A DNA stretch of 64,000 bases from the NCBI RefSeq assembly GCF_000244915.1, contig NZ_CM001442.1, forward strand, positions 496,001 to 560,000. Reading direction: 5' to 3'. Each line of letters starts with the position of its first letter. Position 1 is the stretch's first letter. The DNA comes from Bradyrhizobium sp. WSM471 (GTDB lineage: Bacteria > Pseudomonadota > Alphaproteobacteria > Rhizobiales > Xanthobacteraceae). The position numbers and the translations under genes are program-made. Shown piece after piece: positions 1-64,000 of this stretch. Under the pieces are notes generated by a model. The model was given only the letters and a program-made list of their open reading frames with translations. It was not told the DNA's origin and ran no database searches.

Positions 1-1
1 G

Positions 2-556
2 CTCGCCGCGATCTTCACCGTGCTCGCGATCTCGACGCGTATCGGCACCGATTTCCTCGAGACGGTCACGGCGATGTTCAATCCGTTGCCGGCGATCGCA
101 CTGTTGCCGCTCGCTTTGATCTGGTTCGGTCTCGGCAACGGCAGTCTGGTGTTTGTGCTGATCCATTCGGTGCTGTGGCCGGTTGCGCTCAACACCCATT
201 CCGGCTTCAAGAGCGTGTCCAACACGCTGCGCATGGTCGGGCGCAATTACGGCCTTCGGGGATTGCCGTACGTCGCGAAAATCCTGATCCCCGCCGCGTT
301 CGGCTCGATCCTGACCGGCCTGAAGATCGGCTGGGCCTTCGCCTGGCGCACGCTGATCGCGGCCGAGCTGGTGTTCGGCGTGTCGTCGGGGCAGGGCGGG
401 CTCGGCTGGTTCATCTTCGAAAACCGCAACCTCCTCGACATACCTGCGGTCTTCGCCGGCCTCTTGACGGTGATCATCATCGGGCTTTTTGTCGAGAACC
501 TGATCTTCCGCGCCATCGAGCGGAACACCGTGCAGAAATGGGGCACCCAATCATGA
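2..556 (+). CDS. ABC transporter permease (NitT/TauT/SsuC-like), 5' truncated by window edge
   Basis: This is the C-terminal part of an inner-membrane permease of the binding-protein-dependent transport family; the reading frame is open to the first bases of the window, so the start lies upstream. The visible protein is strongly hydrophobic, with several membrane segments and a cytoplasmic EAA-like loop (about MVGRNYGLRG through ILIPAAFGSI) that would contact the ATPase. The residues resemble SsuC/TauC-type permeases, but the substrate cannot be read from this part. Its TGA stop overlaps the ATG of the sugar-acid dehydratase gene by four bases (ATGA), indicating translational coupling and one operon. 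From that context I infer uptake of an acidic sugar or related organic acid. Confidence 0.85.
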   Translation, partial: LAAIFTVLAISTRIGTDFLETVTAMFNPLPAIALLPLALIWFGLGNGSLVFVLIHSVLWPVALNTHSGFKSVSNTLRMVGRNYGLRGLPYVAKILIPAAFGSILTGLKIGWAFAWRTLIAAELVFGVSSGQGGLGWFIFENRNLLDIPAVFAGLLTVIIIGLFVENLIFRAIERNTVQKWGTQS

Positions 557-2292
557 CCAAGAAGAAACTAACGCCCGACCAGCTCCGCAGCGCGCGCTGG
601 TTCGCACCCGACGATCTCCGCTCGTTCGGCCATCGTTCCCGCACCATGCAGATGGGCTACGCGCCCGAGGAGTGGAAGGACCGCCCGATCATCGCGATCC
701 TCAACACCTGGTCGGACGCGCAGCCCTGCCACATGCACTTCAAGTCGCGCGTCGACGATGTCAAGCGCGGCATCCTGATGGCCGGCGGTCTGCCGCTGGA
801 GCTGCCGGCACTGTCGCTGTCGGAATCGCTGCTCAAGCCGACCACGATGCTCTATCGCAATCTGCTGGCGATGGACGCCGAGGAGCTGCTGCGCAGCCAT
901 CCCGTCGACGGCGTGGTGCTGATGGGCGGCTGCGACAAGACCACTCCGGCGCTGCTGCTGGGTGCGACCTCGATGAACATCCCGGCGATCTATCTGCCGG
1001 CAGGTCCGATGCTGCGCGGCAATTGGAAGGGCAAGACTCTCGGCTCGGGCTCGGACGGCTGGAAATACTGGGACGAGCGGCGCGCCGGAAAAATCTCCGA
1101 CAAGGACTGGCTCGACATCGAAGCCGGCATTGCCCGCAGCTACGGCACCTGCATGACCATGGGCACGGCTTCCACCATGACCGCGATTGCCGAGGCGATC
1201 GGCATGACGCTGCCGGGCGCGTCCTCGATTCCCGCCGCGGATGCCAACCATATCCGCATGGCCTCCGAATGCGGCCGCCGCATCGTCGAGATGGTCTGGG
1301 AAAATCTGACGCCGAAGACGATCCAGACCCGGAAAGCCTTCGAGAACGCGATCGCGGTCGCGATGGCGATGGGCTGTTCGACCAACGCGATCATCCATCT
1401 GATCGCGCAGGCCCGCCGCGCCGGTCTCGACATCGGCCTCGACGATTTCGAGATTGCGAGCCGCAAGGTGCCCGTCATCGCCAATGTGCGGCCGAGCGGT
1501 GACGCCTATCTGATGGAGGACTTCTTCTACGCCGGAGGCCTGCCGGCGCTGATGGGGCAGATCAAGCCGCACCTGCATCTCGACTGCATCACCGTCACCG
1601 GCCAGACGGTCGGCGAGAACATCGAGGGAGCCGAGGTCCACAATGACGACGTGATCCGCTCGATCGACAATCCCATCTACAAGGAAGGCGCACTCGCCGT
1701 GCTCAAGGGCAATCTCGCGCCCGACGGCTGCGTCATCAAGCCCTCCGCCTGCGCCCCGCGCTTCCTCAAGCACACCGGGCCCGCGCTGGTGTTCGACGAT
1801 TATCCCGCGATGAAGAAGGCGGTGGACGATCCCGATCTCGACGTCACCGAGGATCACATTCTCATTTTGCGCAACGCGGGGCCGCAGGGCGGGCCGGGCA
1901 TGCCGGAATGGGGCATGCTGCCGATCCCGACCAAGCTTGTGAAGCAGGGCGTGCGCGACATGGTGCGGATCTCGGATGCGCGCATGAGCGGCACCAGCTA
2001 CGGGGCCTGCATTTTGCATGTCGCCCCCGAATCCTATGTCGGCGGGCCGCTGGCGCTGGTGCGGAACGGCGACCGCATCACGCTCGACGTCGCCGCCCGC
2101 ACCATCGATCTCGATGTGTCCGAGGCCGAGCTCGAAAAGCGCCGTGCCGCCTGGAAGCAGCCCGAGCGCCGCTTCGAGCGCGGCTATGGCTGGATGTTCA
2201 CCAAGCACATCAAGCAGGCCAATGACGGCTGCGACTTCGACTTCCTCGAGACCGATTTCGGCGCGCCGATCGGCGAGCCCTCGATTTACTGA
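553..2292 (+). CDS. IlvD/Edd family dehydratase, L-arabinonate dehydratase-like
   Basis: A 579-aa member of the IlvD/Edd dehydratases, which remove water from sugar acids to give 2-keto-3-deoxy acids. The N-terminus (LRSARWFAPDDLRSFGHRSR) and length match the pentonate branch rather than leucine/valine biosynthetic IlvD. Three cysteines fit the [2Fe-2S] ligands of characterised L-arabinonate dehydratase: Cys59 (SDAQPCH), Cys127 (MGGCDKT) and Cys200 (YGTCMTMG). The catalytic-serine motif SGTSYG is present near the C-terminus. A longer reading frame starts upstream, but the ATG at 553 matches the family N-terminus and overlaps the permease stop. The exact sugar acid (arabonate, xylonate, fuconate or other) is not proven. 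Confidence 0.9.
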   Translation: MTKKKLTPDQLRSARWFAPDDLRSFGHRSRTMQMGYAPEEWKDRPIIAILNTWSDAQPCHMHFKSRVDDVKRGILMAGGLPLELPALSLSESLLKPTTMLYRNLLAMDAEELLRSHPVDGVVLMGGCDKTTPALLLGATSMNIPAIYLPAGPMLRGNWKGKTLGSGSDGWKYWDERRAGKISDKDWLDIEAGIARSYGTCMTMGTASTMTAIAEAIGMTLPGASSIPAADANHIRMASECGRRIVEMVWENLTPKTIQTRKAFENAIAVAMAMGCSTNAIIHLIAQARRAGLDIGLDDFEIASRKVPVIANVRPSGDAYLMEDFFYAGGLPALMGQIKPHLHLDCITVTGQTVGENIEGAEVHNDDVIRSIDNPIYKEGALAVLKGNLAPDGCVIKPSACAPRFLKHTGPALVFDDYPAMKKAVDDPDLDVTEDHILILRNAGPQGGPGMPEWGMLPIPTKLVKQGVRDMVRISDARMSGTSYGACILHVAPESYVGGPLALVRNGDRITLDVAARTIDLDVSEAELEKRRAAWKQPERRFERGYGWMFTKHIKQANDGCDFDFLETDFGAPIGEPSIY

Positions 2293-2298
2293 TGACCC

Positions 2299-2403
2299 TG
2301 TCATTCCGGGGCATCGCAAAGCGATGAGCCCGGAATCCATTGGGCCGCAGTCTGTGCCGCCTGATGGATTCCGGGTTCGCGCTACGCGCGCCCCGGAATG
2401 ACA
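2299..2403. repeat. Intergenic palindromic repeat, family A
   Basis: An inverted repeat between the dehydratase and RraA genes. The outer arms TGTCATTCCGGGG and CCCCGGAATGACA are perfect complements, and inner arms CCGGAATCCAT and ATGGATTCCGG pair again. It may form a cruciform or an RNA hairpin in the operon transcript. It is one of several unrelated palindromic families in this window. Confidence 0.8.
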
Positions 2404-2421
2404 AAAGAGAGAGCCAATGCA

Positions 2422-3141
2422 ATGACAAAACTCAGTGAAGCCACCCGCAACAAGCTCAAATCCGTTTCCACCGCCACCGTCGCAACCGCGTTGTTCAAGC
2501 GCGGCCTGCGCATCCAGATGATCCAGGATGTGCACCCGCTCAGCGCCGACCAACCGACCATGGTCGGTGAAGCCTTCACGCTGCGCTATATGCCGGCCCG
2601 CGAGGATCTCAACACCATTGACGTCTTTAGGGATCACTCCCATCCGCAGCGGAAGGCGGTCGAGGACTGCCCGGCGGGCAGCGTGCTGGTGATGGACAGC
2701 CGCAAGGACGCGCGCGCTGCTTCCGCCGGTGCGATCCTGGTCACGCGCTTGATGAAGCGCGGTGTCGCCGGGGTCGTCACAGACGGGGGTTTTCGCGACT
2801 CGGCCGAGATCGCCAAGCTGGGCATCCCCGCCTACCACCACCGTCCGAGCGCGCCGACCAATTTGACGCTGCATCACGCCATCGAGATCAATGTGCCGAT
2901 CGGCTGCGGAGACGCGCCGGTGTTTCCCGGCGACGTCATTCTCGGCGACAGTGACGGCGTGATCGTGATTCCCGCGCATCTCACTGAGGAGATCGCCAAC
3001 GAGACCTTCGAGATGACCGCGTTCGAGGACTTCGTCACCGAGGAAGTCAACAAGGGCCGCGGCATTTTCGGTCTCTATCCGGCGACGGACCCGCAGACGC
3101 TGACCGACTTCGCCGCATGGCGGAAGGCGAACGGAAGGTAA
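2422..3141 (+). CDS. RraA family protein, probable HMG/CHA-type aldolase
   Basis: A 239-aa protein of the RraA fold. Members include 4-hydroxy-4-methyl-2-oxoglutarate aldolases and 4-carboxy-4-hydroxy-2-oxoadipate aldolases, which release pyruvate using a divalent metal. The family Arg-Asp pair is visible in DGGFRDSAEI (Arg125, Asp126), followed by the conserved PVFPGDVILGDSDGVIVIP region. I chose the ATG at 2422 because AGAGAG lies about nine bases upstream; the in-frame ATG at 2398 falls inside the palindromic repeat. Sitting downstream of a sugar-acid dehydratase, it more likely cleaves a 2-oxo acid from that pathway than regulates RNase E, the role that named the family. Confidence 0.85.
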   Translation: MTKLSEATRNKLKSVSTATVATALFKRGLRIQMIQDVHPLSADQPTMVGEAFTLRYMPAREDLNTIDVFRDHSHPQRKAVEDCPAGSVLVMDSRKDARAASAGAILVTRLMKRGVAGVVTDGGFRDSAEIAKLGIPAYHHRPSAPTNLTLHHAIEINVPIGCGDAPVFPGDVILGDSDGVIVIPAHLTEEIANETFEMTAFEDFVTEEVNKGRGIFGLYPATDPQTLTDFAAWRKANGR

Positions 3142-3171
3142 AGGCCGACAACTCGTTCCACGATCTCCGTC

Positions 3172-3313
3172 GTCGTCCTGGCGAATGCCAGGACCCATTA
3201 CCCCAGGGAGTAATTTGGCGAAGACTCGGAGTCATCGTGTTTTCGCGCGGTACTGATACCGAGATTTATCGGATAGATCACGCGGTATGGGTCCTGGCTT
3301 TCGCCAGGACGAC
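3172..3313. repeat. Intergenic palindromic repeat, family B (copy 1)
   Basis: Inverted repeat with outer arms GTCGTCCTGGCGA and TCGCCAGGACGAC, followed inward by GGACCCAT/ATGGGTCC. It lies between the convergent RraA and oligopeptidase genes. The same family recurs at 46727, 54366 and 56701. Confidence 0.85.
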
Positions 3314-3328
3314 CCGGGAGAGCGTGGC

Positions 3329-5434
3329 CTACACCCCCGCCTCCGCCATCCCCGCAGCCCACAGCGCGAACGCATACACGATCGCGACTTCATCCAGCCG
3401 GTTGAAGCGTCCCGAGGCGCCGCCGTGACCGGCGCCCATGTTGGTGCGGAGCAGGACCGGGCCGCCGCCGCTCATGGTCGCGCGCAGGCGCGCGATCCAT
3501 TTGGCGGGCTCCCAGTAGGTGACGCGCGGATCGGTCAAGCCGCCCATCGCCAGGATCGCGGGATAGTCTTTCGCCGCCACGTTGTCGTAGGGCGAATACG
3601 ACAGGATGATGCGGAAATCCGTCTCGCTCTCGATCGGGTTGCCCCATTCCGGCCATTCCGGCGGCGTCAGCGGCAGCGTGTCGTCGAGCATGGTGTTGAG
3701 CACGTCGACGAACGGCACTTCGGCGACGATGCCGGCGAACAATTCGCCGGCGCGGTTGGCGACCGCGCCCATCAACATGCCGCCGGCCGAACCGCCGTGG
3801 CCGACGATGCGTTTTGCGCTGGTGTACTTCGCGTCGATCAGCGCGCGGGCGCTGGCCGAGAAATCGTCGAAGGAGTTCGTCTTCTTCTCGCGCTTGCCGT
3901 CGAGATACCAGCCCCAGCCCTTGTCGGCGCCGCCGCGGATATGGGCGATGGCATAGACGAAGCCGCGATCGACCAGCGACAGCCGGTTGGCGCTGAACGA
4001 AGCCGGCATCGCCATGCCGTAGGAGCCGTAGCCGTAGAGCAGCAGCGGCGCCGCGCCGTCGAGCGTGAGCCCGCGGCGATGGAGGATCGACACCGGCACC
4101 TCGGCGCCGTCATGCGCCTTCGCCATGATCCGCGTGGTGACGTAGTCGGCCGCATTGTGGCCGGACGGAATCTCCTGCCGCTTGCGCAGGGTGCGCGTCC
4201 GCTTGACCATGTCGTAATCATAGACTTCCGACGGCGTCGTCATCGACGAATAGGCGAAACGCAAATTCGTCGTCTCGAATTCATAGGAGCCCATCGTATC
4301 CAGCGAATAGGCCGCCTCGTCGAACGCGATGGCGTGCTCCTCCTTGGTCGCGAGGTCGCGGATCACGATGGACGGCAGCGCATTGGCGCGCTCCAACCGC
4401 ACCATGTGGCCGGCATAGAGATCGAGGTCGATGATGTAGATGCCCGGGCGATACGGGATCAGATCGCGCCAGTTCTTGCGCTCGGGGGAAGCGAGCGGCG
4501 CGGTGACGATCTTGAAGTCGATCGCGTCGTCGGCGTTGGTGAGGATGAAAAGTTCGTCGCCACGGTCGGCGAGCGAATATTGCACGCCTTCCTCGCGCGC
4601 CGCGACGAGGCGCGGTGGTGCCTCGGGATGGGCGAGGTCGATCAGCCGCTGCTCAGAGGTCTCGTGGTCGCCGCCCGCGATCACGCAGAAGCGGCCGCTG
4701 GTGCTCTCGTGCAGATGGGTGAACCAGCCGGGATCCTGCTCTTCGTAGACCAGCGTGTCGTCGACCTGCCGAGTGCCGAGCTTATGCCGCCACACCTGCA
4801 TCGGGCGGTGATTGTCGTCGAGCTTCACGTAGAAGAACGACGTCGCATCCTTGCTCCAGACCACGCCGCCGTCGGTCTCCTCGACGACGTCGTCGAGGTC
4901 CTTTCCGGTCGCCCAGTCGCGCACGCGGATGGAGAAATATTCCGAGCCCTTGGTGTCGGCGCTCCAGGCCTGCAGCCTGTGGTCGTTCGAGTGCCGGCTG
5001 CCGCCGAATTTGAAATAGGTGTGGTCCTTGGCGAGCGCATCGCCGTCGAGCACGATGTGGCCGTCGCCGCCATCGCGCGGCATGCGGCCAAACAGCTCGT
5101 GCTGACCGCCTTCGCGAAACTTGCGGAAATAGGCGAAGGGACCATCCGGCGACGGCACGCTGGAATCGTCCTCCTTGATCCGCCCTCGCATCTCGCGCAC
5201 CAGCGTCTTCTGGAGGGCTGCGGTATGGCCGAGCAGGCTCTCGGTGTAGCCATTTTCTGCGTCGAGATATTTGCGGATGTCGGGATCGAGCACCGCGGGG
5301 TCGCGCAGCACCTCCTGCCATTTCTCGTCCTTCAACCAGGCATAGTCATCGGTCACGGTGATCCCATGCCGCGTGAATGAATGCGGCCGGCGCGGCGCGA
5401 CGGGAGGCTGGGAAGGTGTTTTGGCTTGTGTCAC
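3329..5434 (-). CDS. ptrB: Oligopeptidase B (S9A prolyl oligopeptidase family)
   Basis: A 701-aa serine peptidase that cleaves short peptides after basic residues, probably in the cytoplasm as no signal peptide is seen. The N-terminal half is the beta-propeller that filters substrates; the C-terminal half is the alpha/beta hydrolase. The triad is visible as Ser549 in GHGGSAGG, Asp635 in GLTDPRV and His670 in GAGHGGASG. The PPEWPEWGNP segment is typical of oligopeptidase B rather than prolyl oligopeptidase. I place the start at a GTG at 5434 because GTGAGGA lies just upstream; the longer open frame to 5971 reads through noncoding sequence and into the opposite-strand MBOAT gene. It is monocistronic, flanked by a convergent gene and a divergent one. 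Confidence 0.92.
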   Translation of the reverse strand: MTQAKTPSQPPVAPRRPHSFTRHGITVTDDYAWLKDEKWQEVLRDPAVLDPDIRKYLDAENGYTESLLGHTAALQKTLVREMRGRIKEDDSSVPSPDGPFAYFRKFREGGQHELFGRMPRDGGDGHIVLDGDALAKDHTYFKFGGSRHSNDHRLQAWSADTKGSEYFSIRVRDWATGKDLDDVVEETDGGVVWSKDATSFFYVKLDDNHRPMQVWRHKLGTRQVDDTLVYEEQDPGWFTHLHESTSGRFCVIAGGDHETSEQRLIDLAHPEAPPRLVAAREEGVQYSLADRGDELFILTNADDAIDFKIVTAPLASPERKNWRDLIPYRPGIYIIDLDLYAGHMVRLERANALPSIVIRDLATKEEHAIAFDEAAYSLDTMGSYEFETTNLRFAYSSMTTPSEVYDYDMVKRTRTLRKRQEIPSGHNAADYVTTRIMAKAHDGAEVPVSILHRRGLTLDGAAPLLLYGYGSYGMAMPASFSANRLSLVDRGFVYAIAHIRGGADKGWGWYLDGKREKKTNSFDDFSASARALIDAKYTSAKRIVGHGGSAGGMLMGAVANRAGELFAGIVAEVPFVDVLNTMLDDTLPLTPPEWPEWGNPIESETDFRIILSYSPYDNVAAKDYPAILAMGGLTDPRVTYWEPAKWIARLRATMSGGGPVLLRTNMGAGHGGASGRFNRLDEVAIVYAFALWAAGMAEAGV

Positions 5435-5620
5435 TCGATCCTCACTCAGATGCGCCGGCGTTCTTTCAGCTCTCCTCGCAGGCGGGAAAGGGAGAAAGAT
5501 GTGTCCCACCTTATATCGTCCCGATTTCATGAATTGCCAGCGCCACTGCGCCAGTCGCCGGGTTGTTGATCGGTCCCTTCTATGCTTTAGGCTTCCTATC
5601 CCCGCCGCCGGTCCAGCCTG

Positions 5621-7057
5621 ATGCTGTTCAATTCCTATCCGTTCATCCTGCTGTTCCTGCCGGCCGCGCTGGCGGGCTATTTCTGGCTGGGGCGGCGCAG
5701 CAATCTGGCCCCGGTGATCTGGCTGGCGGCGGCCTCGCTCGCCTTCTATGCCATCGGCAATTGGCAATTCGTGGCCCTGTTGCTGATCTCGATCGCCTTC
5801 AACTATGGCATTGGCCATCTCCTCATCGTGGCGAAGCTTGCTCCGTCGCAGCGAAAGGCCGCACTTGCCCTCGGCGTCGCCGGCGATCTCCTGGTGCTCG
5901 GCGTCTTCAAATATGCCGGCTTCGTCGCGGAGAACGTCAATGCGTTGACCGGCACGCATTTCGCGGTCCACATCCTGCTGCCGGTCGGCATCTCCTTCTA
6001 CACCTTTACCCAGATCGCGTTCCTAGTTGACGCCTGGCGCGGGCAGGTCGCGGCCTACGCGCTGCCGCACTACGCGCTGTTCGTGACCTACTTTCCGCAT
6101 CTGATCGCGGGGCCGATCCTTCACCACAAGGACATGATCCCGCAATTCGAACGGGAGGAAACCAAGCACCCGCATGCGCATCTGATCCTGTGCGGAATCA
6201 TCATCTTCGCAATCGGCCTGTTCAAGAAGACATGCCTCGCCGACGGCATCCAGCCGCTCGTCGCGCTCGCCTTCGAGGCGCGCGCGCCGAGTTTTGATCA
6301 GGCCTGGCTCGGTGCACTCGCCTACACCTTTCAGCTCTATTTCGACTTCTCCGGCTATTCCGACATGGCGATCGGGATATCGCTGATGTTCGGCATCTTC
6401 TTACCCGTAAATTTCAACTCGCCCTACAAGGCGAGCAGCATCGTGGAGTTCTGGCGGCGCTGGCACATGACGCTGTCGCACTTCCTGCGCGACTATCTCT
6501 ACATTCCGCTCGGAGGTAACCGTCGCGGCCGCGTGCTCCGTTATGTCAATTTGATGCTGACGATGCTGCTTGGCGGGCTCTGGCACGGCGCGGCCTGGAC
6601 ATTCGTCGTCTGGGGCGCACTGCATGGCGCCTATCTCTGCATCAATCACGCCTTCAACGCGCTGGTGCCGAATGTTCCGAAGTTGCTCGCGCGCCCAACG
6701 CGCGTCGCCGGGGCCGTGCTGACATTCCTCGCCGTCGTTGTCGCCTGGGTATTCTTCCGTGCCGAACGGGTCGATTGGGCGCTGCGGATTCTGAATGCCA
6801 TGGCCGATCCCTCCAACATCGTGTTCGGGCGCGAGGAGATTGCGGCGTCGGTGATGGTCGCAATTTATGCCGCGCTGGTGTGGCTGGCACCGAACACGCA
6901 AGGTATCATGGGGTACGACCACGCCAATCGCCGGGTCGGCGAAGGCCTGATGGCCGGACGGATGCGGCCGCTGGTCCTCTATGGTGCGTCGCTGGTGCTT
7001 GCGTTCGGGATTTTGGGCATCCAGAGCCACAGCGAATTCATCTATTTCCGGTTCTGA
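5621..7057 (+). CDS. MBOAT family O-acyltransferase (AlgI-like)
   Basis: A 478-aa polytopic membrane protein of the membrane-bound O-acyltransferase family, resembling AlgI, DltB and PatA. These enzymes pass acyl groups across the inner membrane for transfer to exopolysaccharides or other envelope glycans. The family core EFWRRWHMTLS contains His292, and the catalytic histidine motif GGLWHGAAW contains His322. Many hydrophobic segments run along the length. The stop shares one base with the start of the next gene (TGATG), so the two are translationally coupled. The acyl acceptor is unknown: no alginate or cellulose genes are in view. Confidence 0.9.
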   Translation: MLFNSYPFILLFLPAALAGYFWLGRRSNLAPVIWLAAASLAFYAIGNWQFVALLLISIAFNYGIGHLLIVAKLAPSQRKAALALGVAGDLLVLGVFKYAGFVAENVNALTGTHFAVHILLPVGISFYTFTQIAFLVDAWRGQVAAYALPHYALFVTYFPHLIAGPILHHKDMIPQFEREETKHPHAHLILCGIIIFAIGLFKKTCLADGIQPLVALAFEARAPSFDQAWLGALAYTFQLYFDFSGYSDMAIGISLMFGIFLPVNFNSPYKASSIVEFWRRWHMTLSHFLRDYLYIPLGGNRRGRVLRYVNLMLTMLLGGLWHGAAWTFVVWGALHGAYLCINHAFNALVPNVPKLLARPTRVAGAVLTFLAVVVAWVFFRAERVDWALRILNAMADPSNIVFGREEIAASVMVAIYAALVWLAPNTQGIMGYDHANRRVGEGLMAGRMRPLVLYGASLVLAFGILGIQSHSEFIYFRF

Positions 7058-8169
7058 TGCGAGGCGCGTTCACACATCCAGGGCGTCTTCTCCTCGCGAG
7101 CATCGCGTGCGTGCTCGGCGCGGCTGCGCTCACCTATGTCATCGATCCCCTGCAACTGTTTCGCCCCTCGCGCCTCGTCGCGCCGTTCTATTCCGATGAC
7201 ACGCGCGTGCAGAATGCCGGTCTGATCCGCAGCCAGTCGTTCGACACCGCCTTCATGGGCACCTCGCTGGCGATCCATTTCCGCCAGAGCGACATCGACC
7301 ATGCGCTTGGCGTGCACTCGCTCAAGCTGGCGATGACCGGATCCAATTCGCGCCAGCAGGGTTTTGTGCTCGAGCAGGCCATCGATCGCGGCGCAAAGCG
7401 CGTGATCTGGCAGATGGATGATTTCATCTTTGTCGATGCGGCCGACATCGAGACCGATCCTTATCTCTCTGCCGATCTCTATCGCGGAACAGCAAAAGGC
7501 ATCGCGTCGTATCTGTTCAGCGCGGCGATGGCGAAGGAATCCTTGTTCGCATTGCTGCGGTCGGTTCCGCCGCTGCGGCAGCCGCTGACCCGGGCCGCGC
7601 CTTTTCTGCCCGTCAAGTTTGCGCTGTCCGATGTCGACGACATCTATGCGCTGCCGCGGGATGTCGACGTCGCGCGCGCCTATAATGCGAAAAGGACGCT
7701 CGCGGCCTTCGCCTATATCACCGATCCCGTACGCAGCCGCTTTCTCGGCGAAGGCTATGGTTACGAGGCCATGGTGCGGCATTTCGAGCGTGACGCCGCC
7801 GGCCTGATCGCGCGCCATCCTGACGTGACCTTCGACATCTACTTCCCGCCCTATTCGATCCTGCAATTCGTCGCGATGCGCGACGCTTCGCCTGCGACGC
7901 TGAAGATCGTCACCGACCTCACGGCCGTCATTGCGCAACGCCTGACGCAGCTTCCCAATGTGCGCCTGTACGATTTCCGGGCGATCAAGGACGTGACGCA
8001 CGATCTCGACAATTACGGCGACGTCATCCACCATTCGCCGGTGGTGGATGCGATGGTGCTGTCGTGGCTGGCGCGCGGGGAATATCGGGTCGACCCGAAG
8101 GCGCCGCTTGCGGCGCTGAATGAACTGAGGGCGCAGGTCGAGGCTTATCGCGTGCCGCCGCTGCCGTAG
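7057..8169 (+). CDS. SGNH-like partner of the MBOAT acyltransferase (unnamed)
   Basis: A 370-aa protein with one N-terminal signal anchor (about residues 10-27) and a probably periplasmic remainder. I do not recognise a named family with certainty. It has features of SGNH/AlgJ-like acyl-handling proteins: a GTS motif with Ser70 in AFMGTSLAIHF, like SGNH block I, and a C-terminal Asp/His-Ser cluster (Asp322, His325, His326, Ser327 in DNYGDVIHHSP), like block V. The start at 7057 overlaps the MBOAT stop by one base; an upstream in-frame start would lie deep inside the MBOAT gene. MBOAT proteins of this type commonly work with such a periplasmic partner that completes O-acylation, so that is the inferred role. 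Confidence 0.75.
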   Translation: MRGAFTHPGRLLLASIACVLGAAALTYVIDPLQLFRPSRLVAPFYSDDTRVQNAGLIRSQSFDTAFMGTSLAIHFRQSDIDHALGVHSLKLAMTGSNSRQQGFVLEQAIDRGAKRVIWQMDDFIFVDAADIETDPYLSADLYRGTAKGIASYLFSAAMAKESLFALLRSVPPLRQPLTRAAPFLPVKFALSDVDDIYALPRDVDVARAYNAKRTLAAFAYITDPVRSRFLGEGYGYEAMVRHFERDAAGLIARHPDVTFDIYFPPYSILQFVAMRDASPATLKIVTDLTAVIAQRLTQLPNVRLYDFRAIKDVTHDLDNYGDVIHHSPVVDAMVLSWLARGEYRVDPKAPLAALNELRAQVEAYRVPPLP

Positions 8170-8240
8170 CCCGCATGAGCGAAGCGACATGCGGGGACTC
8201 ACGCAAGAATCCCGGGTGTCGCTTCGCTCACCCGGGCTAC
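8166..8240. repeat. Intergenic palindromic repeat, family C
   Basis: Arms beginning GTAGCCCGCATGAGCGAAGC and ending TCGCTTCGCTCACCCGGGCT pair with few mismatches. It starts inside the last codons of the SGNH-like gene and lies between convergent genes, so its transcript could act as a bidirectional terminator. Confidence 0.75.
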
Positions 8241-8277
8241 TAGATTGCTCCCGCAAGGAGAGAAGGAAAAAAGACGC

Positions 8278-9465
8278 CTACACCGCCACCTCTTCGCCGA
8301 GATACGCGACCGCTGCCTCAAGCCCGCCCTTGCCGTGCGGGATCTTCAGCGCGTTCAGCCCGACCTCGATCACCCCCAGCGTGCCGAGCAGCATCGGGGC
8401 GTTGACGTGGCCCATATGGGCGATGCGGAAGGCTTGTCCCGAGAGATCACCGATGCCGGTGCCGAGCACCACGCCGCACTTCTCCTTGCAATAGCGTTGC
8501 AGGATTGCCGGATCGTGGCCGTTGCTCATGGTCACCGTGGTCACGGTGTTGGAACGTTCGCTGGCTTCCGCGATGTTGAAGCCGAGCACCTGGCCTTCCG
8601 ACCACGCGCCGACGGCGCGGCGCGCGGCTTCGCCGAGCAGGCTGTGGCGGCGGAAGGCGTTCTCCAGCCCCTCCTCGTGCAGCAGGTCGATCGCCTGGCG
8701 CAGCGCGAACAGCAGATGCACCGGCGCGGTGCCGGCATATTTGCGATAATGCTCGCTGCCTTCGCGCTCGCTCCAGCTCCAATAGGGCGTGCTCATGTTG
8801 GCGGTCTTCTGGACCTCGAGCGCGCGCGCGTTGGCCGCGACAAAGCCGAGGCCGGGCGGCGTCATCAGGCCCTTTTGCGAGCCCGACATCGCGACGTCGA
8901 TGCCCCATTTGTCCATCTCGAACGGCATGCAGCCGAGCGAGGCGACGGTGTCGACCATGTACAGCGCCGGATGGCCGCTCGCCTTGATCGCCTTGCCGAT
9001 CGCCTCGATGTCGTTCTGCACGCCTGAGGCCGTGTCGACCTGGACGACGACAACGGCCTTGATCGTATGCTCCTTGTCGCGGCGCAGGCGCTCCTCGACC
9101 TCGTGCGGCCGTACCGCGCGGCGCCAGTCGCCCTTGAGCACCTCGACCTCGGCCCCCATCAGGGACGCGGCATTGCCCCAGCCGATCGCGAACCGCCCAC
9201 TTTCGAGCACCAGCACCTTGTCGCCGCGCGACAGCACGTTGCTCAGCGCCGCTTCCCAGGCGCCGTGTCCGTTGGCGATGTAGATGTAGGACTTGCCCTT
9301 GGTGGCAAACAGTTTCGAGATGTCGCTGAGCAGGCTCTCGGTCAGATCGGTCATCTGCTTGGAGTAGATGTCGATCGCCGGACGATGCATCGCCCGCAGC
9401 ACCTCGTCGGGCATATTGGTGGGCCCGGGAATGGCCAGAAATTCCCGGCCCGCGCGAACGGTCAT
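8278..9465 (-). CDS. Class V aminotransferase, serine/alanine-glyoxylate aminotransferase type
   Basis: A 395-aa pyridoxal-phosphate enzyme of fold type I, aminotransferase class V. The N-terminal AIPGPTNMP and the PLP lysine motif SGSQKGLMTPPG (Lys198) are typical of serine-glyoxylate and alanine-glyoxylate aminotransferases. The cofactor-binding aspartate lies in YMVDTVASLG. Full length compared with the family. An AAGGA motif precedes the ATG at good spacing. No partner gene of the serine cycle is adjacent, so the role may be glyoxylate detoxification, photorespiration-like glycine formation or purine-linked amino transfer. Confidence 0.88.
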   Translation of the reverse strand: MTVRAGREFLAIPGPTNMPDEVLRAMHRPAIDIYSKQMTDLTESLLSDISKLFATKGKSYIYIANGHGAWEAALSNVLSRGDKVLVLESGRFAIGWGNAASLMGAEVEVLKGDWRRAVRPHEVEERLRRDKEHTIKAVVVVQVDTASGVQNDIEAIGKAIKASGHPALYMVDTVASLGCMPFEMDKWGIDVAMSGSQKGLMTPPGLGFVAANARALEVQKTANMSTPYWSWSEREGSEHYRKYAGTAPVHLLFALRQAIDLLHEEGLENAFRRHSLLGEAARRAVGAWSEGQVLGFNIAEASERSNTVTTVTMSNGHDPAILQRYCKEKCGVVLGTGIGDLSGQAFRIAHMGHVNAPMLLGTLGVIEVGLNALKIPHGKGGLEAAVAYLGEEVAV

Positions 9466-9572
9466 TGCTGTTGGTCCTTGTTGCCTGAGAACAGGATGGT
9501 GGGTCGCTGATTCACACTTTTACGCGGCGCTGCGGTGCAAGAAAAGGCCGGAAAACGCAGGTCTGAACTGGG

Positions 9573-10313
9573 CTATCTCTTAGTCTCGCGGCAGCCCGCA
9601 TCTTCGGCTTCCTCCACCGAGCAGAACCAGCGCGTGCCCTTGCTGATCTTCATCTTGATCTGCGCATACCAGCGGCTGGTCGGCCGGTGATAGATGCACT
9701 CGCCGGCGGTGTTGACGTTGCCCTTGATGGTGCAGTCCGGCGAGGGCGCGATGGGCCCCGACGCCGAAGCGAGCAGGATCGCATGCGCGCCGTCGGGCGG
9801 CTTGGTGGCGCCGAGGATGGTGGTCTTCTTGTTGCGCACGCGCCAGTCCCAGGGCGCGATGAAGGCGCCCTGCCACATGCCGGCCTTGGCCTCCCGCGCG
9901 GCCTTCTCGTCCGCCTCGTAGTCGTGCGACATGCGGGTGTAGGCCAGCGCCCAGCCTGTGCGCACCAGCCATTTCTGGATATCTTCACCGCCGACATCGC
10001 AGCGCGCCACGGTGCGGCCGCGCCGGTCGATCGACCTTGCATGGCAGACCCAGCTCTTGCCGTCGGCGTATTTGGCGAGCTCGTCGCGGGCCGCGATGCC
10101 GCAGGTCCAGCGCTCGCCCTTGTTGTTGAGGCAGAGCTGATCGACCGCGGGCGCGTCGATGCCGCCGAGCCTGATCCGCGTGTTGCCGATCACCACGGCG
10201 TCGCCGGCGCGAACCTTCGCGGTGCCGGTGATGTCGGCGGCCTCAGCCGGCGACAGCAAGCCGGGCAAGGACAAGCCAAGCAATGACAGCGCAATCAGGA
10301 ATTTTCGCAACAT
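9573..10313 (-). CDS. Secreted SNase-like protein with C-terminal sunset-type domain; catalytic Glu replaced
   Basis: A 246-aa protein with a signal peptide (MLRKFLIALS to about SPAEAA), a staphylococcal-nuclease-like OB fold (about 28-150), and a Cys-rich C-terminal segment (CTIKGNV, YHRPTSRWY, GTRWFCSVEEAEDAGCR) resembling the nuclease-associated sunset domain. Within the SNase site, Arg48 (IRLGGID) and the Arg of RRGRTVARC match nuclease arginines. The residue after DAP is Ala56, where active SNases have the catalytic Glu (normally DAPE). That suggests weak or absent nuclease activity and perhaps a binding role, though another acidic residue could substitute. The cysteines and signal peptide point to the periplasm. 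Confidence 0.85.
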   Translation of the reverse strand: MLRKFLIALSLLGLSLPGLLSPAEAADITGTAKVRAGDAVVIGNTRIRLGGIDAPAVDQLCLNNKGERWTCGIAARDELAKYADGKSWVCHARSIDRRGRTVARCDVGGEDIQKWLVRTGWALAYTRMSHDYEADEKAAREAKAGMWQGAFIAPWDWRVRNKKTTILGATKPPDGAHAILLASASGPIAPSPDCTIKGNVNTAGECIYHRPTSRWYAQIKMKISKGTRWFCSVEEAEDAGCRETKR

Positions 10314-10432
10314 GCCGGTCCGCGTGTGATGAAAATTGCGATAGACCTCGCAATTGTGGTCGGCTTTTGTCCGCCCGGCCAGCTTATGCCTGGCAGTTGG
10401 GCTTTCAACTTACTGTCATCGGACGAAGTTTA

Positions 10433-10521
10433 GTAGGGGTGGGTTAGCCGAAGGCGTAACCCACCTCTTTCGTCTCCACGGCGGCAGAAGTGGTGGGTTA
10501 CGCTTCGCTTACCCACCCTAC
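10433..10521. repeat. Intergenic palindromic repeat, family D
   Basis: Arms GTAGGGGTGGGTTA...GTAACCCACC and GGTGGGTTACGC...ACCCACCCTAC form a near-perfect inverted repeat between the SNase-like gene and the next gene, both on the minus strand. Confidence 0.75.
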
Positions 10522-10525
10522 GAAC

Positions 10526-12253
10526 CTATCCCCGCGACATCGCCCGCTTGGCCACCGCCAATCCCATCAGCACGAACGCCGACGTGACCTCCGGACCGCC
10601 GACCAAAATCCGCGTCGGCGTCTTCATCTTGTTCCATTCATAGGCGCGGAACGGGCCGCGGCGGCCGCCTTCGCCGAGGCTCGCGACGATCACGTTCAGC
10701 GCCGGCGCAAAGGCGCGCGGGTCGGCGCCGAGATGGCCGAGCGCGATCAGCGCGAGCGCTGCGTCGAACACGTTCATTTCGGCGGCCATCAGCTCGCCCT
10801 TGACGTAAGACAGCACGCGGTGGCGGATGAAATCGAAATCGCCGTCGGGATCGATGATCGCCTGCGCCGCCAGCGGCAGCGCCAGGAAGGCGGCGTAGCA
10901 GCGGCCGAAATAGGCGCTGTAGAGCTCCGGCAGATAATAGATGTGCGAGCGCGGATTGGCGAAGGCGCCGCTCGCCGCCAGCCGCTTCTGGAAGCCGAGG
11001 ATGCGATGCACGGTGGCAAGCCGCGCCGGCGTCTCCAATACTTTCCAGCGCGCGAGGTTGCGAAAGCTGACCTCGAGAATGTCGAGATTGAGCGTCGGAT
11101 CGAGATCGTTGCCGTAGGGCCGCTCGCCCTTGAGGTTATCGATCCAGGTCGCGACCCCGCCCTCATAGTCGATATTGTCGTTGATCGGCACGGTCACGCG
11201 CGGCTCGTTGACGCCCGCGCGCACCTGATAGCCTGCGTAGAAATCCAGCAGCGGCTGGTCGAGGATCGGATCGGTGCAGCCGGCCTGCGTCGCCGCGGAG
11301 ATCGAGCACGCCGTGGTGTCGCAATCCGGCACGTAGACGCCGAAACCGAGATCCTGCTTGATCTGGGCGAAGTAGCGGGAGAAGCGCGGATGCGGTGCAG
11401 GCGCGAGCGCGGTGATGACGTTGAACCGCGCGCCGTCGATGCCCTCGACCTCTTCGCGGCTGATGTTGACGCAGAAATCGACCATGTCCGCGACCGCGCG
11501 CTCCGCCGCCATCTTGTCGGCGGACGAGGCCAGCCCGGTCTCGGCGTAGCTCAACAGCGCCTCGATGAAGAACGCGTCGTAATAGGCCGAGCGGTGGCGG
11601 ATCTGCACCGGCTCCCACATCGGTTCGGCAATCCCTCGCCAGGGCGGATTGACGACTGCGCGCGCCGGCGATCGCGCGATGAAGACACGGGCGAGGTTGA
11701 ACAGCAGCGAGGAGTTCTTGTAGCCGCGCGCGTTGAGACCCGTGAGCGCCATGGTCAGTTCGCGGCCACGGAAATCGGGATCGCCGATCAGGTTGAACGC
11801 GGCGTAGGTCGGCAGAAAGCCATTCTTGCGGTACGAGCCCAGCAGATGCTGCGCGCAGTCGCGGATTACGCCGTCGATCCGCGATTGTTGCGGCATGGCG
11901 CCGGTGAACATGGCCGGCGGCGGCTTGGGATGATCCAGCGCGATGCTGTCGACGAGATCGGCAACGGGCTGGCCGACCGCCGCCCAATCGGGCTCGGCCT
12001 CGTCGCGGGCGCGAACCAGCGCCTGGCGCAGCCGGGCCAGTTTGCCGTCGTCGCGCAGCTCGGGCAGTCCGGCCCGGCGGAGCAGCACCCGCAATGCGGG
12101 ATTGCCGAGCGCGGTCTTGTAGAACTTGGCCAGATGCGGATCGCCGCTGGCCGCAACGGACAAGACGGGATCGCAGACGTCGTAAAGCGAGGGGCCGTCC
12201 TTCCGCGCCGTCAGCGCCCGGCAGGCGGCGCCGGCAAAATATTGAAAGCTCAT
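10526..12253 (-). CDS. Conserved-looking hypothetical protein, 575 aa
   Basis: I do not recognise this protein. The start at 12253 (MSFQYFAGAACRALTARKDG) has an AGGT motif at good spacing; the longer open frame to 12364 adds a Pro/Arg-rich stretch that looks noncoding. It has no clear signal peptide or membrane segment. It is rich in alpha-helical stretches with regularly spaced aromatic residues (for example RHRSAYYDAFFIEALLSYAE and YLPELYSAYFGRCYAAFLAL), which could form an alpha/alpha-toroid or helical repeat fold; this is inference. A Cys group sits mid-protein (DCDTTACSISAATQAGC). Codon use matches neighbours, so it looks like a real core gene. It is transcribed alone. Confidence 0.7.
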   Translation of the reverse strand: MSFQYFAGAACRALTARKDGPSLYDVCDPVLSVAASGDPHLAKFYKTALGNPALRVLLRRAGLPELRDDGKLARLRQALVRARDEAEPDWAAVGQPVADLVDSIALDHPKPPPAMFTGAMPQQSRIDGVIRDCAQHLLGSYRKNGFLPTYAAFNLIGDPDFRGRELTMALTGLNARGYKNSSLLFNLARVFIARSPARAVVNPPWRGIAEPMWEPVQIRHRSAYYDAFFIEALLSYAETGLASSADKMAAERAVADMVDFCVNISREEVEGIDGARFNVITALAPAPHPRFSRYFAQIKQDLGFGVYVPDCDTTACSISAATQAGCTDPILDQPLLDFYAGYQVRAGVNEPRVTVPINDNIDYEGGVATWIDNLKGERPYGNDLDPTLNLDILEVSFRNLARWKVLETPARLATVHRILGFQKRLAASGAFANPRSHIYYLPELYSAYFGRCYAAFLALPLAAQAIIDPDGDFDFIRHRVLSYVKGELMAAEMNVFDAALALIALGHLGADPRAFAPALNVIVASLGEGGRRGPFRAYEWNKMKTPTRILVGGPEVTSAFVLMGLAVAKRAMSRG

Positions 12254-12679
12254 GAAATACCTGGTCGCGGGAATTGGCTGGAGGGCGCCGGCCGGCACGC
12301 TCCCAGCCGCGCCACCCCCCCTGCAAGTCGTTGAAAAAGCTACCCGGATTCGCAGGAAATACAAATGTGATGGCAGTCACAGAAAAAGCCGGCACGAAGC
12401 CTGCATAATTGGGCTCCGGTAGGTTACGGGGACGCAAAAAAATCACACTTTGGGCGGTGCAAATTAACTCATGTTTCCAGAGGCTTAGATCAAATTTTCG
12501 GCGATCTATTGCCGGGGAGGCGATATCCGGTTAAGGCTTTGTTTGGTGCGGCGCCGCAAATTGCGCGCAATTCGGGGGCACACCCCCGGCCAATCCCTCA
12601 AACCCAAAGACGCTATCGCGCTACTCAAACAGTGTGCGCGTGCTTGGCTGGTCTTTGGCACTGACAGGAATGACGCGAG
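12254..12679. other. 426-bp divergent intergenic region
   Basis: This gap separates the start of the 575-aa hypothetical gene from the start of the first caspase-fold gene, so it must hold both promoters. It is visibly more AT-rich around 12430-12500 than the surrounding coding DNA. I saw no palindromic repeat, no clear small gene and no operator I can name. Confidence 0.5.
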
Positions 12680-13528
12680 ATGAATGTAACGCAGCTCGAC
12701 ATTTCCCGACGCACGATCGCGGTGGCCGCAGCCCTCATCGGCACGGTGTCGCTCGTGATCGGCGCCCATGCTGCCCTCAACATGCGGGCGCTCGATGCCG
12801 CCAAGGCCATTTCGACCGACCAGGTCACCGGCTCGATCGGCCAGGCCTCGCGTCTCGCCCTCGTCATCGGCAATGGGCACTACCCCGACGCCAACGCGCC
12901 GCTGACCCAGTCGATCAACGACGCCCGTGCGCTGTCCTCGTCGCTGCGCAAGAACGGTTTTGACGTCGACATGGTGGAAGACGCGACCAAGGACGACATG
13001 GTCCGCGCCGTCAATCGCCTGAAGTCCCGGATCAAGCGCGACACCGTCGTCATGCTGTTCTTCGGCGGCTACGGCGTGCAGGCCGGCCGCGAGAGCTACA
13101 TGCTGCCGGTCGATGCCGCGATCTGGAAGGAAAACGATGTCCGCCGTCAGGGCGTCTCCATCGAGGGCGTGCTCGACATGATGAAGGAGCAGGGCGCCAA
13201 GGCCAAGCTCGTCGTGGTCGACGCCTCCCGCCGCAATCCCTATGAGCGCCGCTTCCGCTCCTACAGCCACGGCCTCGCGCCGATCAGCGCGACCGACAAT
13301 GCGCTGATCCTCTCCTCGGCTTCGCCGGGCAAGGTCGTCGACGACGGCAAGGGCGAGCACAGCGTACTGGTCAGCGAGTTCCTCAACAACCTCAATGCGC
13401 AGGGCAGCGCCGAGAGCGTCTTCAACAAGACCCGCCTTGCCATCTCCCGCGCCAGCGAAGGCGACCAGGTCCCGTCCGTCTCCTCCTCGCTGCTCGAGGA
13501 CGTCCATTTCGGCGAAGCCGGCGGCTAG
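12680..13528 (+). CDS. Caspase-fold (peptidase C14-like) protein lacking both catalytic residues
   Basis: A 282-aa protein with an N-terminal membrane anchor or signal (about residues 10-32) and a caspase-like domain from about residue 57 (RLALVIGNGHYPD, typical strand 1) to 260. In active bacterial C14 proteins the His motif reads roughly FSGHG; here it is FFGGYGVQ, with Tyr131 in place of His. The Cys motif usually reads DACRNNP; here it is VDASRRNPYERRFR, with Ser183 in place of Cys (codon TCC). The fold markers are otherwise well kept, so this is probably a pseudo-enzyme acting as scaffold or sensor, outside the cytoplasm. A longer TPR-bearing paralogue at 35330 has the same losses. It is convergent with an orphan HlyD-like adaptor gene. 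Confidence 0.85.
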   Translation: MNVTQLDISRRTIAVAAALIGTVSLVIGAHAALNMRALDAAKAISTDQVTGSIGQASRLALVIGNGHYPDANAPLTQSINDARALSSSLRKNGFDVDMVEDATKDDMVRAVNRLKSRIKRDTVVMLFFGGYGVQAGRESYMLPVDAAIWKENDVRRQGVSIEGVLDMMKEQGAKAKLVVVDASRRNPYERRFRSYSHGLAPISATDNALILSSASPGKVVDDGKGEHSVLVSEFLNNLNAQGSAESVFNKTRLAISRASEGDQVPSVSSSLLEDVHFGEAGG

Positions 13529-13549
13529 CTTTCTTAGGTTCTGCGAAGT

Positions 13550-13688
13550 CTCGTGCCCCGGACGCGGCGCATCATGCAATGATGCGACGCTGAGCCGGGG
13601 CCCAGTTTTTTAGGTTGTCGCTTGGACGGGAGATGGGTCCCGGCTCTGCGCGGCAGCGTTACACGCTGCAGCGCGTCCGGGACACGAG
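13550..13688. repeat. Intergenic palindromic repeat, family E
   Basis: Arms CTCGTGCCCCGGACGC and GCGTCCGGGACACGAG pair with one mismatch and enclose smaller hairpins (GCATCATGCAATGATGC; GCAGCGTTACACGCTGC). It fills the gap between the convergent caspase-fold and adaptor genes. Confidence 0.8.
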
Positions 13689-13694
13689 CCAACC

Positions 13695-14579
13695 CTACTT
13701 CGCCGCTTCCGCGGCCATCACGGTGCGCACCGGATCGCCTTCGCGCAGCAGCGCGCCGGCGCGGGCGACGACGATGTCGCCTTCGTTGAGGCCGTCGCGA
13801 ATCTCGATATTTCCGCCCGACATCAGTCCGACCTCGACGCGCTTGGTCTCGACGCGGTTGCGGCGGATCACCTGAACGACGGTGCCGGCGGAGGAATACT
13901 GCACCGATGTCAGCGGCACCGCGACGTTGCAGCTCTGGCCCGACTTGATCAGCGCACGGCCGCTCGCATTCAGCAACAGGCGTTTCTGCGAGGAGATGCC
14001 GATATAGACCATGCCCTGCTGGATGTTCGGCTCGACCGTCGGGCCGATGCGGCGCACCTTGCCGTCGATATCGCCGGCGCCGGCGATGCGCACGCTCGCC
14101 ACCTGGTTGACCGCGAGCTTGCGCATATCGCTGGTCGCGACGAGGGCGACCAGATCGTACTCGCTGCGCGCCACGATCGTGAACAGCGCCTCGCCCTTGG
14201 CGGAGGCGAGGTTGCCGATCTGCGCGGTCGACGTTGCGATCACGCCTGCCACGGGGGCGGTGACCTGAAGCGTGCCGCCCTCGGGCAGCGCCAGCCGCGC
14301 CAGCACCTGGCCTGCGGTGGTGGTGTCGCCGGCTTCCGCCAGCACCTCCGTCACCTTCAGGCCGGGTCGCTCCGGCCGCACCGAGCTTGCCTCGCGCGCG
14401 ATGATGGTGCCGGTGCCCTCGACGATGTCGGAGAAACAGGATTTTGCGACCTTCAGCACCGTGACCGCCGGGCCCTTGGGCGCGTCGTCATCGGCGGCAG
14501 CGGGCTGGGCCGACAGCAACACCAGTCCGGTGAGCGCAACGAGATGTCTGGAAACAGAACGCGCAGGCAATGAACGCAT
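13695..14579 (-). CDS. HlyD/RND-type periplasmic adaptor, orphan
   Basis: A 294-aa periplasmic protein with a cleavable signal (ending near SAQPAAAD). The order is barrel-sandwich (lipoyl) half, a short linker with little or no alpha hairpin, second lipoyl half (VTAPVAGVIATSTAQIGN), beta-barrel and membrane-proximal domain (IRDGLNEGDIVVARAGALLREGD). It is clearly a paralogue of the adaptor at 33424: both share a CFSD motif near the N-terminus (Cys48 here) and an SCxVAVP motif near the C-terminus, a cysteine pair that could form a disulphide. Unlike that paralogue it has no RND pump or outer-membrane factor beside it, so it must serve a pump elsewhere or have another role. Confidence 0.85.
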   Translation of the reverse strand: MRSLPARSVSRHLVALTGLVLLSAQPAAADDDAPKGPAVTVLKVAKSCFSDIVEGTGTIIAREASSVRPERPGLKVTEVLAEAGDTTTAGQVLARLALPEGGTLQVTAPVAGVIATSTAQIGNLASAKGEALFTIVARSEYDLVALVATSDMRKLAVNQVASVRIAGAGDIDGKVRRIGPTVEPNIQQGMVYIGISSQKRLLLNASGRALIKSGQSCNVAVPLTSVQYSSAGTVVQVIRRNRVETKRVEVGLMSGGNIEIRDGLNEGDIVVARAGALLREGDPVRTVMAAEAAK

Positions 14580-14672
14580 GGGTCATTCCGGTTGGGGCCT
14601 TGACGGCCTCATCGTTAGCAGAAGCGATCGCGGCGGACCATGGGCCGGCCGAATGAGAATGCCGCAGCCGCA

Positions 14673-14693
14673 CGGGCGGCGTGATGCCGCCCG
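14673..14693. terminator. Strong GC hairpin, possible terminator
   Basis: CGGGCGGC and GCCGCCCG form a perfect eight-base stem around the loop GTGAT. There is no long T run on either side, so termination is uncertain; it could end transcripts leaving the lactonase gene. Confidence 0.35.
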
Positions 14694-14747
14694 TTGAATT
14701 AGTCTACGGGCCGGCGCCAAGGTTCGCTGTCTCCCTCCGTCCCTGCG

Positions 14748-14867
14748 GCCATCCTTCGAGACGCCCGCCTGCGGCGGGCCCTCAGGATGAGGTCGTGCTT
14801 CGCGGCGAGATGTCAGACCCTCATGGTGAGGAGCCCGCCAAAGCGGGCGTCTCGAACCATGCAGGCC
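14748..14867. repeat. Intergenic palindromic repeat, family F (copy 1)
   Basis: Starts GGCCATCCTTCGAGACGC and continues to CCCTCAGGATGAGG, followed by a second half CCTCATGGTGAGGAGCCCGC...GTCTCGAACCATGCAGG. The same family occurs at 22231 and 38030. Confidence 0.8.
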
Positions 14868-14901
14868 GAACTCATCCCCCAGCCTCCAAAGGGGAGCAAT
14901 C

Positions 14902-16026
14902 TCACGGCAGGCTCAAGAACTCCACCCAGTTCGGCTTCTTGCCGGTGGCGTAGGACTTCAGCTTGGCGAGCGCGCCGCTGCTCTGGTCGATGGCATAGAC
15001 CGTCATGCTGTCGGAGAGCTCGCCGACCGCGGCGAGGTAGCGCCCGCCGGGATCGATGTGGAAGCTGCGTGGCTGCTTCTCGGTCGGCACGCTGCCGATC
15101 GTGGTCAGCTTGCCGCTGGTTGCATCGACCTTGTAGGCGGTGAGCGTGCTGGTGGTGCGCTCGGAGGCGTAGAGGAAACGGCCGTCGGGAGTGATGTGAA
15201 TGTCGGCGGCCCAGGGCTTCCCGGTAAATCCTTCCGGCAGCGCGCTGGTACGCTGGATCTCGTCCCATGCGCCGCCCTTGGCCTCATAGGCGAACGCCGC
15301 GACGTCGCCGTTCAGTTCGTGCAGGAGATAGACGAACTTGCTGTTGGGGTGGAATACGAAATGCCGCGGCCCCGATTTCTCCGGCACTTTGTGAGCCGGC
15401 GGATCGCTCGGCGTGAGCGTGCCGGTCATGGCGTCGAACGCGAAGGCCAGGATCTGGTCGGAGCCGAGATTGGTCGCGAACGCGAAGCGGTTGTCGGGCG
15501 AGGGCAGGAAGGCGTGCGCGTTCAGCCCGGTCGGGATCACCTGCTTCGGCTCGCCCACGACGCCGTTGGCGAGCAGCGGATTCAGCGCGACCTTGTTGCC
15601 GCCATAGGAGGCGCTGAACAGGAATTTGCCGCCGCGGTCGATGGCGATGTTGGCCATGCTGTCGGCGAGCGGGCCGTTGCCGATATGGCTGAGCTGGCCG
15701 GTCTTGGGATCGATCGCAAAGCTCACCGCGAGAAACGGCTGCGAGCGGACCCCGGCGATCAGCACGCGATGATCGGGCGTGATCGCGAGCGGCGTCGAGG
15801 AGCCGGGCTTTTCGACGCCGGTGAAGGCGGCCGTCTGCACGGGCGTCATCTCGCCGCTCTCGGCCATCTTGAACACGCTGATGTCGTTGCTGTCGGCGTT
15901 GCCGACATAGGCGAAGGTCTCGGCCATGCCGGCGCGGACTCCAGAAATGAGAGTGAGGAAAGCAAGCGTGGTGGCGATCGCGGCGCGGGGTACGCCGGAT
16001 CTGTTACGTCGGGTCGGTCTCAACAT
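14902..16026 (-). CDS. Lactonase-family beta-propeller protein (6-phosphogluconolactonase-like, PF10282 type), exported
   Basis: A 374-aa protein with a signal peptide (residues to about ISGVRAGMAE) followed by a seven-bladed propeller of about 50-residue repeats, with blade starts such as TFAYVGNADSNDISVF, HFVFHPNSKFVYLLHELNGD and IHITPDGRFLYASERTTSTL. The family includes 3-carboxymuconate cyclase-like and 6-phosphogluconolactonase-like lactonases. The ATG at 16026 has an excellent AGGAGG motif; the longer frame to 16101 is not needed. Export argues against a role in the cytoplasmic pentose phosphate pathway; a periplasmic sugar-lactone or other lactone hydrolase is more likely. It stands alone. 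Confidence 0.88.
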   Translation of the reverse strand: MLRPTRRNRSGVPRAAIATTLAFLTLISGVRAGMAETFAYVGNADSNDISVFKMAESGEMTPVQTAAFTGVEKPGSSTPLAITPDHRVLIAGVRSQPFLAVSFAIDPKTGQLSHIGNGPLADSMANIAIDRGGKFLFSASYGGNKVALNPLLANGVVGEPKQVIPTGLNAHAFLPSPDNRFAFATNLGSDQILAFAFDAMTGTLTPSDPPAHKVPEKSGPRHFVFHPNSKFVYLLHELNGDVAAFAYEAKGGAWDEIQRTSALPEGFTGKPWAADIHITPDGRFLYASERTTSTLTAYKVDATSGKLTTIGSVPTEKQPRSFHIDPGGRYLAAVGELSDSMTVYAIDQSSGALAKLKSYATGKKPNWVEFLSLP

Positions 16027-16147
16027 GGGGTCCTCCTGGATGCCGGTGCGGCATTTGTCGTTTTGCCGGCGAGGATAGCGGCAGCCGCCCCGCTGCACCA
16101 AATTCCAATTGGGATCGATCGATGCCGAAATGGTATCGGTGGGAGAC

Positions 16148-16300
16148 CTACCGTATCGCCGCTGTGCGGGAGGGCAGATGGGGCCCGGGCGGGGTGTGGG
16201 GCGGCCCGAGCACGGTCCACACGGTGACCGCGAGCAGCGCGCAGGTCAGGATCGTCCAGGCGACGAGTGGTTTCCGCATCAGGCCGAATCCGTCAGTCAT
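16148..16300 (-). CDS. Possible small membrane protein, 50 aa
   Basis: A short frame starting at ATG 16300 encodes one clear membrane segment (about LVAWTILTCALLAVTVWTVL) followed by a Pro-rich tail. A GGGAGC motif lies somewhat far upstream. It precedes the lactonase gene on the same strand. Nothing recognisable; real small membrane proteins look like this, but so do chance frames in GC-rich DNA. Confidence 0.35.
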   Translation of the reverse strand: MTDGFGLMRKPLVAWTILTCALLAVTVWTVLGPPHTPPGPHLPSRTAAIR

Positions 16301-16690
16301 ATGAATGAGAATGCTCCCGGAGGCGGGCCTGGCGATCGTGCACTGCAAATCGCGGCGATCCTATGAACTCGTTCACAGGCGAACCGAACCAATGCCGCGC
16401 GAGCGCATTGAACCGGCATGCCCCGTGAAAACGATCTTGAAGGTAAGCCCGACATGGGCGGCAAGCATGGCGGTCAGGCCGGCCAGCCCAAGTCGCCGCC
16501 GCGCCCGCGTCAGGGCGAGCGCGATGAGGACGTCGTGGCAAAGCGCCACACCGGCCAAACCGATCCCGACTCCGCGCCGACCAAACCAAAATAGCACCTC
16601 GCCCGCGCCGCCCGCGCACCGGGAACGGCAGCCTCACCTTGCCGTTACCCTGATCCCGCGGGCGGAGCAGATCGAAACGGAGGCTGGCAC
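16301..16690. other. 390-bp region with no firm gene
   Basis: A minus-strand frame at 16373-16597 (GTG start) encodes 74 residues with hydrophobic stretches (GIGLAGVALCHDVLIALAL) but has no convincing ribosome binding site, so I do not call it. No repeat was seen here. The 3' end holds the ribosome binding site for the small gene at 16691. Confidence 0.4.
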
Positions 16691-16813
16691 GTGTTTTGGA
16701 TTTATTGGGACACCGCCTGGTCGCTGATCATCAGCGGCATCATGTTCGCCACCATCGTCGCGCATCCCGACGCCGAGTTCGTCGAGATCCACGCGGCCAA
16801 CCAGTCGAAGTGA
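16691..16813 (+). CDS. Small membrane protein candidate, 40 aa
   Basis: Starts at GTG 16691 with GGAGG seven bases upstream, the best ribosome binding site in this gene-poor stretch. The product begins VFWIYWDTAWSLIISGIMFA and ends with a charged tail (HPDAEFVEIHAANQSK). It has one membrane segment with aromatic residues at the front. It is too short for ordinary gene callers. I recognise no family. The strong start signal, single membrane span and hydrophilic C-terminus argue for a real small protein. Confidence 0.5.
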   Translation: MFWIYWDTAWSLIISGIMFATIVAHPDAEFVEIHAANQSK

Positions 16814-16873
16814 CCCGCAACTCCGATCAGCCGCCCATGCTGCGCCGCGCCCTGGACACCGGAATTCATAATC

Positions 16874-17233
16874 TCAGGTCATGCTGCCGGGCATGAAGCA
16901 GCGGATCATGGCGCGGCCGTTGATGTAGTACGGCCAGACCATGGTGCGGCCGGCGCGGTTCGGCTCGGTGATCACGGTGTCGTCGGGTACCTCGATCCAG
17001 TCGCCCAGGAGTCTCACGCGATAATGTCCGTTGCTGGTGTCCCAGTCGACATCGTCCAGCGCCGTGCCGTCGGCGTCGGCGCAGCAGGGGCCGCCGCCCT
17101 TGCTGCGCAGACTCTCGAACCAGCCCTTGAGGGGAGAGTTCGCGTAGCGACCGTCGTCGCGGGCCTGCACGGATGGGCCGATCATGGCGGCAACCGCTAC
17201 AAGAGCAACCAACCGGGAAATCGAGTTTGGCAT
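16874..17233 (-). CDS. Small exported protein, unknown function
   Basis: A 119-aa protein with a signal peptide (MPNSISRLVALVAVAAMIGP to about VQARDD). The mature part has a vicinal Cys pair in GGGPCCADADG and later Cys-containing IRCFMPGSMT, with a WYY/WPYY-rich core (DWIEVPDDTVITEPNRAGR, MVWPYYINGR). This pattern of a short secreted protein with a GPCC motif is common in rhizobia as an uncharacterised protein. I chose the ATG at 17233 as it gives a clean signal peptide. No functional inference beyond a periplasmic location. Confidence 0.7.
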   Translation of the reverse strand: MPNSISRLVALVAVAAMIGPSVQARDDGRYANSPLKGWFESLRSKGGGPCCADADGTALDDVDWDTSNGHYRVRLLGDWIEVPDDTVITEPNRAGRTMVWPYYINGRAMIRCFMPGSMT

Positions 17234-17449
17234 ATCGCTTGGCTCATGTTTTACGCACGCGCGAACGCGCGGGCAAAATGGCTTGCCACGCGCGTGATGC
17301 ATGCTGCCTGGTGCTCGCCGGCCGGAGTTCCAGCCGTCGAGCAGAGCGATAATCGCGAGCCGTGAGGTTTGATCCTATTTTCTTGGGACACGAATTCAGG
17401 TGGCGCGACCACTGATCGTCACCATGGCATCGCGGCGAAGGAGCCGGCC

Positions 17450-20113
17450 TCAGGCCGCCACTGCCTGTGCCAGCAACAGCTGCTTCAGTTTCGCCGCCGG
17501 CACCGCAGGGCTGAACAGCCAGCCCTGCATCTGGCTGCATCCGAGCTGGAGCAGCACCGCGCGCTGGGCTTCGGTCTCGACGCCTTCCGCGGTCGTCGCC
17601 ATGTGGCGGGCGGCGGCCATGTGCACCACCGCCTGCACGATCGGCGAGGAATCTTCCGACTGACCGATGTCGCTGATGAAGCTGCGGTCGATCTTGATCT
17701 TGTCGAACGGGAAGCGATGCAAATAGCTCAGCGACGAATAGCCGGTGCCGAAATCGTCGAGCGCGATGCGCACCCCGAGTTCGCGCAGCTGCTGCAGGAT
17801 CGTCAGCGCCTCCTGGTCGTCGCGGATCAGGACGGTCTCGGTGATCTCGAGCTCGAGCCGTCCGGGCGCGAGACCCGACTCGGCGAGGGCGGCTGCGACC
17901 TTCAGCGCCAATGTTCGCGAGCGGAACTGCACCGGTGAGACGTTGACCGCGATGTTGATCTGGCCGGGCCAACTGGCGGCCTCGAGGCAGGCCTGCCTCA
18001 GCACCCATTCGCCGATCTCGCCGATCAATCCGGTCTCTTCCGCAACCGGGATGAAATCGGCGGGCGACACCATGCCGCGCTCCGGATGGTGCCAGCGCAG
18101 CAGGGCTTCGCAGCCGGTGACGACATTGGCCGCGAGATCGACCAGGGGCTGGTAGTGCACCTCGAACTCGCCGCGGGCCAGCGCCTGCCGCAGATCGGAC
18201 TCGAGCTGGCGGCGCAGCCGCGCCTTGGCGTCGTATTCGGGCGAGAAAACGCGGAAGGTGCGGCGGCCCTCGGATTTCGCTGCATACATTGCGAGATCGG
18301 CGCGCTTGAGCAGATCGTCGAGATTGTCGCCGTGGTCGGGTGCGATCGCAATGCCGATGCTGGCATCGGTCGGGATTTCCTGGCCGTTGCAGTCCACGGG
18401 CGCGCGCAGTGCTTTCAGGATTTGTTCGGCGAGGGCCGTCAGCTCGGCCTCGTCGCGTGTGCCGGCCTTGACGATGGCGAATTCGTCGCCGCCCAACCGT
18501 GCGACCATGTCGTTGCCGCTGATGCAGGCGCGCAGGCGGTTCGCGATCTGGCGCAGCAGCTCGTCGCCGACCTCGTGTCCCAGCGAATCGTTGACGCCCT
18601 TGAACTCGTCGACGTCGATATAGAGGATCGCGAACGGCTTGCCTTGGGCAAGCTCCGCGACGCGCCGCTCCAGATGGCCGCGCATCAGCACGCGGTTGGG
18701 CAGGTCGGTCAGCGCGTCGTAATGCGCCATATGGGCGATGCGCTCGTCGGCGCGGATGCGCTCGGTGACGTCGTCATGGGTCGCGAGCCAGCCGCCGGCG
18801 GCACCGGGTTGATTCTTGATCTCGATCAGGCGGCCATCGGAGGTCTCGACGATCGTGCTCTGCGTCTGCCCGGCATTGCCCAAGATGCCGTCGCAATAGG
18901 AATCGACGTCGCCGTGGAACGAACCCGTGTCGTGGCGATGCTGGATCACGTCGCGGAAATATGCGCCGGGCTTCACAACGTCGGCCGACAGTCCATACAT
19001 CTCGATGTAGCGCCGGTTGCAGACGATCAGCCGCTCGTCCCGGTCGAACATCAGGAGACCCTGCGTCATCGTGTTCATCGCGGTGTCGAGCTGGTGCTTC
19101 TCCACGGCGAGCCGGCGGGTCATCTGGCGGAAGATCAAATACAGCGTGAGCACGAGCAGGCCGATCGACAGCACGGCGACGGCCACGAAGAACTTGGTTT
19201 GCGTGTGCCATGTCGCCAGCGTCGCATCCAGCGACTTGGTCGCGACCACGACCAGCGGCTCGCCGGTCAGGAGGCGTGCGGCGACGATGCGATCCTTGCC
19301 GTCGATCGGGCTTGCGAGCTGCATCGTGACGAAGGTGCGCTCGAACACCGCCATCTGCTCGGGCCTGCCGTTGCGGAAATTCTGCCCGATCAGCGCCTCC
19401 ACATGCGGAACGCGCGCGAGCAACTGGCCGTTCTGGTGGTGCATCGCGATCGAGGATTCCTCGCCGAGCCCGCTCGAGGCGAAGAAGGATTCGAGCTGGT
19501 CGGGCGTGATCGCACGCGAGACCAGCCCGAGGAATTCGCCGTGAGGACCGGAGACGCGGCGCGCGAACACGATCGCCGGTCCGCTGCCCAACCGTCCGGG
19601 CACCACCTCGACCTCCTCCTGCGAAGCCGGATCGTTCTTGAGGCGATTGAAATAGCCGCGGTCGGCGACCGAGACATCGGCGACCGGCCAGCGCCGCGAC
19701 GAGTTGATCAGCACGCCCCTGGCATCGAACACGTTGGCGCCGGCGACGTCCGACCAGCCGCTGGCCTTGGCGCGCAGCACCTCGTGCACGGCGAGCGTGC
19801 CCATCTCGCTACGGAAGACGTCGGCGGATTCGATGCCGTGGCTTTCGAGTTCGGCGATGATGCTCTTCTGCAGCACCGCGAAGTCCTCGAACTCGCGGTC
19901 GAAATGGCGGGCAAGCAACCGGACCGCGCTCTCCAGGCTGTCGCGGCCGCTTTCGATCGCGTTCTGCCGGAAGCGGTCGACAGTGAGCGCGGTGCCGATC
20001 GCCATTGCGGCCATCAGCACGAAGCCCCCTGCGATCAGCCATGTCAGCGGCGCGCCGCGCCAACGGCGCAGCAACGCGCGCATGCGCGCGCTCCATCGGA
20101 TCGATGTGCCCAT
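17450..20113 (-). CDS. Membrane c-di-GMP signalling protein: CACHE-like, PAS, GGDEF, EAL
   Basis: An 887-aa protein with two membrane spans (about 24-45 and 306-330) enclosing a periplasmic CACHE-like sensor domain, then a PAS domain (VEKHQLDTAMNTMTQGLLMF onwards), a GGDEF domain and an EAL domain. The GGDEF signature is intact (ARLGGDEFAIV), so diguanylate cyclase activity is possible. The RxxD inhibitory site before it is degenerate (SGND). The phosphodiesterase signature residues are present: EALLRW, NVSPVQF, ELEITETVL, LDDFGTGYS, KIKIDRSF, AEGVET. It therefore looks bifunctional or switchable, controlled by a periplasmic ligand. GGGAGG precedes the ATG at 20113. It stands alone. Confidence 0.92.
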   Translation of the reverse strand: MGTSIRWSARMRALLRRWRGAPLTWLIAGGFVLMAAMAIGTALTVDRFRQNAIESGRDSLESAVRLLARHFDREFEDFAVLQKSIIAELESHGIESADVFRSEMGTLAVHEVLRAKASGWSDVAGANVFDARGVLINSSRRWPVADVSVADRGYFNRLKNDPASQEEVEVVPGRLGSGPAIVFARRVSGPHGEFLGLVSRAITPDQLESFFASSGLGEESSIAMHHQNGQLLARVPHVEALIGQNFRNGRPEQMAVFERTFVTMQLASPIDGKDRIVAARLLTGEPLVVVATKSLDATLATWHTQTKFFVAVAVLSIGLLVLTLYLIFRQMTRRLAVEKHQLDTAMNTMTQGLLMFDRDERLIVCNRRYIEMYGLSADVVKPGAYFRDVIQHRHDTGSFHGDVDSYCDGILGNAGQTQSTIVETSDGRLIEIKNQPGAAGGWLATHDDVTERIRADERIAHMAHYDALTDLPNRVLMRGHLERRVAELAQGKPFAILYIDVDEFKGVNDSLGHEVGDELLRQIANRLRACISGNDMVARLGGDEFAIVKAGTRDEAELTALAEQILKALRAPVDCNGQEIPTDASIGIAIAPDHGDNLDDLLKRADLAMYAAKSEGRRTFRVFSPEYDAKARLRRQLESDLRQALARGEFEVHYQPLVDLAANVVTGCEALLRWHHPERGMVSPADFIPVAEETGLIGEIGEWVLRQACLEAASWPGQINIAVNVSPVQFRSRTLALKVAAALAESGLAPGRLELEITETVLIRDDQEALTILQQLRELGVRIALDDFGTGYSSLSYLHRFPFDKIKIDRSFISDIGQSEDSSPIVQAVVHMAAARHMATTAEGVETEAQRAVLLQLGCSQMQGWLFSPAVPAAKLKQLLLAQAVAA

Positions 20114-20253
20114 GCAGCCCTCCCGTGGGATGCAAGATGCGGCAAAACCGACAAGACCCCGTTACCAGTAAGGGTTAGGAAAACATGAATCGGAACGGAA
20201 TCAGAGGGTTGGTTCCCTCGCTTGTCTGAAGGCGCGGTGGGCCCATGGTTCCC

Positions 20254-20955
20254 TCAGCGTCGGATTTCCCATCGCAACGCTTCCGCATTGGTCTTGGCGA
20301 ACATCGCCGGCACGTCGAAGGTCCCGGTCTTGAGATCATAGCGGCAGCGCCAGTCGGCCAATCCCTTCACGGCGACGTTCTTCGGATGCTTGTCCATTTC
20401 GCCAGACAGCGAGATCACGAGGTATCGGTTGTCCGGCCAGTGCACGCCGAGCCCGCGATAGGCCTCTTCGGTGCCTTTCACGAGATTGGCCGAGATGTGG
20501 TAATCGAGCTTCATCTTCCCGGTGTCCGGCCGGCTGTGGAAATAAGCCCAGGCCAGATCGCTGAGCGAGGTCTTCGTCGCGCCGACGAAGGCACCCTTCT
20601 CGACATGGTAGAGATACAGGTCCTGCTCGCCGGAGCCGGTCTTCTGCATCCGCACCAGCCATTGCGAGTCGGGCGTGAAGCGGAAGCCGGCCCCGTAGCC
20701 CTGCTCGGGCTTCAGCTCCGTCATCTGTTCGCCGCGCCTCGCCCAGGCCTGCCATTTGACTTCGAAATCTCCGCCGTCCTTCATGTACTGCTCAATCCTG
20801 GTGGCGCCGTCGGGTGAGGTGAAGGCGAGATCGGCATTGTCGGTGAGGATGTAATCCGGCGGCGGGCCGGAAGCGGCGAGCCCTGGTGTTGCGGCCAGTG
20901 TCAGGGCAAGCACCAACCCAACGGGCCATTGTGCGGGACGGCAAAACGCGTTCAC
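20254..20955 (-). CDS. Exported hypothetical protein, 233 aa
   Basis: The GTG at 20955 has GAGGAA at eight bases and gives a good signal peptide (WPVGLVLALTLAATPGLAAS); the longer frame to 21006 lacks a ribosome binding site. The mature part is rich in Trp/Tyr beta-strand-like stretches (TSPDGATRIEQYMKDGG, RFTPDSQWLVRMQKTGSGEQ, YLYHVEKGAFV), reminiscent of a beta-propeller fragment or lipoprotein-like sensor, but no family is recognised. It is divergent from the LysM protein gene. Confidence 0.7.
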   Translation of the reverse strand: MNAFCRPAQWPVGLVLALTLAATPGLAASGPPPDYILTDNADLAFTSPDGATRIEQYMKDGGDFEVKWQAWARRGEQMTELKPEQGYGAGFRFTPDSQWLVRMQKTGSGEQDLYLYHVEKGAFVGATKTSLSDLAWAYFHSRPDTGKMKLDYHISANLVKGTEEAYRGLGVHWPDNRYLVISLSGEMDKHPKNVAVKGLADWRCRYDLKTGTFDVPAMFAKTNAEALRWEIRR

Positions 20956-21137
20956 GGGACAATTCCTCAAGAAAAATGCCGCGATGCGGCCTTGAGCATT
21001 TGACACCGGCGGGGGTGCGCCGGTTCATCCCGTGCCGGCTCATCATCCTATCGACCGTCTTGCTGCCGTGGCCAAAACGGCGCAACTTGCCGGCTAGATT
21101 GATTTGCAAGGTTCTTCCTGATCAAGGTTCGTTTCCG

Positions 21138-22205
21138 ATGGTGACCGCATCCAAGGCCTTCATTGCATTCTGTCTGCTCGCGGTGGGCGGCGCCGTGCTG
21201 GTGATCGGCCCCACCGAGCTGCGTCGCCTGCTGCCGATGGGGGCGAAGACCGACACCGTGGTCGCCGCCAAGCCGGAGGCCAAGGTCGAACAGAAGGTCG
21301 ATGCCAAAGTCGAACCCAAACCGGAACTCAAGCCGGAAGAGCCCAAGCTAGCCGCAAACGCGCCGCCGGCGCCGGCCGCGTCCCCCGCCCCTGAAACGAA
21401 GACGGGTGCGCTGGCCGAGAGCCAAAAGCAGGTCACTGCCGCGCTTGCCGATCTCGCACCGGTCAAGCCGCCGCCGGCGGTTGCCGATACCGGCCCCCGT
21501 TTCGATGTCGCGCGCGTCGACGATCACGGCGAGGCGGCGGTGATCGCGGGCCGGGCGACGCCGGGCGCCAAGGTCGAGCTGTTGCGCGACGGCAAGCCGC
21601 TCGACAGTGTGGTGGCGGATGCCTCGGGCCAGTTCGTAATGACGCCGCCGCAGCTTCCCGCCGGTTCCTATGAGCTGACCCTGCGGGCGAAATCGCCTGA
21701 CGGCACCGTCACGCAATCCGGCCGCAACATGCCGGTGGTGATCGCCGAAGCCGCACCGCCGCCCGCGCGCCCTGCACCGGTCGCGAGGCAAGAGACGAAA
21801 CAGGAGACCAAACAAGAGGTCAAACAAGAGGCCAAACACGAGGCCAAGCCCGAGAAGCCCGACGACAAGTCGGATGTCGTGGCATCGGTATCGGACAGGC
21901 CCGCGGCCCGGCCGAGATTGATGGGTGCACCGAAACCCAAGGGCACCTCAGGGGGCATGGCACGGGCTCCCGCGGCCACGACCGTCGCGTCGGCCTCGCC
22001 GGCCGAAATCGTCGGCGGTGCACCGGCGGAAACAGGCGGCAACCGGGTGATCTCCCGCGGCGACAGCCTTTGGGCGCTGAGCCGGCTCGCTTACGGCGAC
22101 GGCGCCCGCTTTGCCGTGATCTACAACGCCAACCGCGCCAAGATCCACAATCCCAATCTGATCTATCCCGGCCAGACCTTCGTGGTGCCGCAGAAGGCGG
22201 AGTGA
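21138..22205 (+). CDS. LysM-domain envelope protein with Lys/Glu/Gln and Pro-rich linkers
   Basis: A 355-aa protein with an N-terminal membrane anchor (SKAFIAFCLLAVGGAVLVIG), a charged low-complexity linker (KVEQKVDAKVEPKPELKPEE), an Ig-like beta domain (VIAGRATPGAKVELLRDGKP ... ELTLRAKSPDG), a second linker built of a repeated KQExKQE unit (around nt 21788-21850), and a C-terminal LysM domain (NRVISRGDSLWALSRLAYGD ... NPNLIYPGQTFVVPQ). LysM binds peptidoglycan, so the protein probably spans the periplasm from inner membrane to cell wall. I chose ATG 21138, which opens the anchor directly and has AAGG upstream. Confidence 0.85.
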   Translation: MVTASKAFIAFCLLAVGGAVLVIGPTELRRLLPMGAKTDTVVAAKPEAKVEQKVDAKVEPKPELKPEEPKLAANAPPAPAASPAPETKTGALAESQKQVTAALADLAPVKPPPAVADTGPRFDVARVDDHGEAAVIAGRATPGAKVELLRDGKPLDSVVADASGQFVMTPPQLPAGSYELTLRAKSPDGTVTQSGRNMPVVIAEAAPPPARPAPVARQETKQETKQEVKQEAKHEAKPEKPDDKSDVVASVSDRPAARPRLMGAPKPKGTSGGMARAPAATTVASASPAEIVGGAPAETGGNRVISRGDSLWALSRLAYGDGARFAVIYNANRAKIHNPNLIYPGQTFVVPQKAE

Positions 22206-22230
22206 AGGCGGCGCTTCGCCGCCGCGCCTG

Positions 22231-22365
22231 CGGCCATCCTTCGAGACGCCCCGCCTGCGGCGGGCCCTCAGGATGAGGGATGAGTCTGCGGCGGCATTCA
22301 ACGCAGAAGGATGTAGTTGAGCCTCATCCTGAGGAGGCCGCGAAGCGGTCGTCTCGAAGGACGAG
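22231..22365. repeat. Intergenic palindromic repeat, family F (copy 2)
   Basis: GGCCATCCTTCGAGACGCC...CCCTCAGGATGAGG followed by GCCTCATCCTGAGGAGGCCG...GTCTCGAAGGACGAGGC, an inverted pair of the same unit seen at 14748 and 38030. It separates the LysM gene from the next gene on the same strand. Confidence 0.8.
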
Positions 22366-22502
22366 GCGCTCGCTCAGGCGCCGCCGAGACGTCCTAAGAA
22401 AATACCGCGACGCTTTGCCCTGTGCGCTTCCGGAACATTTGGTTCCCTCGCGCGTCATGGTGATGCGACGCGATGCGCGCTTGGCGCCGGAGGAGGGCCA
22501 AG

Positions 22503-23810
22503 GTGGACAGGTCAGTGGTCATGTCGAGATCACGCTTGGGGCTCAGGCCAAGGCTGGGGCTGGCGCTAGCAGGCGCAACCCTCGTGATTCTGGCAGCGCT
22601 CTTGCCAGGTCGCGCCGAGGCGCAGTTCGGCCTGCGCGGCGGTCCGCTCGGTGTCGCGCGCTTTGCCGTCGGCCACATGATCGGCATGTCGCGTTTGCGC
22701 CATGCCCGGATGGCGGTGCGGGGCAGTCGATACCGTTCCGCAGCGTTGCGGTCGCAAGATCCCCGCGGCGTTGAACGAGGGCAGCCTGCCAATCCTTACG
22801 TCATGCGTGCGGCGCTTACGGCGCAAGCTGCGCTGTCGGGATGGCACGGCGGCCGCCGTCCCCAGGGCTGGTGGCGCCACCCCGACGGCAGCTATGGCTG
22901 GGTCGGCCCGGTGTTCTGGCCGTTCGCGCATGACGATCTCACCACCGCAATCATCCTCGGCGATGCGACCAGCCTCTCGCTCTATGGCTATGGCGACATC
23001 TATGCCGCGATCTTCGCGCCCTATGCGGCCACCGAGCTTGCCGCCTACACCGCGCCGCACGGCCGGCGCGGACGGCGAGTCCCGACCGCGGAGACGGTCT
23101 GCGATGCCAGCGACACCGGCGGCCTGCCGGTCGATCGCATCGCCGCTGCCGTGCAGCCGAATGAATTGCAGCGCACAGCGCTCGACGAGCTCGCCACCAC
23201 CTGGCTGTCCGCGCGCGACGCCATCCGCGCGGCCTGTCCAACGCAGGTCCCCGCGACGGCCATGGAGCGCCTCGGCCTGATGCGCGAGCGCATCGAGGCC
23301 ATGATCAAGGCTACGGACGCCGTCGCACCGCCGCTGGCCAAATTCGTCGATCTCCTCGACGACGACCAGAAGGCCAAGCTCGACAGCCTGGCCAAGGAGC
23401 GCCGCGCCGCGCTTGCCGCGATCCAGCAAAAGAATCCCCAGGCGGCATCGGCCTGCCAGGCGGACAGCGATCCCCGCTACGACGAGAAGCTGCAGCGCCA
23501 ATACGAGCAGCTCGTGCAGCAGCAATGGCCCGCGGCCGAGATCGCCTCCACGCTCAAGCTCGACGACACCGCCCGCGCCCGCCTCGACGTGCTCCAGGAC
23601 ACCACGTTGCGCACCATGGAAACGCTCAGCGCCTGTCCGTCACAGCCAGCACCGACACCACAGGCACGCCTCACCGCAGTGAAGGCACGTTTGGAGACGA
23701 TGCTGCAAGCCGTGAACGGCGTCAGTGACGCACTTGATGATTTCGAGACGGACCTGAGCGATGAGCAGAAGGCGGGGTTCGAGGCGATGGGGCCGAAGCG
23801 CGGGGTGTGA
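22503..23810 (+). CDS. Exported LTXXQ/Spy-like motif protein
   Basis: A 435-aa protein with an exported N-terminus (LALAGATLVILAALLPGRAE) and a C-terminal half of helical repeats carrying LxxxQ-type motifs (VDLLDDDQKAKLDSLAKERR, ASTLKLDDTARARLDVLQDT, FETDLSDEQKAGFEAM), as in the LTXXQ/Spy/CpxP periplasmic protein group. The N-terminal half is Tyr/Gly/Trp-rich (GYGDIYAAIFAPYAATELAA). Spy-like proteins are periplasmic chaperones, so an envelope chaperone or stress role is inferred. The GTG at 22503 has AGGAGG six bases upstream; an ATG at 22473 is the alternative. Confidence 0.75.
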   Translation: MDRSVVMSRSRLGLRPRLGLALAGATLVILAALLPGRAEAQFGLRGGPLGVARFAVGHMIGMSRLRHARMAVRGSRYRSAALRSQDPRGVERGQPANPYVMRAALTAQAALSGWHGGRRPQGWWRHPDGSYGWVGPVFWPFAHDDLTTAIILGDATSLSLYGYGDIYAAIFAPYAATELAAYTAPHGRRGRRVPTAETVCDASDTGGLPVDRIAAAVQPNELQRTALDELATTWLSARDAIRAACPTQVPATAMERLGLMRERIEAMIKATDAVAPPLAKFVDLLDDDQKAKLDSLAKERRAALAAIQQKNPQAASACQADSDPRYDEKLQRQYEQLVQQQWPAAEIASTLKLDDTARARLDVLQDTTLRTMETLSACPSQPAPTPQARLTAVKARLETMLQAVNGVSDALDDFETDLSDEQKAGFEAMGPKRGV

Positions 23811-23943
23811 GCAATTTCTGTAGGCCCGGTGGTTTTCCCGACGAATCAAACCGCTTCCGGCCAATTCCGTACCCGCGTAACCCATTGATTTTGCAGGCCC
23901 CGGCTACTGTGCATGGGGTTGTTTTCGCAGTTTTTTGTTTTGG

Positions 23944-26391
23944 CTACCCGCGCCGCCTTGCCGCGGCGGCATCCACCACGTTCTCCACCTCCTCGCGCCA
24001 CGACAGGATCTCCATCGCGAGCACGGGGTGGTTGAAGCCCTTGAGCACGAGATCGTCGAGCGCGCGGGCTTCGACCCAGGGCTCGACCATGCCGTAGACG
24101 CGGCGGCTGACGACGACCTGGCCGGCCTTGGCTTCGTCGCAGAGCCGGGAGGAGAGATTGGTGACGCTGCCGATCGCAGCATATTCGAGCCGCTGCTCGA
24201 AGCCGATCTGGCCGAGCGTGGCGTAGCCCATGGCGACACCGACGCCGAAGCCGAGCGAGTGGCCGCGGTTCTTCCATTTCTCGGTCAATTGGCCAATCAC
24301 ATCGCGCATCTCGACCGCCATCTTCACGGCGCGCTTGGTATGGTCGGCGAACTGAATCGGCGCGTTGAACAGGATCATCACGCCGTCGCCGGCAAAGCGG
24401 TCGAGCGTGCCTTCATAGCGATGGATCAGCTCGCCGAGCGCGGCGTGATATTCGCGCAGCACGTTCATCGCCTCTTCCGGCTCGGTCGCCTCGGTGAACG
24501 AGGTGAAGCCGCGCAGATCGCAGAACACGACGGTCACCTCGCGGCGATGGCTGTCGAGCAGCGCGTCGTGGCCGTCGGACGAGGCGATCAGCTGCGCGAC
24601 TTGCGGGGCGAGGAAACGTTCGAGCCGCTTGATGCGGCCGATCTCCCCCAACTGTTTCTCGACTCGCTCTTCCAGCGAGCGGTTCCAGTTGCGCAGCTGC
24701 TCGGTCTGCTCCTGGAGCTTGGCGGCCTGCTGCTGCACGGTTTCGTGCGCAGCCGCGAGCTCGCGGCCCTTGTGGTCGACCTCGGTGAACAGCCGCGCAT
24801 TGCGCATCGCCAGCACGGCCTGGTTGGCGAAGGTACGCATCAGGCCGATGATGCTTGGGGCGAACTCGCCGCTGGCGCGGCGCAGCACCACCAGCGAGCC
24901 GAGCGTGCCCTGTTGGTCGACCAGCGGCACCACCAGCACCGAATGGAAGCCGGCCTCGAGCGCGACGTCACGCAACGGCTGCTCGGAGGCCTGGTCGAGA
25001 TCGGCAATCACGATCGGCTCGCCGCTCCCGGCCGCATCGCTCAAGATATTCTCGCCTTCGTCGATGGTGACATGGGCGCCGTCGGCGGATTTGTCGATGC
25101 CGTTGGCCTCGACCAGATTGAAGCGGCGCGCCTCGGCATCATAGCCGTAGATCAGCACGGCGTCGGCATGGGTGATCTCGATCGCGCGCGCGGCGATGGT
25201 CGGCAGCACGGCGTTGAGATCGAGCGAGGCCGCGACCGCGCGGCCGACCTCTTCCAGCACCTTGAGCTCGTTGATCGACTGCGCGAGATCGCGGGTGCGC
25301 TCCTCGACCTTGGTCTCCAAATCCGAATAGGTCTCCTGGATCTGGTCGGCCATGCGGTTGAACTGGCCGGCGAGATCTTCCAGCTCGTCCGAGGTGTGCA
25401 CCTCGATGCGATGGCTGAAGTCGCCCTCGCCGAGCTTGTGCGCGCCGTCGCGCAGCGCGGTGATCGGAATGATCATGCGGCGGGCGAGCAGCGTGCCGGC
25501 GAGGATCGCGACCAGCAGGCCCATGCCGATCAAAAGCGCAATGCGCACCAGCTGGTCGCGGATCGGCATCAGGGCCTGCGTGGTCGGTTGCTCGAACATC
25601 ACGCTCCAGCCGAGCTTCGGCACGGTGCTTGCGGCGCTCATCACCGCATGGCCATTGAAGTCGGTGCCCGAATTGTCGGGCTCGTGGGCTGGCGCGACCG
25701 CGGCCGCAACCTGCGGCAGCTTCGAAAGGTCCTTGCCGACCTCAGGCCCTTTCGAGGACGTCGCCAGCACGCGGCCGCGCGGATCGACCACATAGGCGAA
25801 GGCGGCCTTGCCGACCTGGGCGTCGGAGAGGTACTCGGAGAGAAAGCTGAGATCGAGCTCGGCCACGGTGACGCCGGCGTTGAAACCGGAATGCGCCACC
25901 GAGATCGACATGAACGGCGTCCGGTCGGAGAACCAGGCCGGCGCGTAGCTGACGCCGCGGGCGACTGTGTCGGTGAAGCGCATGTCGCGGGAGAGATCGG
26001 CATTGCTGCCGGTCGTGGTCGACTGGCGCGAGACGCGCAGCACCTCGCGGCCGTCACCGTTGAGCTGGAACAGCTGAGTGACGACCGAGACCTGGTGCAG
26101 CAGCTGGGCGTAGTCGGCGCGGCGCTTCTCGAGCGTGTCCTGGCTCGCCCGCGTCACCCAGCTGATCTGGCGCTCGAGCTCGGAGATCGACTGCTCGATC
26201 CGCCGCGCGGCAGCCTGCGCCTTGTCCTCGAGACCGTCGGTCAGCTGGGTCTTGGTAGCGCGGTAGGAGATCCAGCTCTCCATCGCGCCGTTGACGGCGA
26301 GCACGAACACGACCAGGCCGACGAGAGAGACGACGTATTTGGCGAACAGACCCTCGCGCAGAAACCGTGTCTTGTCGTTCGCTCCTGCCAT
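23944..26391 (-). CDS. Membrane sensor class III adenylate/guanylate cyclase (CACHE-HAMP-GAF-cyclase)
   Basis: An 815-aa protein with an N-terminal membrane span (about 18-40), a periplasmic CACHE-like domain, a second span (IALLIGMGLLVAILAGTLLA), a HAMP domain (IIPITALRDGAHKLGEGDFS), a coiled coil, a GAF domain (about 400-540), another coiled coil and a C-terminal class III cyclase domain. The two metal aspartates are visible in VVFCDLRGFTSF and FAGDGVMILF, and the transition-state Asn/Arg in SVTNLSSRL. It would make cAMP (or cGMP) in response to an extracytoplasmic signal. The ATG at 26391 has GAGG seven bases upstream. A Crp/Fnr regulator gene lies 2.6 kb away and might be a downstream effector; this link is inference. 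Confidence 0.92.
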   Translation of the reverse strand: MAGANDKTRFLREGLFAKYVVSLVGLVVFVLAVNGAMESWISYRATKTQLTDGLEDKAQAAARRIEQSISELERQISWVTRASQDTLEKRRADYAQLLHQVSVVTQLFQLNGDGREVLRVSRQSTTTGSNADLSRDMRFTDTVARGVSYAPAWFSDRTPFMSISVAHSGFNAGVTVAELDLSFLSEYLSDAQVGKAAFAYVVDPRGRVLATSSKGPEVGKDLSKLPQVAAAVAPAHEPDNSGTDFNGHAVMSAASTVPKLGWSVMFEQPTTQALMPIRDQLVRIALLIGMGLLVAILAGTLLARRMIIPITALRDGAHKLGEGDFSHRIEVHTSDELEDLAGQFNRMADQIQETYSDLETKVEERTRDLAQSINELKVLEEVGRAVAASLDLNAVLPTIAARAIEITHADAVLIYGYDAEARRFNLVEANGIDKSADGAHVTIDEGENILSDAAGSGEPIVIADLDQASEQPLRDVALEAGFHSVLVVPLVDQQGTLGSLVVLRRASGEFAPSIIGLMRTFANQAVLAMRNARLFTEVDHKGRELAAAHETVQQQAAKLQEQTEQLRNWNRSLEERVEKQLGEIGRIKRLERFLAPQVAQLIASSDGHDALLDSHRREVTVVFCDLRGFTSFTEATEPEEAMNVLREYHAALGELIHRYEGTLDRFAGDGVMILFNAPIQFADHTKRAVKMAVEMRDVIGQLTEKWKNRGHSLGFGVGVAMGYATLGQIGFEQRLEYAAIGSVTNLSSRLCDEAKAGQVVVSRRVYGMVEPWVEARALDDLVLKGFNHPVLAMEILSWREEVENVVDAAAARRRG

Positions 26392-26470
26392 CCCGATCCT
26401 CTCGCGCCGCCATCGGCGCCGGCGCTACGGGCCGCACGGACCCTGCGAGCCTTCTAGCACAATTTGGTCC

Positions 26471-26501
26471 AAGGGACTGTGAAGGGACTGTGAAGGGACT
26501 G
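26471..26501. repeat. 11-bp tandem repeat (AAGGGACTGTG), 2.8 copies
   Basis: Three consecutive units, the last incomplete, lie about 80 bases upstream of the cyclase start within the 294-bp gap to the AsmA gene. They could be spaced protein sites or simple slippage. Confidence 0.7.
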
Positions 26502-26685
26502 GTCAAGGGCCGGCCGCAGCCGGCGTGGTTACCCGCCATGGTTACTCCCCTTGGACGCTGGCAGGCGGAAGCATGGTGAATTGTCGCAGTCTCATCCGTT
26601 TGGAGGAAGCTGCGGCCAGGCAAGCCGATGTAAGGGGATGGCCTTGGCAAGGGAGGGCTCGGAGTCCAGCGCTTTGGTCCTGCAA

Positions 26686-28758
26686 TCATCGATTAAAAAG
26701 CTGCCGCAGCACGTCGTTCATCGGCTGGCTGTCCTGCTGCGCCGCCGGCGGGTCCTCCAGGCCGGAGGGGGCCGGCGAGGCTTGCGGCATCAATGTGGAT
26801 GGCGCTGCAGGCAGGCTGCGGCTGCGGCCGGTGGCAGTGCCGGTGCCGTTTCCCGCACCACTGGAAAGTCCCTGCTGGATCAGATTGCCGAGCGCCTCGC
26901 CCAGGGGGCCGCCGAGCAAATTGTTCTGTCCCGGCTGCTGGGCTTGCGGATTGGCATTGCCGGCCGCATTGCCGCCACCCGGCGCGGCGGTCCCTCCGAG
27001 ACCAAGGTTGCTGCCAAGGCTGCCCAAAATATTGCCGAGCCCGGCCCCATCAGCGCCGAACAGCCCCTTGCCCATCTCGCGCAGCTTGGCATAGGCGGCG
27101 TCCGGATTGTCCAGCATGCCGGCCATGTCAGGATAGATCCGCGGCTGCGACCAGGGGCCCTGGATCATCACGGGGATGCCGAAGCCGACCGGCTCGGCGG
27201 CGCGACCCTGGCCCTCAGTCGTCATCACCAGCTTCGGCTCGACGCGAAAGCCCATCATCTTGGTGTCGAGTGCGACCGTGCCGGCGCCGGTCACGCGGAC
27301 CAGCGGTCCGGTCAAGTTGAGATCGGTCGTCACCGCCTGGCCCTTGTCGATCCGAAACGACGCCGAGAGCTGCGACAAATCCGTGCTCTGCTCCCGACTG
27401 TTGTCCTGGTTTGCCTGCCAGCCGGACAGCGTGCCCGATGTCAGCGAGCGGATCATCTGTGCGACGTTGATGCCGCGAATGGCGCCGTCCTGGAAATTGA
27501 CGAAGGCCGTGCCCTGCATGTTCGCCATCAGCGCGCGCTGGCTGGTGCCGGCGCTGCGCAGTGCGAGCTTGGCCTGCAGCTTGCCGTCGATCCGGTCGAA
27601 TTCGGCGAGGCCCTGCAGCAGCGGCAGCGCGCGCACGCCGGCGAGATCGGAATGCATGGCAAAGCTCGGCGCGCCGCTGGTCGCATCCAGGATCAATTCG
27701 CCCGTGACCTGGCCGCCATAGGCGCCGAGATTGGCGGTGCCGGCCTTCAGCACGCCGCCGGCGAGTTTTGCATCGACCGCCAGCGGCGCGAGGCGTGCAT
27801 CGCCGATCACCGCCTCGTGCGCGGAGATCCTGATTTGCGCATCGACATAGTTGAGCCCGGACACATCGATCGGCGCATCGCTCCAGGGCTGCCCGGACGC
27901 GCCTTCCGGCGATTTCGCCAGCGGAATCGCGAGCCGCTGGAAGTCGAGATCGACCTTGACCAGAGGCTTGCTCGCGATATCGACCGAGGCCCAGCCGTTG
28001 AACGCGCCATCGCCGAGCGTGCCACTCACGCCGTTGATCATCACGACGTCGCCACTAAGCCGCATCTCGGCATGACCCGCGAGCCGGGACTTCAGCACGT
28101 CCGGCATGTCGATGGCGAAATCCACCGGAATGGTCGGCCGGTCGGCCGGCGGCGCCGGCGTGGTCGCCTTGATGTCGAACTTGGTCGGATGCTCGCCGAC
28201 CCGTGCGGTGCCGGTGATATTGATCTTGCGATCACGGCCGACGATCGCATCGGCATTGACGGCGCTGATGCGGCTCTCGACGCGATCGCGCACGCGCGCG
28301 AATGCGATCTCGCCATCGGTGACCTTGATACGGTCGATGGCGGCACCCTCGGTATCGAGCGCGACCGGCTTCGACGTGCCGCCGGCATTCGGCAGGCGCT
28401 CACGCAGCAGCGGCTGGTAGAGCACGGGATGGGTGACGACGAGCTCGCTGATCTTGGGGCGGCCCGACCAGACGCTCGAGAGCGACATGTCGGCCTGCAC
28501 GCTCTCGATGGTCAAGCGCGTGATGCCGCTGCGGTCCTTGGGGTCGGCAAGCGTGAGGTCGTTCAGCGTCACGTTCAGCGTCGGCCACAGGCTGATTCGG
28601 GTCGTGCCGTCGATCGACAGGCGATAGCCGGTCGCGTTCTCGACCCGCGAGGCAATCGTCGACGTCAGGAAGCCCGAGGGGATTCCGACCACCAGCAGGA
28701 GTGCGATCACGATGACGACTGCGGCCACCGCCGCGCCGGCGAATTTCACTGCTCTCAT
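26686..28758 (-). CDS. AsmA family protein
   Basis: A 690-aa protein with one N-terminal anchor (FAGAAVAAVVIVIALLLVVG) followed by an AsmA N-terminal domain (VENATGYRLSIDGTTRISLW, typical of the family) and a C-terminal AsmA-like domain (GTAFVNFQDGAIRGINVAQM). The last 120 residues are a Gly/Pro/Gln-rich tail. AsmA-like proteins are periplasmic, anchored in the inner membrane, and are thought to influence outer-membrane assembly and lipid transport. GGAAGG precedes the ATG at 28758. It is divergent from the Crp/Fnr gene, with 235 bases between. Confidence 0.9.
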   Translation of the reverse strand: MRAVKFAGAAVAAVVIVIALLLVVGIPSGFLTSTIASRVENATGYRLSIDGTTRISLWPTLNVTLNDLTLADPKDRSGITRLTIESVQADMSLSSVWSGRPKISELVVTHPVLYQPLLRERLPNAGGTSKPVALDTEGAAIDRIKVTDGEIAFARVRDRVESRISAVNADAIVGRDRKINITGTARVGEHPTKFDIKATTPAPPADRPTIPVDFAIDMPDVLKSRLAGHAEMRLSGDVVMINGVSGTLGDGAFNGWASVDIASKPLVKVDLDFQRLAIPLAKSPEGASGQPWSDAPIDVSGLNYVDAQIRISAHEAVIGDARLAPLAVDAKLAGGVLKAGTANLGAYGGQVTGELILDATSGAPSFAMHSDLAGVRALPLLQGLAEFDRIDGKLQAKLALRSAGTSQRALMANMQGTAFVNFQDGAIRGINVAQMIRSLTSGTLSGWQANQDNSREQSTDLSQLSASFRIDKGQAVTTDLNLTGPLVRVTGAGTVALDTKMMGFRVEPKLVMTTEGQGRAAEPVGFGIPVMIQGPWSQPRIYPDMAGMLDNPDAAYAKLREMGKGLFGADGAGLGNILGSLGSNLGLGGTAAPGGGNAAGNANPQAQQPGQNNLLGGPLGEALGNLIQQGLSSGAGNGTGTATGRSRSLPAAPSTLMPQASPAPSGLEDPPAAQQDSQPMNDVLRQLFNR

Positions 28759-28898
28759 GTCGACCTTCCAGCGGCGGACGACCGGCGTCCAATCCGGCAG
28801 ATGACCGTCATTTGCACGCGTCCTTTGCGCCTGAGTTTATCCCGGGACGGGAAGCGGCTCCAAGCACGTAAAAATAGTCTGGGGGTGCTGCAAAGTTA

Positions 28899-28914
28899 TG
28901 TGACTTATGGCACA
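28899..28914. promoter_or_regulatory. Crp-like half-symmetric site
   Basis: TGTGACTTATGGCACA matches the TGTGA-N6-TCACA pattern with one mismatch (GCACA). It lies about 80 bases upstream of the Crp/Fnr-family ATG in the divergent region with asmA, so it could mediate autoregulation. Identified by eye only. Confidence 0.45.
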
Positions 28915-28993
28915 CTTCCCCGGCGCGGTTTTACGCGATCCTGATGTTGATGGTTCCAAGCGATTTGCCAACCAAATTCACAAGGACATTGAA

Positions 28994-29668
28994 ATGAGCA
29001 AGCAGGCCGAATTTGCGGTCATCCTGAAGATGAATGCGATGTTCGCCGATCTCGGCGCAGACGAGCTCCAACGGCTGGCGAATCTCTGCCACACCCAGCA
29101 TCTGGGGAATGGCGAGGTGCTGTTCCAGAAGGGCGACGCGGGCGATGCGCTGTTCGGCGTGCGCCGAGGCCAGGTCCGTATCGAGACCGGCGCCTCCGAC
29201 GGCAGCCGCCTGACGCTGAACTTCATGGGGCCGGGCGACCTGTTCGGCGAGGTTGCGGTGCTGGACGGCCAGAGCCGCACTGCGGACGCGACCGCGGGCG
29301 AAGCCAGCGAGCTGTTCGTGCTGCGGCGCGAAGACTTTCTCGCCTTCCTCGAACGCGAGCCGAAGGTCGGGATCAAGATCATCGCGCTGCTGTGCCAGCG
29401 CATCCGCTGGCAAAGCGAACGCATGGAAGAATCCATGCTCCAGCCGCTGCCGGTTCGCCTCGCGCGGCGCCTCTGCGCGCTCGCCGCCGATTTCGGCTCG
29501 GAGGTGCACATCTCGCAGGAGCAACTCGGCGTGTTCGTCGGCGCCGCCCGCGAGAGCGTCAACCGCCAGCTTCAGGCCTGGCGCAAGGAAGCGATCCTCG
29601 ATCTGCAGCGCGGCCGCATCCTGCTGCGGAACATGACCAAGCTGACGGCGATCGCGCGGAACGAGTAG
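28994..29668 (+). CDS. Crp/Fnr family transcriptional regulator
   Basis: A 224-aa regulator with an N-terminal cyclic-nucleotide-binding-type beta roll (VLFQKGDAGDALFGVRRGQV, MGPGDLFGEVAVLDGQSRTA) and a C-terminal winged helix (SQEQLGVFVGAARESVNRQL). The PGDLFGEVAVLDGQSRTA segment keeps the Glu and Arg of the cAMP phosphate-binding cassette, so it probably binds a cyclic nucleotide. There is no N-terminal Cys cluster, so it is not an Fnr-type iron-sulphur sensor. Start at ATG 28994, preceded by AAGGA at seven bases; the longer frame from 28907 has no ribosome binding site. Confidence 0.9.
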   Translation: MSKQAEFAVILKMNAMFADLGADELQRLANLCHTQHLGNGEVLFQKGDAGDALFGVRRGQVRIETGASDGSRLTLNFMGPGDLFGEVAVLDGQSRTADATAGEASELFVLRREDFLAFLEREPKVGIKIIALLCQRIRWQSERMEESMLQPLPVRLARRLCALAADFGSEVHISQEQLGVFVGAARESVNRQLQAWRKEAILDLQRGRILLRNMTKLTAIARNE

Positions 29669-29675
29669 GATGCAA

Positions 29676-29912
29676 CTAGGCTGCTTCCGGCACGTAGTGC
29701 AAAACAAGCAGCTCGGATCGGGGACAAGGAGCGACGGCATATGGCCGCCCATCATCGTCGCTGAATTCGACGAGCACCGTCGTGCCGTCGAGCTCTTCGA
29801 CAACGGTGCCGACGTTCCCCCGCGCCAACCGGTGGTCCGGAAGGTTTGCCAGCAACGCGACAACATCCAGTGCCCCTGGCGCTCGATCTTCGTTGTTGTT
29901 TACTGCGCTCAT
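29676..29912 (-). CDS. DUF4926 domain protein
   Basis: A 78-aa protein with the pattern I associate with DUF4926: LDVVALLANLPDHRLARGNV, GTVVEELDGTTVLVEFSDDD, a small SH3-like beta barrel. Its start codon overlaps the stop of the interrupted DUF6883 gene (TAATG, one shared base), so its translation is coupled to that gene. DUF4926 and DUF6883 genes are, to my recollection, often neighbours and may act as a pair; the biochemical role is unknown. The longer frame to 30026 is the DUF6883 coding region read in another frame. Confidence 0.8.
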   Translation of the reverse strand: MSAVNNNEDRAPGALDVVALLANLPDHRLARGNVGTVVEELDGTTVLVEFSDDDGRPYAVAPCPRSELLVLHYVPEAA

Positions 29913-30244
29913 TATACCACCCAACAGGTGACGAAGGTTGGCCGGTCCTCGCCGGCTCGTACAATCCATGCGGTTCTTACCACGGCCTGCTTCTGATGTC
30001 GCCTGAGCAGGATATCTATGCGCCAATGGCTCCCCCAGCGATCTGTCGCAATCTGGACCGCATCGCCTGTTGGTGCGGCTTCAAGCAGGGCTTCGCGAAG
30101 CCAAGAGGCATCTTCACGTCGAAGATCGAGCGCGTCGCGGAAGACCCTTGCCTTATGCCGACCGCGTGGATGCGAGGGACTTAGGCACTAGTCTTCGATC
30201 TTCCGAATGTCGATGGTGGCGTTCTTGCCATTCGGAATATGCAT
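29912..30244 (-). pseudogene. DUF6883 domain protein gene interrupted by an in-frame amber codon
   Basis: Reading the minus strand from ATG 30244 gives MHIPNGKNATIDIRKIED, then TAG (30190-30188), then CLSPSHPRGRHKARVF and a further 76 residues in the same frame to TAA at 29914-29912. The complete 110-codon product, apart from the stop, matches the DUF6883 pattern (short N-terminal strand, LSPxHPRGRHKARVF, then a beta-rich end with RTAWIVRAGEDRPTFVTCWV). The amber codon stands where family members have a Tyr before CL, so one base change from TAC or TAT explains it. No good restart codon follows closely. It lies 30 bases after the RND pump gene and overlaps the DUF4926 start. Either a recent pseudogene, a sequencing error or stop readthrough. 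Confidence 0.8.
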
Positions 30245-30274
30245 CCTTGTGAAACCCTGTCGCTCGCCCGGAAC

Positions 30275-33200
30275 CTACTCCGCCGCAGGGTGCACGATGT
30301 TTTGCGGCCCTGGTGCCGCTCCCACCGGCGCCGCCTCGTGATGACCGGCGTCCTCCGCATCTTCGCTGTGCACGACCAGCCGCTTGGCGAAGCGCCAGAT
30401 CAGGGCGCCGAGATCGTCCATCACCATGAACATCGCGGGCACGAACACCAGCGACAGGATGGTCGAGAAGATCAGGCCGCCGATCACCGCGAGCGCCATC
30501 GGCGAGCGGAACTCGCCACCCGCACCGACCGCGAGCGCGCTTGGCATCATGCCCGCGGCCATCGCGATCGTGGTCATCACGATCGGGCGGGCGCGTTTCA
30601 TGCCCGCGTCGATCATGGCTTCTTCGCGCGGTGTGCCGGCGTGAATGGATTCGATGGCGAATTCCACCAGCATGATCGCGTTCTTGGTGACGATGCCCAT
30701 CAGCATCAGGATGCCGATCCACACCGGTGTCGTGAGCTGCTTGCCGGTGATCAGCAGGGCCGCGATCGCGCCGCCGATCGAGAGCGGCAGCGAGAACAGA
30801 ATGGTGATCGGCTGCAGGAAGGTGCCGAACAGCAGCACCAGCACGGCGTAGACCATCATCAGGCCCGCCGTGATCGCGGTAGCGAAGCCTTCGGACAGTT
30901 CGTTCAGGCTTTCGGCGTCGCCAGAGGGGGAGACCTTCACGCCCTTCGGCCGGCTCTTCATGACCGGAAGGTCGTAGATCTTCTTGGTGGCGTCGCCGAG
31001 CGCGGCGGAGCCGACGAGATCGGCTGCGACGGTGGCCTGTCGTTCGCGATCGTAACGGTTGATGCTGGTCGGCCCCTGGTCGAGCTTGACGTCGGCGATG
31101 ACGGAGAGCGGCACGCCGCCTTTCTCGCCATGCTCGCCGAGCGGCACGCGCAACTGTTCGAGCGTCTTCAGATTGCCGCGCGCGGCATCCTCGAGCTGCA
31201 CGCGGATCGGCACCAGACGGTCGCCGACGTCGAACTTGGCGAGCGCGGGGCCGACGTCGCCGATGGTGGCGACGCGGATGGTCTGCGACAGGCTTTCGGT
31301 CGAGACGCCGAGCCGTGCGGCGAGATCGGCACGCGGTTCGACGCGCAGCTCGGGTCGCTCCAGCGTGGTTTCCGAGATCACGTTGGAGATGGTGGGAATC
31401 CGCTTCATCTGCGTCGCGAGTTCGCTGGCGACGTTGTTGACGATGTTGGCGTCGGCGCCGGTCACGACCAGCGAGATGGCGCGCAGGCCGTTCTCGTCGA
31501 GGAACCAGAAGCGGATGTCCGGAATGTTCTCCAGCTCCTGGCTGATCGAGAATTCGAGCTCGCGCTGGGTGATGTCGCGGCTGTCCTTGGGCGTGTAGTT
31601 GATGATCAAGGCGGCGCGCCGGACTTCCTGGGTCCCCGGTGGAACGCGGCCGCCGTCGACGAAGATGCTCTTCACCTCGGGTCGCTTGCGCAGGCGCGCC
31701 ACGATGTCTTCGGTGACTTTTTCAGTGTAGGCGAGCTGGGTGCCTGGCGGCAGCTCGAGGGCAACCAGCGAGCGCGAGCTGTCCTGCGCCGGCAGGAAAC
31801 CCTGAGGCAGCAGCGTGATGCTCCAGATCGAGGCGGCGAAGACGCCGAAGCCGACCAGCACCGTAATGAAATAGTGCTTCACCGACCAGGCCACGAGCCT
31901 GTGATAGGACCGCAGCACGCGGCCGGGCGGCGGCTCCTGGTGATTGCTATGTTTGAGGAAGTAGGCGGCGAGCACCGGCGTGACGAAGCGCGCCGCGAGC
32001 AGCGAGAAGAACACCTGCACCGAGACGGTGATGCCGAACTGCTTGAAGAACTGTCCGGCGATGCCCGACATGAAGCTCGCGGGTGCGAAGATCGCGATGA
32101 TCGTCAGCGAGATCGCGATCACCGCGAGGCCGATCTCGTCGGCGGCTTCCAGGGCGGCACGATAGGGCGATTTGCCCATGTTCATGTGCCTGACGATGTT
32201 CTCGATCTCGACGATAGCGTCGTCGACCAGAATACCAGTCGACAGCGTAATGGCGAGGAAGCTGACGAGGTTGAGCGAGAAGCCGAGCAGGTCCATCGCC
32301 CAGAACGCCGGGAAGATCGACAACGGCAGCGAGATCGCGGCGATGATGGTGGCGCGCAGGTCGCGCAGGAACAACAACACGATGACGACGGCGAGGATGG
32401 CGCCTTCGAACAGTGTCGAGATCGCCGCGTGGTAATTGCCGTTGGTATATTCGACCGAGGTGTCGATCACCTTCAGGTCGACGTCGGGATAGGTGGCCTT
32501 GAGCGTGTCGATGCGCTTCTGCACGGCCTCGGCGACCTTCACGTCGCTGGCACCCTTGGAGCGCTTGATGCCGAGCGCGACGATCGGCTCGCCGTTGAAG
32601 CGGGCGAAGGTGCGGCGGTCTGCGATGGTGTCGGTGACGGTGCCGAGATCGTCGAGCCGGACCTCGCCGCCGCCGAACAGCGGAATCATGGTGCCGGCGA
32701 GGTCGCTCAGCGTCTTGGCGCCGGCGAGGGTGCGGATCGCCTGGTCGTTCTTGCCGATCTCGGCGCGGCCGCCGGCGACGTCGACATTGGTGCCGCGCAG
32801 GCTCTGGCTGACATTGACGGCCGTCAGCCCCATCGACTGCAGGCGGTCGGGATCGAGCGAGACCAGGATCTCGCGCTCGACACCGCCGATGCGCTCGACC
32901 TGGGCGACGCCGCGCACGCCCTGCAGCGCGCGCTTGACCACGTCGTCAACGAAATAGGAGAGCTGCTCCGGCGTCTTGCCCGGCGAGATCGCGGCGTAGG
33001 TAACGATCGGCAGGCCGATGACGTCGACGCGCTGGATCAGCGGCTCGGTGACGTTCTGCGGCAGGTTCGAGCGCACGCGCGTCACCGCGTCCTTGACGTC
33101 GTTGAGCGCGCGGTCGGTGTTGGTTTCCAGCGCGAACTGGATCGTCGTCACCGACAAGCCGTCGGTGATCTGCGAGGTAATGTGCCTGACGCCTTCGACG

Positions 33201-33424
33201 CCGGAGACGGCGTCTTCAACCGTCTTGGTGACCTGGGATTCGAGCTCGGCGGGTGCCGCGCCGAACTGCGATACCGCGACCGAGATCACGGGAATGTCGG
33301 CCGAGGGTAACCGCGTCACTGCGAGCTTGGTGAAGGACACCCAGCCGAGGATCAGGAGGATGATGGAAAATACGACCGACGGCAGCGGGTTGCGGATCGA
33401 CCATGCCGAGATATTGAGAGCCAT
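30275..33424 (-). CDS. RND multidrug efflux permease (HAE1/AcrB type)
   Basis: A 1049-aa inner-membrane proton antiporter of the hydrophobe/amphiphile efflux family. It has the usual N-terminal span, a large periplasmic loop, six spans, a second loop and six more spans. The proton-relay Asp pair is in LSTGILVDDAIVEIEN, and a second family motif is in LMGIVTKNAIMLVEFA. Full length. Its start shares one base with the adaptor stop (TGATG), so pump and adaptor are translationally coupled. No outer-membrane factor gene (TolC/OprM) is in the cluster; an OmpA-like gene lies upstream instead. Substrate unknown. Confidence 0.93.
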   Translation of the reverse strand: MALNISAWSIRNPLPSVVFSIILLILGWVSFTKLAVTRLPSADIPVISVAVSQFGAAPAELESQVTKTVEDAVSGVEGVRHITSQITDGLSVTTIQFALETNTDRALNDVKDAVTRVRSNLPQNVTEPLIQRVDVIGLPIVTYAAISPGKTPEQLSYFVDDVVKRALQGVRGVAQVERIGGVEREILVSLDPDRLQSMGLTAVNVSQSLRGTNVDVAGGRAEIGKNDQAIRTLAGAKTLSDLAGTMIPLFGGGEVRLDDLGTVTDTIADRRTFARFNGEPIVALGIKRSKGASDVKVAEAVQKRIDTLKATYPDVDLKVIDTSVEYTNGNYHAAISTLFEGAILAVVIVLLFLRDLRATIIAAISLPLSIFPAFWAMDLLGFSLNLVSFLAITLSTGILVDDAIVEIENIVRHMNMGKSPYRAALEAADEIGLAVIAISLTIIAIFAPASFMSGIAGQFFKQFGITVSVQVFFSLLAARFVTPVLAAYFLKHSNHQEPPPGRVLRSYHRLVAWSVKHYFITVLVGFGVFAASIWSITLLPQGFLPAQDSSRSLVALELPPGTQLAYTEKVTEDIVARLRKRPEVKSIFVDGGRVPPGTQEVRRAALIINYTPKDSRDITQRELEFSISQELENIPDIRFWFLDENGLRAISLVVTGADANIVNNVASELATQMKRIPTISNVISETTLERPELRVEPRADLAARLGVSTESLSQTIRVATIGDVGPALAKFDVGDRLVPIRVQLEDAARGNLKTLEQLRVPLGEHGEKGGVPLSVIADVKLDQGPTSINRYDRERQATVAADLVGSAALGDATKKIYDLPVMKSRPKGVKVSPSGDAESLNELSEGFATAITAGLMMVYAVLVLLFGTFLQPITILFSLPLSIGGAIAALLITGKQLTTPVWIGILMLMGIVTKNAIMLVEFAIESIHAGTPREEAMIDAGMKRARPIVMTTIAMAAGMMPSALAVGAGGEFRSPMALAVIGGLIFSTILSLVFVPAMFMVMDDLGALIWRFAKRLVVHSEDAEDAGHHEAAPVGAAPGPQNIVHPAAE

Positions 33425-34353
33425 CAGCGTACCCGCGTGCGATCGAGTTCATCAGCGAACATGGTCTTGATCTGGTCGCCGTCATGCAGCGAAGAGCCGG
33501 CGTCGGCGACGACGATTTCGCCCACGTTGAGGCCTTCCAGGATTTCCGTCGCGCTGTCCGACGACAGCCCGACCCGTACCTTGCGCGTCTCGACAATGTT
33601 GCTCTTGACGACCTGCACGGTGAGATGGTCGATCGCGGTCTTGGGAACCGCGACGCCGCAGCTGCGCTTGGCGTCGATGGAGGCGCGGGCGAACACGCCG
33701 ACTTTCAGCGAGGGATTGTTGGTGACGCTGATGCGCACGCGGCCGAGCTGGGTGGCGCGATCGATTTCGGGGGCGACCAGCCTGACCCGCCCGATCAGAT
33801 CGGGCGCGTCGTCGCGGCTGATGCGCACGGTCGCGCCGGAGCTGAGCTTGGCCATGTGCACAGCAGGCACCTGCGCGTCCAGCTCGATCTCGTTGTTGAC
33901 GGCGATGCGGAACATCGGGCCGGCCTGCGGCGAGGCCGGCGCGCCGACGATGGTGCGGACCTCGGTGACGAGGCCCGGCGCAGAGGCTTTCAGCGAGACC
34001 GGACCTTGCGGGCCGGGCCGCTGCGGCTGGCCCGGGATCTGGGGCGGTGCGGTCAGGCGCGCCAGCTCCTGATTGTCCGTGACGAGGGTGCCCTCGGTGA
34101 CGAAGAGGTCGGTGACCCTGGATCCCTCCTGGTCGGCGATAACAACGGCTTCGCGGCGCGGCACGAAGAAGCCGGTCACCCGGACCAGGTCCGAGAAGCA
34201 GGCATTGGTCGATTTGGTCACGATGACCAGCGCCTCGCTCGGGGTTTCCTTGGGCTCGGCGCGGTGCCGGTGCTCGAACAGATAATAGCCGACGCCGAGC
34301 GCGATGACGAAGACCACCGTTCCGGCCGGCTTGAGATATTGGGAGAGGTTCAT
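33424..34353 (-). CDS. RND efflux periplasmic adaptor
   Basis: A 309-aa membrane-fusion protein with an N-terminal anchor (AGTVVFVIALGVGYYLF). The lipoyl halves (TDLFVTEGTLVTDNQELARL and KASAPGLVTEVRTIVGAPAS) are joined by a Pro/Gln-rich linker (QIPGQPQRPGPQGPV) instead of a long alpha hairpin. CFSD (Cys52) and SCGVAVP match the orphan adaptor at 13695. ATG 34353 chosen for its anchor; AGGA lies about ten bases upstream. It overlaps the pump gene by one base. The short hairpin suggests an unusual contact with the outer-membrane factor. Confidence 0.9.
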   Translation of the reverse strand: MNLSQYLKPAGTVVFVIALGVGYYLFEHRHRAEPKETPSEALVIVTKSTNACFSDLVRVTGFFVPRREAVVIADQEGSRVTDLFVTEGTLVTDNQELARLTAPPQIPGQPQRPGPQGPVSLKASAPGLVTEVRTIVGAPASPQAGPMFRIAVNNEIELDAQVPAVHMAKLSSGATVRISRDDAPDLIGRVRLVAPEIDRATQLGRVRISVTNNPSLKVGVFARASIDAKRSCGVAVPKTAIDHLTVQVVKSNIVETRKVRVGLSSDSATEILEGLNVGEIVVADAGSSLHDGDQIKTMFADELDRTRVR

Positions 34354-34419
34354 TGCCGGATCGTCCTGGCCTGGCTCACGGCCATCCGCGCGCGGCCCAT
34401 GGAGAGCGTTTCCCTGAAA

Positions 34420-34450
34420 TAAAGCAGCGTCCCGCAAGCCTGCGGGACGC
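34420..34450 (-). terminator. Intrinsic terminator after the ompA-like gene
   Basis: GCGTCCCGCA and TGCGGGACGC form a perfect ten-base stem with a four-base loop. Reading on the minus strand it is followed by TGCTTTATTT. It lies 60 bases after the OmpA-like stop, separating that gene from the efflux operon. Confidence 0.75.
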
Positions 34451-34511
34451 GCGCTGGAAGCGAGACTTTACACCACATCACGACTTGTCACTTCAAAGGA
34501 TTACGTCGTGC

Positions 34512-35183
34512 TCACTTCGATGCGGTGGTCTTGTTTTCCATGTTGACGACCTGCACGCGACGATTGACCTCCGCCATCGGCTGGGCCGGGTCCTTCAGCT
34601 TGCTCTTGCCGTAGCCGACCGTGACGAGGTCGGTCGCGGAGATGCTGTACTTTTCGACCAAATAGCGCTTGATCGAATCCGCGCGGCGCTCCGACAGATC
34701 CTGATTGTAGCTCTCGCCGCCGGCGGCGTCCGTGTGGCCGGCGACCACGAAGGTCGAGCCTTTCAGGTCGGGGCTGGTCAGCGCGCGGCCGAGCGCCTGG
34801 ACCGAGGCAAGTGATTTGGCGCTGATATTGGCCGAGTTGTAGTCGAACGTGATTTCCAGATCGATGTTCGGCTTGTCCTTGGCCGCCGACGCGATTTCTT
34901 CGCGCTCGGTCGACGACAGCGACCGTGTCGAGCGGCCGCGCACGGACTGGATCAGCTTGGTCTCCGTCGCACTTGGTGCGGGATCGGCCTGCGGAGCGAT
35001 CGAGAGGCCGCGGGTCAGCGGCTTCTTCGACGGCGGCGCCAGCGCGCGGACGATCTCGTCCTCGGTGACGTTCTTGCTGTTGCCGTCGTCGCCCGCGAAT
35101 GCCAGCGGGATCGTCAGCGACAGCGCGGCGCCAACGGTGATGATGGACAGGATTGCGGTAAGTCCCTTTGCAGCCAATCTCAT
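34512..35183 (-). CDS. OmpA family peptidoglycan-associated protein
   Basis: A 223-aa exported protein with a signal peptide (to about IPLAFAGDDG), an acidic/helical middle and a C-terminal OmpA domain (LEITFDYNSANISAKSLASV, VAGHTDAAGGESYNQDLSER, AEVNRRVQVV). The domain binds peptidoglycan through its Asp/Arg pair. There is no transmembrane barrel, so it is a periplasmic or lipoprotein-like wall-binding protein. GGAGGG precedes the ATG. It lies directly downstream of the TPR caspase-fold gene on the same strand, 146 bases apart. Confidence 0.88.
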   Translation of the reverse strand: MRLAAKGLTAILSIITVGAALSLTIPLAFAGDDGNSKNVTEDEIVRALAPPSKKPLTRGLSIAPQADPAPSATETKLIQSVRGRSTRSLSSTEREEIASAAKDKPNIDLEITFDYNSANISAKSLASVQALGRALTSPDLKGSTFVVAGHTDAAGGESYNQDLSERRADSIKRYLVEKYSISATDLVTVGYGKSKLKDPAQPMAEVNRRVQVVNMENKTTASK

Positions 35184-35235
35184 AGCCAGTCCCTCCTGCG
35201 CAGCCAGCTGGCGCGGTTCGAAAATCCTGTAGTAA

Positions 35236-35258
35236 GCCGCCCCGAAAAGGCGGGCGGT
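35236..35258. terminator. Weak candidate hairpin between caspase-fold and ompA-like genes
   Basis: CCGCCC and GGGCGG face each other around a GAAAAGG-type loop. No T run follows, so it may attenuate rather than terminate readthrough. Confidence 0.3.
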
Positions 35259-35329
35259 GACATCCGTTCAATTAGTCTTCGCCGGGCCGTCGCGGGTTCG
35301 AGGCACATCGGCCCCAATTCAAAAAAATA

Positions 35330-36841
35330 TCAACGCACTCCGTAGCTTGCGAATTCCTGAACAATGTTCGGGTCCATTGCCTTGGCATTGGCGATGTCGA
35401 GTGCACCTTCCTGGGCCGAGCCGTTGCGCTGCTTGGCGATCCCGCGTCCGAACAGCGAGGAGGTCAGGCGCGGATTGATCCTCAGGGCAGCCTCGAAATC
35501 GGCGATGGCGTTCTTCACCGCCCCCGATTTCAGATTGACGAGCCCCCGGCTGTCCAGCGCGTCGACGAAGTTCGGTCGCAGCCGCAGGGCCTCGTTGCAA
35601 TCCTTCAGCGCGCCCTGGAGGTCGCCGACCACGGTGCGGGTCCAGCAGCGATTGTTCAGCGCCTCGACATCCTTCGGATTGATCCGGAGCGTCTCGTCAA
35701 AATCCTTGATGGCCAGGCTGTAGGCGCCCTTGCTGGCATAGACCTGGCCGCGCCGGTAAAGCGCGTTCACGTCGTCCGGATTGGCCGCGATCTTGGCGGT
35801 CAGCCCCTTGATCGTGGGGTCCTCGGCCAGCACGGCCGCACTCGGCCCGCTCTCCATGCTCGGAGCGGTGACGGGATCGGCCGGAATCACAGGCGGAGGC
35901 GGCGGCGGTGCCGGCGGGAAGGCAGCCTCGACCTGCGGCTTCGGCGACGGAGCCGGTGCTGCCACTGTGTCGGCCGGTTTCGGCGGCACAGGTGGTGGCG
36001 CGGGCGGAGCCGGCGGCGGGTTGTTGGCGACGACCGGCGGCGGCGCGGGAGGCGCAGGTGGTGGCGTCGTCGTCGGGCGCGAGCCACCGGCCCCCGGAAT
36101 GAACGAGAAATCCTCGGCCAGTGACGAGGATATCCACGGCACCTGCTCGCCCCTGGAGGCGCGGGTGACGCCCATCTTGGTGCGGTTCAGCGTCTCCTCG
36201 GCCATCAGGTCGGGGACGCGGATTTCCTTGAGGAGCTCCTGGACGAACAGGCTGTGCTCGCCGCCAACGTCCGAAACCACCGAGGCCAGCGCCGCCGAAT
36301 ACATCACAAGGGTGCCGTTCGGCGCGATGACGGGGGTGAGGCCGGCCGAGAAGCTGCGGAACCGGCGCTCGAACGGGTTGCGCCTGGAGGCATCGACCAG
36401 CGCGATCTTGACGCCGGCGCCGCGGGTGTTGAGCTCGCCGAGCACGGTTTCGAGGCTGATGCCGTCGCGCCGCACGTCGGATTCGGTCCAGATCTGCGCA
36501 TCGATCGGCAGCAAATAGCTCTGCCGCGCCGACTGGATGCCGAAGCCGCTGAAGAACACCAGTGCCACCGAGCCCGGCTTGATCTTGCCGTAGAGCTTGT
36601 CGAAGGCACGGCGCATGCCGTCGCCGGTCAGGTTCTCACCGATCTCGACGGAAAAGCCGTCGCGCTTGAGCTCGTCGGCGATGTCGCGCGCGTCGTTGAG
36701 CGGTTCCTTCAGGGGAGCGTCGGCGTCCGGATATTTGGCATTGCCGATGACCAGCGCAAAGCGATCGCCGGCCGCAAGTGACGGAGCGGTCGGGATGAGC
36801 GACACGAGCAAGGACAGAACGAAAAGCAGGCGAATTTTCAT
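35330..36841 (-). CDS. Exported caspase-fold pseudo-peptidase with Pro-rich linker and TPR repeats
   Basis: A 503-aa protein: signal peptide (MKIRLLFVLSLLVSLIPTAP), caspase-like domain (about 25-245, DRFALVIGNAKYPDADAPL), Pro-rich linker (about 256-325), and three TPR-like units (about 343-460, for example NALYRRGQVYASKGAYSLAI, DALDSRGLVNLKSGAVKNAI). As in the 12680 protein, the catalytic His is missing (FFSGFGIQ, Phe100) and the Cys is Ser (VDASRRNPFERRFR, Ser152). The two proteins share the DVRR-x-G-[VI]-S and RRNP[YF]ERRFRS blocks, so they are paralogues. The export signal and TPRs suggest a periplasmic protein-interaction scaffold. It heads a same-strand run with the OmpA-like and efflux genes. 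Confidence 0.88.
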   Translation of the reverse strand: MKIRLLFVLSLLVSLIPTAPSLAAGDRFALVIGNAKYPDADAPLKEPLNDARDIADELKRDGFSVEIGENLTGDGMRRAFDKLYGKIKPGSVALVFFSGFGIQSARQSYLLPIDAQIWTESDVRRDGISLETVLGELNTRGAGVKIALVDASRRNPFERRFRSFSAGLTPVIAPNGTLVMYSAALASVVSDVGGEHSLFVQELLKEIRVPDLMAEETLNRTKMGVTRASRGEQVPWISSSLAEDFSFIPGAGGSRPTTTPPPAPPAPPPVVANNPPPAPPAPPPVPPKPADTVAAPAPSPKPQVEAAFPPAPPPPPPVIPADPVTAPSMESGPSAAVLAEDPTIKGLTAKIAANPDDVNALYRRGQVYASKGAYSLAIKDFDETLRINPKDVEALNNRCWTRTVVGDLQGALKDCNEALRLRPNFVDALDSRGLVNLKSGAVKNAIADFEAALRINPRLTSSLFGRGIAKQRNGSAQEGALDIANAKAMDPNIVQEFASYGVR

Positions 36842-37213
36842 AATTAGCGCGATCCAGCCAAAAAGGCGCCGTTTCCAGCTTGCGCCGCGGCGACCTTAAC
36901 TTACGCAATGTGCATTATCAAACCGGGGAAGGGGGGCGTCAACCGCTTGCGGATTCGGCGCTATCGCGACAATTGACCGCGACGCATGGGCATGTGGCGG
37001 GGGGAATAAACGGGCGGTCACGATTGCACGCGATGCATTCTGGTTGTCATTGCGGCTGGATGTTAGGGCAGCCATGGCGACAAGAATGTGATTGGTCTCA
37101 CATTGCGGACGGGCCTCCTTCGCAACCTCCGGTGTTTGACCTTTGCGGTGGACGATGGCTTGGTGCGGTCGATCGCCCTGAAGGTGCATCCACAAAAGAG
37201 CAAGATCAAAACC
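36842..37213. other. 372-bp divergent intergenic region
   Basis: The gap holds the promoters of the TPR caspase-fold gene (minus) and the MBL-fold gene (plus). In-frame sequence upstream of 37214 could extend the MBL protein from a GTG at 37088, but the added residues look unnatural. No repeat or named operator was seen. Confidence 0.45.
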
Positions 37214-38020
37214 ATGGGAAACGCCTACGAAATCTACGCCCTGCGCTATGCGACGATGTCGCCGCGCACGCCCAACATGAACTTTCTCGCGCCCGACCCG
37301 CATGACAGCGCGGCCCAGGACCTCGACTATTTCGTCTGGCTGATCCGCGGCAACGGCCGCGACATCCTGGTCGATACCGGTTTCAATGCCGAGGAGGCGG
37401 GCTTGCGGGCCCGTAAGCTGACGCTCAATCCGGTCGATGCGCTGGAGCGGTTTGGTGTGGCGGCAGCGAGCATTCGCGACATCATCGTGACGCATCTGCA
37501 TTACGACCATGCCGGCAATCTCGACCGCTTCCCGAACGCGCGCTTCCATCTCCAGGAGCGCGAGATGGCCTACGCGACGGGGCGCTGCATGTGCAACGGA
37601 CTGCTGCGACATCCGTTCTCGGTCGAGCACGTCACCCAGATGGTCCGCCATGTCTATGGCGAGCGCGTCAATTTCTATTCCGGCGACGGCGAGGTCGCGC
37701 CCGGCGTCACCGTGCACCGCGTCGGCGGCCATTCGGACGGCCTGCAGGTGGTGAGGGTCGAGACCGCGCGCGGGTCCGTGGTACTGGCGTCCGATGCCGC
37801 GCATTATTACGCCAATCTCCAGCGCCGGAGCCCATTCCCGATCGTCTACAATGTCGGCGACATGGCCGTCGGCTGGGAGACGATCGAGCGTCTCGCTGGC
37901 CATCCTGACCGGTTCATTCCCGGCCACGACCCGATCGTGACGGAGATCTATCCGCGCGCCAGCGAGCAGGGCGATGTCTGGGCGCTACATTTGCCGCCGT
38001 CGCGGTCGTTTGCGAACTGA
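37214..38020 (+). CDS. MBL-fold hydrolase, N-acyl-homoserine-lactonase-like
   Basis: A 268-aa metallo-beta-lactamase-fold protein with all expected metal ligands: His94, His96, Asp98 and His99 in THLHYDHAGN, His173 in GGHSDG, Asp194 in ASDAAHYY and His238 in IPGHDP. The overall form resembles AttM/AiiA-type lactonases, which open N-acyl-homoserine lactones. Given its place at the edge of an aromatic catabolic cluster, a different lactone or thioester substrate is equally possible. The start at 37214 was chosen because the family N-terminus (EIYALRYATMSPRTPNMNF) follows it. It is convergent with the marR gene. Confidence 0.85.
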   Translation: MGNAYEIYALRYATMSPRTPNMNFLAPDPHDSAAQDLDYFVWLIRGNGRDILVDTGFNAEEAGLRARKLTLNPVDALERFGVAAASIRDIIVTHLHYDHAGNLDRFPNARFHLQEREMAYATGRCMCNGLLRHPFSVEHVTQMVRHVYGERVNFYSGDGEVAPGVTVHRVGGHSDGLQVVRVETARGSVVLASDAAHYYANLQRRSPFPIVYNVGDMAVGWETIERLAGHPDRFIPGHDPIVTEIYPRASEQGDVWALHLPPSRSFAN

Positions 38021-38029
38021 CGGTATAGC

Positions 38030-38142
38030 GCCTCATGGTGGGAGGCGCGAAGCGCCGTCTCGAACCATGCAGGCCCGGCTGCTACACCTCGGCCTTCATC
38101 CTTCGAGACGCGCGCAAGGGGGCGCGCTCCTCAGGATGAGGA
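38030..38142. repeat. Intergenic palindromic repeat, family F (copy 3)
   Basis: CTCATGGTGGGAGGCGCGAA...GTCTCGAACCATGCAGG followed by CATCCTTCGAGACGCGCGCA...CCTCAGGATGAGGAG. It sits between the convergent MBL and marR genes. Confidence 0.8.
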
Positions 38143-38169
38143 GCTGGTGTCGCTGCGATGGGCGACCAA

Positions 38170-38712
38170 TCAATACGCCTGCTTGGCGTCGGCCTCTTCG
38201 CTGGTCTGGATCAGGTCGAGGCTCTGTTCGATCTTGCCGAGCAGCGTCGATAGCTGTTTGCGCTCCTGCGCGGAGAGGCAGGCGAGGATCTCGTCTTCCC
38301 GCCGCAGCAATTGCGGAAACAGCTCCTCGTAGAGCGTGCGGCCTTTCCTCGTCAGTCGCAGGCGGAATTCGCGGCGGTCGGCTTCGTTCTCGACGCGCTC
38401 GATCAAACCCTGTTGCAGCAACATGGTCACCGCACGGCTGATGGTGGATTTGTGCGTGCGGGTGCATTGCGCGACGTACTGCGCGCTGCAGGCATCGTTG
38501 CGGAAGCCGAGCGTCGCGATCACGCGCCAGGCCGGGATGTCGAGGCCGTGACGTTCCTGATATTCGACCGAAAGCGCGGCGCTGACCTCCGCCGCGAGCC
38601 GGTTGAGGCGGAACGGCAAGAACCTGAACAGGTCGAGCCGTGCTTTTGGCCGCGCTGAGGCCTCATGGGTCTCGCGTGTCTTCAGCGCGATGTCGCTGGA
38701 TGTCCTCGCCAA
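38170..38712 (-). CDS. MarR family regulator of the homogentisate cluster
   Basis: A 180-aa winged-helix regulator. The recognition region reads SAQYVAQCTRTHKSTISRAV and the wing NEADRREFRLRLTRKG. No early ATG is in frame: the start appears to be a TTG at 38712 with GGAG eight bases upstream. It is divergent from the flavin hydroxylase gene, and a 20-bp palindrome sits in the shared promoter region, so it probably represses the hydroxylase-DUF2783-MBL-hmgA-fahA run until an aromatic acid is bound. The effector is unknown. Confidence 0.88.
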   Translation of the reverse strand: MARTSSDIALKTRETHEASARPKARLDLFRFLPFRLNRLAAEVSAALSVEYQERHGLDIPAWRVIATLGFRNDACSAQYVAQCTRTHKSTISRAVTMLLQQGLIERVENEADRREFRLRLTRKGRTLYEELFPQLLRREDEILACLSAQERKQLSTLLGKIEQSLDLIQTSEEADAKQAY

Positions 38713-38760
38713 GGAGAGCGCTCCGAATTCCAGTTGACCGCCGGCCGGCTCCGGTCCAAA

Positions 38761-38780
38761 ATAGTTGCACGTGAGACTAT
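38761..38780. promoter_or_regulatory. Candidate MarR operator palindrome
   Basis: ATAGTTGCACGTGAGACTAT is symmetric at 16 of 20 positions (ATAGT/ACTAT arms and a CACGTG centre). It lies 41 bases upstream of the hydroxylase ATG and 48 bases upstream of the marR start, the position expected for an operator controlling both genes. Confidence 0.65.
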
Positions 38781-38821
38781 TAGCAGATCAGGCCTCTCCT
38801 GACCAGAGCCGAGGTTAGCGC

Positions 38822-40450
38822 ATGGCGAAGGCCAATACGCATCAGGCTAAAACCCAGTTCGGCTATCGCCGCCACCCCGATCAGGATCGTCCTGGCCAGA
38901 GCGCGGCCGAGCATCCCGTGGTGGTCGTCGGCGCGGGCCCGGTCGGGCTGTCGCTGGCGATCGACCTTGCCCAGCGCGGCCAGCGCGTCGTCCTTCTGGA
39001 TGACGCTGACCGCATCGGAGAGGGCTCCCGCGCGATCTGCTTCTCGAAACGGTCGCTGGAATATTGGGACCGGCTCGGCGTCGGCAACCGCATGGTCGAC
39101 AAGGGCGTGGTCTGGAGTGTCGGCCGCATCTTCCACGGCGAGCAGCAGCTCTACCAGTTCAATCTGCTGCCGGAGGACGGTCACAAGCGGCCGGCCTTCA
39201 TCAATCTCCAGCAATATTACGCCGAAGCCTATCTGGTCGACCGCATCGGCGAGCTGCCCGAAATCAATCTGCGCTGGCGCAACAAGGTGACGGCGCTGGA
39301 GAGCCGCAACGATTCCGTCGCGCTGACGATCGAGACGCCGGAGGGCGCCTATCGCCTGCACGCGCAATATGTCGTCGCCTGCGACGGCGCGCGCTCCTCG
39401 CTGCGGCAGATGGTGGGCGCCGACTTCGCGGGACAGGTGTTCGAGGACCAGTTCCTGATCGCCGACGTCAAGATGACCGCGGAATTCCCGACCGAACGCT
39501 GGTTCTGGTTCGATCCGCCGTTTCATGCGGGACGTTCGGCGCTGTTGCACCGACAGCCTGACGATGTCTGGCGCATCGACCTCCAGCTCAATCGCTATGC
39601 CGACCCCATCGTCGAGAAGAAGCCCGAGAACGTGCGGCCGCGAATTGCGCGTATGCTCGGCCACGACAAGTTCGAGTTCGAGTGGATCTCGCTTTACAAG
39701 TTCCAGTGCCGGCGGATGGACCGCTTCGTCCATGGCCGCGTGATCTTTGCAGGCGATTCCGCGCACCAGGTCTCGCCGTTCGGCGCGCGCGGCGCCAATT
39801 CGGGACTTGAGGACGCCGAGAACCTCTCCTGGAAGCTCGACCGCGTGCTGCGCGGCGCTTCACCCGCGAGCCTGCTCGAGAGCTATCATGTCGAGCGCAG
39901 TCTGGCTGCCGACGAGAACATTCGCGAATCCACCCGCTCGACCGATTTCATGGCGCCGAACTCGCATCAGGAAGCGCGGCTGCGTAAGGCGGTGCTGTCG
40001 CTGGCCAAGGAAACGGAGTTCGGCAAGCGCATGGTCAATGGCGGGCGGCTCTCGGTGCCGTGCAGCTATGACTCGCCGCTGTCATCGCCGGATGCGGATG
40101 CGTGGCGCGGTGGACCGCTCCCCGGTTGTTCGATGCTCGATGCTCCCGTTGCGACGCGCGCGGGCGAGCAGGCCTATTTGACGGATGCGTTTCGCAAGGG
40201 TGGAACGGACTTCACCTTGCTGTCGTTCAGCAATGGCACGGCGATTGAGGCGCCCGCTGGTGTGAAGGACATCTGCATCGGCGGTGAGGACGGGCTCGCA
40301 GATCCGGCGGGGCTCACCGCAAAGCGCTATGATGCGGAACCAGGCTCAGCCTACCTACTCAGGCCGGACGGCTACGTTGCGGCGCGCTTCCGTCACCCCA
40401 CGCGCGCTGGCGTCGCGGCAGCGCTGTCACGCGCCCAAGGCTTGAATTGA
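38822..40450 (+). CDS. Class A FAD-dependent aromatic hydroxylase (MhpA/MhaA-like)
   Basis: A 542-aa flavoprotein monooxygenase. The FAD dinucleotide fold is at VVVVGAGPVGLSLAIDLAQR (Gly37, Gly39, Gly42), the NADPH/FAD DG-type motif at YVVACDGARSSLRQ, and the GD motif at RVIFAGDSAHQVSPFGARGA. The family hydroxylates phenolic acids such as 3-(3-hydroxyphenyl)propionate. Beside a DUF2783 gene and upstream of hmgA and fahA, the best inference is a hydroxylase that forms homogentisate, for example from 3-hydroxyphenylacetate (MhaA of the MhaAB type). Substrate not shown by sequence alone. It leads the plus-strand operon. Confidence 0.85.
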   Translation: MAKANTHQAKTQFGYRRHPDQDRPGQSAAEHPVVVVGAGPVGLSLAIDLAQRGQRVVLLDDADRIGEGSRAICFSKRSLEYWDRLGVGNRMVDKGVVWSVGRIFHGEQQLYQFNLLPEDGHKRPAFINLQQYYAEAYLVDRIGELPEINLRWRNKVTALESRNDSVALTIETPEGAYRLHAQYVVACDGARSSLRQMVGADFAGQVFEDQFLIADVKMTAEFPTERWFWFDPPFHAGRSALLHRQPDDVWRIDLQLNRYADPIVEKKPENVRPRIARMLGHDKFEFEWISLYKFQCRRMDRFVHGRVIFAGDSAHQVSPFGARGANSGLEDAENLSWKLDRVLRGASPASLLESYHVERSLAADENIRESTRSTDFMAPNSHQEARLRKAVLSLAKETEFGKRMVNGGRLSVPCSYDSPLSSPDADAWRGGPLPGCSMLDAPVATRAGEQAYLTDAFRKGGTDFTLLSFSNGTAIEAPAGVKDICIGGEDGLADPAGLTAKRYDAEPGSAYLLRPDGYVAARFRHPTRAGVAAALSRAQGLN

Positions 40451-40463
40451 ATTGAGGATTCGC

Positions 40464-40688
40464 ATGCCGCTCTCGACCAGCTCCAATTTCGCGCGGCCCG
40501 ACGACGCCTTTCGCGCCATCGTGGAGGCGCATCGGGGCTTCACCGACGAGCAAAGCGCCGATTTCGACGCGGCGCTGGTGCTGATCCTCGCCAACCATAT
40601 CGGCGATATCGACGTGCTGCAGGAGGCGATCCTCCTCGCCAAGCGGCGCATGATCGACGGCCAGCAGCAGCAACAGCAACAACAATAA
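40464..40688 (+). CDS. DUF2783 small protein with C-terminal polyglutamine; possible hydroxylase partner
   Basis: A 74-aa acidic, helical protein (DDAFRAIVEAHRGFTDEQSA, LVLILANHIGDIDVLQEAIL) starting at ATG 40464 with GAGGA six bases upstream, 13 bases after the hydroxylase gene. It ends in eight glutamines encoded by CAG/CAA codons, followed by TAA TAA. In two-component 3-hydroxyphenylacetate 6-hydroxylases a small coupling protein (MhaB) is encoded next to the flavoprotein; size and position fit that role. That assignment is inference. The polyglutamine tail looks like a recent CAR-repeat expansion at the C-terminus. Confidence 0.8.
   Translation: MPLSTSSNFARPDDAFRAIVEAHRGFTDEQSADFDAALVLILANHIGDIDVLQEAILLAKRRMIDGQQQQQQQQ
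40662..40685 (+). repeat. CAG/CAA trinucleotide repeat (8 Gln codons)
   Basis: Eight successive CAR codons close the DUF2783 gene; the two TAA stops that follow differ from CAA by one base each, so the array may once have been longer. Confidence 0.8.
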
Positions 40689-40715
40689 TAACCCAGTGAC
40701 TTGAAGGATGAACTG

Positions 40716-41672
40716 ATGGCGAAGAACTTCGCATCCACCGGCGACCTCTCCGAGAAGAAGATCACCTTCTCCGAGATCGGCACCGATCTCTACGCCTTTA
40801 CCGCGGAGGGCGATCCGAACACCGCGATCATCGTCGGCGACGACGGCTGCCTGGTGTTCGACGCGCAGTCGACGCCGGCGATGGCCAACAAGGTGATCGA
40901 GCGCGTCCGTACCGTCACGGACAAGCCGATCAAATATGTCGTGCTGTCGCATTATCACGCCGTGCGCGTGCTCGGTGCCTCCGCCTACAAGGCGCAGGGC
41001 ATCGTCGCCTCGCAGGAGACCCATCGTCTGATCGAGGAGCGTGGCCAGCAGGATTGGGATTCCGAGTATGGCCGCTTTCCGCGCCTGTTTCAGGACGCAT
41101 CGAGCATTCCCGGCCTGACCTGGCCGACGCTGACCTTCGAAGGCGAGATGTCGATCTATCTCGGCAAGCGCGAGGTGCGCCTGATGCAGCTTGGCGCCGG
41201 CCACACGTCCGGCGACATCGTTGCCTGGGTGCCCGATGCCGAGGTGATGTTCTCCGGCGACCTGATCGAATACCACTCGGCCTGCTATTGCGGCGACGCG
41301 CATTTGCGCGAATGGCCGCTGACGCTGAACGAAATCCGCAACTTCAATCCCAAGGCGATCGCGCCGGGCCGCGGCGACGCGTTAAAGGGTGTCGCCACGG
41401 TGCGCGAAGCCATCGCGATGACGCGCGACTTCGTCACCTCGCTCTACGGCGCCGCCGAAATCTCGGTCGCCAAGGGCCGCACGCTGAAGGAATCGATGGC
41501 GGCGACGCGCGAGGTCATGGATCCGAAATTCTCGAGCTTCGCCATCTACGAGCACTGTCTGCCGTTCAACGTGTCGCGCGCCTATGACGAGGCGTCGGGG
41601 ATCGACGACCCCGTGATCTGGACCGACAAGCGCGACCAGGAGATGTGGGCCGCCCTGCAAGGAGGAGGATAG
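40716..41672 (+). CDS. MBL-fold protein with incomplete metal site
   Basis: A 318-aa metallo-beta-lactamase-fold protein. The usual HxHxDH motif reads HYHAVRV: His79 and His81 are kept but Asp is Val83 and His is Arg84. His163 (GAGHTSGD) and Asp182 (FSGDLIEYH) remain, while the last ligand motif, usually PGHG, is PGRG (Arg219). So one of the two metal sites is largely lost. The ATG at 40716 has AAGGA at seven bases. It stands two bases before hmgA and is surely in the same operon. A role on an aromatic lactone or thioester, or a non-catalytic role, is possible. Confidence 0.85.
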
Positions 41673-41674
41673 TC

Positions 41675-43021
41675 ATGAACATCAATACCTCGCCCGATCA
41701 GATCATTCGCAGCACGGCCCAGGTCACGCCGGGCTACATGTCCGGGTTCGGCAACAGTTTTGAAACCGAAGCCCTGCCGGGCGCGCTGCCGATCGGGCGC
41801 AACTCGCCGCAGCGCTGCGCCTATGGCCTCTATGCCGAGCAGCTTTCCGGCTCGCCCTTCACCGCGCCGCGCGGCAGCAATGAGCGCTCCTGGCTCTATC
41901 GCATTCGCCCGTCGGTGAAGCATTCGGGTCGTTTCGAGAAGGCCGACGGCGGCCTGTGGCGGTCGGCCCCGTGCCACGAAAACGATCTGCCGATCGCACA
42001 ATTGCGCTGGGATCCCGCGCCGATCCCGAAGGAGGACATGACTTTCCTTCAGGGCGTGCAGACCATGACCACCGCGGGTGATGTCAACACCCAGGCCGGC
42101 ATGGCCGCCCATGTCTATCTCATCACCAAGTCGATGGTGGACCAGCACTTCTACAATGCCGACGGCGAACTGATGTTCGTGCTGCAGCACGGCAATCTTC
42201 GCATCGTCACCGAGTTCGGTCGCATCGATGCCGAGCCCGGCGAGATCGTGGTGATCCCACGCGGCGTCAAGTTCCGCGTCGAGATTCCGAACGGACCGGC
42301 GCGCGGCTATCTCTGCGAAAACTACGGCGGCGCCTTCACGCTGCCGGAGCGCGGGCCGATCGGCGCCAACTGTCTCGCCAATGCCCGCGACTTCCTGACA
42401 CCGGTCGCGCACTACGAGGACAAGGACACGCCGACCGAGCTGTTCGTGAAATGGGGCGGCGCTCTGTTCAAGACCACGCTGCCGCATTCGCCGATCGACG
42501 TCGTCGCCTGGCACGGCAATTATGCGCCGTACAAATATGATCTGCGCAGCTTCTCGCCGGTCGGCGCGATCGGCTTTGATCATCCCGATCCCTCGATCTT
42601 CACCGTGCTGACCTCGCCGTCGGAGACCGCGGGCACGGCGAATATCGACTTCGTGATCTTCCCCGAGCGCTGGATGGTCGCCGACAACACCTTCCGCCCG
42701 CCGTGGTATCACATGAACATCATGAGCGAGTTCATGGGCCTGATCTACGGCGTCTACGACGCCAAGCCGCAAGGTTTCGTGCCAGGCGGCATGAGCCTGC
42801 ACAATTGCATGCTGCCGCATGGCCCCGATCGCGACGCCTTCGAGCACGCCAGTAACGGCGAGCTGAAGCCGGTCAAGCTGACCGGCACCATGGCCTTCAT
42901 GTTCGAGACCCGCTACGCGCAGCGCGTCACCGCGCACGCCGCGAATTCCGCGACGTTGCAGGACGACTACGCGGATTGCTGGAAGGGCCTGGAAAAGCGA
43001 TTCGATCCGAGCAAGCCGTAA
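41675..43021 (+). CDS. hmgA: Homogentisate 1,2-dioxygenase
   Basis: A 448-aa iron(II) dioxygenase that opens the ring of homogentisate to maleylacetoacetate. The N-terminal [19 protein letters not shown] is a family signature. The iron ligands lie in [15 protein letters not shown] (His and Glu) and [14 protein letters not shown] (His). Full length. GGAGGAGG immediately precedes the ATG, the strongest ribosome binding site in the operon. It follows the MBL gene by two bases and precedes fahA across a palindromic repeat. No maleylacetoacetate isomerase gene is visible, so that step must be encoded elsewhere or be non-enzymatic. Confidence 0.97.
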
Positions 43022-43024
43022 TGT

Positions 43025-43182
43025 TCTTCCCCTCTCCCCTTTTGGAGAGTGTGGCTGGCCGCGAAGCGGCGAGACGGGTGAGGGGTTCTATCCGCGCGTG
43101 AACCTCTCTCCTTTGGACTCGCGGACAGATATCCCTCATCCGGCGCTTCGCGCCACCTTCTCCCACAAGGGGAGAAGGGAAA
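43025..43182. repeat. Intergenic palindromic repeat, family G
   Basis: CTTCCCCTCTCCCCTTTTGG...ACGGGTGAGGGGTTC followed by CCTCATCCGGCGCTTCGCGC...TTCTCCCACAAGGGGAGAAG, between hmgA and fahA. It may set their relative expression by stabilising or ending part of the transcript. Confidence 0.75.
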
Positions 43183-43197
43183 AGACCGAGCCAAGTG

Positions 43198-44469
43198 ATG
43201 CCCCACCCCAACGATCCCAACCTCCGCTCCTTCATCGACGTCGATCCCGCCTCCGAATTCCCGATCCAGAACCTGCCTTACGGCGTGTTCTCGACTGCGG
43301 ACAATCCAACTCCGCGCGTCGGCGTGGCGATCGGCAATTATGTGCTCGATCTCTGGGAGCTCGAGCAGGACTCCCGGCTCGACGTCGGGCCACTCGGCGT
43401 GTTCTCGACCCCGTCGCTCAATGCTTTCATGGCGCTGGGGCCAAAGGTCTGGGCGAAGACGCGGGCGCGGATCAGCGAGCTTCTGCGTGCCGATCATCCC
43501 GAACTGCGCGACAACGAGGAACTGCGCAAGCAGGCTTTGGTGCCGATGCGCGACGCAAAACTACATCTGCCGTTTGCGGTCTCCGGCTACACCGATTTCT
43601 ATTCCTCGAAAGAACACGCCACTAACGTTGGCGTCATGTTCCGTGGCAAGGACAATGCGCTGCAGCCGAACTGGCTCCATATGCCGATCGCTTACAACGG
43701 CCGTGCCTCGACCGTCGTGGTCTCGGGCACCAAGGTGAAGCGTCCGCGCGGGCAGCTCAAGCCGCCGAATGTGGAGGCGCCGAGCTTCGGACCGTGCAAG
43801 CGGCTCGATTTCGAGCTGGAGATGGGCGTCGTGGTCGGCCAGCCCTCAGCCATGGGCGGGATGCTCACAGAGCAACAGGCCGAGGAGATGATCTTCGGCT
43901 TCGTGCTGCTCAACGATTGGAGTGCACGCGACATCCAGCAATGGGAATATGTGCCGCTTGGCCCGTTCCTCGCCAAGGCGTTCGCGACCTCGATCAGCCC
44001 GTGGGTGGTGACGCGCGAGGCGCTGGAGCCGTTTCGTCTGAAGGGGCCGGAGCAGGAGCCGGTGCCGCTCGATTACCTCAAACAGGGCAAGCCGCAGAAC
44101 TACGATCTCGAACTCGAAATCTCCTTGCGGGCCGCTGGAGCCAACGCGCCGGCCGGCATCAGCCGCACCAATTTCAAATATATGTACTGGTCCTCGGTGC
44201 AGCAGCTGATGCACCACGCCTCCTCCGGCTGCGCCATGAATGTTGGCGACCTCCTCGGCAGCGGCACCATTTCCGGCCCGGAGAAGAACCAGCGCGGCAG
44301 CCTGTTGGAGATCAGCTGGAACGGCACCGAGCCGGTCGAATTGCCCGGCGGCATCAAGCGGTCATTCCTGGAAGACGGCGACAGCCTCGTCATGCGCGGC
44401 TGGTGCCAGGGCAAGGGCTATCGCGTCGGGTTTGGTGAGGTCGAAGGGACGATTCTGGCGGCGGAGTAG
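43198..44469 (+). CDS. fahA: Fumarylacetoacetase
   Basis: A 423-aa hydrolase that cleaves fumarylacetoacetate to fumarate and acetoacetate, the last step of tyrosine and homogentisate breakdown. Metal-binding residues lie in GYTDFYSSKEHATNVG, DFELEMGVVVG and NDWSARDIQQWEY; the family PLGPFLAK follows. ATG 43198 was chosen; a GTG three bases earlier is equivalent. Its product acetoacetate links with the bdhA/acetoacetate decarboxylase genes near the right end of the window in function, though not in position. Confidence 0.96.
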   Translation: MPHPNDPNLRSFIDVDPASEFPIQNLPYGVFSTADNPTPRVGVAIGNYVLDLWELEQDSRLDVGPLGVFSTPSLNAFMALGPKVWAKTRARISELLRADHPELRDNEELRKQALVPMRDAKLHLPFAVSGYTDFYSSKEHATNVGVMFRGKDNALQPNWLHMPIAYNGRASTVVVSGTKVKRPRGQLKPPNVEAPSFGPCKRLDFELEMGVVVGQPSAMGGMLTEQQAEEMIFGFVLLNDWSARDIQQWEYVPLGPFLAKAFATSISPWVVTREALEPFRLKGPEQEPVPLDYLKQGKPQNYDLELEISLRAAGANAPAGISRTNFKYMYWSSVQQLMHHASSGCAMNVGDLLGSGTISGPEKNQRGSLLEISWNGTEPVELPGGIKRSFLEDGDSLVMRGWCQGKGYRVGFGEVEGTILAAE

Positions 44470-44491
44470 GGCGCGCTGCCGCAACGACCTC

Positions 44492-44578
44492 CGTCATTGC
44501 GAGCGAAGCGAAGCAATCCAGAATCTCTCCGCGGAGGCAGTCTGGATTGCTTCGTCGCAAGGGCTCCTCGCAATGACG
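44492..44578. repeat. Intergenic palindromic repeat, family H
   Basis: CGTCATTGCGAGCGAAGCGA...AGCAATCC pairs with GGATTGCTTCGTCGCA...CTCGCAATGACG. It separates the convergent fahA and DUF1272 genes. Confidence 0.8.
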
Positions 44579-44588
44579 TGGAGAGAGT

Positions 44589-44900
44589 TCACCGCTTCTC
44601 CGGCGGTACATCCTTGACCCGCGCGCAATGCGCGGCGACGTCCTCCGGGCTGTACTTCAGATGCACCCGCTTGTCCGACGGCGCCTGGTTGGTCGTGCAC
44701 ACGCCCGGTCGCCATTCCCGCGTGGGCCTGATCGGGCGCGGCGCAAAGCCGCCGCCGCAGTTCGGGCAGACGTTGGAGAGTTTCGTTTCCACACAGTCCG
44801 CACAGAACGTGCATTCATAAGAGCAGATCCGCGCATCAGTTGCGTTCGGGGGCAGGTCGCGGTCGCAATATTCGCAGTTCGGTCGAAGCTGGAGGGCCAT
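44589..44900 (-). CDS. DUF1272 zinc-ribbon-like protein
   Basis: A 103-aa protein with four Cys pairs spaced as in DUF1272: CEYCDRDLPP, ICSYECTFCADC, VCPNCGGGF. These eight cysteines probably bind two zinc ions in a RING-like or zinc-ribbon fold. The N-terminal part is the domain; the tail (PIRPTREWRPGVCTTNQAPS) is less conserved. GGAG lies eight bases before ATG 44900. It stands between fahA (convergent) and the lrp gene (same strand, 73 bases upstream). Confidence 0.85.
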   Translation of the reverse strand: MALQLRPNCEYCDRDLPPNATDARICSYECTFCADCVETKLSNVCPNCGGGFAPRPIRPTREWRPGVCTTNQAPSDKRVHLKYSPEDVAAHCARVKDVPPEKR

Positions 44901-44973
44901 GCTCAGTCTCCGCAGATTGGCCGGGATCATCGCAGATCGTGCGGGCAGCGCGAATGCCGTAGTTCCCTCGATT

Positions 44974-45468
44974 TCAGCCAGCCTTCAATTCCTTCAGCGG
45001 CAGCCGCGTGCTCTCCTTCAGCCTGTCGAGCACGATCGAGGAGCGCACATGCGCCACGCTCTGGTGCGGCATCAGCACGTCGTTGACGAGATTGGAGAGA
45101 CCCTTGAGGTCGCGCAGCACGGCTTTCAGCACATAGTCGGCGTCGCCCGTGAGCGAATAGGCCTCCTGGATCTCGTCGATGCGGTTGACCAGAGCCCGAA
45201 ACCGCTTGGAATTGTCCGGCGAGTGGGTCGCCAGCGTGACCTGGATGAAGGCGATCACGCCGAAGCCGAGCGCCTCGCTGGAGAGATCGGCATGATAGCC
45301 CGCGATCACCTTCTCCTCCTCCAGCCGCATCCGTCGCCGCGAGCATTGCGAGGCCGAGAGCCCGGCGAGGTCGGCGAGTTCCTGGTTGGTGAGGCGGCCG
45401 TCGTCCTGGAGCGCGGCAAGGATCTTGAGGTCGAAGGCGTCCACCGGAATCATGCGTAATTCATCCAT
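44974..45468 (-). CDS. Lrp/AsnC family regulator, divergent from hppD
   Basis: A 164-aa regulator with an N-terminal helix-turn-helix (TNQELADLAGLSASQCSRRR) and a C-terminal RAM effector domain (ALGFGVIAFIQVTLATHSPD, YSLTGDADYVLKAVLRDLKG). It is divergent from hppD, with 106 bases between starts and a perfect 17-bp palindrome just upstream of its own ATG. It probably controls hppD in response to an aromatic amino acid. Other possible starts are a GTG at 45477 inside the palindrome and an ATG at 45453. Confidence 0.9.
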   Translation of the reverse strand: MDELRMIPVDAFDLKILAALQDDGRLTNQELADLAGLSASQCSRRRMRLEEEKVIAGYHADLSSEALGFGVIAFIQVTLATHSPDNSKRFRALVNRIDEIQEAYSLTGDADYVLKAVLRDLKGLSNLVNDVLMPHQSVAHVRSSIVLDRLKESTRLPLKELKAG

Positions 45469-45471
45469 TTC

Positions 45472-45488
45472 ATGCACAGACTGTGCAT
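45472..45488. promoter_or_regulatory. Perfect 17-bp palindrome, candidate Lrp operator
   Basis: ATGCACAGACTGTGCAT consists of perfect eight-base arms around a central A, followed by an AT-rich run (ATTTTAATCAAAAG). It touches the lrp start and lies about 90 bases upstream of hppD, fitting autoregulation plus control of hppD. Confidence 0.7.
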
Positions 45489-45574
45489 ATTTTAATCAAA
45501 AGACGTCTCATTTGCACGCCCTTTGCGCGTCCCATGAAGGATAGTTCCTTCCAGCAGCAATTTGGGAGAGCAGC

Positions 45575-46690
45575 ATGGGTCCGTTTCCGCACGATGCACC
45601 GCCGGCCACGATCAGCGTCGACAATCCGATGGGCACCGACGGGTTCGAGTTCGTCGAATATGCGCATCCCGATCCGAAAGAGTTGCACGCGCTGTTCAAG
45701 CTGATGGGCTATGCGCCCGTCGCGCGTCACAGGACCAAGTCCATCACGGTCTATCGCCAGGGCGACATCAACTATCTCGTCAACGAGGAGCCCGGCACCC
45801 ACGGCTTCGACTTCGTCGCCGCGCACGGCCCGTGCGCGCCGTCGATGGCGTTTCGCGTCGTCGATGCGAAGGCGGCCTATGACCGCGCGATTTCGCTCGG
45901 CGCCGAACCTGCCGATGTGTCCTCCGCGCAGAAGACGCTCGATGTCCCCGCGATCAAGGGCATCGGCGGCAGCCTGCTCTACTTCGTCGATCGCTATGGC
46001 GCCAAGGGATCGGCCTATGACAGCGAGTTCGAATGGCTCGGCGTGCGCGATCCCCGTCCCGCCGGCGCCGGCCTGTTCTATCTCGATCACCTCACCCACA
46101 ACGTCCACCGCGGACGCATGGATGTCTGGACCGGCTTCTACGAGAAGCTCTTCAACTTCCGCCAGATCCGCTTCTTCGACATCGAGGGTCGCGCCTCGGG
46201 CCTGTTCTCGCGGGCGCTGACGAGCCCCGACGGCAAGATCCGGATTCCGATCAACGAGGACGCCGGCGATTCCGGCCAGATCGAGGAATATCTGAATATC
46301 TATCGCGGCGAAGGCATCCAGCACATCGCCTGCGGCTGCCGCGATATCTACAGCACCATCGAGGGCCTGCGCGAGGCCGGTCTGCCTTTCATGCCGGCGC
46401 CGCCCGAGACCTATTTCGAGCGGATCGACGCGCGCCTGCCTGAGCATGGCGAGGACCTCGCGCGCCTGCAGAAGAACGGCATCCTGATCGACGGCGAAGG
46501 CGTGGTCGACGGTGGCCAGACCAAGGTGCTGCTGCAGATCTTTTCGGCCAATGCGATCGGCCCCATCTTCTTCGAGTTCATCCAGCGCAAGGGCGACGAC
46601 GGTTTTGGCGAAGGCAATTTCAAGGCCCTGTTCGAATCGATCGAGGAGGACCAGATCCGGCGCGGGGTGCTGAAGGTGGATGCGGCGTAG
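45575..46690 (+). CDS. hppD: 4-hydroxyphenylpyruvate dioxygenase
   Basis: A 371-aa non-haem iron(II) dioxygenase that turns 4-hydroxyphenylpyruvate into homogentisate. The iron triad lies in LDHLTHNVHRG (His), GIQHIACGC (His) and PIFFEFIQRKGDDGFGEGNF (Glu), the last also being the family C-terminal signature. Full length. GGGAGAG precedes the ATG. It supplies the substrate for hmgA encoded in the neighbouring operon. Confidence 0.97.
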   Translation: MGPFPHDAPPATISVDNPMGTDGFEFVEYAHPDPKELHALFKLMGYAPVARHRTKSITVYRQGDINYLVNEEPGTHGFDFVAAHGPCAPSMAFRVVDAKAAYDRAISLGAEPADVSSAQKTLDVPAIKGIGGSLLYFVDRYGAKGSAYDSEFEWLGVRDPRPAGAGLFYLDHLTHNVHRGRMDVWTGFYEKLFNFRQIRFFDIEGRASGLFSRALTSPDGKIRIPINEDAGDSGQIEEYLNIYRGEGIQHIACGCRDIYSTIEGLREAGLPFMPAPPETYFERIDARLPEHGEDLARLQKNGILIDGEGVVDGGQTKVLLQIFSANAIGPIFFEFIQRKGDDGFGEGNFKALFESIEEDQIRRGVLKVDAA

Positions 46691-46726
46691 GCGCGCTATT
46701 TAGGCGCGCCGCGGCGTCAAACACAG

Positions 46727-46871
46727 CCGTCGTCCTGGCGAAAGCCAGGACCCATTAGCCCAGGGAGCGATCGGTGGGCGAGCTGGTAACTCCGGGTCTT
46801 CGTCAAACCACGTTTCGTGGCTATAGGTCCTGGCCCCCGTGCGCAATTGCGCACTAGGCCAGGACGACGGC
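46727..46871. repeat. Intergenic palindromic repeat, family B (copy 2)
   Basis: Outer arms GCCGTCGTCCTGGC and GCCAGGACGACGGC are perfect complements. An extra hairpin, GTGCGCAATTGCGCAC, sits in the right half. It lies between the convergent hppD and CaiB genes. Confidence 0.85.
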
Positions 46872-46905
46872 GGAGTGTGGTGCGGCAGCGGAGATCTTGC
46901 AGCTC

Positions 46906-48015
46906 CTAACGCTCCGCCCACGCCTTCGTCACCGCGTCGATCTCCGCTGCTTCCGGCTCGCGCACCGCCGATGGCGTCCGCGAAAAGCGCGGCGCCGGGG
47001 CCGGCTGCTTCACGCCGTGGCGCTCGACGAAGACGTTGCGGGCGACCATGTGCGGATGCTTGGTCGCTTCCGACATGGTCAGCACCGGCGCAAAGCAGAT
47101 GTCGGTGCCTTCCATGATCTTGCACCAGTCCTCGCGCGTCTTGCTCTTGAACACCATCTTCAGTTTTTCCTTCAGCGCGGGCCAGGCCTTGCGGTCCATC
47201 TGCGCGTCGAAATCGGCGTCGGTCAGGCCGGCGTGCTCGCGCAGCAGCGCGTAGAATTGCGGCTCGATCGAGCCGATCGAGACGAAATGGCCACAGGCGC
47301 ATTCGTAGACGCCGTAGAAATGCGCGCCGCCGTCGAGGAAGTTCTCGTCGCGGCCTTCGGTCCAGCGGCCGAGCGTAGCCATGTCGAAGAAGAACGACAT
47401 CAGCGATGCCGCGCCGTCGCACATCGCGGCATCGACGACCTGCCCCTTGCCTGACCGCGAGGCCTCCAGCAGCGCCGCAAGCACACCGACGACGAGGTAG
47501 AGCGCGCCGCCGCCGAAATCGCCGACGAGGTTGAGCGGCGGCACCGGCGCTTCCTTCGTGCCGATCGCGGCGAGCGCGCCGGTGATGGAGATATAGTTGA
47601 TGTCGTGGCCGGCGGCATTGGCGAGCGGGCCTTGCTGGCCCCACCCTGTCATGCGGCCGTAGACCAGCTTTGGATTGCGCGCGAGCACCACATCAGGCCC
47701 GAGGCCGAGCCGCTCCATCACGCCGGGACGGAAACCCTCGACCAGCGCGTCGGCATTCGCAAGCAGATCGAGCACCTCCGCGATCGCCGTCTTGTCCTTG
47801 AGGTCGAGCTCGACCACCTTGCGGCCGCGGCCTGCGACCGACTTCATGTTCTTCCTGGCGCCGACCCGATCGAGCGTGACGATTTCGGCGCCCATGTCGG
47901 CCAGCATCATGCAGGCGAATGGGCCGGGTCCGATGCCGGCGAATTCGACGATGCGGAAACCTGCGAGCGGGCCGGAGGTGCGAACGGAGGAGGTGGGGGC
48001 TGATTTGTCGAGCAC
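46906..48015 (-). CDS. CaiB/BaiF family protein, alpha-methylacyl-CoA racemase-like
   Basis: A 369-aa type III CoA-transferase-fold protein. It keeps the racemase catalytic pair: His in NAAGHDINYISITGAL and Asp in VGDFGGGALYLVVG, where true transferases use an Asp at a different site. So epimerisation of 2-methylacyl-CoA thioesters in branched-chain lipid breakdown is the best call. The GTG at 48015 has GAGG upstream; the longer frame to 48060 opens on TTG with unlikely residues. It shares a strand with the cox operon upstream, but the terminator at 48156 separates them. Confidence 0.88.
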   Translation of the reverse strand: MLDKSAPTSSVRTSGPLAGFRIVEFAGIGPGPFACMMLADMGAEIVTLDRVGARKNMKSVAGRGRKVVELDLKDKTAIAEVLDLLANADALVEGFRPGVMERLGLGPDVVLARNPKLVYGRMTGWGQQGPLANAAGHDINYISITGALAAIGTKEAPVPPLNLVGDFGGGALYLVVGVLAALLEASRSGKGQVVDAAMCDGAASLMSFFFDMATLGRWTEGRDENFLDGGAHFYGVYECACGHFVSIGSIEPQFYALLREHAGLTDADFDAQMDRKAWPALKEKLKMVFKSKTREDWCKIMEGTDICFAPVLTMSEATKHPHMVARNVFVERHGVKQPAPAPRFSRTPSAVREPEAAEIDAVTKAWAER

Positions 48016-48155
48016 GCTGTTATTTCCTCGGGTCGCGGGCGGATGCCGATTGTTCGGCAATCGCCTCGGACATTCCTCTGTGGGCGAGTCAATTGGCTGA
48101 TTAACTTTTCTCGCCTTCGCGCCAGCGAGGCAAGCGGTTTTCGTGCCGCATGGCC

Positions 48156-48189
48156 AAAATAAAAACGGCGCGCACCGAAGTGCGCGCCG
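48156..48189 (-). terminator. Intrinsic terminator with UUCG tetraloop, after the cox operon
   Basis: On the minus strand CGGCGCGCAC, TTCG, GTGCGCGCCG form a perfect ten-base stem closed by the very stable UUCG loop, followed by TTTTTATTTT. It lies 36 bases after the coxM stop and is the clearest terminator in the window. Confidence 0.93.
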
Positions 48190-48224
48190 CGGAAGATTTG
48201 TGTTGAGGCGCTAGAGCGCGATGA

Positions 48225-49025
48225 TCAGCGTGCGGCAGCCACCGCGCGCTGCGCCATCACCTTGATCAGGTTGGCGCGGTACTCCGCCGTGCCGTGGATA
48301 TCGGCCAGCAGATTGCTCGCCGAAATGCTCACGCCGTCGATCGCCGACGGCGACCAATTCGCCTTCAGCGCCGTTTCGATGGCCGGGACCCGCATCACGC
48401 CGCTTTGGGAGGCGCCGGTGGCGGCCACCCGAACGTCGCCCGATTTCGTCTGCGCCACGAACACGCCGGTCAGCGCGAAGCGAGACGCCGGGTGGCGCAT
48501 CTTTTCGTAGCCTGCTTTCGCCGGAACCGGGAACGACACGGCGGTGATGAGCTCGCCGTCCTCCAGCGCCGTCGTGAACATGCCTTGGAAGAAGTCATCC
48601 GCCGTAATCGACCGCTTGTTGGTCTTCACGGTGGCGCCGAGCGCGAGCAGCGCGGCGGGAAAATCCGCGGCGGGATCGTTGTTGGCGATCGAGCCACCGA
48701 TCGTGCCGCGATAGCGCACGGCGGGGTCGCCGAGCACCGAGGTGAGATAGGCGATCGCGGGAATCGCTTTCTTCACATCGGCATTCTGCATGATGTCGAA
48801 ATAGGTCGTGCCGGCCTTGATGGTCAGTACGTCGCCCGAGAGTTCGACGCCCTGCAGCTCCTTGATCTTGCCGAGGTCGATGACGTCGGACGGGCTGGCG
48901 AGGCGTTGCTTCATCACCGGCAGCAGCGTCTGGCCGCCGGCAAGGAACTTTGCTTCGCTGCTCTTGGAGAACAGGCTGACGGCTTCGTCAACCGAGGACG
49001 CGCGATGATAAACGGTCTGGTACAT
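48225..49025 (-). CDS. coxM: Molybdenum hydroxylase FAD-binding (medium) subunit
   Basis: A 266-aa FAD subunit of the xanthine oxidase/CO dehydrogenase family. FAD-binding motifs are AKFLAGGQTLLPVMKQRLAS and TIGGSIANNDPAADFPAALL. It passes electrons from the iron-sulphur subunit to the acceptor. GGGAGG precedes ATG 49025; the longer frame to 49124 enters coxL. It follows coxL by 13 bases and ends the S-L-M operon. Confidence 0.92.
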   Translation of the reverse strand: MYQTVYHRASSVDEAVSLFSKSSEAKFLAGGQTLLPVMKQRLASPSDVIDLGKIKELQGVELSGDVLTIKAGTTYFDIMQNADVKKAIPAIAYLTSVLGDPAVRYRGTIGGSIANNDPAADFPAALLALGATVKTNKRSITADDFFQGMFTTALEDGELITAVSFPVPAKAGYEKMRHPASRFALTGVFVAQTKSGDVRVAATGASQSGVMRVPAIETALKANWSPSAIDGVSISASNLLADIHGTAEYRANLIKVMAQRAVAAAR

Positions 49026-49038
49026 CTTCGTTCCTCCC

Positions 49039-51381
<2,343 letters not shown>

Positions 51382-51465
51382 GTCTGGTCCTCCCGACCGG
51401 AATTTGTCTTGACCGCGCTTTCCCTCGAAAGCGGCGGCGATGGTTCTTTCTTCGAGGCGCGCCGA

Positions 51466-51951
<486 letters not shown>

Positions 51952-52310
51952 GGTTGAATCCTCCCCGGGGTCGATTTTGATTGTTTCTAATTAGAGACAG
52001 CGACCCGGAACTTTGCAACTACGATTTTGGTCGCCCGCGTCATGGAAAAGTCATTGATCCGGAATGGCCAGCATTGGTGGGGGGTGGCCGAGTCGACCGG
52101 ATGGGGGCACGGCCCCGGGGCGCAGCTGGGATGCCAGCCTCTATATCCCTATGCAGTTCGCCTTTTCAGTTCGCCTTGGCCGATAGAGCCGGAAAACTCC
52201 GCGGGCGCACCGAATTTACCGCCCCTTATCGATTCTGCCTTAGTTTTGCTCAGCTAGGTCAGGGGGGCGGGACGCCACCGGATCGCGGCTGAATGAAAAT
52301 GGGGGTGGGA
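51952..52310. other. 359-bp divergent region between coxS and the first chemoreceptor gene
   Basis: It holds the coxS promoter and a 16-bp near-palindrome at 51983. The stretch from 52020 to 52290 is GC-rich with no repeat family recognised; frames of 76 and 103 codons there show no supporting start signal. Confidence 0.5.
51983..51998. promoter_or_regulatory. Candidate operator upstream of coxS
   Basis: GTTTCTAATTAGAGAC is symmetric except for one base pair and stands out by its AT content in GC-rich surroundings. It lies 31 bases upstream of the coxS start, a typical repressor or activator position. No regulator gene is adjacent. Confidence 0.4.
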
Positions 52311-54350
52311 ATGTCCGGGCGTATCGCGTTTTCGTCGAAGCGCACAATAATGCCGACCCTCAGGTTCCGCGCCAAGATCATTCTGGGCTTTGCCGCCGTG
52401 CTGGTGATCTCCGCCGGCAGCATGGCTTTCTCCTATTTTGGCTTCGAGCGGGTCTCGTCCGGGGTCGGGTCCTACCGCAGCAGCGTCACCGAGGCCGATC
52501 TCGCCCGTAATATCGACCGGGAGCTGCTCGCCTATCGCTCGGCCGTCAAATATTTCGTCGTCACCGGCAAGGAGGACGACGCCAAGACGGCGCTGGACGC
52601 GGAGACCGGCCTGAAGAGCGCCATCGACCAGGCGGTCAAGAGCGCCAAGATGCCGGCGCGCCAGGAGAGCCTGGGCAAGCTCGCCAAGGAGTTCTCCAAC
52701 TTCTCCGCGACCTTCGCGAAGGTCCTCCAGGCCAAGCGTGACAGCGCGCTGCTGGTGCAGAACCAGCTCATGCGCAACGCCAACCTCCTGAAATACAAGC
52801 TCGACGACATCGGTAACAACGCCTCCGATTCCGAGGCGCAGGCGATCGAGTTCGGGACCAAGCAGGTCAATGCCCAATTCCAGACCGCGAACGCGGCGGC
52901 GACCAATTTCGTGCTGACATCCGACCAGGCGATCGCGACCAGCGCGCTGGCGCGGCTGAAATTCGTCGAGAACTCGCTCAACGCGGTCTATTCCATGGAC
53001 GACAAGATCGTCGCCGGCCTGAAGGACGCCAAGGAATTGCTCGGTGCCTATCGGGGATCGCTGGAGAAGCTGATCGCCAATGCCAAGATGATCGACGATC
53101 TCGTCACCGAGATGAGCGGTTCGGCCGGCGCGATCCTTCAGGGTGCTACCGCCATGAAGGCGGACCTCGTTGCCGAACAGCAGCGGCTGGAGTCCGAATC
53201 GGAGGCGACCATCGGGAAGACCGAGCAACTGGTGCTGATGCTGGCCGTCGGCGGCACGCTGCTCGGCGCGGTTCTCGCTTTCCTGCTCGGCACCGGCATT
53301 TCGCGTCCGATGATCGCGATGTGCAAGGCGATGCGCGAGCTTGCTTCGGGCAATTTCGACGTCGTGCTGCCGGGCCTGGGCCGCAAGGACGAGATCGGCG
53401 AGATGGCCGGCGCGGTGGAAGAATTCAAGGTGCAGGCCGTGGCCAAGGCCGAGCGCGATGCCGCCGCCAACGAGGCCCAGAACAAGGAAGCGAGCGCTGC
53501 TCGCCGCTCCGAACTGATTCGTTTCGCCGACGATTTCGAGAGCGCGGTCGGCGCCATCGTCTCCAACGTCTCGGCTTCCGCCGTGCAGCTGGAATCGGCG
53601 GCCTCGACGCTGACCCGCACCGCCGAGACGACGCAGAGCCTGTCGAGCCAGGTCGCCGACGTCTCCGAGCAGGCCTCCAGCAACATGCAGTCGGTCGCCA
53701 CCGCGACGGAAGAGCTCTCGGCCTCGGTCGAGGAGATCGGCCGCCAGGTCCGCGATTCCAGCCGTATTGCCGAAGCTGCCGTGGTGCAGGCAAAGGAAAC
53801 CGATAACCGCATCGGCAAGCTCTCGCATGCCGCCCAGCAGATCGGCGAAGTCGTCAAGCTCATCACGGCGATCGCCGAGCAGACCAACCTTCTCGCTCTG
53901 AATGCGACGATCGAGGCGGCGCGCGCTGGCGAAGCCGGGCGCGGCTTTGCAGTTGTCGCCAGCGAAGTGAAGTCGCTGGCGAGCCAGACGGCGAAGGCCA
54001 CCGACGAAATCTCCTCGCACATCACGGGCATGCAAGGGGCGACGGCCGAGTCGGTTGCGGCGATCAAGGAGATCGGCGCCACCATCGGCCAGATCTCGTC
54101 GATCTCGACGTCGATCGCGAGCGCAGTGGAGCAGCAAGGCGCGGCGACGCAGGAAATCGCGCGCAGCGTCCAGACGGTTGCGCAGGGTACTCAGACGGCC
54201 GCCACCGACATCGGCCAGGTCAACCGCGGCGCCGCCGAAACCGGCTCGGCCTCGGAAGAGGTGCTGCATTCGGCCAAGACGCTGTCGTCCGAAAGCACCC
54301 GCCTGCGCGCCGAGCTCGACCGCTTCATGGGGAATATCCGGGCAGCGTAG
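52311..54350 (+). CDS. Methyl-accepting chemotaxis protein, tandem copy 1
   Basis: A 679-aa chemoreceptor: first span ([20 protein letters not shown]), a helical periplasmic sensor domain (about 40-300), second span ([20 protein letters not shown]), HAMP domain ([20 protein letters not shown]) and a cytoplasmic signalling domain with the conserved hairpin tip ([20 protein letters not shown]). No C-terminal NWETF-type CheR tether. I chose ATG 52311 because the same GGGTGGG-A-ATG context starts the second copy; an in-frame ATG at 52293 is possible. The C-terminal half is nearly identical to copy 2, the sensor domains differ strongly. Confidence 0.93.
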
Positions 54351-54365
54351 GGGCATTCCCGCCAA

Positions 54366-54497
54366 TGTCGTCCTGGCGAAAGCCAGGACCCATTATCCCA
54401 AGCCGGAGTTGTCGGGCGAACTGTTAACTCCGAGTCATCGCCAAACTGCTCCCTGGGGTCATAGATCCTGGATCGGCGCTCCGCTTGTTCAGGACGG
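54366..54497. repeat. Intergenic palindromic repeat, family B (copy 3)
   Basis: GTCGTCCTGGCGAAAGCCAG...GGACCCATTATCCCA to GGGGTCATAGATCCTGG...TTCAGGACGGC. It follows the first chemoreceptor gene and closely resembles the copy after the second. Confidence 0.8.
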
Positions 54498-54640
54498 CGA
54501 GACCCAGCGTCACCTAACCGCCGGTTGCGGCGCCACAAATTTACCGCAGCTTATCCTTTGCCATTTACCGTGCTCACGCGTCAGGAAGCGGGCTGCTTCC
54601 GGGCTGCGCCTGGTTTTCCGCGAATGGAATGGGGTGGGGA

Positions 54641-56674
54641 ATGCCCGTCAAGTCGAAGCCGACCATATCGAAGCTGCTCACCTTGCGTTTTCGCGCAAAA
54701 ATCATCCTCGGCTTCGTGGCGGTGCTCGCCATCCTCGCCGTCAGCATGGCTTTCGCGTATTTCGGCTTCGAGCGGATCCAGGCCGCCGTGGCCTCCTACC
54801 GCTCCAGCGTCGCCGAAGCGGACCTTGCGCGGACGGTCGATCGCGAGCTGATCGCCTATCAGGGGCTGGCCCGGGCCTACACGCTGACCGGCGCGGCGGA
54901 TGACGAGACCGCGGCCAAGGCAGCCGAAGAGAATTTGAGGGCCGCGATCGCCAAGTCGGCGGCGGCCACCACGGGCGCCGCGCGCCGCGAGCAGGTCGGC
55001 AAGCTCGAGGCCGACTTCAAGAGCTTTACCAAGGTGTTCGGCGAGATCATCACGCTGACGCGCGACAACAACAAGATCGCGACCGATGAGCTCAACAGCG
55101 TCGGCAACAAGATCCGCTTCAAGTTCGACGATCTTGCCGATACCGCGGCATTGGCGGGCCTGAACTCGGTTCAGAGCACGGCCAAGGACATCACCTCGCA
55201 ATACCTTGCGGTCTCCACCTCGGTCAGCGCTTTCGTCGCCAAGCCGGAGCCGAAGACCGCCGACGGCGTGACCGCCCGCATCAAATTTCTGGAGACCTTG
55301 CTGGTCTCGATCTATGCCAACGACCAGAAGATCACCGACCGCGTCACCGAGATCAGCAATCTCCTCAAGCAGTACCGCGCCTCCTTTTCAAAGCTGACCG
55401 AGAACGTGAAGGTCATCGTCAAGCTGAACGGCGAGATGACCAAGACGGCCGCGTCCATTCTCAAGCTCTCGGGTGAGCTGCGGTCGGAGCTGACGACGGA
55501 TCAGCAGCGCATCGAGGTCAACGCCAATGCCACCATCGGCGAGACCGAGCGGCTGATGCTGATGATGGCGCTGGGCGGCTTGGCCGTCGGCGCTGCGCTC
55601 GCCCTGATGCTGGGCAACGGCATTTCGCGTCCGATGATCGCGATGTGCAAGGCAATGCGCGAGCTTGCCGCGGGCAATTTCGACGTCGTGCTGCCGGGCC
55701 TGGGCCGCAAGGACGAGATCGGCGAGATGGCCGGCGCGGTGGAAGAATTCAAGGTGCAGGCCGTGGCCAAGGCCGAGCGCGATGCCGCCGCCAACGAACT
55801 TCAGAACAGGGAGCAGGCCGCAAGCCGTCGTTCCGAACTGATTCGTTTCGCCGACGATTTCGAGAGCGCGGTCGGCGCCATCGTCTCCAACGTCTCGGCT
55901 TCCGCCGTGCAGCTGGAATCGGCGGCCTCGACGCTGACCCGCACCGCCGAGACCACCCAGAGCCTGTCGAGCCAGGTCGCCGACGTCTCCGAGCAGGCCT
56001 CCAGCAACATGCAGTCGGTCGCCACCGCGACCGAAGAGCTCTCGGCCTCCGTCGAGGAGATCGGCCGCCAGGTCCGCGATTCCAGCCGTATTGCCGAAGC
56101 TGCCGTGGTGCAGGCAAAGGAGACCGATAACCGCATCGGCAAGCTCTCGCATGCCGCCCAGCAGATCGGCGAAGTCGTCAAGCTCATCACGGCGATCGCC
56201 GAGCAGACCAATCTTCTCGCTCTGAATGCGACGATCGAGGCGGCACGCGCCGGTGAAGCCGGGCGCGGCTTTGCAGTTGTCGCCAGCGAAGTGAAGTCGC
56301 TGGCGAGCCAGACGGCGAAGGCCACCGACGAAATCTCCTCGCACATCACGGGCATGCAAGGGGCGACGGCCGAGTCGGTTGCGGCGATCAAGGAGATCGG
56401 CGCCACCATCGGCCAGATCTCGTCGATCTCGACGTCGATTGCGAGCGCAGTGGAGCAGCAAGGCGCGGCGACGCAGGAAATCGCGCGCAGCGTCCAGACG
56501 GTTGCGCAGGGCACTCAGACCGCCGCCACCGACATCGGCCAGGTCAACCGCGGCGCCGCCGAGACCGGCTCGGCCTCGGAAGAGGTGCTGCATTCGGCCA
56601 AGACACTGTCGTCCGAAAGCACCCGCCTGCGCGCCGAGCTCGACCGCTTCATGGGGAATATCCGGGCAGCGTAG
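54641..56674 (+). CDS. Methyl-accepting chemotaxis protein, tandem copy 2
   Basis: A 677-aa chemoreceptor with the same order as copy 1: span ([20 protein letters not shown]), periplasmic helical domain, span ([20 protein letters not shown]), HAMP ([20 protein letters not shown]) and signalling domain ending in [11 protein letters not shown]. From about 55619 to 56674 it aligns without gaps to 53295-54350, with only scattered base changes, while the sensor domains share only general form (TDxDLARxxDRELxAY start). This indicates duplication followed by gene conversion of the output half. ATG 54641 follows GGGGTGGGGA; 54629 is an in-frame alternative. Confidence 0.93.
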
Positions 56675-56700
56675 GCTCGAAGCGCGCCACGCACTCCGCC

Positions 56701-56832
56701 GTCGTCCTGGCAAAAGCCAGGACCCATTACCCCAAGGAGGAGTTGTCGGGCGAACTGCCAACTCCGGATCATCGCCAAACCGCTTCCCGGGGTCATAGAT
56801 CCTGGATCGGCGCTGCGCTTGTCCAGGACGAC
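56701..56832. repeat. Intergenic palindromic repeat, family B (copy 4)
   Basis: Outer arms GTCGTCCTGGCAA and GTCCAGGACGAC; internal sequence (GAGTTGTCGGGCGAACTG, GGGGTCATAGATCCTGGATC) is nearly the same as the copy at 54366, so the repeat was probably duplicated with the chemoreceptor gene. Confidence 0.85.
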
Positions 56833-56839
56833 CCGGCGC

Positions 56840-56998
56840 TCACTCCCTCCCGAACGCCCGATTCAGCTCCACTCTTGCCGCTCCACTGGTGTGCGCTGCG
56901 TCTGCGGCAGCGTCGCGCTCCTTCGTCATGCGTTGTGACCAGGGCTTCGATGAGGCGCGCCGGGTGCTCTTTGCGAGAATGTGTCGTCTTTCTGACAT
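56840..56998 (-). CDS. Possible small basic protein, 52 aa
   Basis: ATG 56998 opens a frame beginning MSERRHILAKSTRRASSKPW and ending ARVELNRAFGRE exactly at the edge of the palindromic repeat. AAGGAG lies upstream, but better placed for another ATG at 57005 in a different frame, which would run into the repeat. Composition is strongly basic and Ser/Ala-rich. Recorded as a candidate only. Confidence 0.28.
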   Translation of the reverse strand: MSERRHILAKSTRRASSKPWSQRMTKERDAAADAAHTSGAARVELNRAFGRE

Positions 56999-57189
56999 GT
57001 GCCATGCTCGCAACTCCTTGCGGCCCCATCGAAAATCGGCGGGCGCGAACCGCTGTTGCGGCTGGAACCTGCCCTCGCCGCAGACGTTGTCGCAGGTGGC
57101 AGGCGGAATGCCGCACCCCCTTGATCGGATCGCTCCCGTCCACGCCATGTGAACCGGGGCCATGTCCATTGGTCTGATGCAACAACGCG

Positions 57190-58686
57190 ATGGAATTGCA
57201 GCGAAGCCCAGCGCCGGTCGATGGACCTGTGGTCTCCGTGGTCCCGAAGGCGGCCGCGGCTGATCGCATCATCGAAACCAGCATCCCCGCACGACTCGAC
57301 GCGCTGCCGTGGAGCGGCTTTCACACCCGTGTCGTGCTCGCGCTCGGCATCACCTGGATTCTGGATGGCCTCGAGGTCACGCTGGCCGGCGCGCTCTCCG
57401 GCGCATTGAAGCAGAGTCCCACCCTGCATTTCTCCAATCTCGATCTCGGCATTGCCAATTCCGCCTATCTCGCGGGCGCGGTGCTCGGCGCGCTCGGTTT
57501 CGGCTGGCTGACCGATCGGATCGGCCGCAAGAAGTTGTTCTTCATCACGCTCGCGCTCTATCTCTCGGCGACGGCCGCGACCGCTCTGTCATGGAATGTC
57601 GCGAGCTACGCACTGTTTCGCTTCCTCACCGGTGCCGGCATCGGCGGCGAATATACCGCGATCAATTCGACCATCCAGGAATTGGTGCCGGCGCGCTATC
57701 GCGGCTGGACCGATCTCGTCATCAACGGTAGCTTCTGGATCGGCGCCGCGATGGGCGCGGTGGCGGCCATCGTGCTGCTCGATCCCGCGGTGATCGGCCC
57801 CGATCTCGGCTGGCGCCTCGCTTATCTCATCGGCGCGGCCATCGGCCTCGTCGTGCTCTTGATGCGGATGTGGATTCCGGAGAGTCCGCGCTGGCTGATG
57901 ATCCACGGCCGTCCCGACCAGGCCCACGCCATCGTCGACGAGATCGAGCGCTCGGTGATTGGACACGACCAGGACACGAGCGATGGCCGGTTCGCCAAGA
58001 TCCGCCTGAAAATGCGGAGTCACACGCCGATCCGCGAGGTCGTGCACACGCTGTTCTCGGTGTATCGCCAGCGGGCGATGGTCGGCCTCGTGCTGATGAT
58101 CGCGCAGGCCTTCTTCTACAACGCCATCTTCTTCACCTTTGCGCTGGTGTTGACCGATTTTTACGGGATCAGCGCCGATCATGTCGGCTGGTATCTGCTC
58201 CCCTTCGCCGCCGGCAATTTCCTCGGTCCGCTGCTGCTCGGCCGCCTGTTCGATACGCTCGGCTGCCGTACCATGATCATGTTCACCTACGGGACGTCGG
58301 GCCTGTTGCTGGCGCTGTCGGGTTATCTGTTCTCGATCGGCGCCTTGAGCGCGCAAGGGCAGACCATCGCCTGGATGGTGATCTTCTTCTTTGCCTCGCC
58401 GGCCGCGAGCGCCGCCTATCTCACCGTCAGCGAGACTTTTCCCTTGGAAGTCCGCGCGCTCGCGATCGCGGTGTTCTATGCGGTCGGCACCGGCATCGGC
58501 GGTGTGATCGGCCCCGCGCTGTTCGGGGCGCTGATCGATACGGGATCACGCACGAGCGTGTTCGCAGGCTATTTGCTGGGGGCATTCCTGATGATCGCGG
58601 CCGCGATCGTGGCGTGGCGCTATGCCGTCTCGGCGGAACGCAGATCGCTCGAAGAAATCGCGCGGCCGCTTGCTTCCATGGAGTAG
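57190..58686 (+). CDS. MFS transporter, sugar-porter-like
   Basis: A 498-aa major facilitator with twelve predicted spans. Family motifs include GWLTDRIGRKKLFFITLALY between spans 2 and 3, FRFLTGAGIGGEYTAINSTI, and WIPESPRWLMIHGRPDQA after span 6, typical of sugar/metabolite:H+ symporters. It stands three bases before otsB, so the two are co-transcribed; GGAG at the end of this gene serves as the otsB ribosome binding site. Import of a sugar feeding trehalose synthesis or export of trehalose are both possible. No strong ribosome binding site precedes ATG 57190. Confidence 0.88.
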   Translation: MELQRSPAPVDGPVVSVVPKAAAADRIIETSIPARLDALPWSGFHTRVVLALGITWILDGLEVTLAGALSGALKQSPTLHFSNLDLGIANSAYLAGAVLGALGFGWLTDRIGRKKLFFITLALYLSATAATALSWNVASYALFRFLTGAGIGGEYTAINSTIQELVPARYRGWTDLVINGSFWIGAAMGAVAAIVLLDPAVIGPDLGWRLAYLIGAAIGLVVLLMRMWIPESPRWLMIHGRPDQAHAIVDEIERSVIGHDQDTSDGRFAKIRLKMRSHTPIREVVHTLFSVYRQRAMVGLVLMIAQAFFYNAIFFTFALVLTDFYGISADHVGWYLLPFAAGNFLGPLLLGRLFDTLGCRTMIMFTYGTSGLLLALSGYLFSIGALSAQGQTIAWMVIFFFASPAASAAYLTVSETFPLEVRALAIAVFYAVGTGIGGVIGPALFGALIDTGSRTSVFAGYLLGAFLMIAAAIVAWRYAVSAERRSLEEIARPLASME

Positions 58687-58689
58687 ACT

Positions 58690-59511
58690 ATGAAATCGGA
58701 ACTGGCTGAATTGGATCAGAAGCGCACCATGGTCGACGATGAAGCGCCCGATGCGGTGCCGGTGCCCCACGCACTCGTGCCGCATCTCAATGAAACAGCG
58801 ATCCTGCTCGACATCGACGGGACGCTGCTCGACCTGATGCCGACGCCGCGCGAGGTGTGGGTGCCGCCCGGCCTGTCGGAAACACTGAACCGGTTGACGG
58901 AGCGCACCTCGGGCGCGCTGGCGATGGTCAGCGGCCGTTCGCTCAACGACATCGACCTGATCTTCGCGCCCGATGTCTTCCGCGCCGTCGCCGGCCACGG
59001 CGCGGAGATGCGGCTTTCGGTGGACAACGAAGCCGATGCGGTCAGCGCGCCGCCGCTGGACAAGGAGCTGAAGCGGCGGCTCGCGGCGGTTGCCAAGCTC
59101 AGTCCCGGCATTCTGCTCGAAGACAAGGGCTATTCGCTGGCGCTGCATTACCGCCTCGCGCCGCATGCGGAGAAGGCGATCTATGAAGCCGTTTCGCTGA
59201 TCCGCGCCGACCTGCCCAATGCGCCGATCGAGGTGCTGCCCGGCAAGTTCGTTTGCGAAATCAAGCATTCCGGTTTCACCAAGGCGACCGGCGTGCGCGA
59301 GTTGATGAAGCACGAGCCTTTCAAGGGACGCCGTCCGATCTTCATCGGCGACGATGTTACCGACGAGACCGTGTTCGCGATCATGCCCGACATGAACGGG
59401 CTCGCCTTCTCGGTCGGCCGCCGCGCCATGGGCGTCAACGGGCACTTCGACGCGCCGAACGACGTGCGCGCGTTCCTTGCGCGGCTGCTCGACGACTCAA
59501 GGTTGGAATAA
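58690..59511 (+). CDS. otsB: Trehalose-6-phosphate phosphatase
   Basis: A 273-aa HAD-superfamily phosphatase that removes phosphate from trehalose-6-phosphate. Motif I is ILLDIDGTLLDLMPTP (Asp41 nucleophile, Asp43 acid); motif II is AMVSGRSL; the late motif is IFIGDDVTDETVF. The family-specific EDKGYSLALHYR is present. The start overlaps functionally with the MFS end. Followed after 238 bases by otsA. Confidence 0.94.
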   Translation: MKSELAELDQKRTMVDDEAPDAVPVPHALVPHLNETAILLDIDGTLLDLMPTPREVWVPPGLSETLNRLTERTSGALAMVSGRSLNDIDLIFAPDVFRAVAGHGAEMRLSVDNEADAVSAPPLDKELKRRLAAVAKLSPGILLEDKGYSLALHYRLAPHAEKAIYEAVSLIRADLPNAPIEVLPGKFVCEIKHSGFTKATGVRELMKHEPFKGRRPIFIGDDVTDETVFAIMPDMNGLAFSVGRRAMGVNGHFDAPNDVRAFLARLLDDSRLE

Positions 59512-59749
59512 GGCGCCGACATCTCGCAGCCACATATCGCGCGCGTAACTCTCCAGCGCGACCGCTTCATGCTGCGCGCGCCCATGTTCCAAAACCAAGT
59601 TTGTGTAGCGAATTCGTTGGGTTCCGTGAAGGTAAACCGGTTCCAACGCGCACGCCCGATTTTGGTTTCAATTGGTGCAAAGGATGATCAGGAACCATAT
59701 TGATGAACGGCAGTTAAATGGGGTGGAATGAAACAGGAGGGGACGACCT

Positions 59750-61213
59750 GTGAATTTAGTCGTCGTTTCGAATCGCGTCGCGCGCGGCAAGGCCAATGAG
59801 CCCATGACGGGCGGTCTCGCGGCGGCGTTGTTACCCGTTGTGGAACATTCGGGCGCGATCTGGGTGGGTTCCTCGGGCCGTGTGCGTGACGGACATCAAA
59901 AGGAGCCGTTCGCCGAGATCGAAGCACTGGGTTCGGGCGCGATTGCCACGCTGGATCTGCCGGCGGCGCATTACGGCGGCTATTACGAAGGTTTTGCCAA
60001 CTCTGCCCTGTGGCCGGCGCTGCACTCACGCAGCGATCTGATCCGCGTCTCCCGCGACGACTATGTCAGCTATCGCGAGGTCAACGCTTTCATGGCGCGC
60101 GCCTTGATGCGCTTCCGGAAAGCGCAAACTGCGTTCTGGGTACAGGATTATCATTTCCTCGCGCTCGGCGCGGAGCTGCGGGATCTCGGCGTCGACGATC
60201 CGATCGGCTTCTTCCTCCATACGCCATGGCCGGTCGCCGCGGTGATGCAGGGCGTGCCCAACCATCGCGAGCTGATCACGGCGATGCTGGCCTACGATCT
60301 GATCGGCTTTCAGACCCATGACGATTGCCAGAATTTTCTCGGCTATGTCGCGAGCGAACTCGGCCTCGCCGTCGAAGACGGCGTCGCGACCTCGCAGCAT
60401 GGCCGAACGCGCTGCGAGGTGTTTCCGATCGGCATCGACGCCGAGAAGTTCGCGCAATACGCGGCGAAATCGGCGTCGCATCCGGATGTGTCGCGGCTGC
60501 GCCGCAGCCTCAACGGTGAGCGGCTCGCGATTGGCGTCGACCGGCTCGATTATTCCAAGGGCCTCGTCAACCGCATCAGCGCGTTCGATCGGCTCTGGAC
60601 CGAGCATCCGCAGTTTGCGCGCAGCATTTCGCTGCTACAGATCGCAAATCCCTCGCGCGGTGCCATCGAAGCCTATGGCAATTTGCAGAACGAGGTCGCG
60701 CGGCTCGTGTCCGACGTCAACGGCCGCCATGGCGAGGCCGACTGGACACCGATCCGCTATCTCAACAAAGGCTTTAGCCAGGCCGTGCTCGCGGGCCTCT
60801 ATCGCACGGCGCAGATCGGTGTCGTGACGCCGCTGCACGACGGCATGAACCTTGTCGCCAAGGAATATGTCGCCGCGCAAAACCCGGCCGATCCCGGCGT
60901 GCTGGTTCTGTCGAAATTCGCTGGCGCGGCCAACGAGCTCGACGCCGCGCTGCTGGTCAATCCGCACGACATCGACGGGATGGCGCGCGCGATCGCGGTC
61001 GCGGCCGCGATGCCGCTCACCGAGCGCAAGATGCGCTGGGATGCGATGATGAAGAAGCTGCGCGGCCACACCATCCAGCAATGGTCGGCGGATTTCGTCG
61101 CTGAGCTGGAGAAGTGCCGGACGGAGAAGGCCGCGGTCGCGCCGCTCGCCAACCAGCCGCCGCAGGCGCTGCGCTGGCTCAAATCGGCGATCTCAGGCGT
61201 GCGGTTGATCTAG
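59750..61213 (+). CDS. otsA: Trehalose-6-phosphate synthase
   Basis: A 487-aa GT20 glycosyltransferase making trehalose-6-phosphate from UDP-glucose and glucose-6-phosphate. Signature segments: LVVVSNRVA at the N-terminus, TGGLAAALLPVV, FWVQDYHFLALGAELR, GFFLHTPWP, GVDRLDYSKGL, and TPLHDGMNLVAKEYVAAQ near the C-terminus. It starts at GTG 59750 with AGGAGG nine bases upstream. The 238-base gap after otsB may hold its own promoter, so otsA could be expressed separately in osmotic or desiccation stress. Confidence 0.96.
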   Translation: MNLVVVSNRVARGKANEPMTGGLAAALLPVVEHSGAIWVGSSGRVRDGHQKEPFAEIEALGSGAIATLDLPAAHYGGYYEGFANSALWPALHSRSDLIRVSRDDYVSYREVNAFMARALMRFRKAQTAFWVQDYHFLALGAELRDLGVDDPIGFFLHTPWPVAAVMQGVPNHRELITAMLAYDLIGFQTHDDCQNFLGYVASELGLAVEDGVATSQHGRTRCEVFPIGIDAEKFAQYAAKSASHPDVSRLRRSLNGERLAIGVDRLDYSKGLVNRISAFDRLWTEHPQFARSISLLQIANPSRGAIEAYGNLQNEVARLVSDVNGRHGEADWTPIRYLNKGFSQAVLAGLYRTAQIGVVTPLHDGMNLVAKEYVAAQNPADPGVLVLSKFAGAANELDAALLVNPHDIDGMARAIAVAAAMPLTERKMRWDAMMKKLRGHTIQQWSADFVAELEKCRTEKAAVAPLANQPPQALRWLKSAISGVRLI

Positions 61214-61220
61214 TCTCCTT

Positions 61221-61241
61221 CTCCCCGTTTTTTACGGGGAG
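61221..61241. terminator. Hairpin after otsA, possible bidirectional terminator
   Basis: CTCCCCGT and ACGGGGAG form an eight-base stem around TTTTT, eight bases after the otsA stop and 20 bases from the convergent gene end. No T run follows the stem. Confidence 0.5.
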
Positions 61242-61261
61242 GGCAGGGGAAGACGAGAACC

Positions 61262-61603
61262 TCAATAGCAATACGACACGCCTTCCAAAATTGCGCACTG
61301 CCGCTTGTTCGGCGCGTTCGGATCGTCGAGCGGCACCATGCCTTTGCCCTGGCCGACGAACACGCCCGGCCCGACATGCACCGAGCTCTTGTTGCCGATG
61401 ATGACGCTTTGATGCGGCGTCGCGCTCGAGCGGGTGCCGTCCGGCCAGAGGATGGCATCGCCGGAAAGCATTCCGTGCCGTCCATCGTCACAGCTGATGT
61501 CGACCCCTTGCCGGGTGCAGACCTGTGCGCCGGCCGGTCCGGCGAAGGCGGCGGCGAGGGCAGAAATCAGGCTCAGCGCGGCGATGGTGTTGCGGATGGT
61601 CAT
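61262..61603 (-). CDS. Small exported protein, unknown function
   Basis: A 113-aa protein with a clear signal peptide (MTIRNTIAALSLISALAAAF to AGPAGAQ). The mature part has four cysteines (QVCTRQGVDISCDDG, RQCAILEGVSYCY) that could form two disulphides, and a Gly-rich beta-like middle (SVIIGNKSSVHVGPGVFVGQ). No family recognised. Convergent with otsA. Confidence 0.75.
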   Translation of the reverse strand: MTIRNTIAALSLISALAAAFAGPAGAQVCTRQGVDISCDDGRHGMLSGDAILWPDGTRSSATPHQSVIIGNKSSVHVGPGVFVGQGKGMVPLDDPNAPNKRQCAILEGVSYCY

Positions 61604-61798
61604 GGTGCCCCGGACGTGTTTGACGGTCTTGAGTGAATCGTCGCGCCAAACCCACTACCGGTTCAGCCGGCGGGCGGTTCCGAGCGTTGGCGCCGCGCCT
61701 GATATTGTCTATAAAATACAATATCTTACGGAAAAATCATCCGATTTCCCCGCGATCCCTTGCAAAATCATCGGCGCCCCTTCAAGAGAGTGCGCTCC

Positions 61799-61888
61799 GG
61801 AGAGATGGCCGAGTGGCTTAAGGCGCACGCTTGGAAAGCGTGTGTGCGGGAAACCGTACCGTGGGTTCGAATCCCACTCTCTCCGCCA
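61799..61888 (+). tRNA. tRNA-Ser(GGA)
   Basis: A 90-nt class II tRNA. The acceptor stem GGAGAGA pairs with TCTCTCC, discriminator G, and CCA is encoded. The anticodon stem CACGC/GCGTG encloses loop TTGGAAA with anticodon GGA. A long variable arm (TGTGCGGGAAACCGTACC) and the T loop GGTTCGAATCC are present. Confidence 0.97.
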
Positions 61889-62007
61889 GTCGTACGATTT
61901 TGTACGCCAGATTGCGATTTCGCGCGCTTGGGTTCGCCAGTCGTGCCCAATGCACTATGGGCCGGCACTGGAGCCATTCGACGTCGTCGTTCATGGGTTC
62001 GGCGGAT

Positions 62008-62616
62008 TCAGCTCTTCGCGCCAGAGCCCCTCAGAGTGTCCCACGCCGCCAGACTGGCTTGATCGAACGACTTGCGGGATTCTGCTAACGCGGCGCTCAG
62101 CACCGACCATGACTCGCTGCCCGCCTGCTTCAGCTTCTGGAGACGTGCTTCAGCTTGGGACGCGTCGGACTTCAGCTGCTTGAGCGCGGCATCGAGATCG
62201 GTGGTCCGCGCTCCGGCCATTTTGGCGGCCGCCTCACGGAATCGATCCGCGGCCTCGTGCCACGCCTTGCCCTGCGCCGCTGCGATGTCTTTGAACGTGG
62301 CCTGCTGCTGCTCGATCTGCTTGCCGGCGCTCTCGAAGTAGGTCTTCATCTGCGCTTCGAAGCCCGCCCAGTGCTTTTCCAGCTCCGGCTTGGCGCGCGC
62401 CCAGGCGGCTTCGCCGGCTTCCGCTTGCGTCTTGAGCTGTGCCTGAAATTCATCCCGCCTCTTCTTCAGATCGGCGATGATCTGATCGGCCTTGACCATG
62501 GACTCCGCCTTGGCCTCGGTCGCCTTGGTCTCAAACGAAGCCAACGCGGCATCCATTTCATCGATCCGCTCCTTGGCTGAATTGAGGTAAAGATGCATGC
62601 TGCTCTGTTCTGACAT
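62008..62616 (-). CDS. Coiled-coil hypothetical protein, 202 aa
   Basis: Almost wholly alpha-helical and highly charged, with heptad-like patterning (KADQIIADLKKRRDEFQAQL, EKHWAGFEAQMKTYFESAGK, KQIEQQQATFKDIAAAQGKA). It resembles apolipoprotein- or phasin-like amphipathic coiled coils but lacks a family signature I can name. No signal peptide. GGAG precedes the ATG. Nearness to 3-hydroxybutyrate genes makes a polyhydroxybutyrate-granule role worth considering, but this is speculation. Confidence 0.7.
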   Translation of the reverse strand: MSEQSSMHLYLNSAKERIDEMDAALASFETKATEAKAESMVKADQIIADLKKRRDEFQAQLKTQAEAGEAAWARAKPELEKHWAGFEAQMKTYFESAGKQIEQQQATFKDIAAAQGKAWHEAADRFREAAAKMAGARTTDLDAALKQLKSDASQAEARLQKLKQAGSESWSVLSAALAESRKSFDQASLAAWDTLRGSGAKS

Positions 62617-62802
62617 GGCGGATCTCCATTGACTAGCCGATACGCTGATAGCGATCTCACAGCTTGGCGTTCTTCGACTTGACCTGTGTCAAGCTGCTCG
62701 TTGCGTTGTGTCTGAAACTACTTGAGGAAGGAGTATTGACGTTCCTGGCGACGCTGACGTCCTGGCTGCGCGCGGCCCTCGATCATCGGCGGGCGGCGAG
62801 TG

Positions 62803-63591
62803 CTACGCCGCGGTCCAGCCACCGTCGATCGCAAGATTGGCGCCGGTGATCTGCGCGGCCTCGTCGCTGCACAGAAACAGCGCCAGCGAGGCCACCTGCT
62901 CGACGGTGACGAATTCCTTGGTGGGTTGGGCCGCGAGCAGCACGTCGCTGATGACCTCATCTCTCCGCATTTTGCGTGCGTTCATTGTGTTCGGGATCTG
63001 CTTTTCCACCAGCGGCGTCCAGACGTAGCCGGGACTGATGCAGTTGCAGGTGATCTTTGATCTGGCGAGTTCCAGCGCTACCGTCTTGGTGAGCCCGTCG
63101 ATACCATGCTTGGCTGCAACATAGGCTGACTTGAACGGCGAGGCGACGCGCGAATGGGCCGAAGCCGTGCTGATGATCCGGCCCCAGCCGCGCTTCTTCA
63201 TGCCGGGCACCGCCGCACGAATGGCGTGGAATGCGGCGGATAGGTTGATCGCGATGACTGCGTCCCATTTATCGAGTGGAAACTCTTCGATGGGAGAGAC
63301 GTGCTGGACGCCGGCGTTGTTGACAAGGATGTCCACACTGCCAAAGGTCGCCTCACTGAGCGCGATCAGCCCGGCGATTTCGACCGGCTTCGCCATGTCT
63401 GCGTGCGAATAGATCGCCTTGACGGCGAACTCGCTTCTAATCGCAGAGCACTCTTTCTCGACCTCGGCAGGCGTCCCCATCCCGTTGAGTACGATATTTG
63501 CGCCCGCGGCTGCGAAGGCTCGCGCACATGCGAGCCCGATGCCGCTGGTCGAGCCGGTCACGACGGCTGTCTTTCCCTTCAGAATGGTCAT
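62803..63591 (-). CDS. bdhA: 3-hydroxybutyrate dehydrogenase (SDR family)
   Basis: A 262-aa short-chain dehydrogenase: NAD-binding GSTSGIGLACARAFA, NNAGVQHVSPIEEF, catalytic Ser-Tyr-Lys in STASAHSRVASPFKSAYVAA and K after it, and the C-terminal ITGANLAIDGGW. The HVSPIEEFPLDKWDAVIAIN segment is characteristic of 3-hydroxybutyrate dehydrogenase, which interconverts 3-hydroxybutyrate and acetoacetate in polyhydroxybutyrate turnover. A GTG nine bases earlier (63600) is the alternative start, with AGGG closer to it. Directly downstream of the acetoacetate decarboxylase gene. Confidence 0.92.
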   Translation of the reverse strand: MTILKGKTAVVTGSTSGIGLACARAFAAAGANIVLNGMGTPAEVEKECSAIRSEFAVKAIYSHADMAKPVEIAGLIALSEATFGSVDILVNNAGVQHVSPIEEFPLDKWDAVIAINLSAAFHAIRAAVPGMKKRGWGRIISTASAHSRVASPFKSAYVAAKHGIDGLTKTVALELARSKITCNCISPGYVWTPLVEKQIPNTMNARKMRRDEVISDVLLAAQPTKEFVTVEQVASLALFLCSDEAAQITGANLAIDGGWTAA

Positions 63592-63636
63592 TTCAGTCAC
63601 TTTGCCCTGTGTGTTGCCGGAGTGGTGGAGTTGCGA

Positions 63637-64000
63637 TCAGGTGACCAGGCTTCGCTCCGCCCGGAAGGTACGTCGGTTTGGTTCTTGCAGATAATCGTGG
63701 GCAACTCTGCCAAGCCCCAGCGTGAGATCTGCGCGTATGTGAATCGCCGACACGACCTCAAGAACGGGAAGATCAGCGACCGGCGCCAAGGCATGCGGTG
63801 TCAAGGAGAGAGCCGCGGGCCCGGTCCAGGCGCCCTTCAACGCGATCTGCTCGAGTCGATATTCGACGAGCTCGCAGATGCGCGGGCTACCATCAACATG
63901 CGGGATGATCTTGAGCAGGAAGTTAGGCTGCTCGAGCGCGGCCTTGACCTCGCTGAGGTCGGCTTCACGATGTTTGTAACCCATCGTGCCCGTCGCAACC
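63637..64000 (-). CDS. adc: Acetoacetate decarboxylase, 5' truncated by window edge
   Basis: The C-terminal 120 or so residues of an acetoacetate decarboxylase-family protein. Family segments are [51 protein letters not shown] and [12 protein letters not shown]. The frame is open to the window end, so the start and the catalytic lysine region lie outside. It precedes bdhA by 45 bases on the same strand, so both belong to one acetoacetate-handling operon. Confidence 0.88.

Follow-up and report, generated by a model that had tools for sequence, protein, structure and literature searches.

Pseudo-caspase genes at a conserved RND transporter locus with candidate CRP-type operators in Bradyrhizobium and related genera

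The role of prokaryotic caspase homologues is an open question, and assays are most difficult for the catalytically dead members. In the available sections of Klemencic et al. 2019 (PMC6426788), the pseudo-orthocaspases of the Rhizobiales combine a p20 fold with Tyr-Ser, Phe-Ser, Tyr-Ala or His-Ala instead of His-Cys, with TPRs on the Phe-Ser ones. OmpA has been noted in 14 metacaspase operons (PMC3501461, section 13). Among RND transporters, TriABC-OpmH of Pseudomonas aeruginosa has a single permease and two adaptor genes (PMC8277102), and the adaptor of BesABC of Borrelia burgdorferi lacks an alpha-hairpin, its lipoyl halves being joined by a short loop (PMC3807786), as set out in the available parts of these articles. 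The CRP family of cNMP-dependent regulators includes E. coli CRP and Sinorhizobium meliloti Clr (PMC10127613, available part).

Genes of these kinds lie in the window, by which we mean the whole 64-kb stretch of Bradyrhizobium DNA analysed here. Judging from sequence comparisons, they probably form one cyclic-nucleotide-controlled envelope export locus, and not two caspase-adaptor modules.

The first pseudo-caspase gene, casp1 (12680-13528, + strand), encodes 282 residues with SRR, a hydrophobic stretch and AHA near the N-terminus. The second, casp2 (35330-36841, - strand), encodes 503 residues with a Pro-rich linker, C-terminal TPRs and an N-terminus that by eye is a Sec-type signal. Both products match Peptidase_C14 (PF00656) of Pfam far above the cut-off (1e-37 for casp1, 4.4e-35 for casp2), and they are 48% identical over 232 aligned columns. 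When casp1 was aligned with MALT1, whose His and Cys at the dyad positions we take to be catalytic, Tyr and Ser occupied these positions, and an alignment of relatives gave Tyr-Ser for casp1 and Phe-Ser for casp2. An initial annotation of this DNA had described two paralogues without the dyad that share the block RRNP[YF]ERRFRS, and both observations hold. The dyad alignment omits 5'-cut fragments, rows without the caspase anchor motif and rows shorter than 200 residues; of the 21 caspase-fold matches in the genome besides casp1 and casp2 (23 in all), it takes in 11, one as two rows. Within the dead clade the catalytic Cys is absent from all 69 rows (Ser in 57, Ala in 12), and the His position holds Tyr, Phe, Ile or Val in 65 of them; all 18 rows outside the clade have His-Cys. 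By these residues, casp1 and casp2 are pseudo-orthocaspases and are predicted to be catalytically dead. The dead clade was not found in 145 genomes from other families of the order. One genus, g98, carries a short His/Ala dead caspase that might be a casp1 counterpart.

Two RND adaptors without an alpha-hairpin were recognized by profile matches and alignment: adap1 (13695-14579, - strand; cysteine pair C48/C217) and adap2 (33424-34353, - strand; C52/C232), the latter also by a predicted model. As first annotated, they belong to one family, with 34% identity over 287 columns and both CFSD and SC-x-VAVP in each, and they are the only two strong matches of their kind in the genome. Among 57 aligned adaptors, the linker between the lipoyl halves spans 4-70 residues (median 9), the 70-residue example being Pro/Ala/Gly-rich by eye; the cysteine pair is intact in 56, and the remaining one has lost both cysteines together. 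The adap2 model (mean pLDDT 87) contains no helices between the lipoyl halves, and ranks 1-8 of a fold search with it were all BesA at 17-18% sequence identity, a likeness of architecture only (hairpin-less, with MP, barrel and lipoyl domains). The alpha-hairpin for OMF docking that characterizes canonical tripartite pumps was thus seen neither in the 57 aligned adaptors nor in the adap2 model. In the adaptor tree, adap1-type and adap2-type sequences form two clades on opposite sides of one branch. This tree and the caspase tree come from short searches with SH-aLRT support only and near-identical rows removed, and at that resolution they give no support to the idea, which we set aside, that the adaptor was duplicated together with the caspase. 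Adaptor matches in other families of the order covered only part of the query, or were longer and of another type, as judged by match span save for four that were read by eye. Three of these (G042, G147 and G120) lack the CFSD/SC-x-VAVP pair and show what looks like a long helical hairpin, and the fourth, G130:C7, is a 501-residue frame, CusB-like in look; none was accepted as the same type.

The start of the RND permease gene (30275-33424, - strand) overlaps the adap2 stop by one base (TGATG). Its product is an MdtB-like permease of the HAE type, with an ACR_tran domain over the full length and the proton-relay motifs VDDA and GIVTKNA, which place Asp-Asp at 401-402 and Lys at 914; the AcrB proton-relay residues are D407, D408 and K940 (PMC8277102, available part). 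No TolC-family/OEP match was found at the locus, and elsewhere in the genome five open frames carry 10 OEP matches between them. Also present are genes for an OmpA-domain protein, a putative peptidoglycan binder (34512-35183, - strand; Pfam PF00691, 2.9e-21), an AsmA-family protein (26686-28758, - strand; PF05170, 1.4e-29) and a class III nucleotide cyclase with dCache, HAMP and GAF domains by profile matches (23944-26391, - strand). The RND pump and the OmpA-domain protein had already been placed beside casp2, and Pfam confirms both. A gene of the P0013 family (10526-12253, - strand; start set at the in-frame ATG at 12253) diverges from casp1 and regularly adjoins it; its invariant DCDTT motif may resemble that of class II terpene cyclases. 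A 16-row P0013 profile had no PDB match at E up to 10, the window member had no Pfam match at E up to 10 (among 16 relatives, two weak families appeared, one in 3 and the other in 2), and no NCBIfam match was found at 1e-3; the predicted model has a mean pLDDT of 80.8.

Across the family the cluster runs casp2, OmpA, adap2, RND, AsmA, nucleotide cyclase, adap1, with the CRP-type gene on the opposite strand, and a second block, the divergent casp1 and P0013 genes, flanks it. In the window adap1 sits 9.4 kb from the rest of the pump cluster. The segment casp2-OmpA-adap2-RND is collinear in most loci examined. In named loci with enough flank, almost all of them from Bradyrhizobium, we found RND in 77/77, casp2 and OmpA each in 69/70, CRP in 68/73, AsmA in 66/73 and the cyclase in 61/71. 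Among 149 genomes of the family, all 48 with full-length adaptors hold a caspase and only three have the caspase alone, so the association is not due to chance; it spans 15 genera, and the co-occurrence expected beyond this genome was therefore observed. This count excludes adaptor rows below 115 bits (partial matches and one contig-end fragment in G247), and Fisher tests, which ignore the shared ancestry of the genera, are not counted as proof. In 38 of the 48 genomes (13 genera) no more than 5 kb separates casp2 from adap2, and casp1 is equally near adap1 in 24 of the 35 casp1-bearing genomes. In eight of these 35, casp1 lies away from the pump cluster and adap1 remains with it; the displaced casp1 is beside P0013 in seven and, in G285, beside two further neighbours of the P0013 block. 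The casp1-adap1 junction is a seam between two blocks, not a pair. The initial annotation had proposed a repeated caspase-adaptor pairing at two loci. The linkage data speak against both parts: casp1 keeps the P0013 block and adap1 the pump cluster where the blocks part, and both genes belong with one conserved cluster plus flanking block that also holds AsmA, cyclase and CRP. We therefore rejected two equal loci. Counted against a single locus are G240, which has a casp2-type gene and OmpA with such adaptors absent, and the compact loci L111 and L112, without CRP, AsmA and cyclase at the locus.

The CRP-type regulator, P0015 (28907-29668, + strand; the start may be 28994), has a cNMP-binding domain and an HTH_Crp_2 domain with the helix AARESVNRQL. 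E. coli CRP binds the operator TGTGA-N6-TCACA through a recognition helix with the motif RExVxR. Among 29 HTH_Crp_2 matches in the genome, the locus CRP alone has this motif (RESVNR), which is kept in 20 of 21 locus-CRP homologues, the remaining one being cut short; another regulator, L336, whose helix RESINK is much alike, is counted against the assignment. Three candidate sites lie in the locus: perfect ones at 12366-12381, between the P0013 gene and casp1, and at 37087-37102, upstream of casp2, and a one-mismatch CRP-type site at 28899-28914, between the CRP and AsmA genes. The CRP/AsmA site occurs in 67/67 named loci, always with one mismatch, which we count against the reading, and the casp2 promoter site in 57/68, with varying spacers. 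FNR-type sites (TTGA-N6-TCAA) were rejected as a candidate: the window's single match, at 62679, is off the locus, and at least one occurs in 32/100 shuffles.

The perfect operator occurs 22 times in the 7.78-Mb genome, eight times at caspase-fold genes (two of these in the locus, and the eighth at a caspase remnant with an internal stop) and 14 times away from them. The operator test covered 74 caspase genes of six genomes, namely all PF00656 matches of five genomes and the 23 of the genome studied here. In two Bradyrhizobium genomes, which are not independent because they share orthologues, a site with at most one mismatch lies upstream of 21/42 caspase-fold genes (12/23 and 9/19) versus 0/42 distal controls. 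Four genomes of other genera showed no enrichment at the same tolerance, with 2/32 caspase genes (1/12, 1/8, 0/7 and 0/5) versus 3/32 distal controls (0, 1, 1 and 1). Ranked by perfect matches, TGTGA comes top among 1024 half-sites. By one-mismatch counts CGCCG equals it at 23/74 genes each, with distal controls of 24/74 for CGCCG and 3/74 for TGTGA. Upstream of other CRP-family genes, in stretches placed roughly, sites were found at 0/22.

If these genes act together, the cyclase with its sensor region would make cAMP, and the locus CRP would bind the operators at casp2, P0013/casp1 and CRP/AsmA; in Bradyrhizobium it may also switch roughly half of the caspase homologues. The pump might extract an amphiphile from the inner membrane with no duct built from hairpins, with the OmpA-domain protein tethering the machine to the wall and AsmA handling lipid. 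The dead caspase, strongly conserved with its nucleophile gone, could be a protein-binding scaffold through its p20 domain and TPRs. We put forward only tentatively, as a possibility, the full combination for Bradyrhizobium. In it, E. coli-type CRP sites would let the sensor cyclase and CRP-type receptor encoded at the locus govern the locus itself and roughly half of the genome's caspase homologues, whether dead or intact, and the exporter would be an envelope machine with two adaptors, independent of TolC, that has the dead caspases among its structural components.

Neighbourhood and co-regulation might suffice, the pump being of the common drug-type RND kind, with a TolC borrowed from elsewhere, and the dead caspases sharing its regulator without being a pump part. 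We think this unlikely, although several observations fit it: the OEP matches elsewhere in the genome, which the pump could borrow and which count against the one-locus reading; the departure of casp1 from the pump in 8/35 genomes; casp2-OmpA without adaptors in G240; and OmpA already in 14 metacaspase operons (PMC3501461, available part). It sits poorly with a dead caspase in every adaptor genome, with the closeness of casp2 to adap2 across 13 genera, and with the 145 other-family genomes, where the dead clade was not found and adaptor matches are partial or of other type.

That a caspase-adaptor pair was duplicated as a unit, each dead caspase working with its own adaptor, would explain two paralogues in both families and the frequent proximity of casp1 and adap1 (24/35). 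The linkage data have already weakened it, and we regard it as very improbable: casp1 keeps its P0013 block rather than adap1 on separation, the two genes are convergent and form no operon, and five genera have two adaptors and no casp1-type gene at a bit score threshold of 300, so adaptor duplication does not track casp1. It is hardly credible that Ser replaces Cys as nucleophile in serine-type envelope proteases; Ser in 57/69 rows and the well-kept surrounding block would suit such enzymes, but 12 rows have Ala at that position, and in 65 the His has given way to Tyr, Phe, Ile or Val.

For the preferred reading of one envelope export locus, the shared operator, the candidate regulator and the fixed transporter locus open the role of caspases to direct genetics. 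A two-adaptor RND pump without docking hairpins would be a second test case for the BesA puzzle of reaching or bypassing the outer membrane.

The best PDB sequence match of both adaptor profiles is 6vej, which we take to be a TriA-TriB chain. The locus shares with TriABC-OpmH one permease and two adaptors, but its adaptors are hairpin-less, it has no OMF gene, and it adds OmpA, AsmA, cyclase, CRP and caspase genes. BesABC, whose adaptor is likewise hairpin-less, differs in that its operon includes an OMF gene and its adaptor is the only one (PMC3807786, available part), and adap2 is only 17-18% identical to BesA. The operators here are of the E. coli type, whereas the Clr consensus is HGTYHCNNNNGRWACA (PMC10127613, available part); caspase homologues as a main CRP/Clr target were not found in the literature among the matches listed. 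As for the undescribed envelope module first proposed, the conserved gene set was not found in open-licence literature among the matches listed, but its dead caspases are published (PMC6426788). Some long casp2 homologues are Tyr-Ser, unlike the Phe-Ser forms with TPRs of that scheme in its available part, and the main text there lacks the words neighbo- and operon, whereas casp1 and casp2 here are linked with an RND locus and a CRP-type operator. The dead caspases as such are already described; what is new is their gene context and regulatory link.

Two caspase-fold genes in the window, casp1 (12680-13528, + strand) and casp2 (35330-36841, - strand), encode Peptidase_C14 proteins that are 48% identical. 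The RND adaptors encoded by adap1 (13695-14579, - strand) and adap2 (33424-34353, - strand) are 34% identical and have CFSD and SC-x-VAVP in common; RND and OmpA genes adjoin adap2. The initial annotation had described both loci, and every feature that it described is present. The window spans G000:C1:496001-560000, and the genome measures 7.78 Mb. Among the 23 caspase-fold matches in this genome, casp2 is by far the closest to casp1 (2.7e-69; runner-up 9.7e-35), and only two adaptor matches are strong (5.7e-199 and 5.8e-35; next 1.3e-7).

The same annotation took the repeated pairing of a dead caspase with a HlyD-like adaptor to suggest an envelope module. In 149 genomes of the family (caspase cut-off E up to 1e-42; adaptor rows under 115 bits excluded), we found full-length adaptors in 48, a second adaptor in 44 of those 48, and the caspase in 51. 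All 48 adaptor genomes carry the caspase, so the two families do co-occur beyond this genome; three genomes have the caspase without adaptors. By genus (n = 47), 15 had both, 3 the caspase only and 29 neither, raw counts that ignore shared ancestry. At E up to 1e-40, no dead-clade caspase turned up in 145 genomes from the order's other families, where adaptor matches were partial by span and the longest ones read were of another type. casp2 and adap2 lay within 5 kb in 38 family genomes, casp1 and adap1 within 5 kb in 24, and the two adaptors within 30 kb of one another in 36.

These genes form a single locus. In genus g113 (loci L111 and L112) the genes run casp2-OmpA-adap2-RND-adap1 over ~8.5 kb, and casp1 is convergent with them; distances in G173, G233 and G252 are consistent with this order, and in G285, also of g113, casp1 lies elsewhere. 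In many other loci AsmA and nucleotide cyclase genes separate RND from adap1, and a CRP-type gene occupies the opposite strand; in the deep genus g98 the cluster parts are scattered. Gene order in the window is the same, and the 9,364 bases that separate the cyclase from adap1 encode a lactonase, a GGDEF-EAL protein and others; the adap2 stop and RND start share one base (TGATG). Elsewhere in the window, the neighbouring genes at 52293-54350 and 54629-56674 have very similar N-termini and are apparently tandem paralogues. Among loci from named genomes (80 kept of 159 found), those with enough flank retained casp2 in 69/70, OmpA in 69/70, RND in 77/77, CRP in 68/73, AsmA in 66/73 and the cyclase in 61/71, which is partly plain synteny because almost all come from one genus: 77 of the 80 are named Bradyrhizobium, and the remaining three are labelled Frankia sp. 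RB7, bacterium and Hyphomicrobiales bacterium. The nearest adap2 relative among named genomes is that of B. canariense BTA-1 (99%), and the best relatives are Bradyrhizobium. The contig labelled Frankia sp. RB7 (L206) carries a Bradyrhizobium-type adap2, 91% identical, and is perhaps mislabelled or from a mixed assembly.

casp1 is a block separate from the pump cluster. In 8 of 35 casp1 genomes (G154, G175, G197, G213, G253, G270, G285, G286) it is either over 200 kb away from adap1 or, with neighbours of its own, on a different contig. The gene of family P0013, divergent from casp1 in the window (10526-12253, - strand), adjoins casp1 in seven of the eight, and in G285 casp1 is close to two further neighbours of the P0013 block. 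The pump adjoins adap1 in seven; in G286 adap1 adjoins CRP, AsmA and cyclase at a contig end. P0013 had no match in Pfam or NCBIfam, and among 120 listed of 2188 matches every member that carries a name is called hypothetical or uncharacterised; the blocks YVPDCDTTAC and YEWNKMKTPTRI are invariant in 16 aligned members.

Both caspases have lost the catalytic dyad. A p20 tree of 80 rows (short search, support by SH-aLRT only) separated a dead clade of 62 from an outside group of 18. In a fuller set, the Cys position is Ser in 57 and Ala in 12 of 69 dead rows (69/69 without Cys), and His-Cys is intact in 18/18 outside rows, drawn from the window's genome and from locus neighbours in relatives. 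Judged by eye, most casp2 rows have a Sec-type signal, and in casp1 N-termini SRR, or a variant of it, is followed by a hydrophobic stretch and then by AHA or ANA. An intact His-Cys homologue lies close to the dead casp2 in several relatives (L120, L122, L126, L129, L136, L140, L142, L168). L150 belongs to G240, a 9.1 Mb genome that lacks the adaptors; here a casp2-type gene whose dyad reads Val/Ser adjoins OmpA, and a perfect CRP-type site is close to a neighbouring caspase-fold gene.

The adaptors lack the hairpin. In alignments of 30 adap2 and 27 adap1 proteins (out of 45 and 41 collected), the linker between lipoyl halves spans 4-70 residues, 6-18 in 49/57, with a median of 9; the longest (L146) is Pro/Ala/Gly-rich by eye. 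According to passages of PMC3807786, the loop at this position in BesA is nine residues long, and the hairpins of other adaptors reach 90 residues. A model of adap2 (mean pLDDT 87.2, pTM 0.67) has a helix at 8-29 and only a loop between strands 96-101 and 119-122; BesA made up all eight top matches in a fold search, and sequence profiles of both adaptor families matched 6vej best. Both cysteine columns are Cys in 56/57 adaptors, and 25 other-family relatives in the adaptor tree have 0 or 1 Cys each. Since the cysteines are conserved as a pair and were lost as a pair once (L130), they probably form a disulphide. TolC-family matches occur elsewhere in the genome (10, in five open frames).

A candidate CRP-type operator recurs at these genes. 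Allowing up to one mismatch, TGTGA-N6-TCACA is found four times in the window (0.84 expected; as many in 1/100 shuffles): at 12366 (P0013/casp1), 28899 (CRP/AsmA), 37087 (casp2) and 16362, upstream of the lactonase gene. The genome holds 22 perfect sites and none of the backwards-read pattern. Eight of the 22 are at caspase-fold genes: seven precede the matched domain by 108-299 bases, and the eighth is at a remnant. The P of 5e-16 under even scatter is an underestimate, since sites of this kind fall between genes. Another perfect site (L373, G000:C1:6336188) is 49 bases upstream of a gene that, by eye, begins like a class III cyclase. Scanning 550 bases before the matched domain (at most one mismatch; same-length distal stretches as control), we found sites at 12/23 caspase genes in this genome and 9/19 in G035, two genomes that share orthologues, against 0/23 and 0/19 distally. 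Other genera gave 1/12 (G240), 1/8 (G192), 0/7 (G253) and 0/5 (G208), with distal controls of 0, 1, 1 and 1. By perfect matches TGTGA ranked first among 1024 half-sites (12/74 caspase genes, none in the distal controls); with one mismatch allowed, it tied with CGCCG, a tie accounted for by CGCCG in distal controls. The operator is conserved across named loci: the casp2 promoter site is kept in 57/68 (51 perfect, spacer varying) and a one-mismatch site lies in the CRP/AsmA gap in 67/67, while the rest of the same 1.53 Mb holds 1 perfect and 17 one-mismatch sites. Several non-Bradyrhizobium loci also have the CRP/AsmA one-mismatch site (L118, L119, L120, L126, L165, L166, L274, L277).

The regulator gene, P0015 (28907-29668, + strand), encodes cNMP-binding and HTH_Crp_2 domains. 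Among the genome's 29 HTH_Crp_2 matches (25 above cut-off), it alone has an RExVxR helix, with a near variant, RESINK, in L336; RESVNR is present in 20/21 homologues across the family, the remaining one being truncated. In E. coli CRP, a helix of this type reads TGTGA. According to passages of PMC10127613, the motif recognised by S. meliloti Clr differs from the TGTGA site.

We suggest that cAMP would signal at this locus through CRP binding to the operators, and that the locus products may assemble, with the dead caspase as a putative scaffold. Given AsmA and OmpA genes nearby and adaptors without a hairpin, a lipid-like substrate, passed on inside the periplasm, seems more likely than plain drug efflux. 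In open-licence literature, no paper combined orthocaspase, efflux and RND, and titles and abstract starts among the matches listed named no such caspase locus or regulon. Parts of the system have published counterparts: passages of PMC6426788 describe YS, YA, FS and HA caspase variants in Rhizobiales, with TPRs in the FS proteins, and section 13 of PMC3501461 reports 14 metacaspase operons with OmpA.
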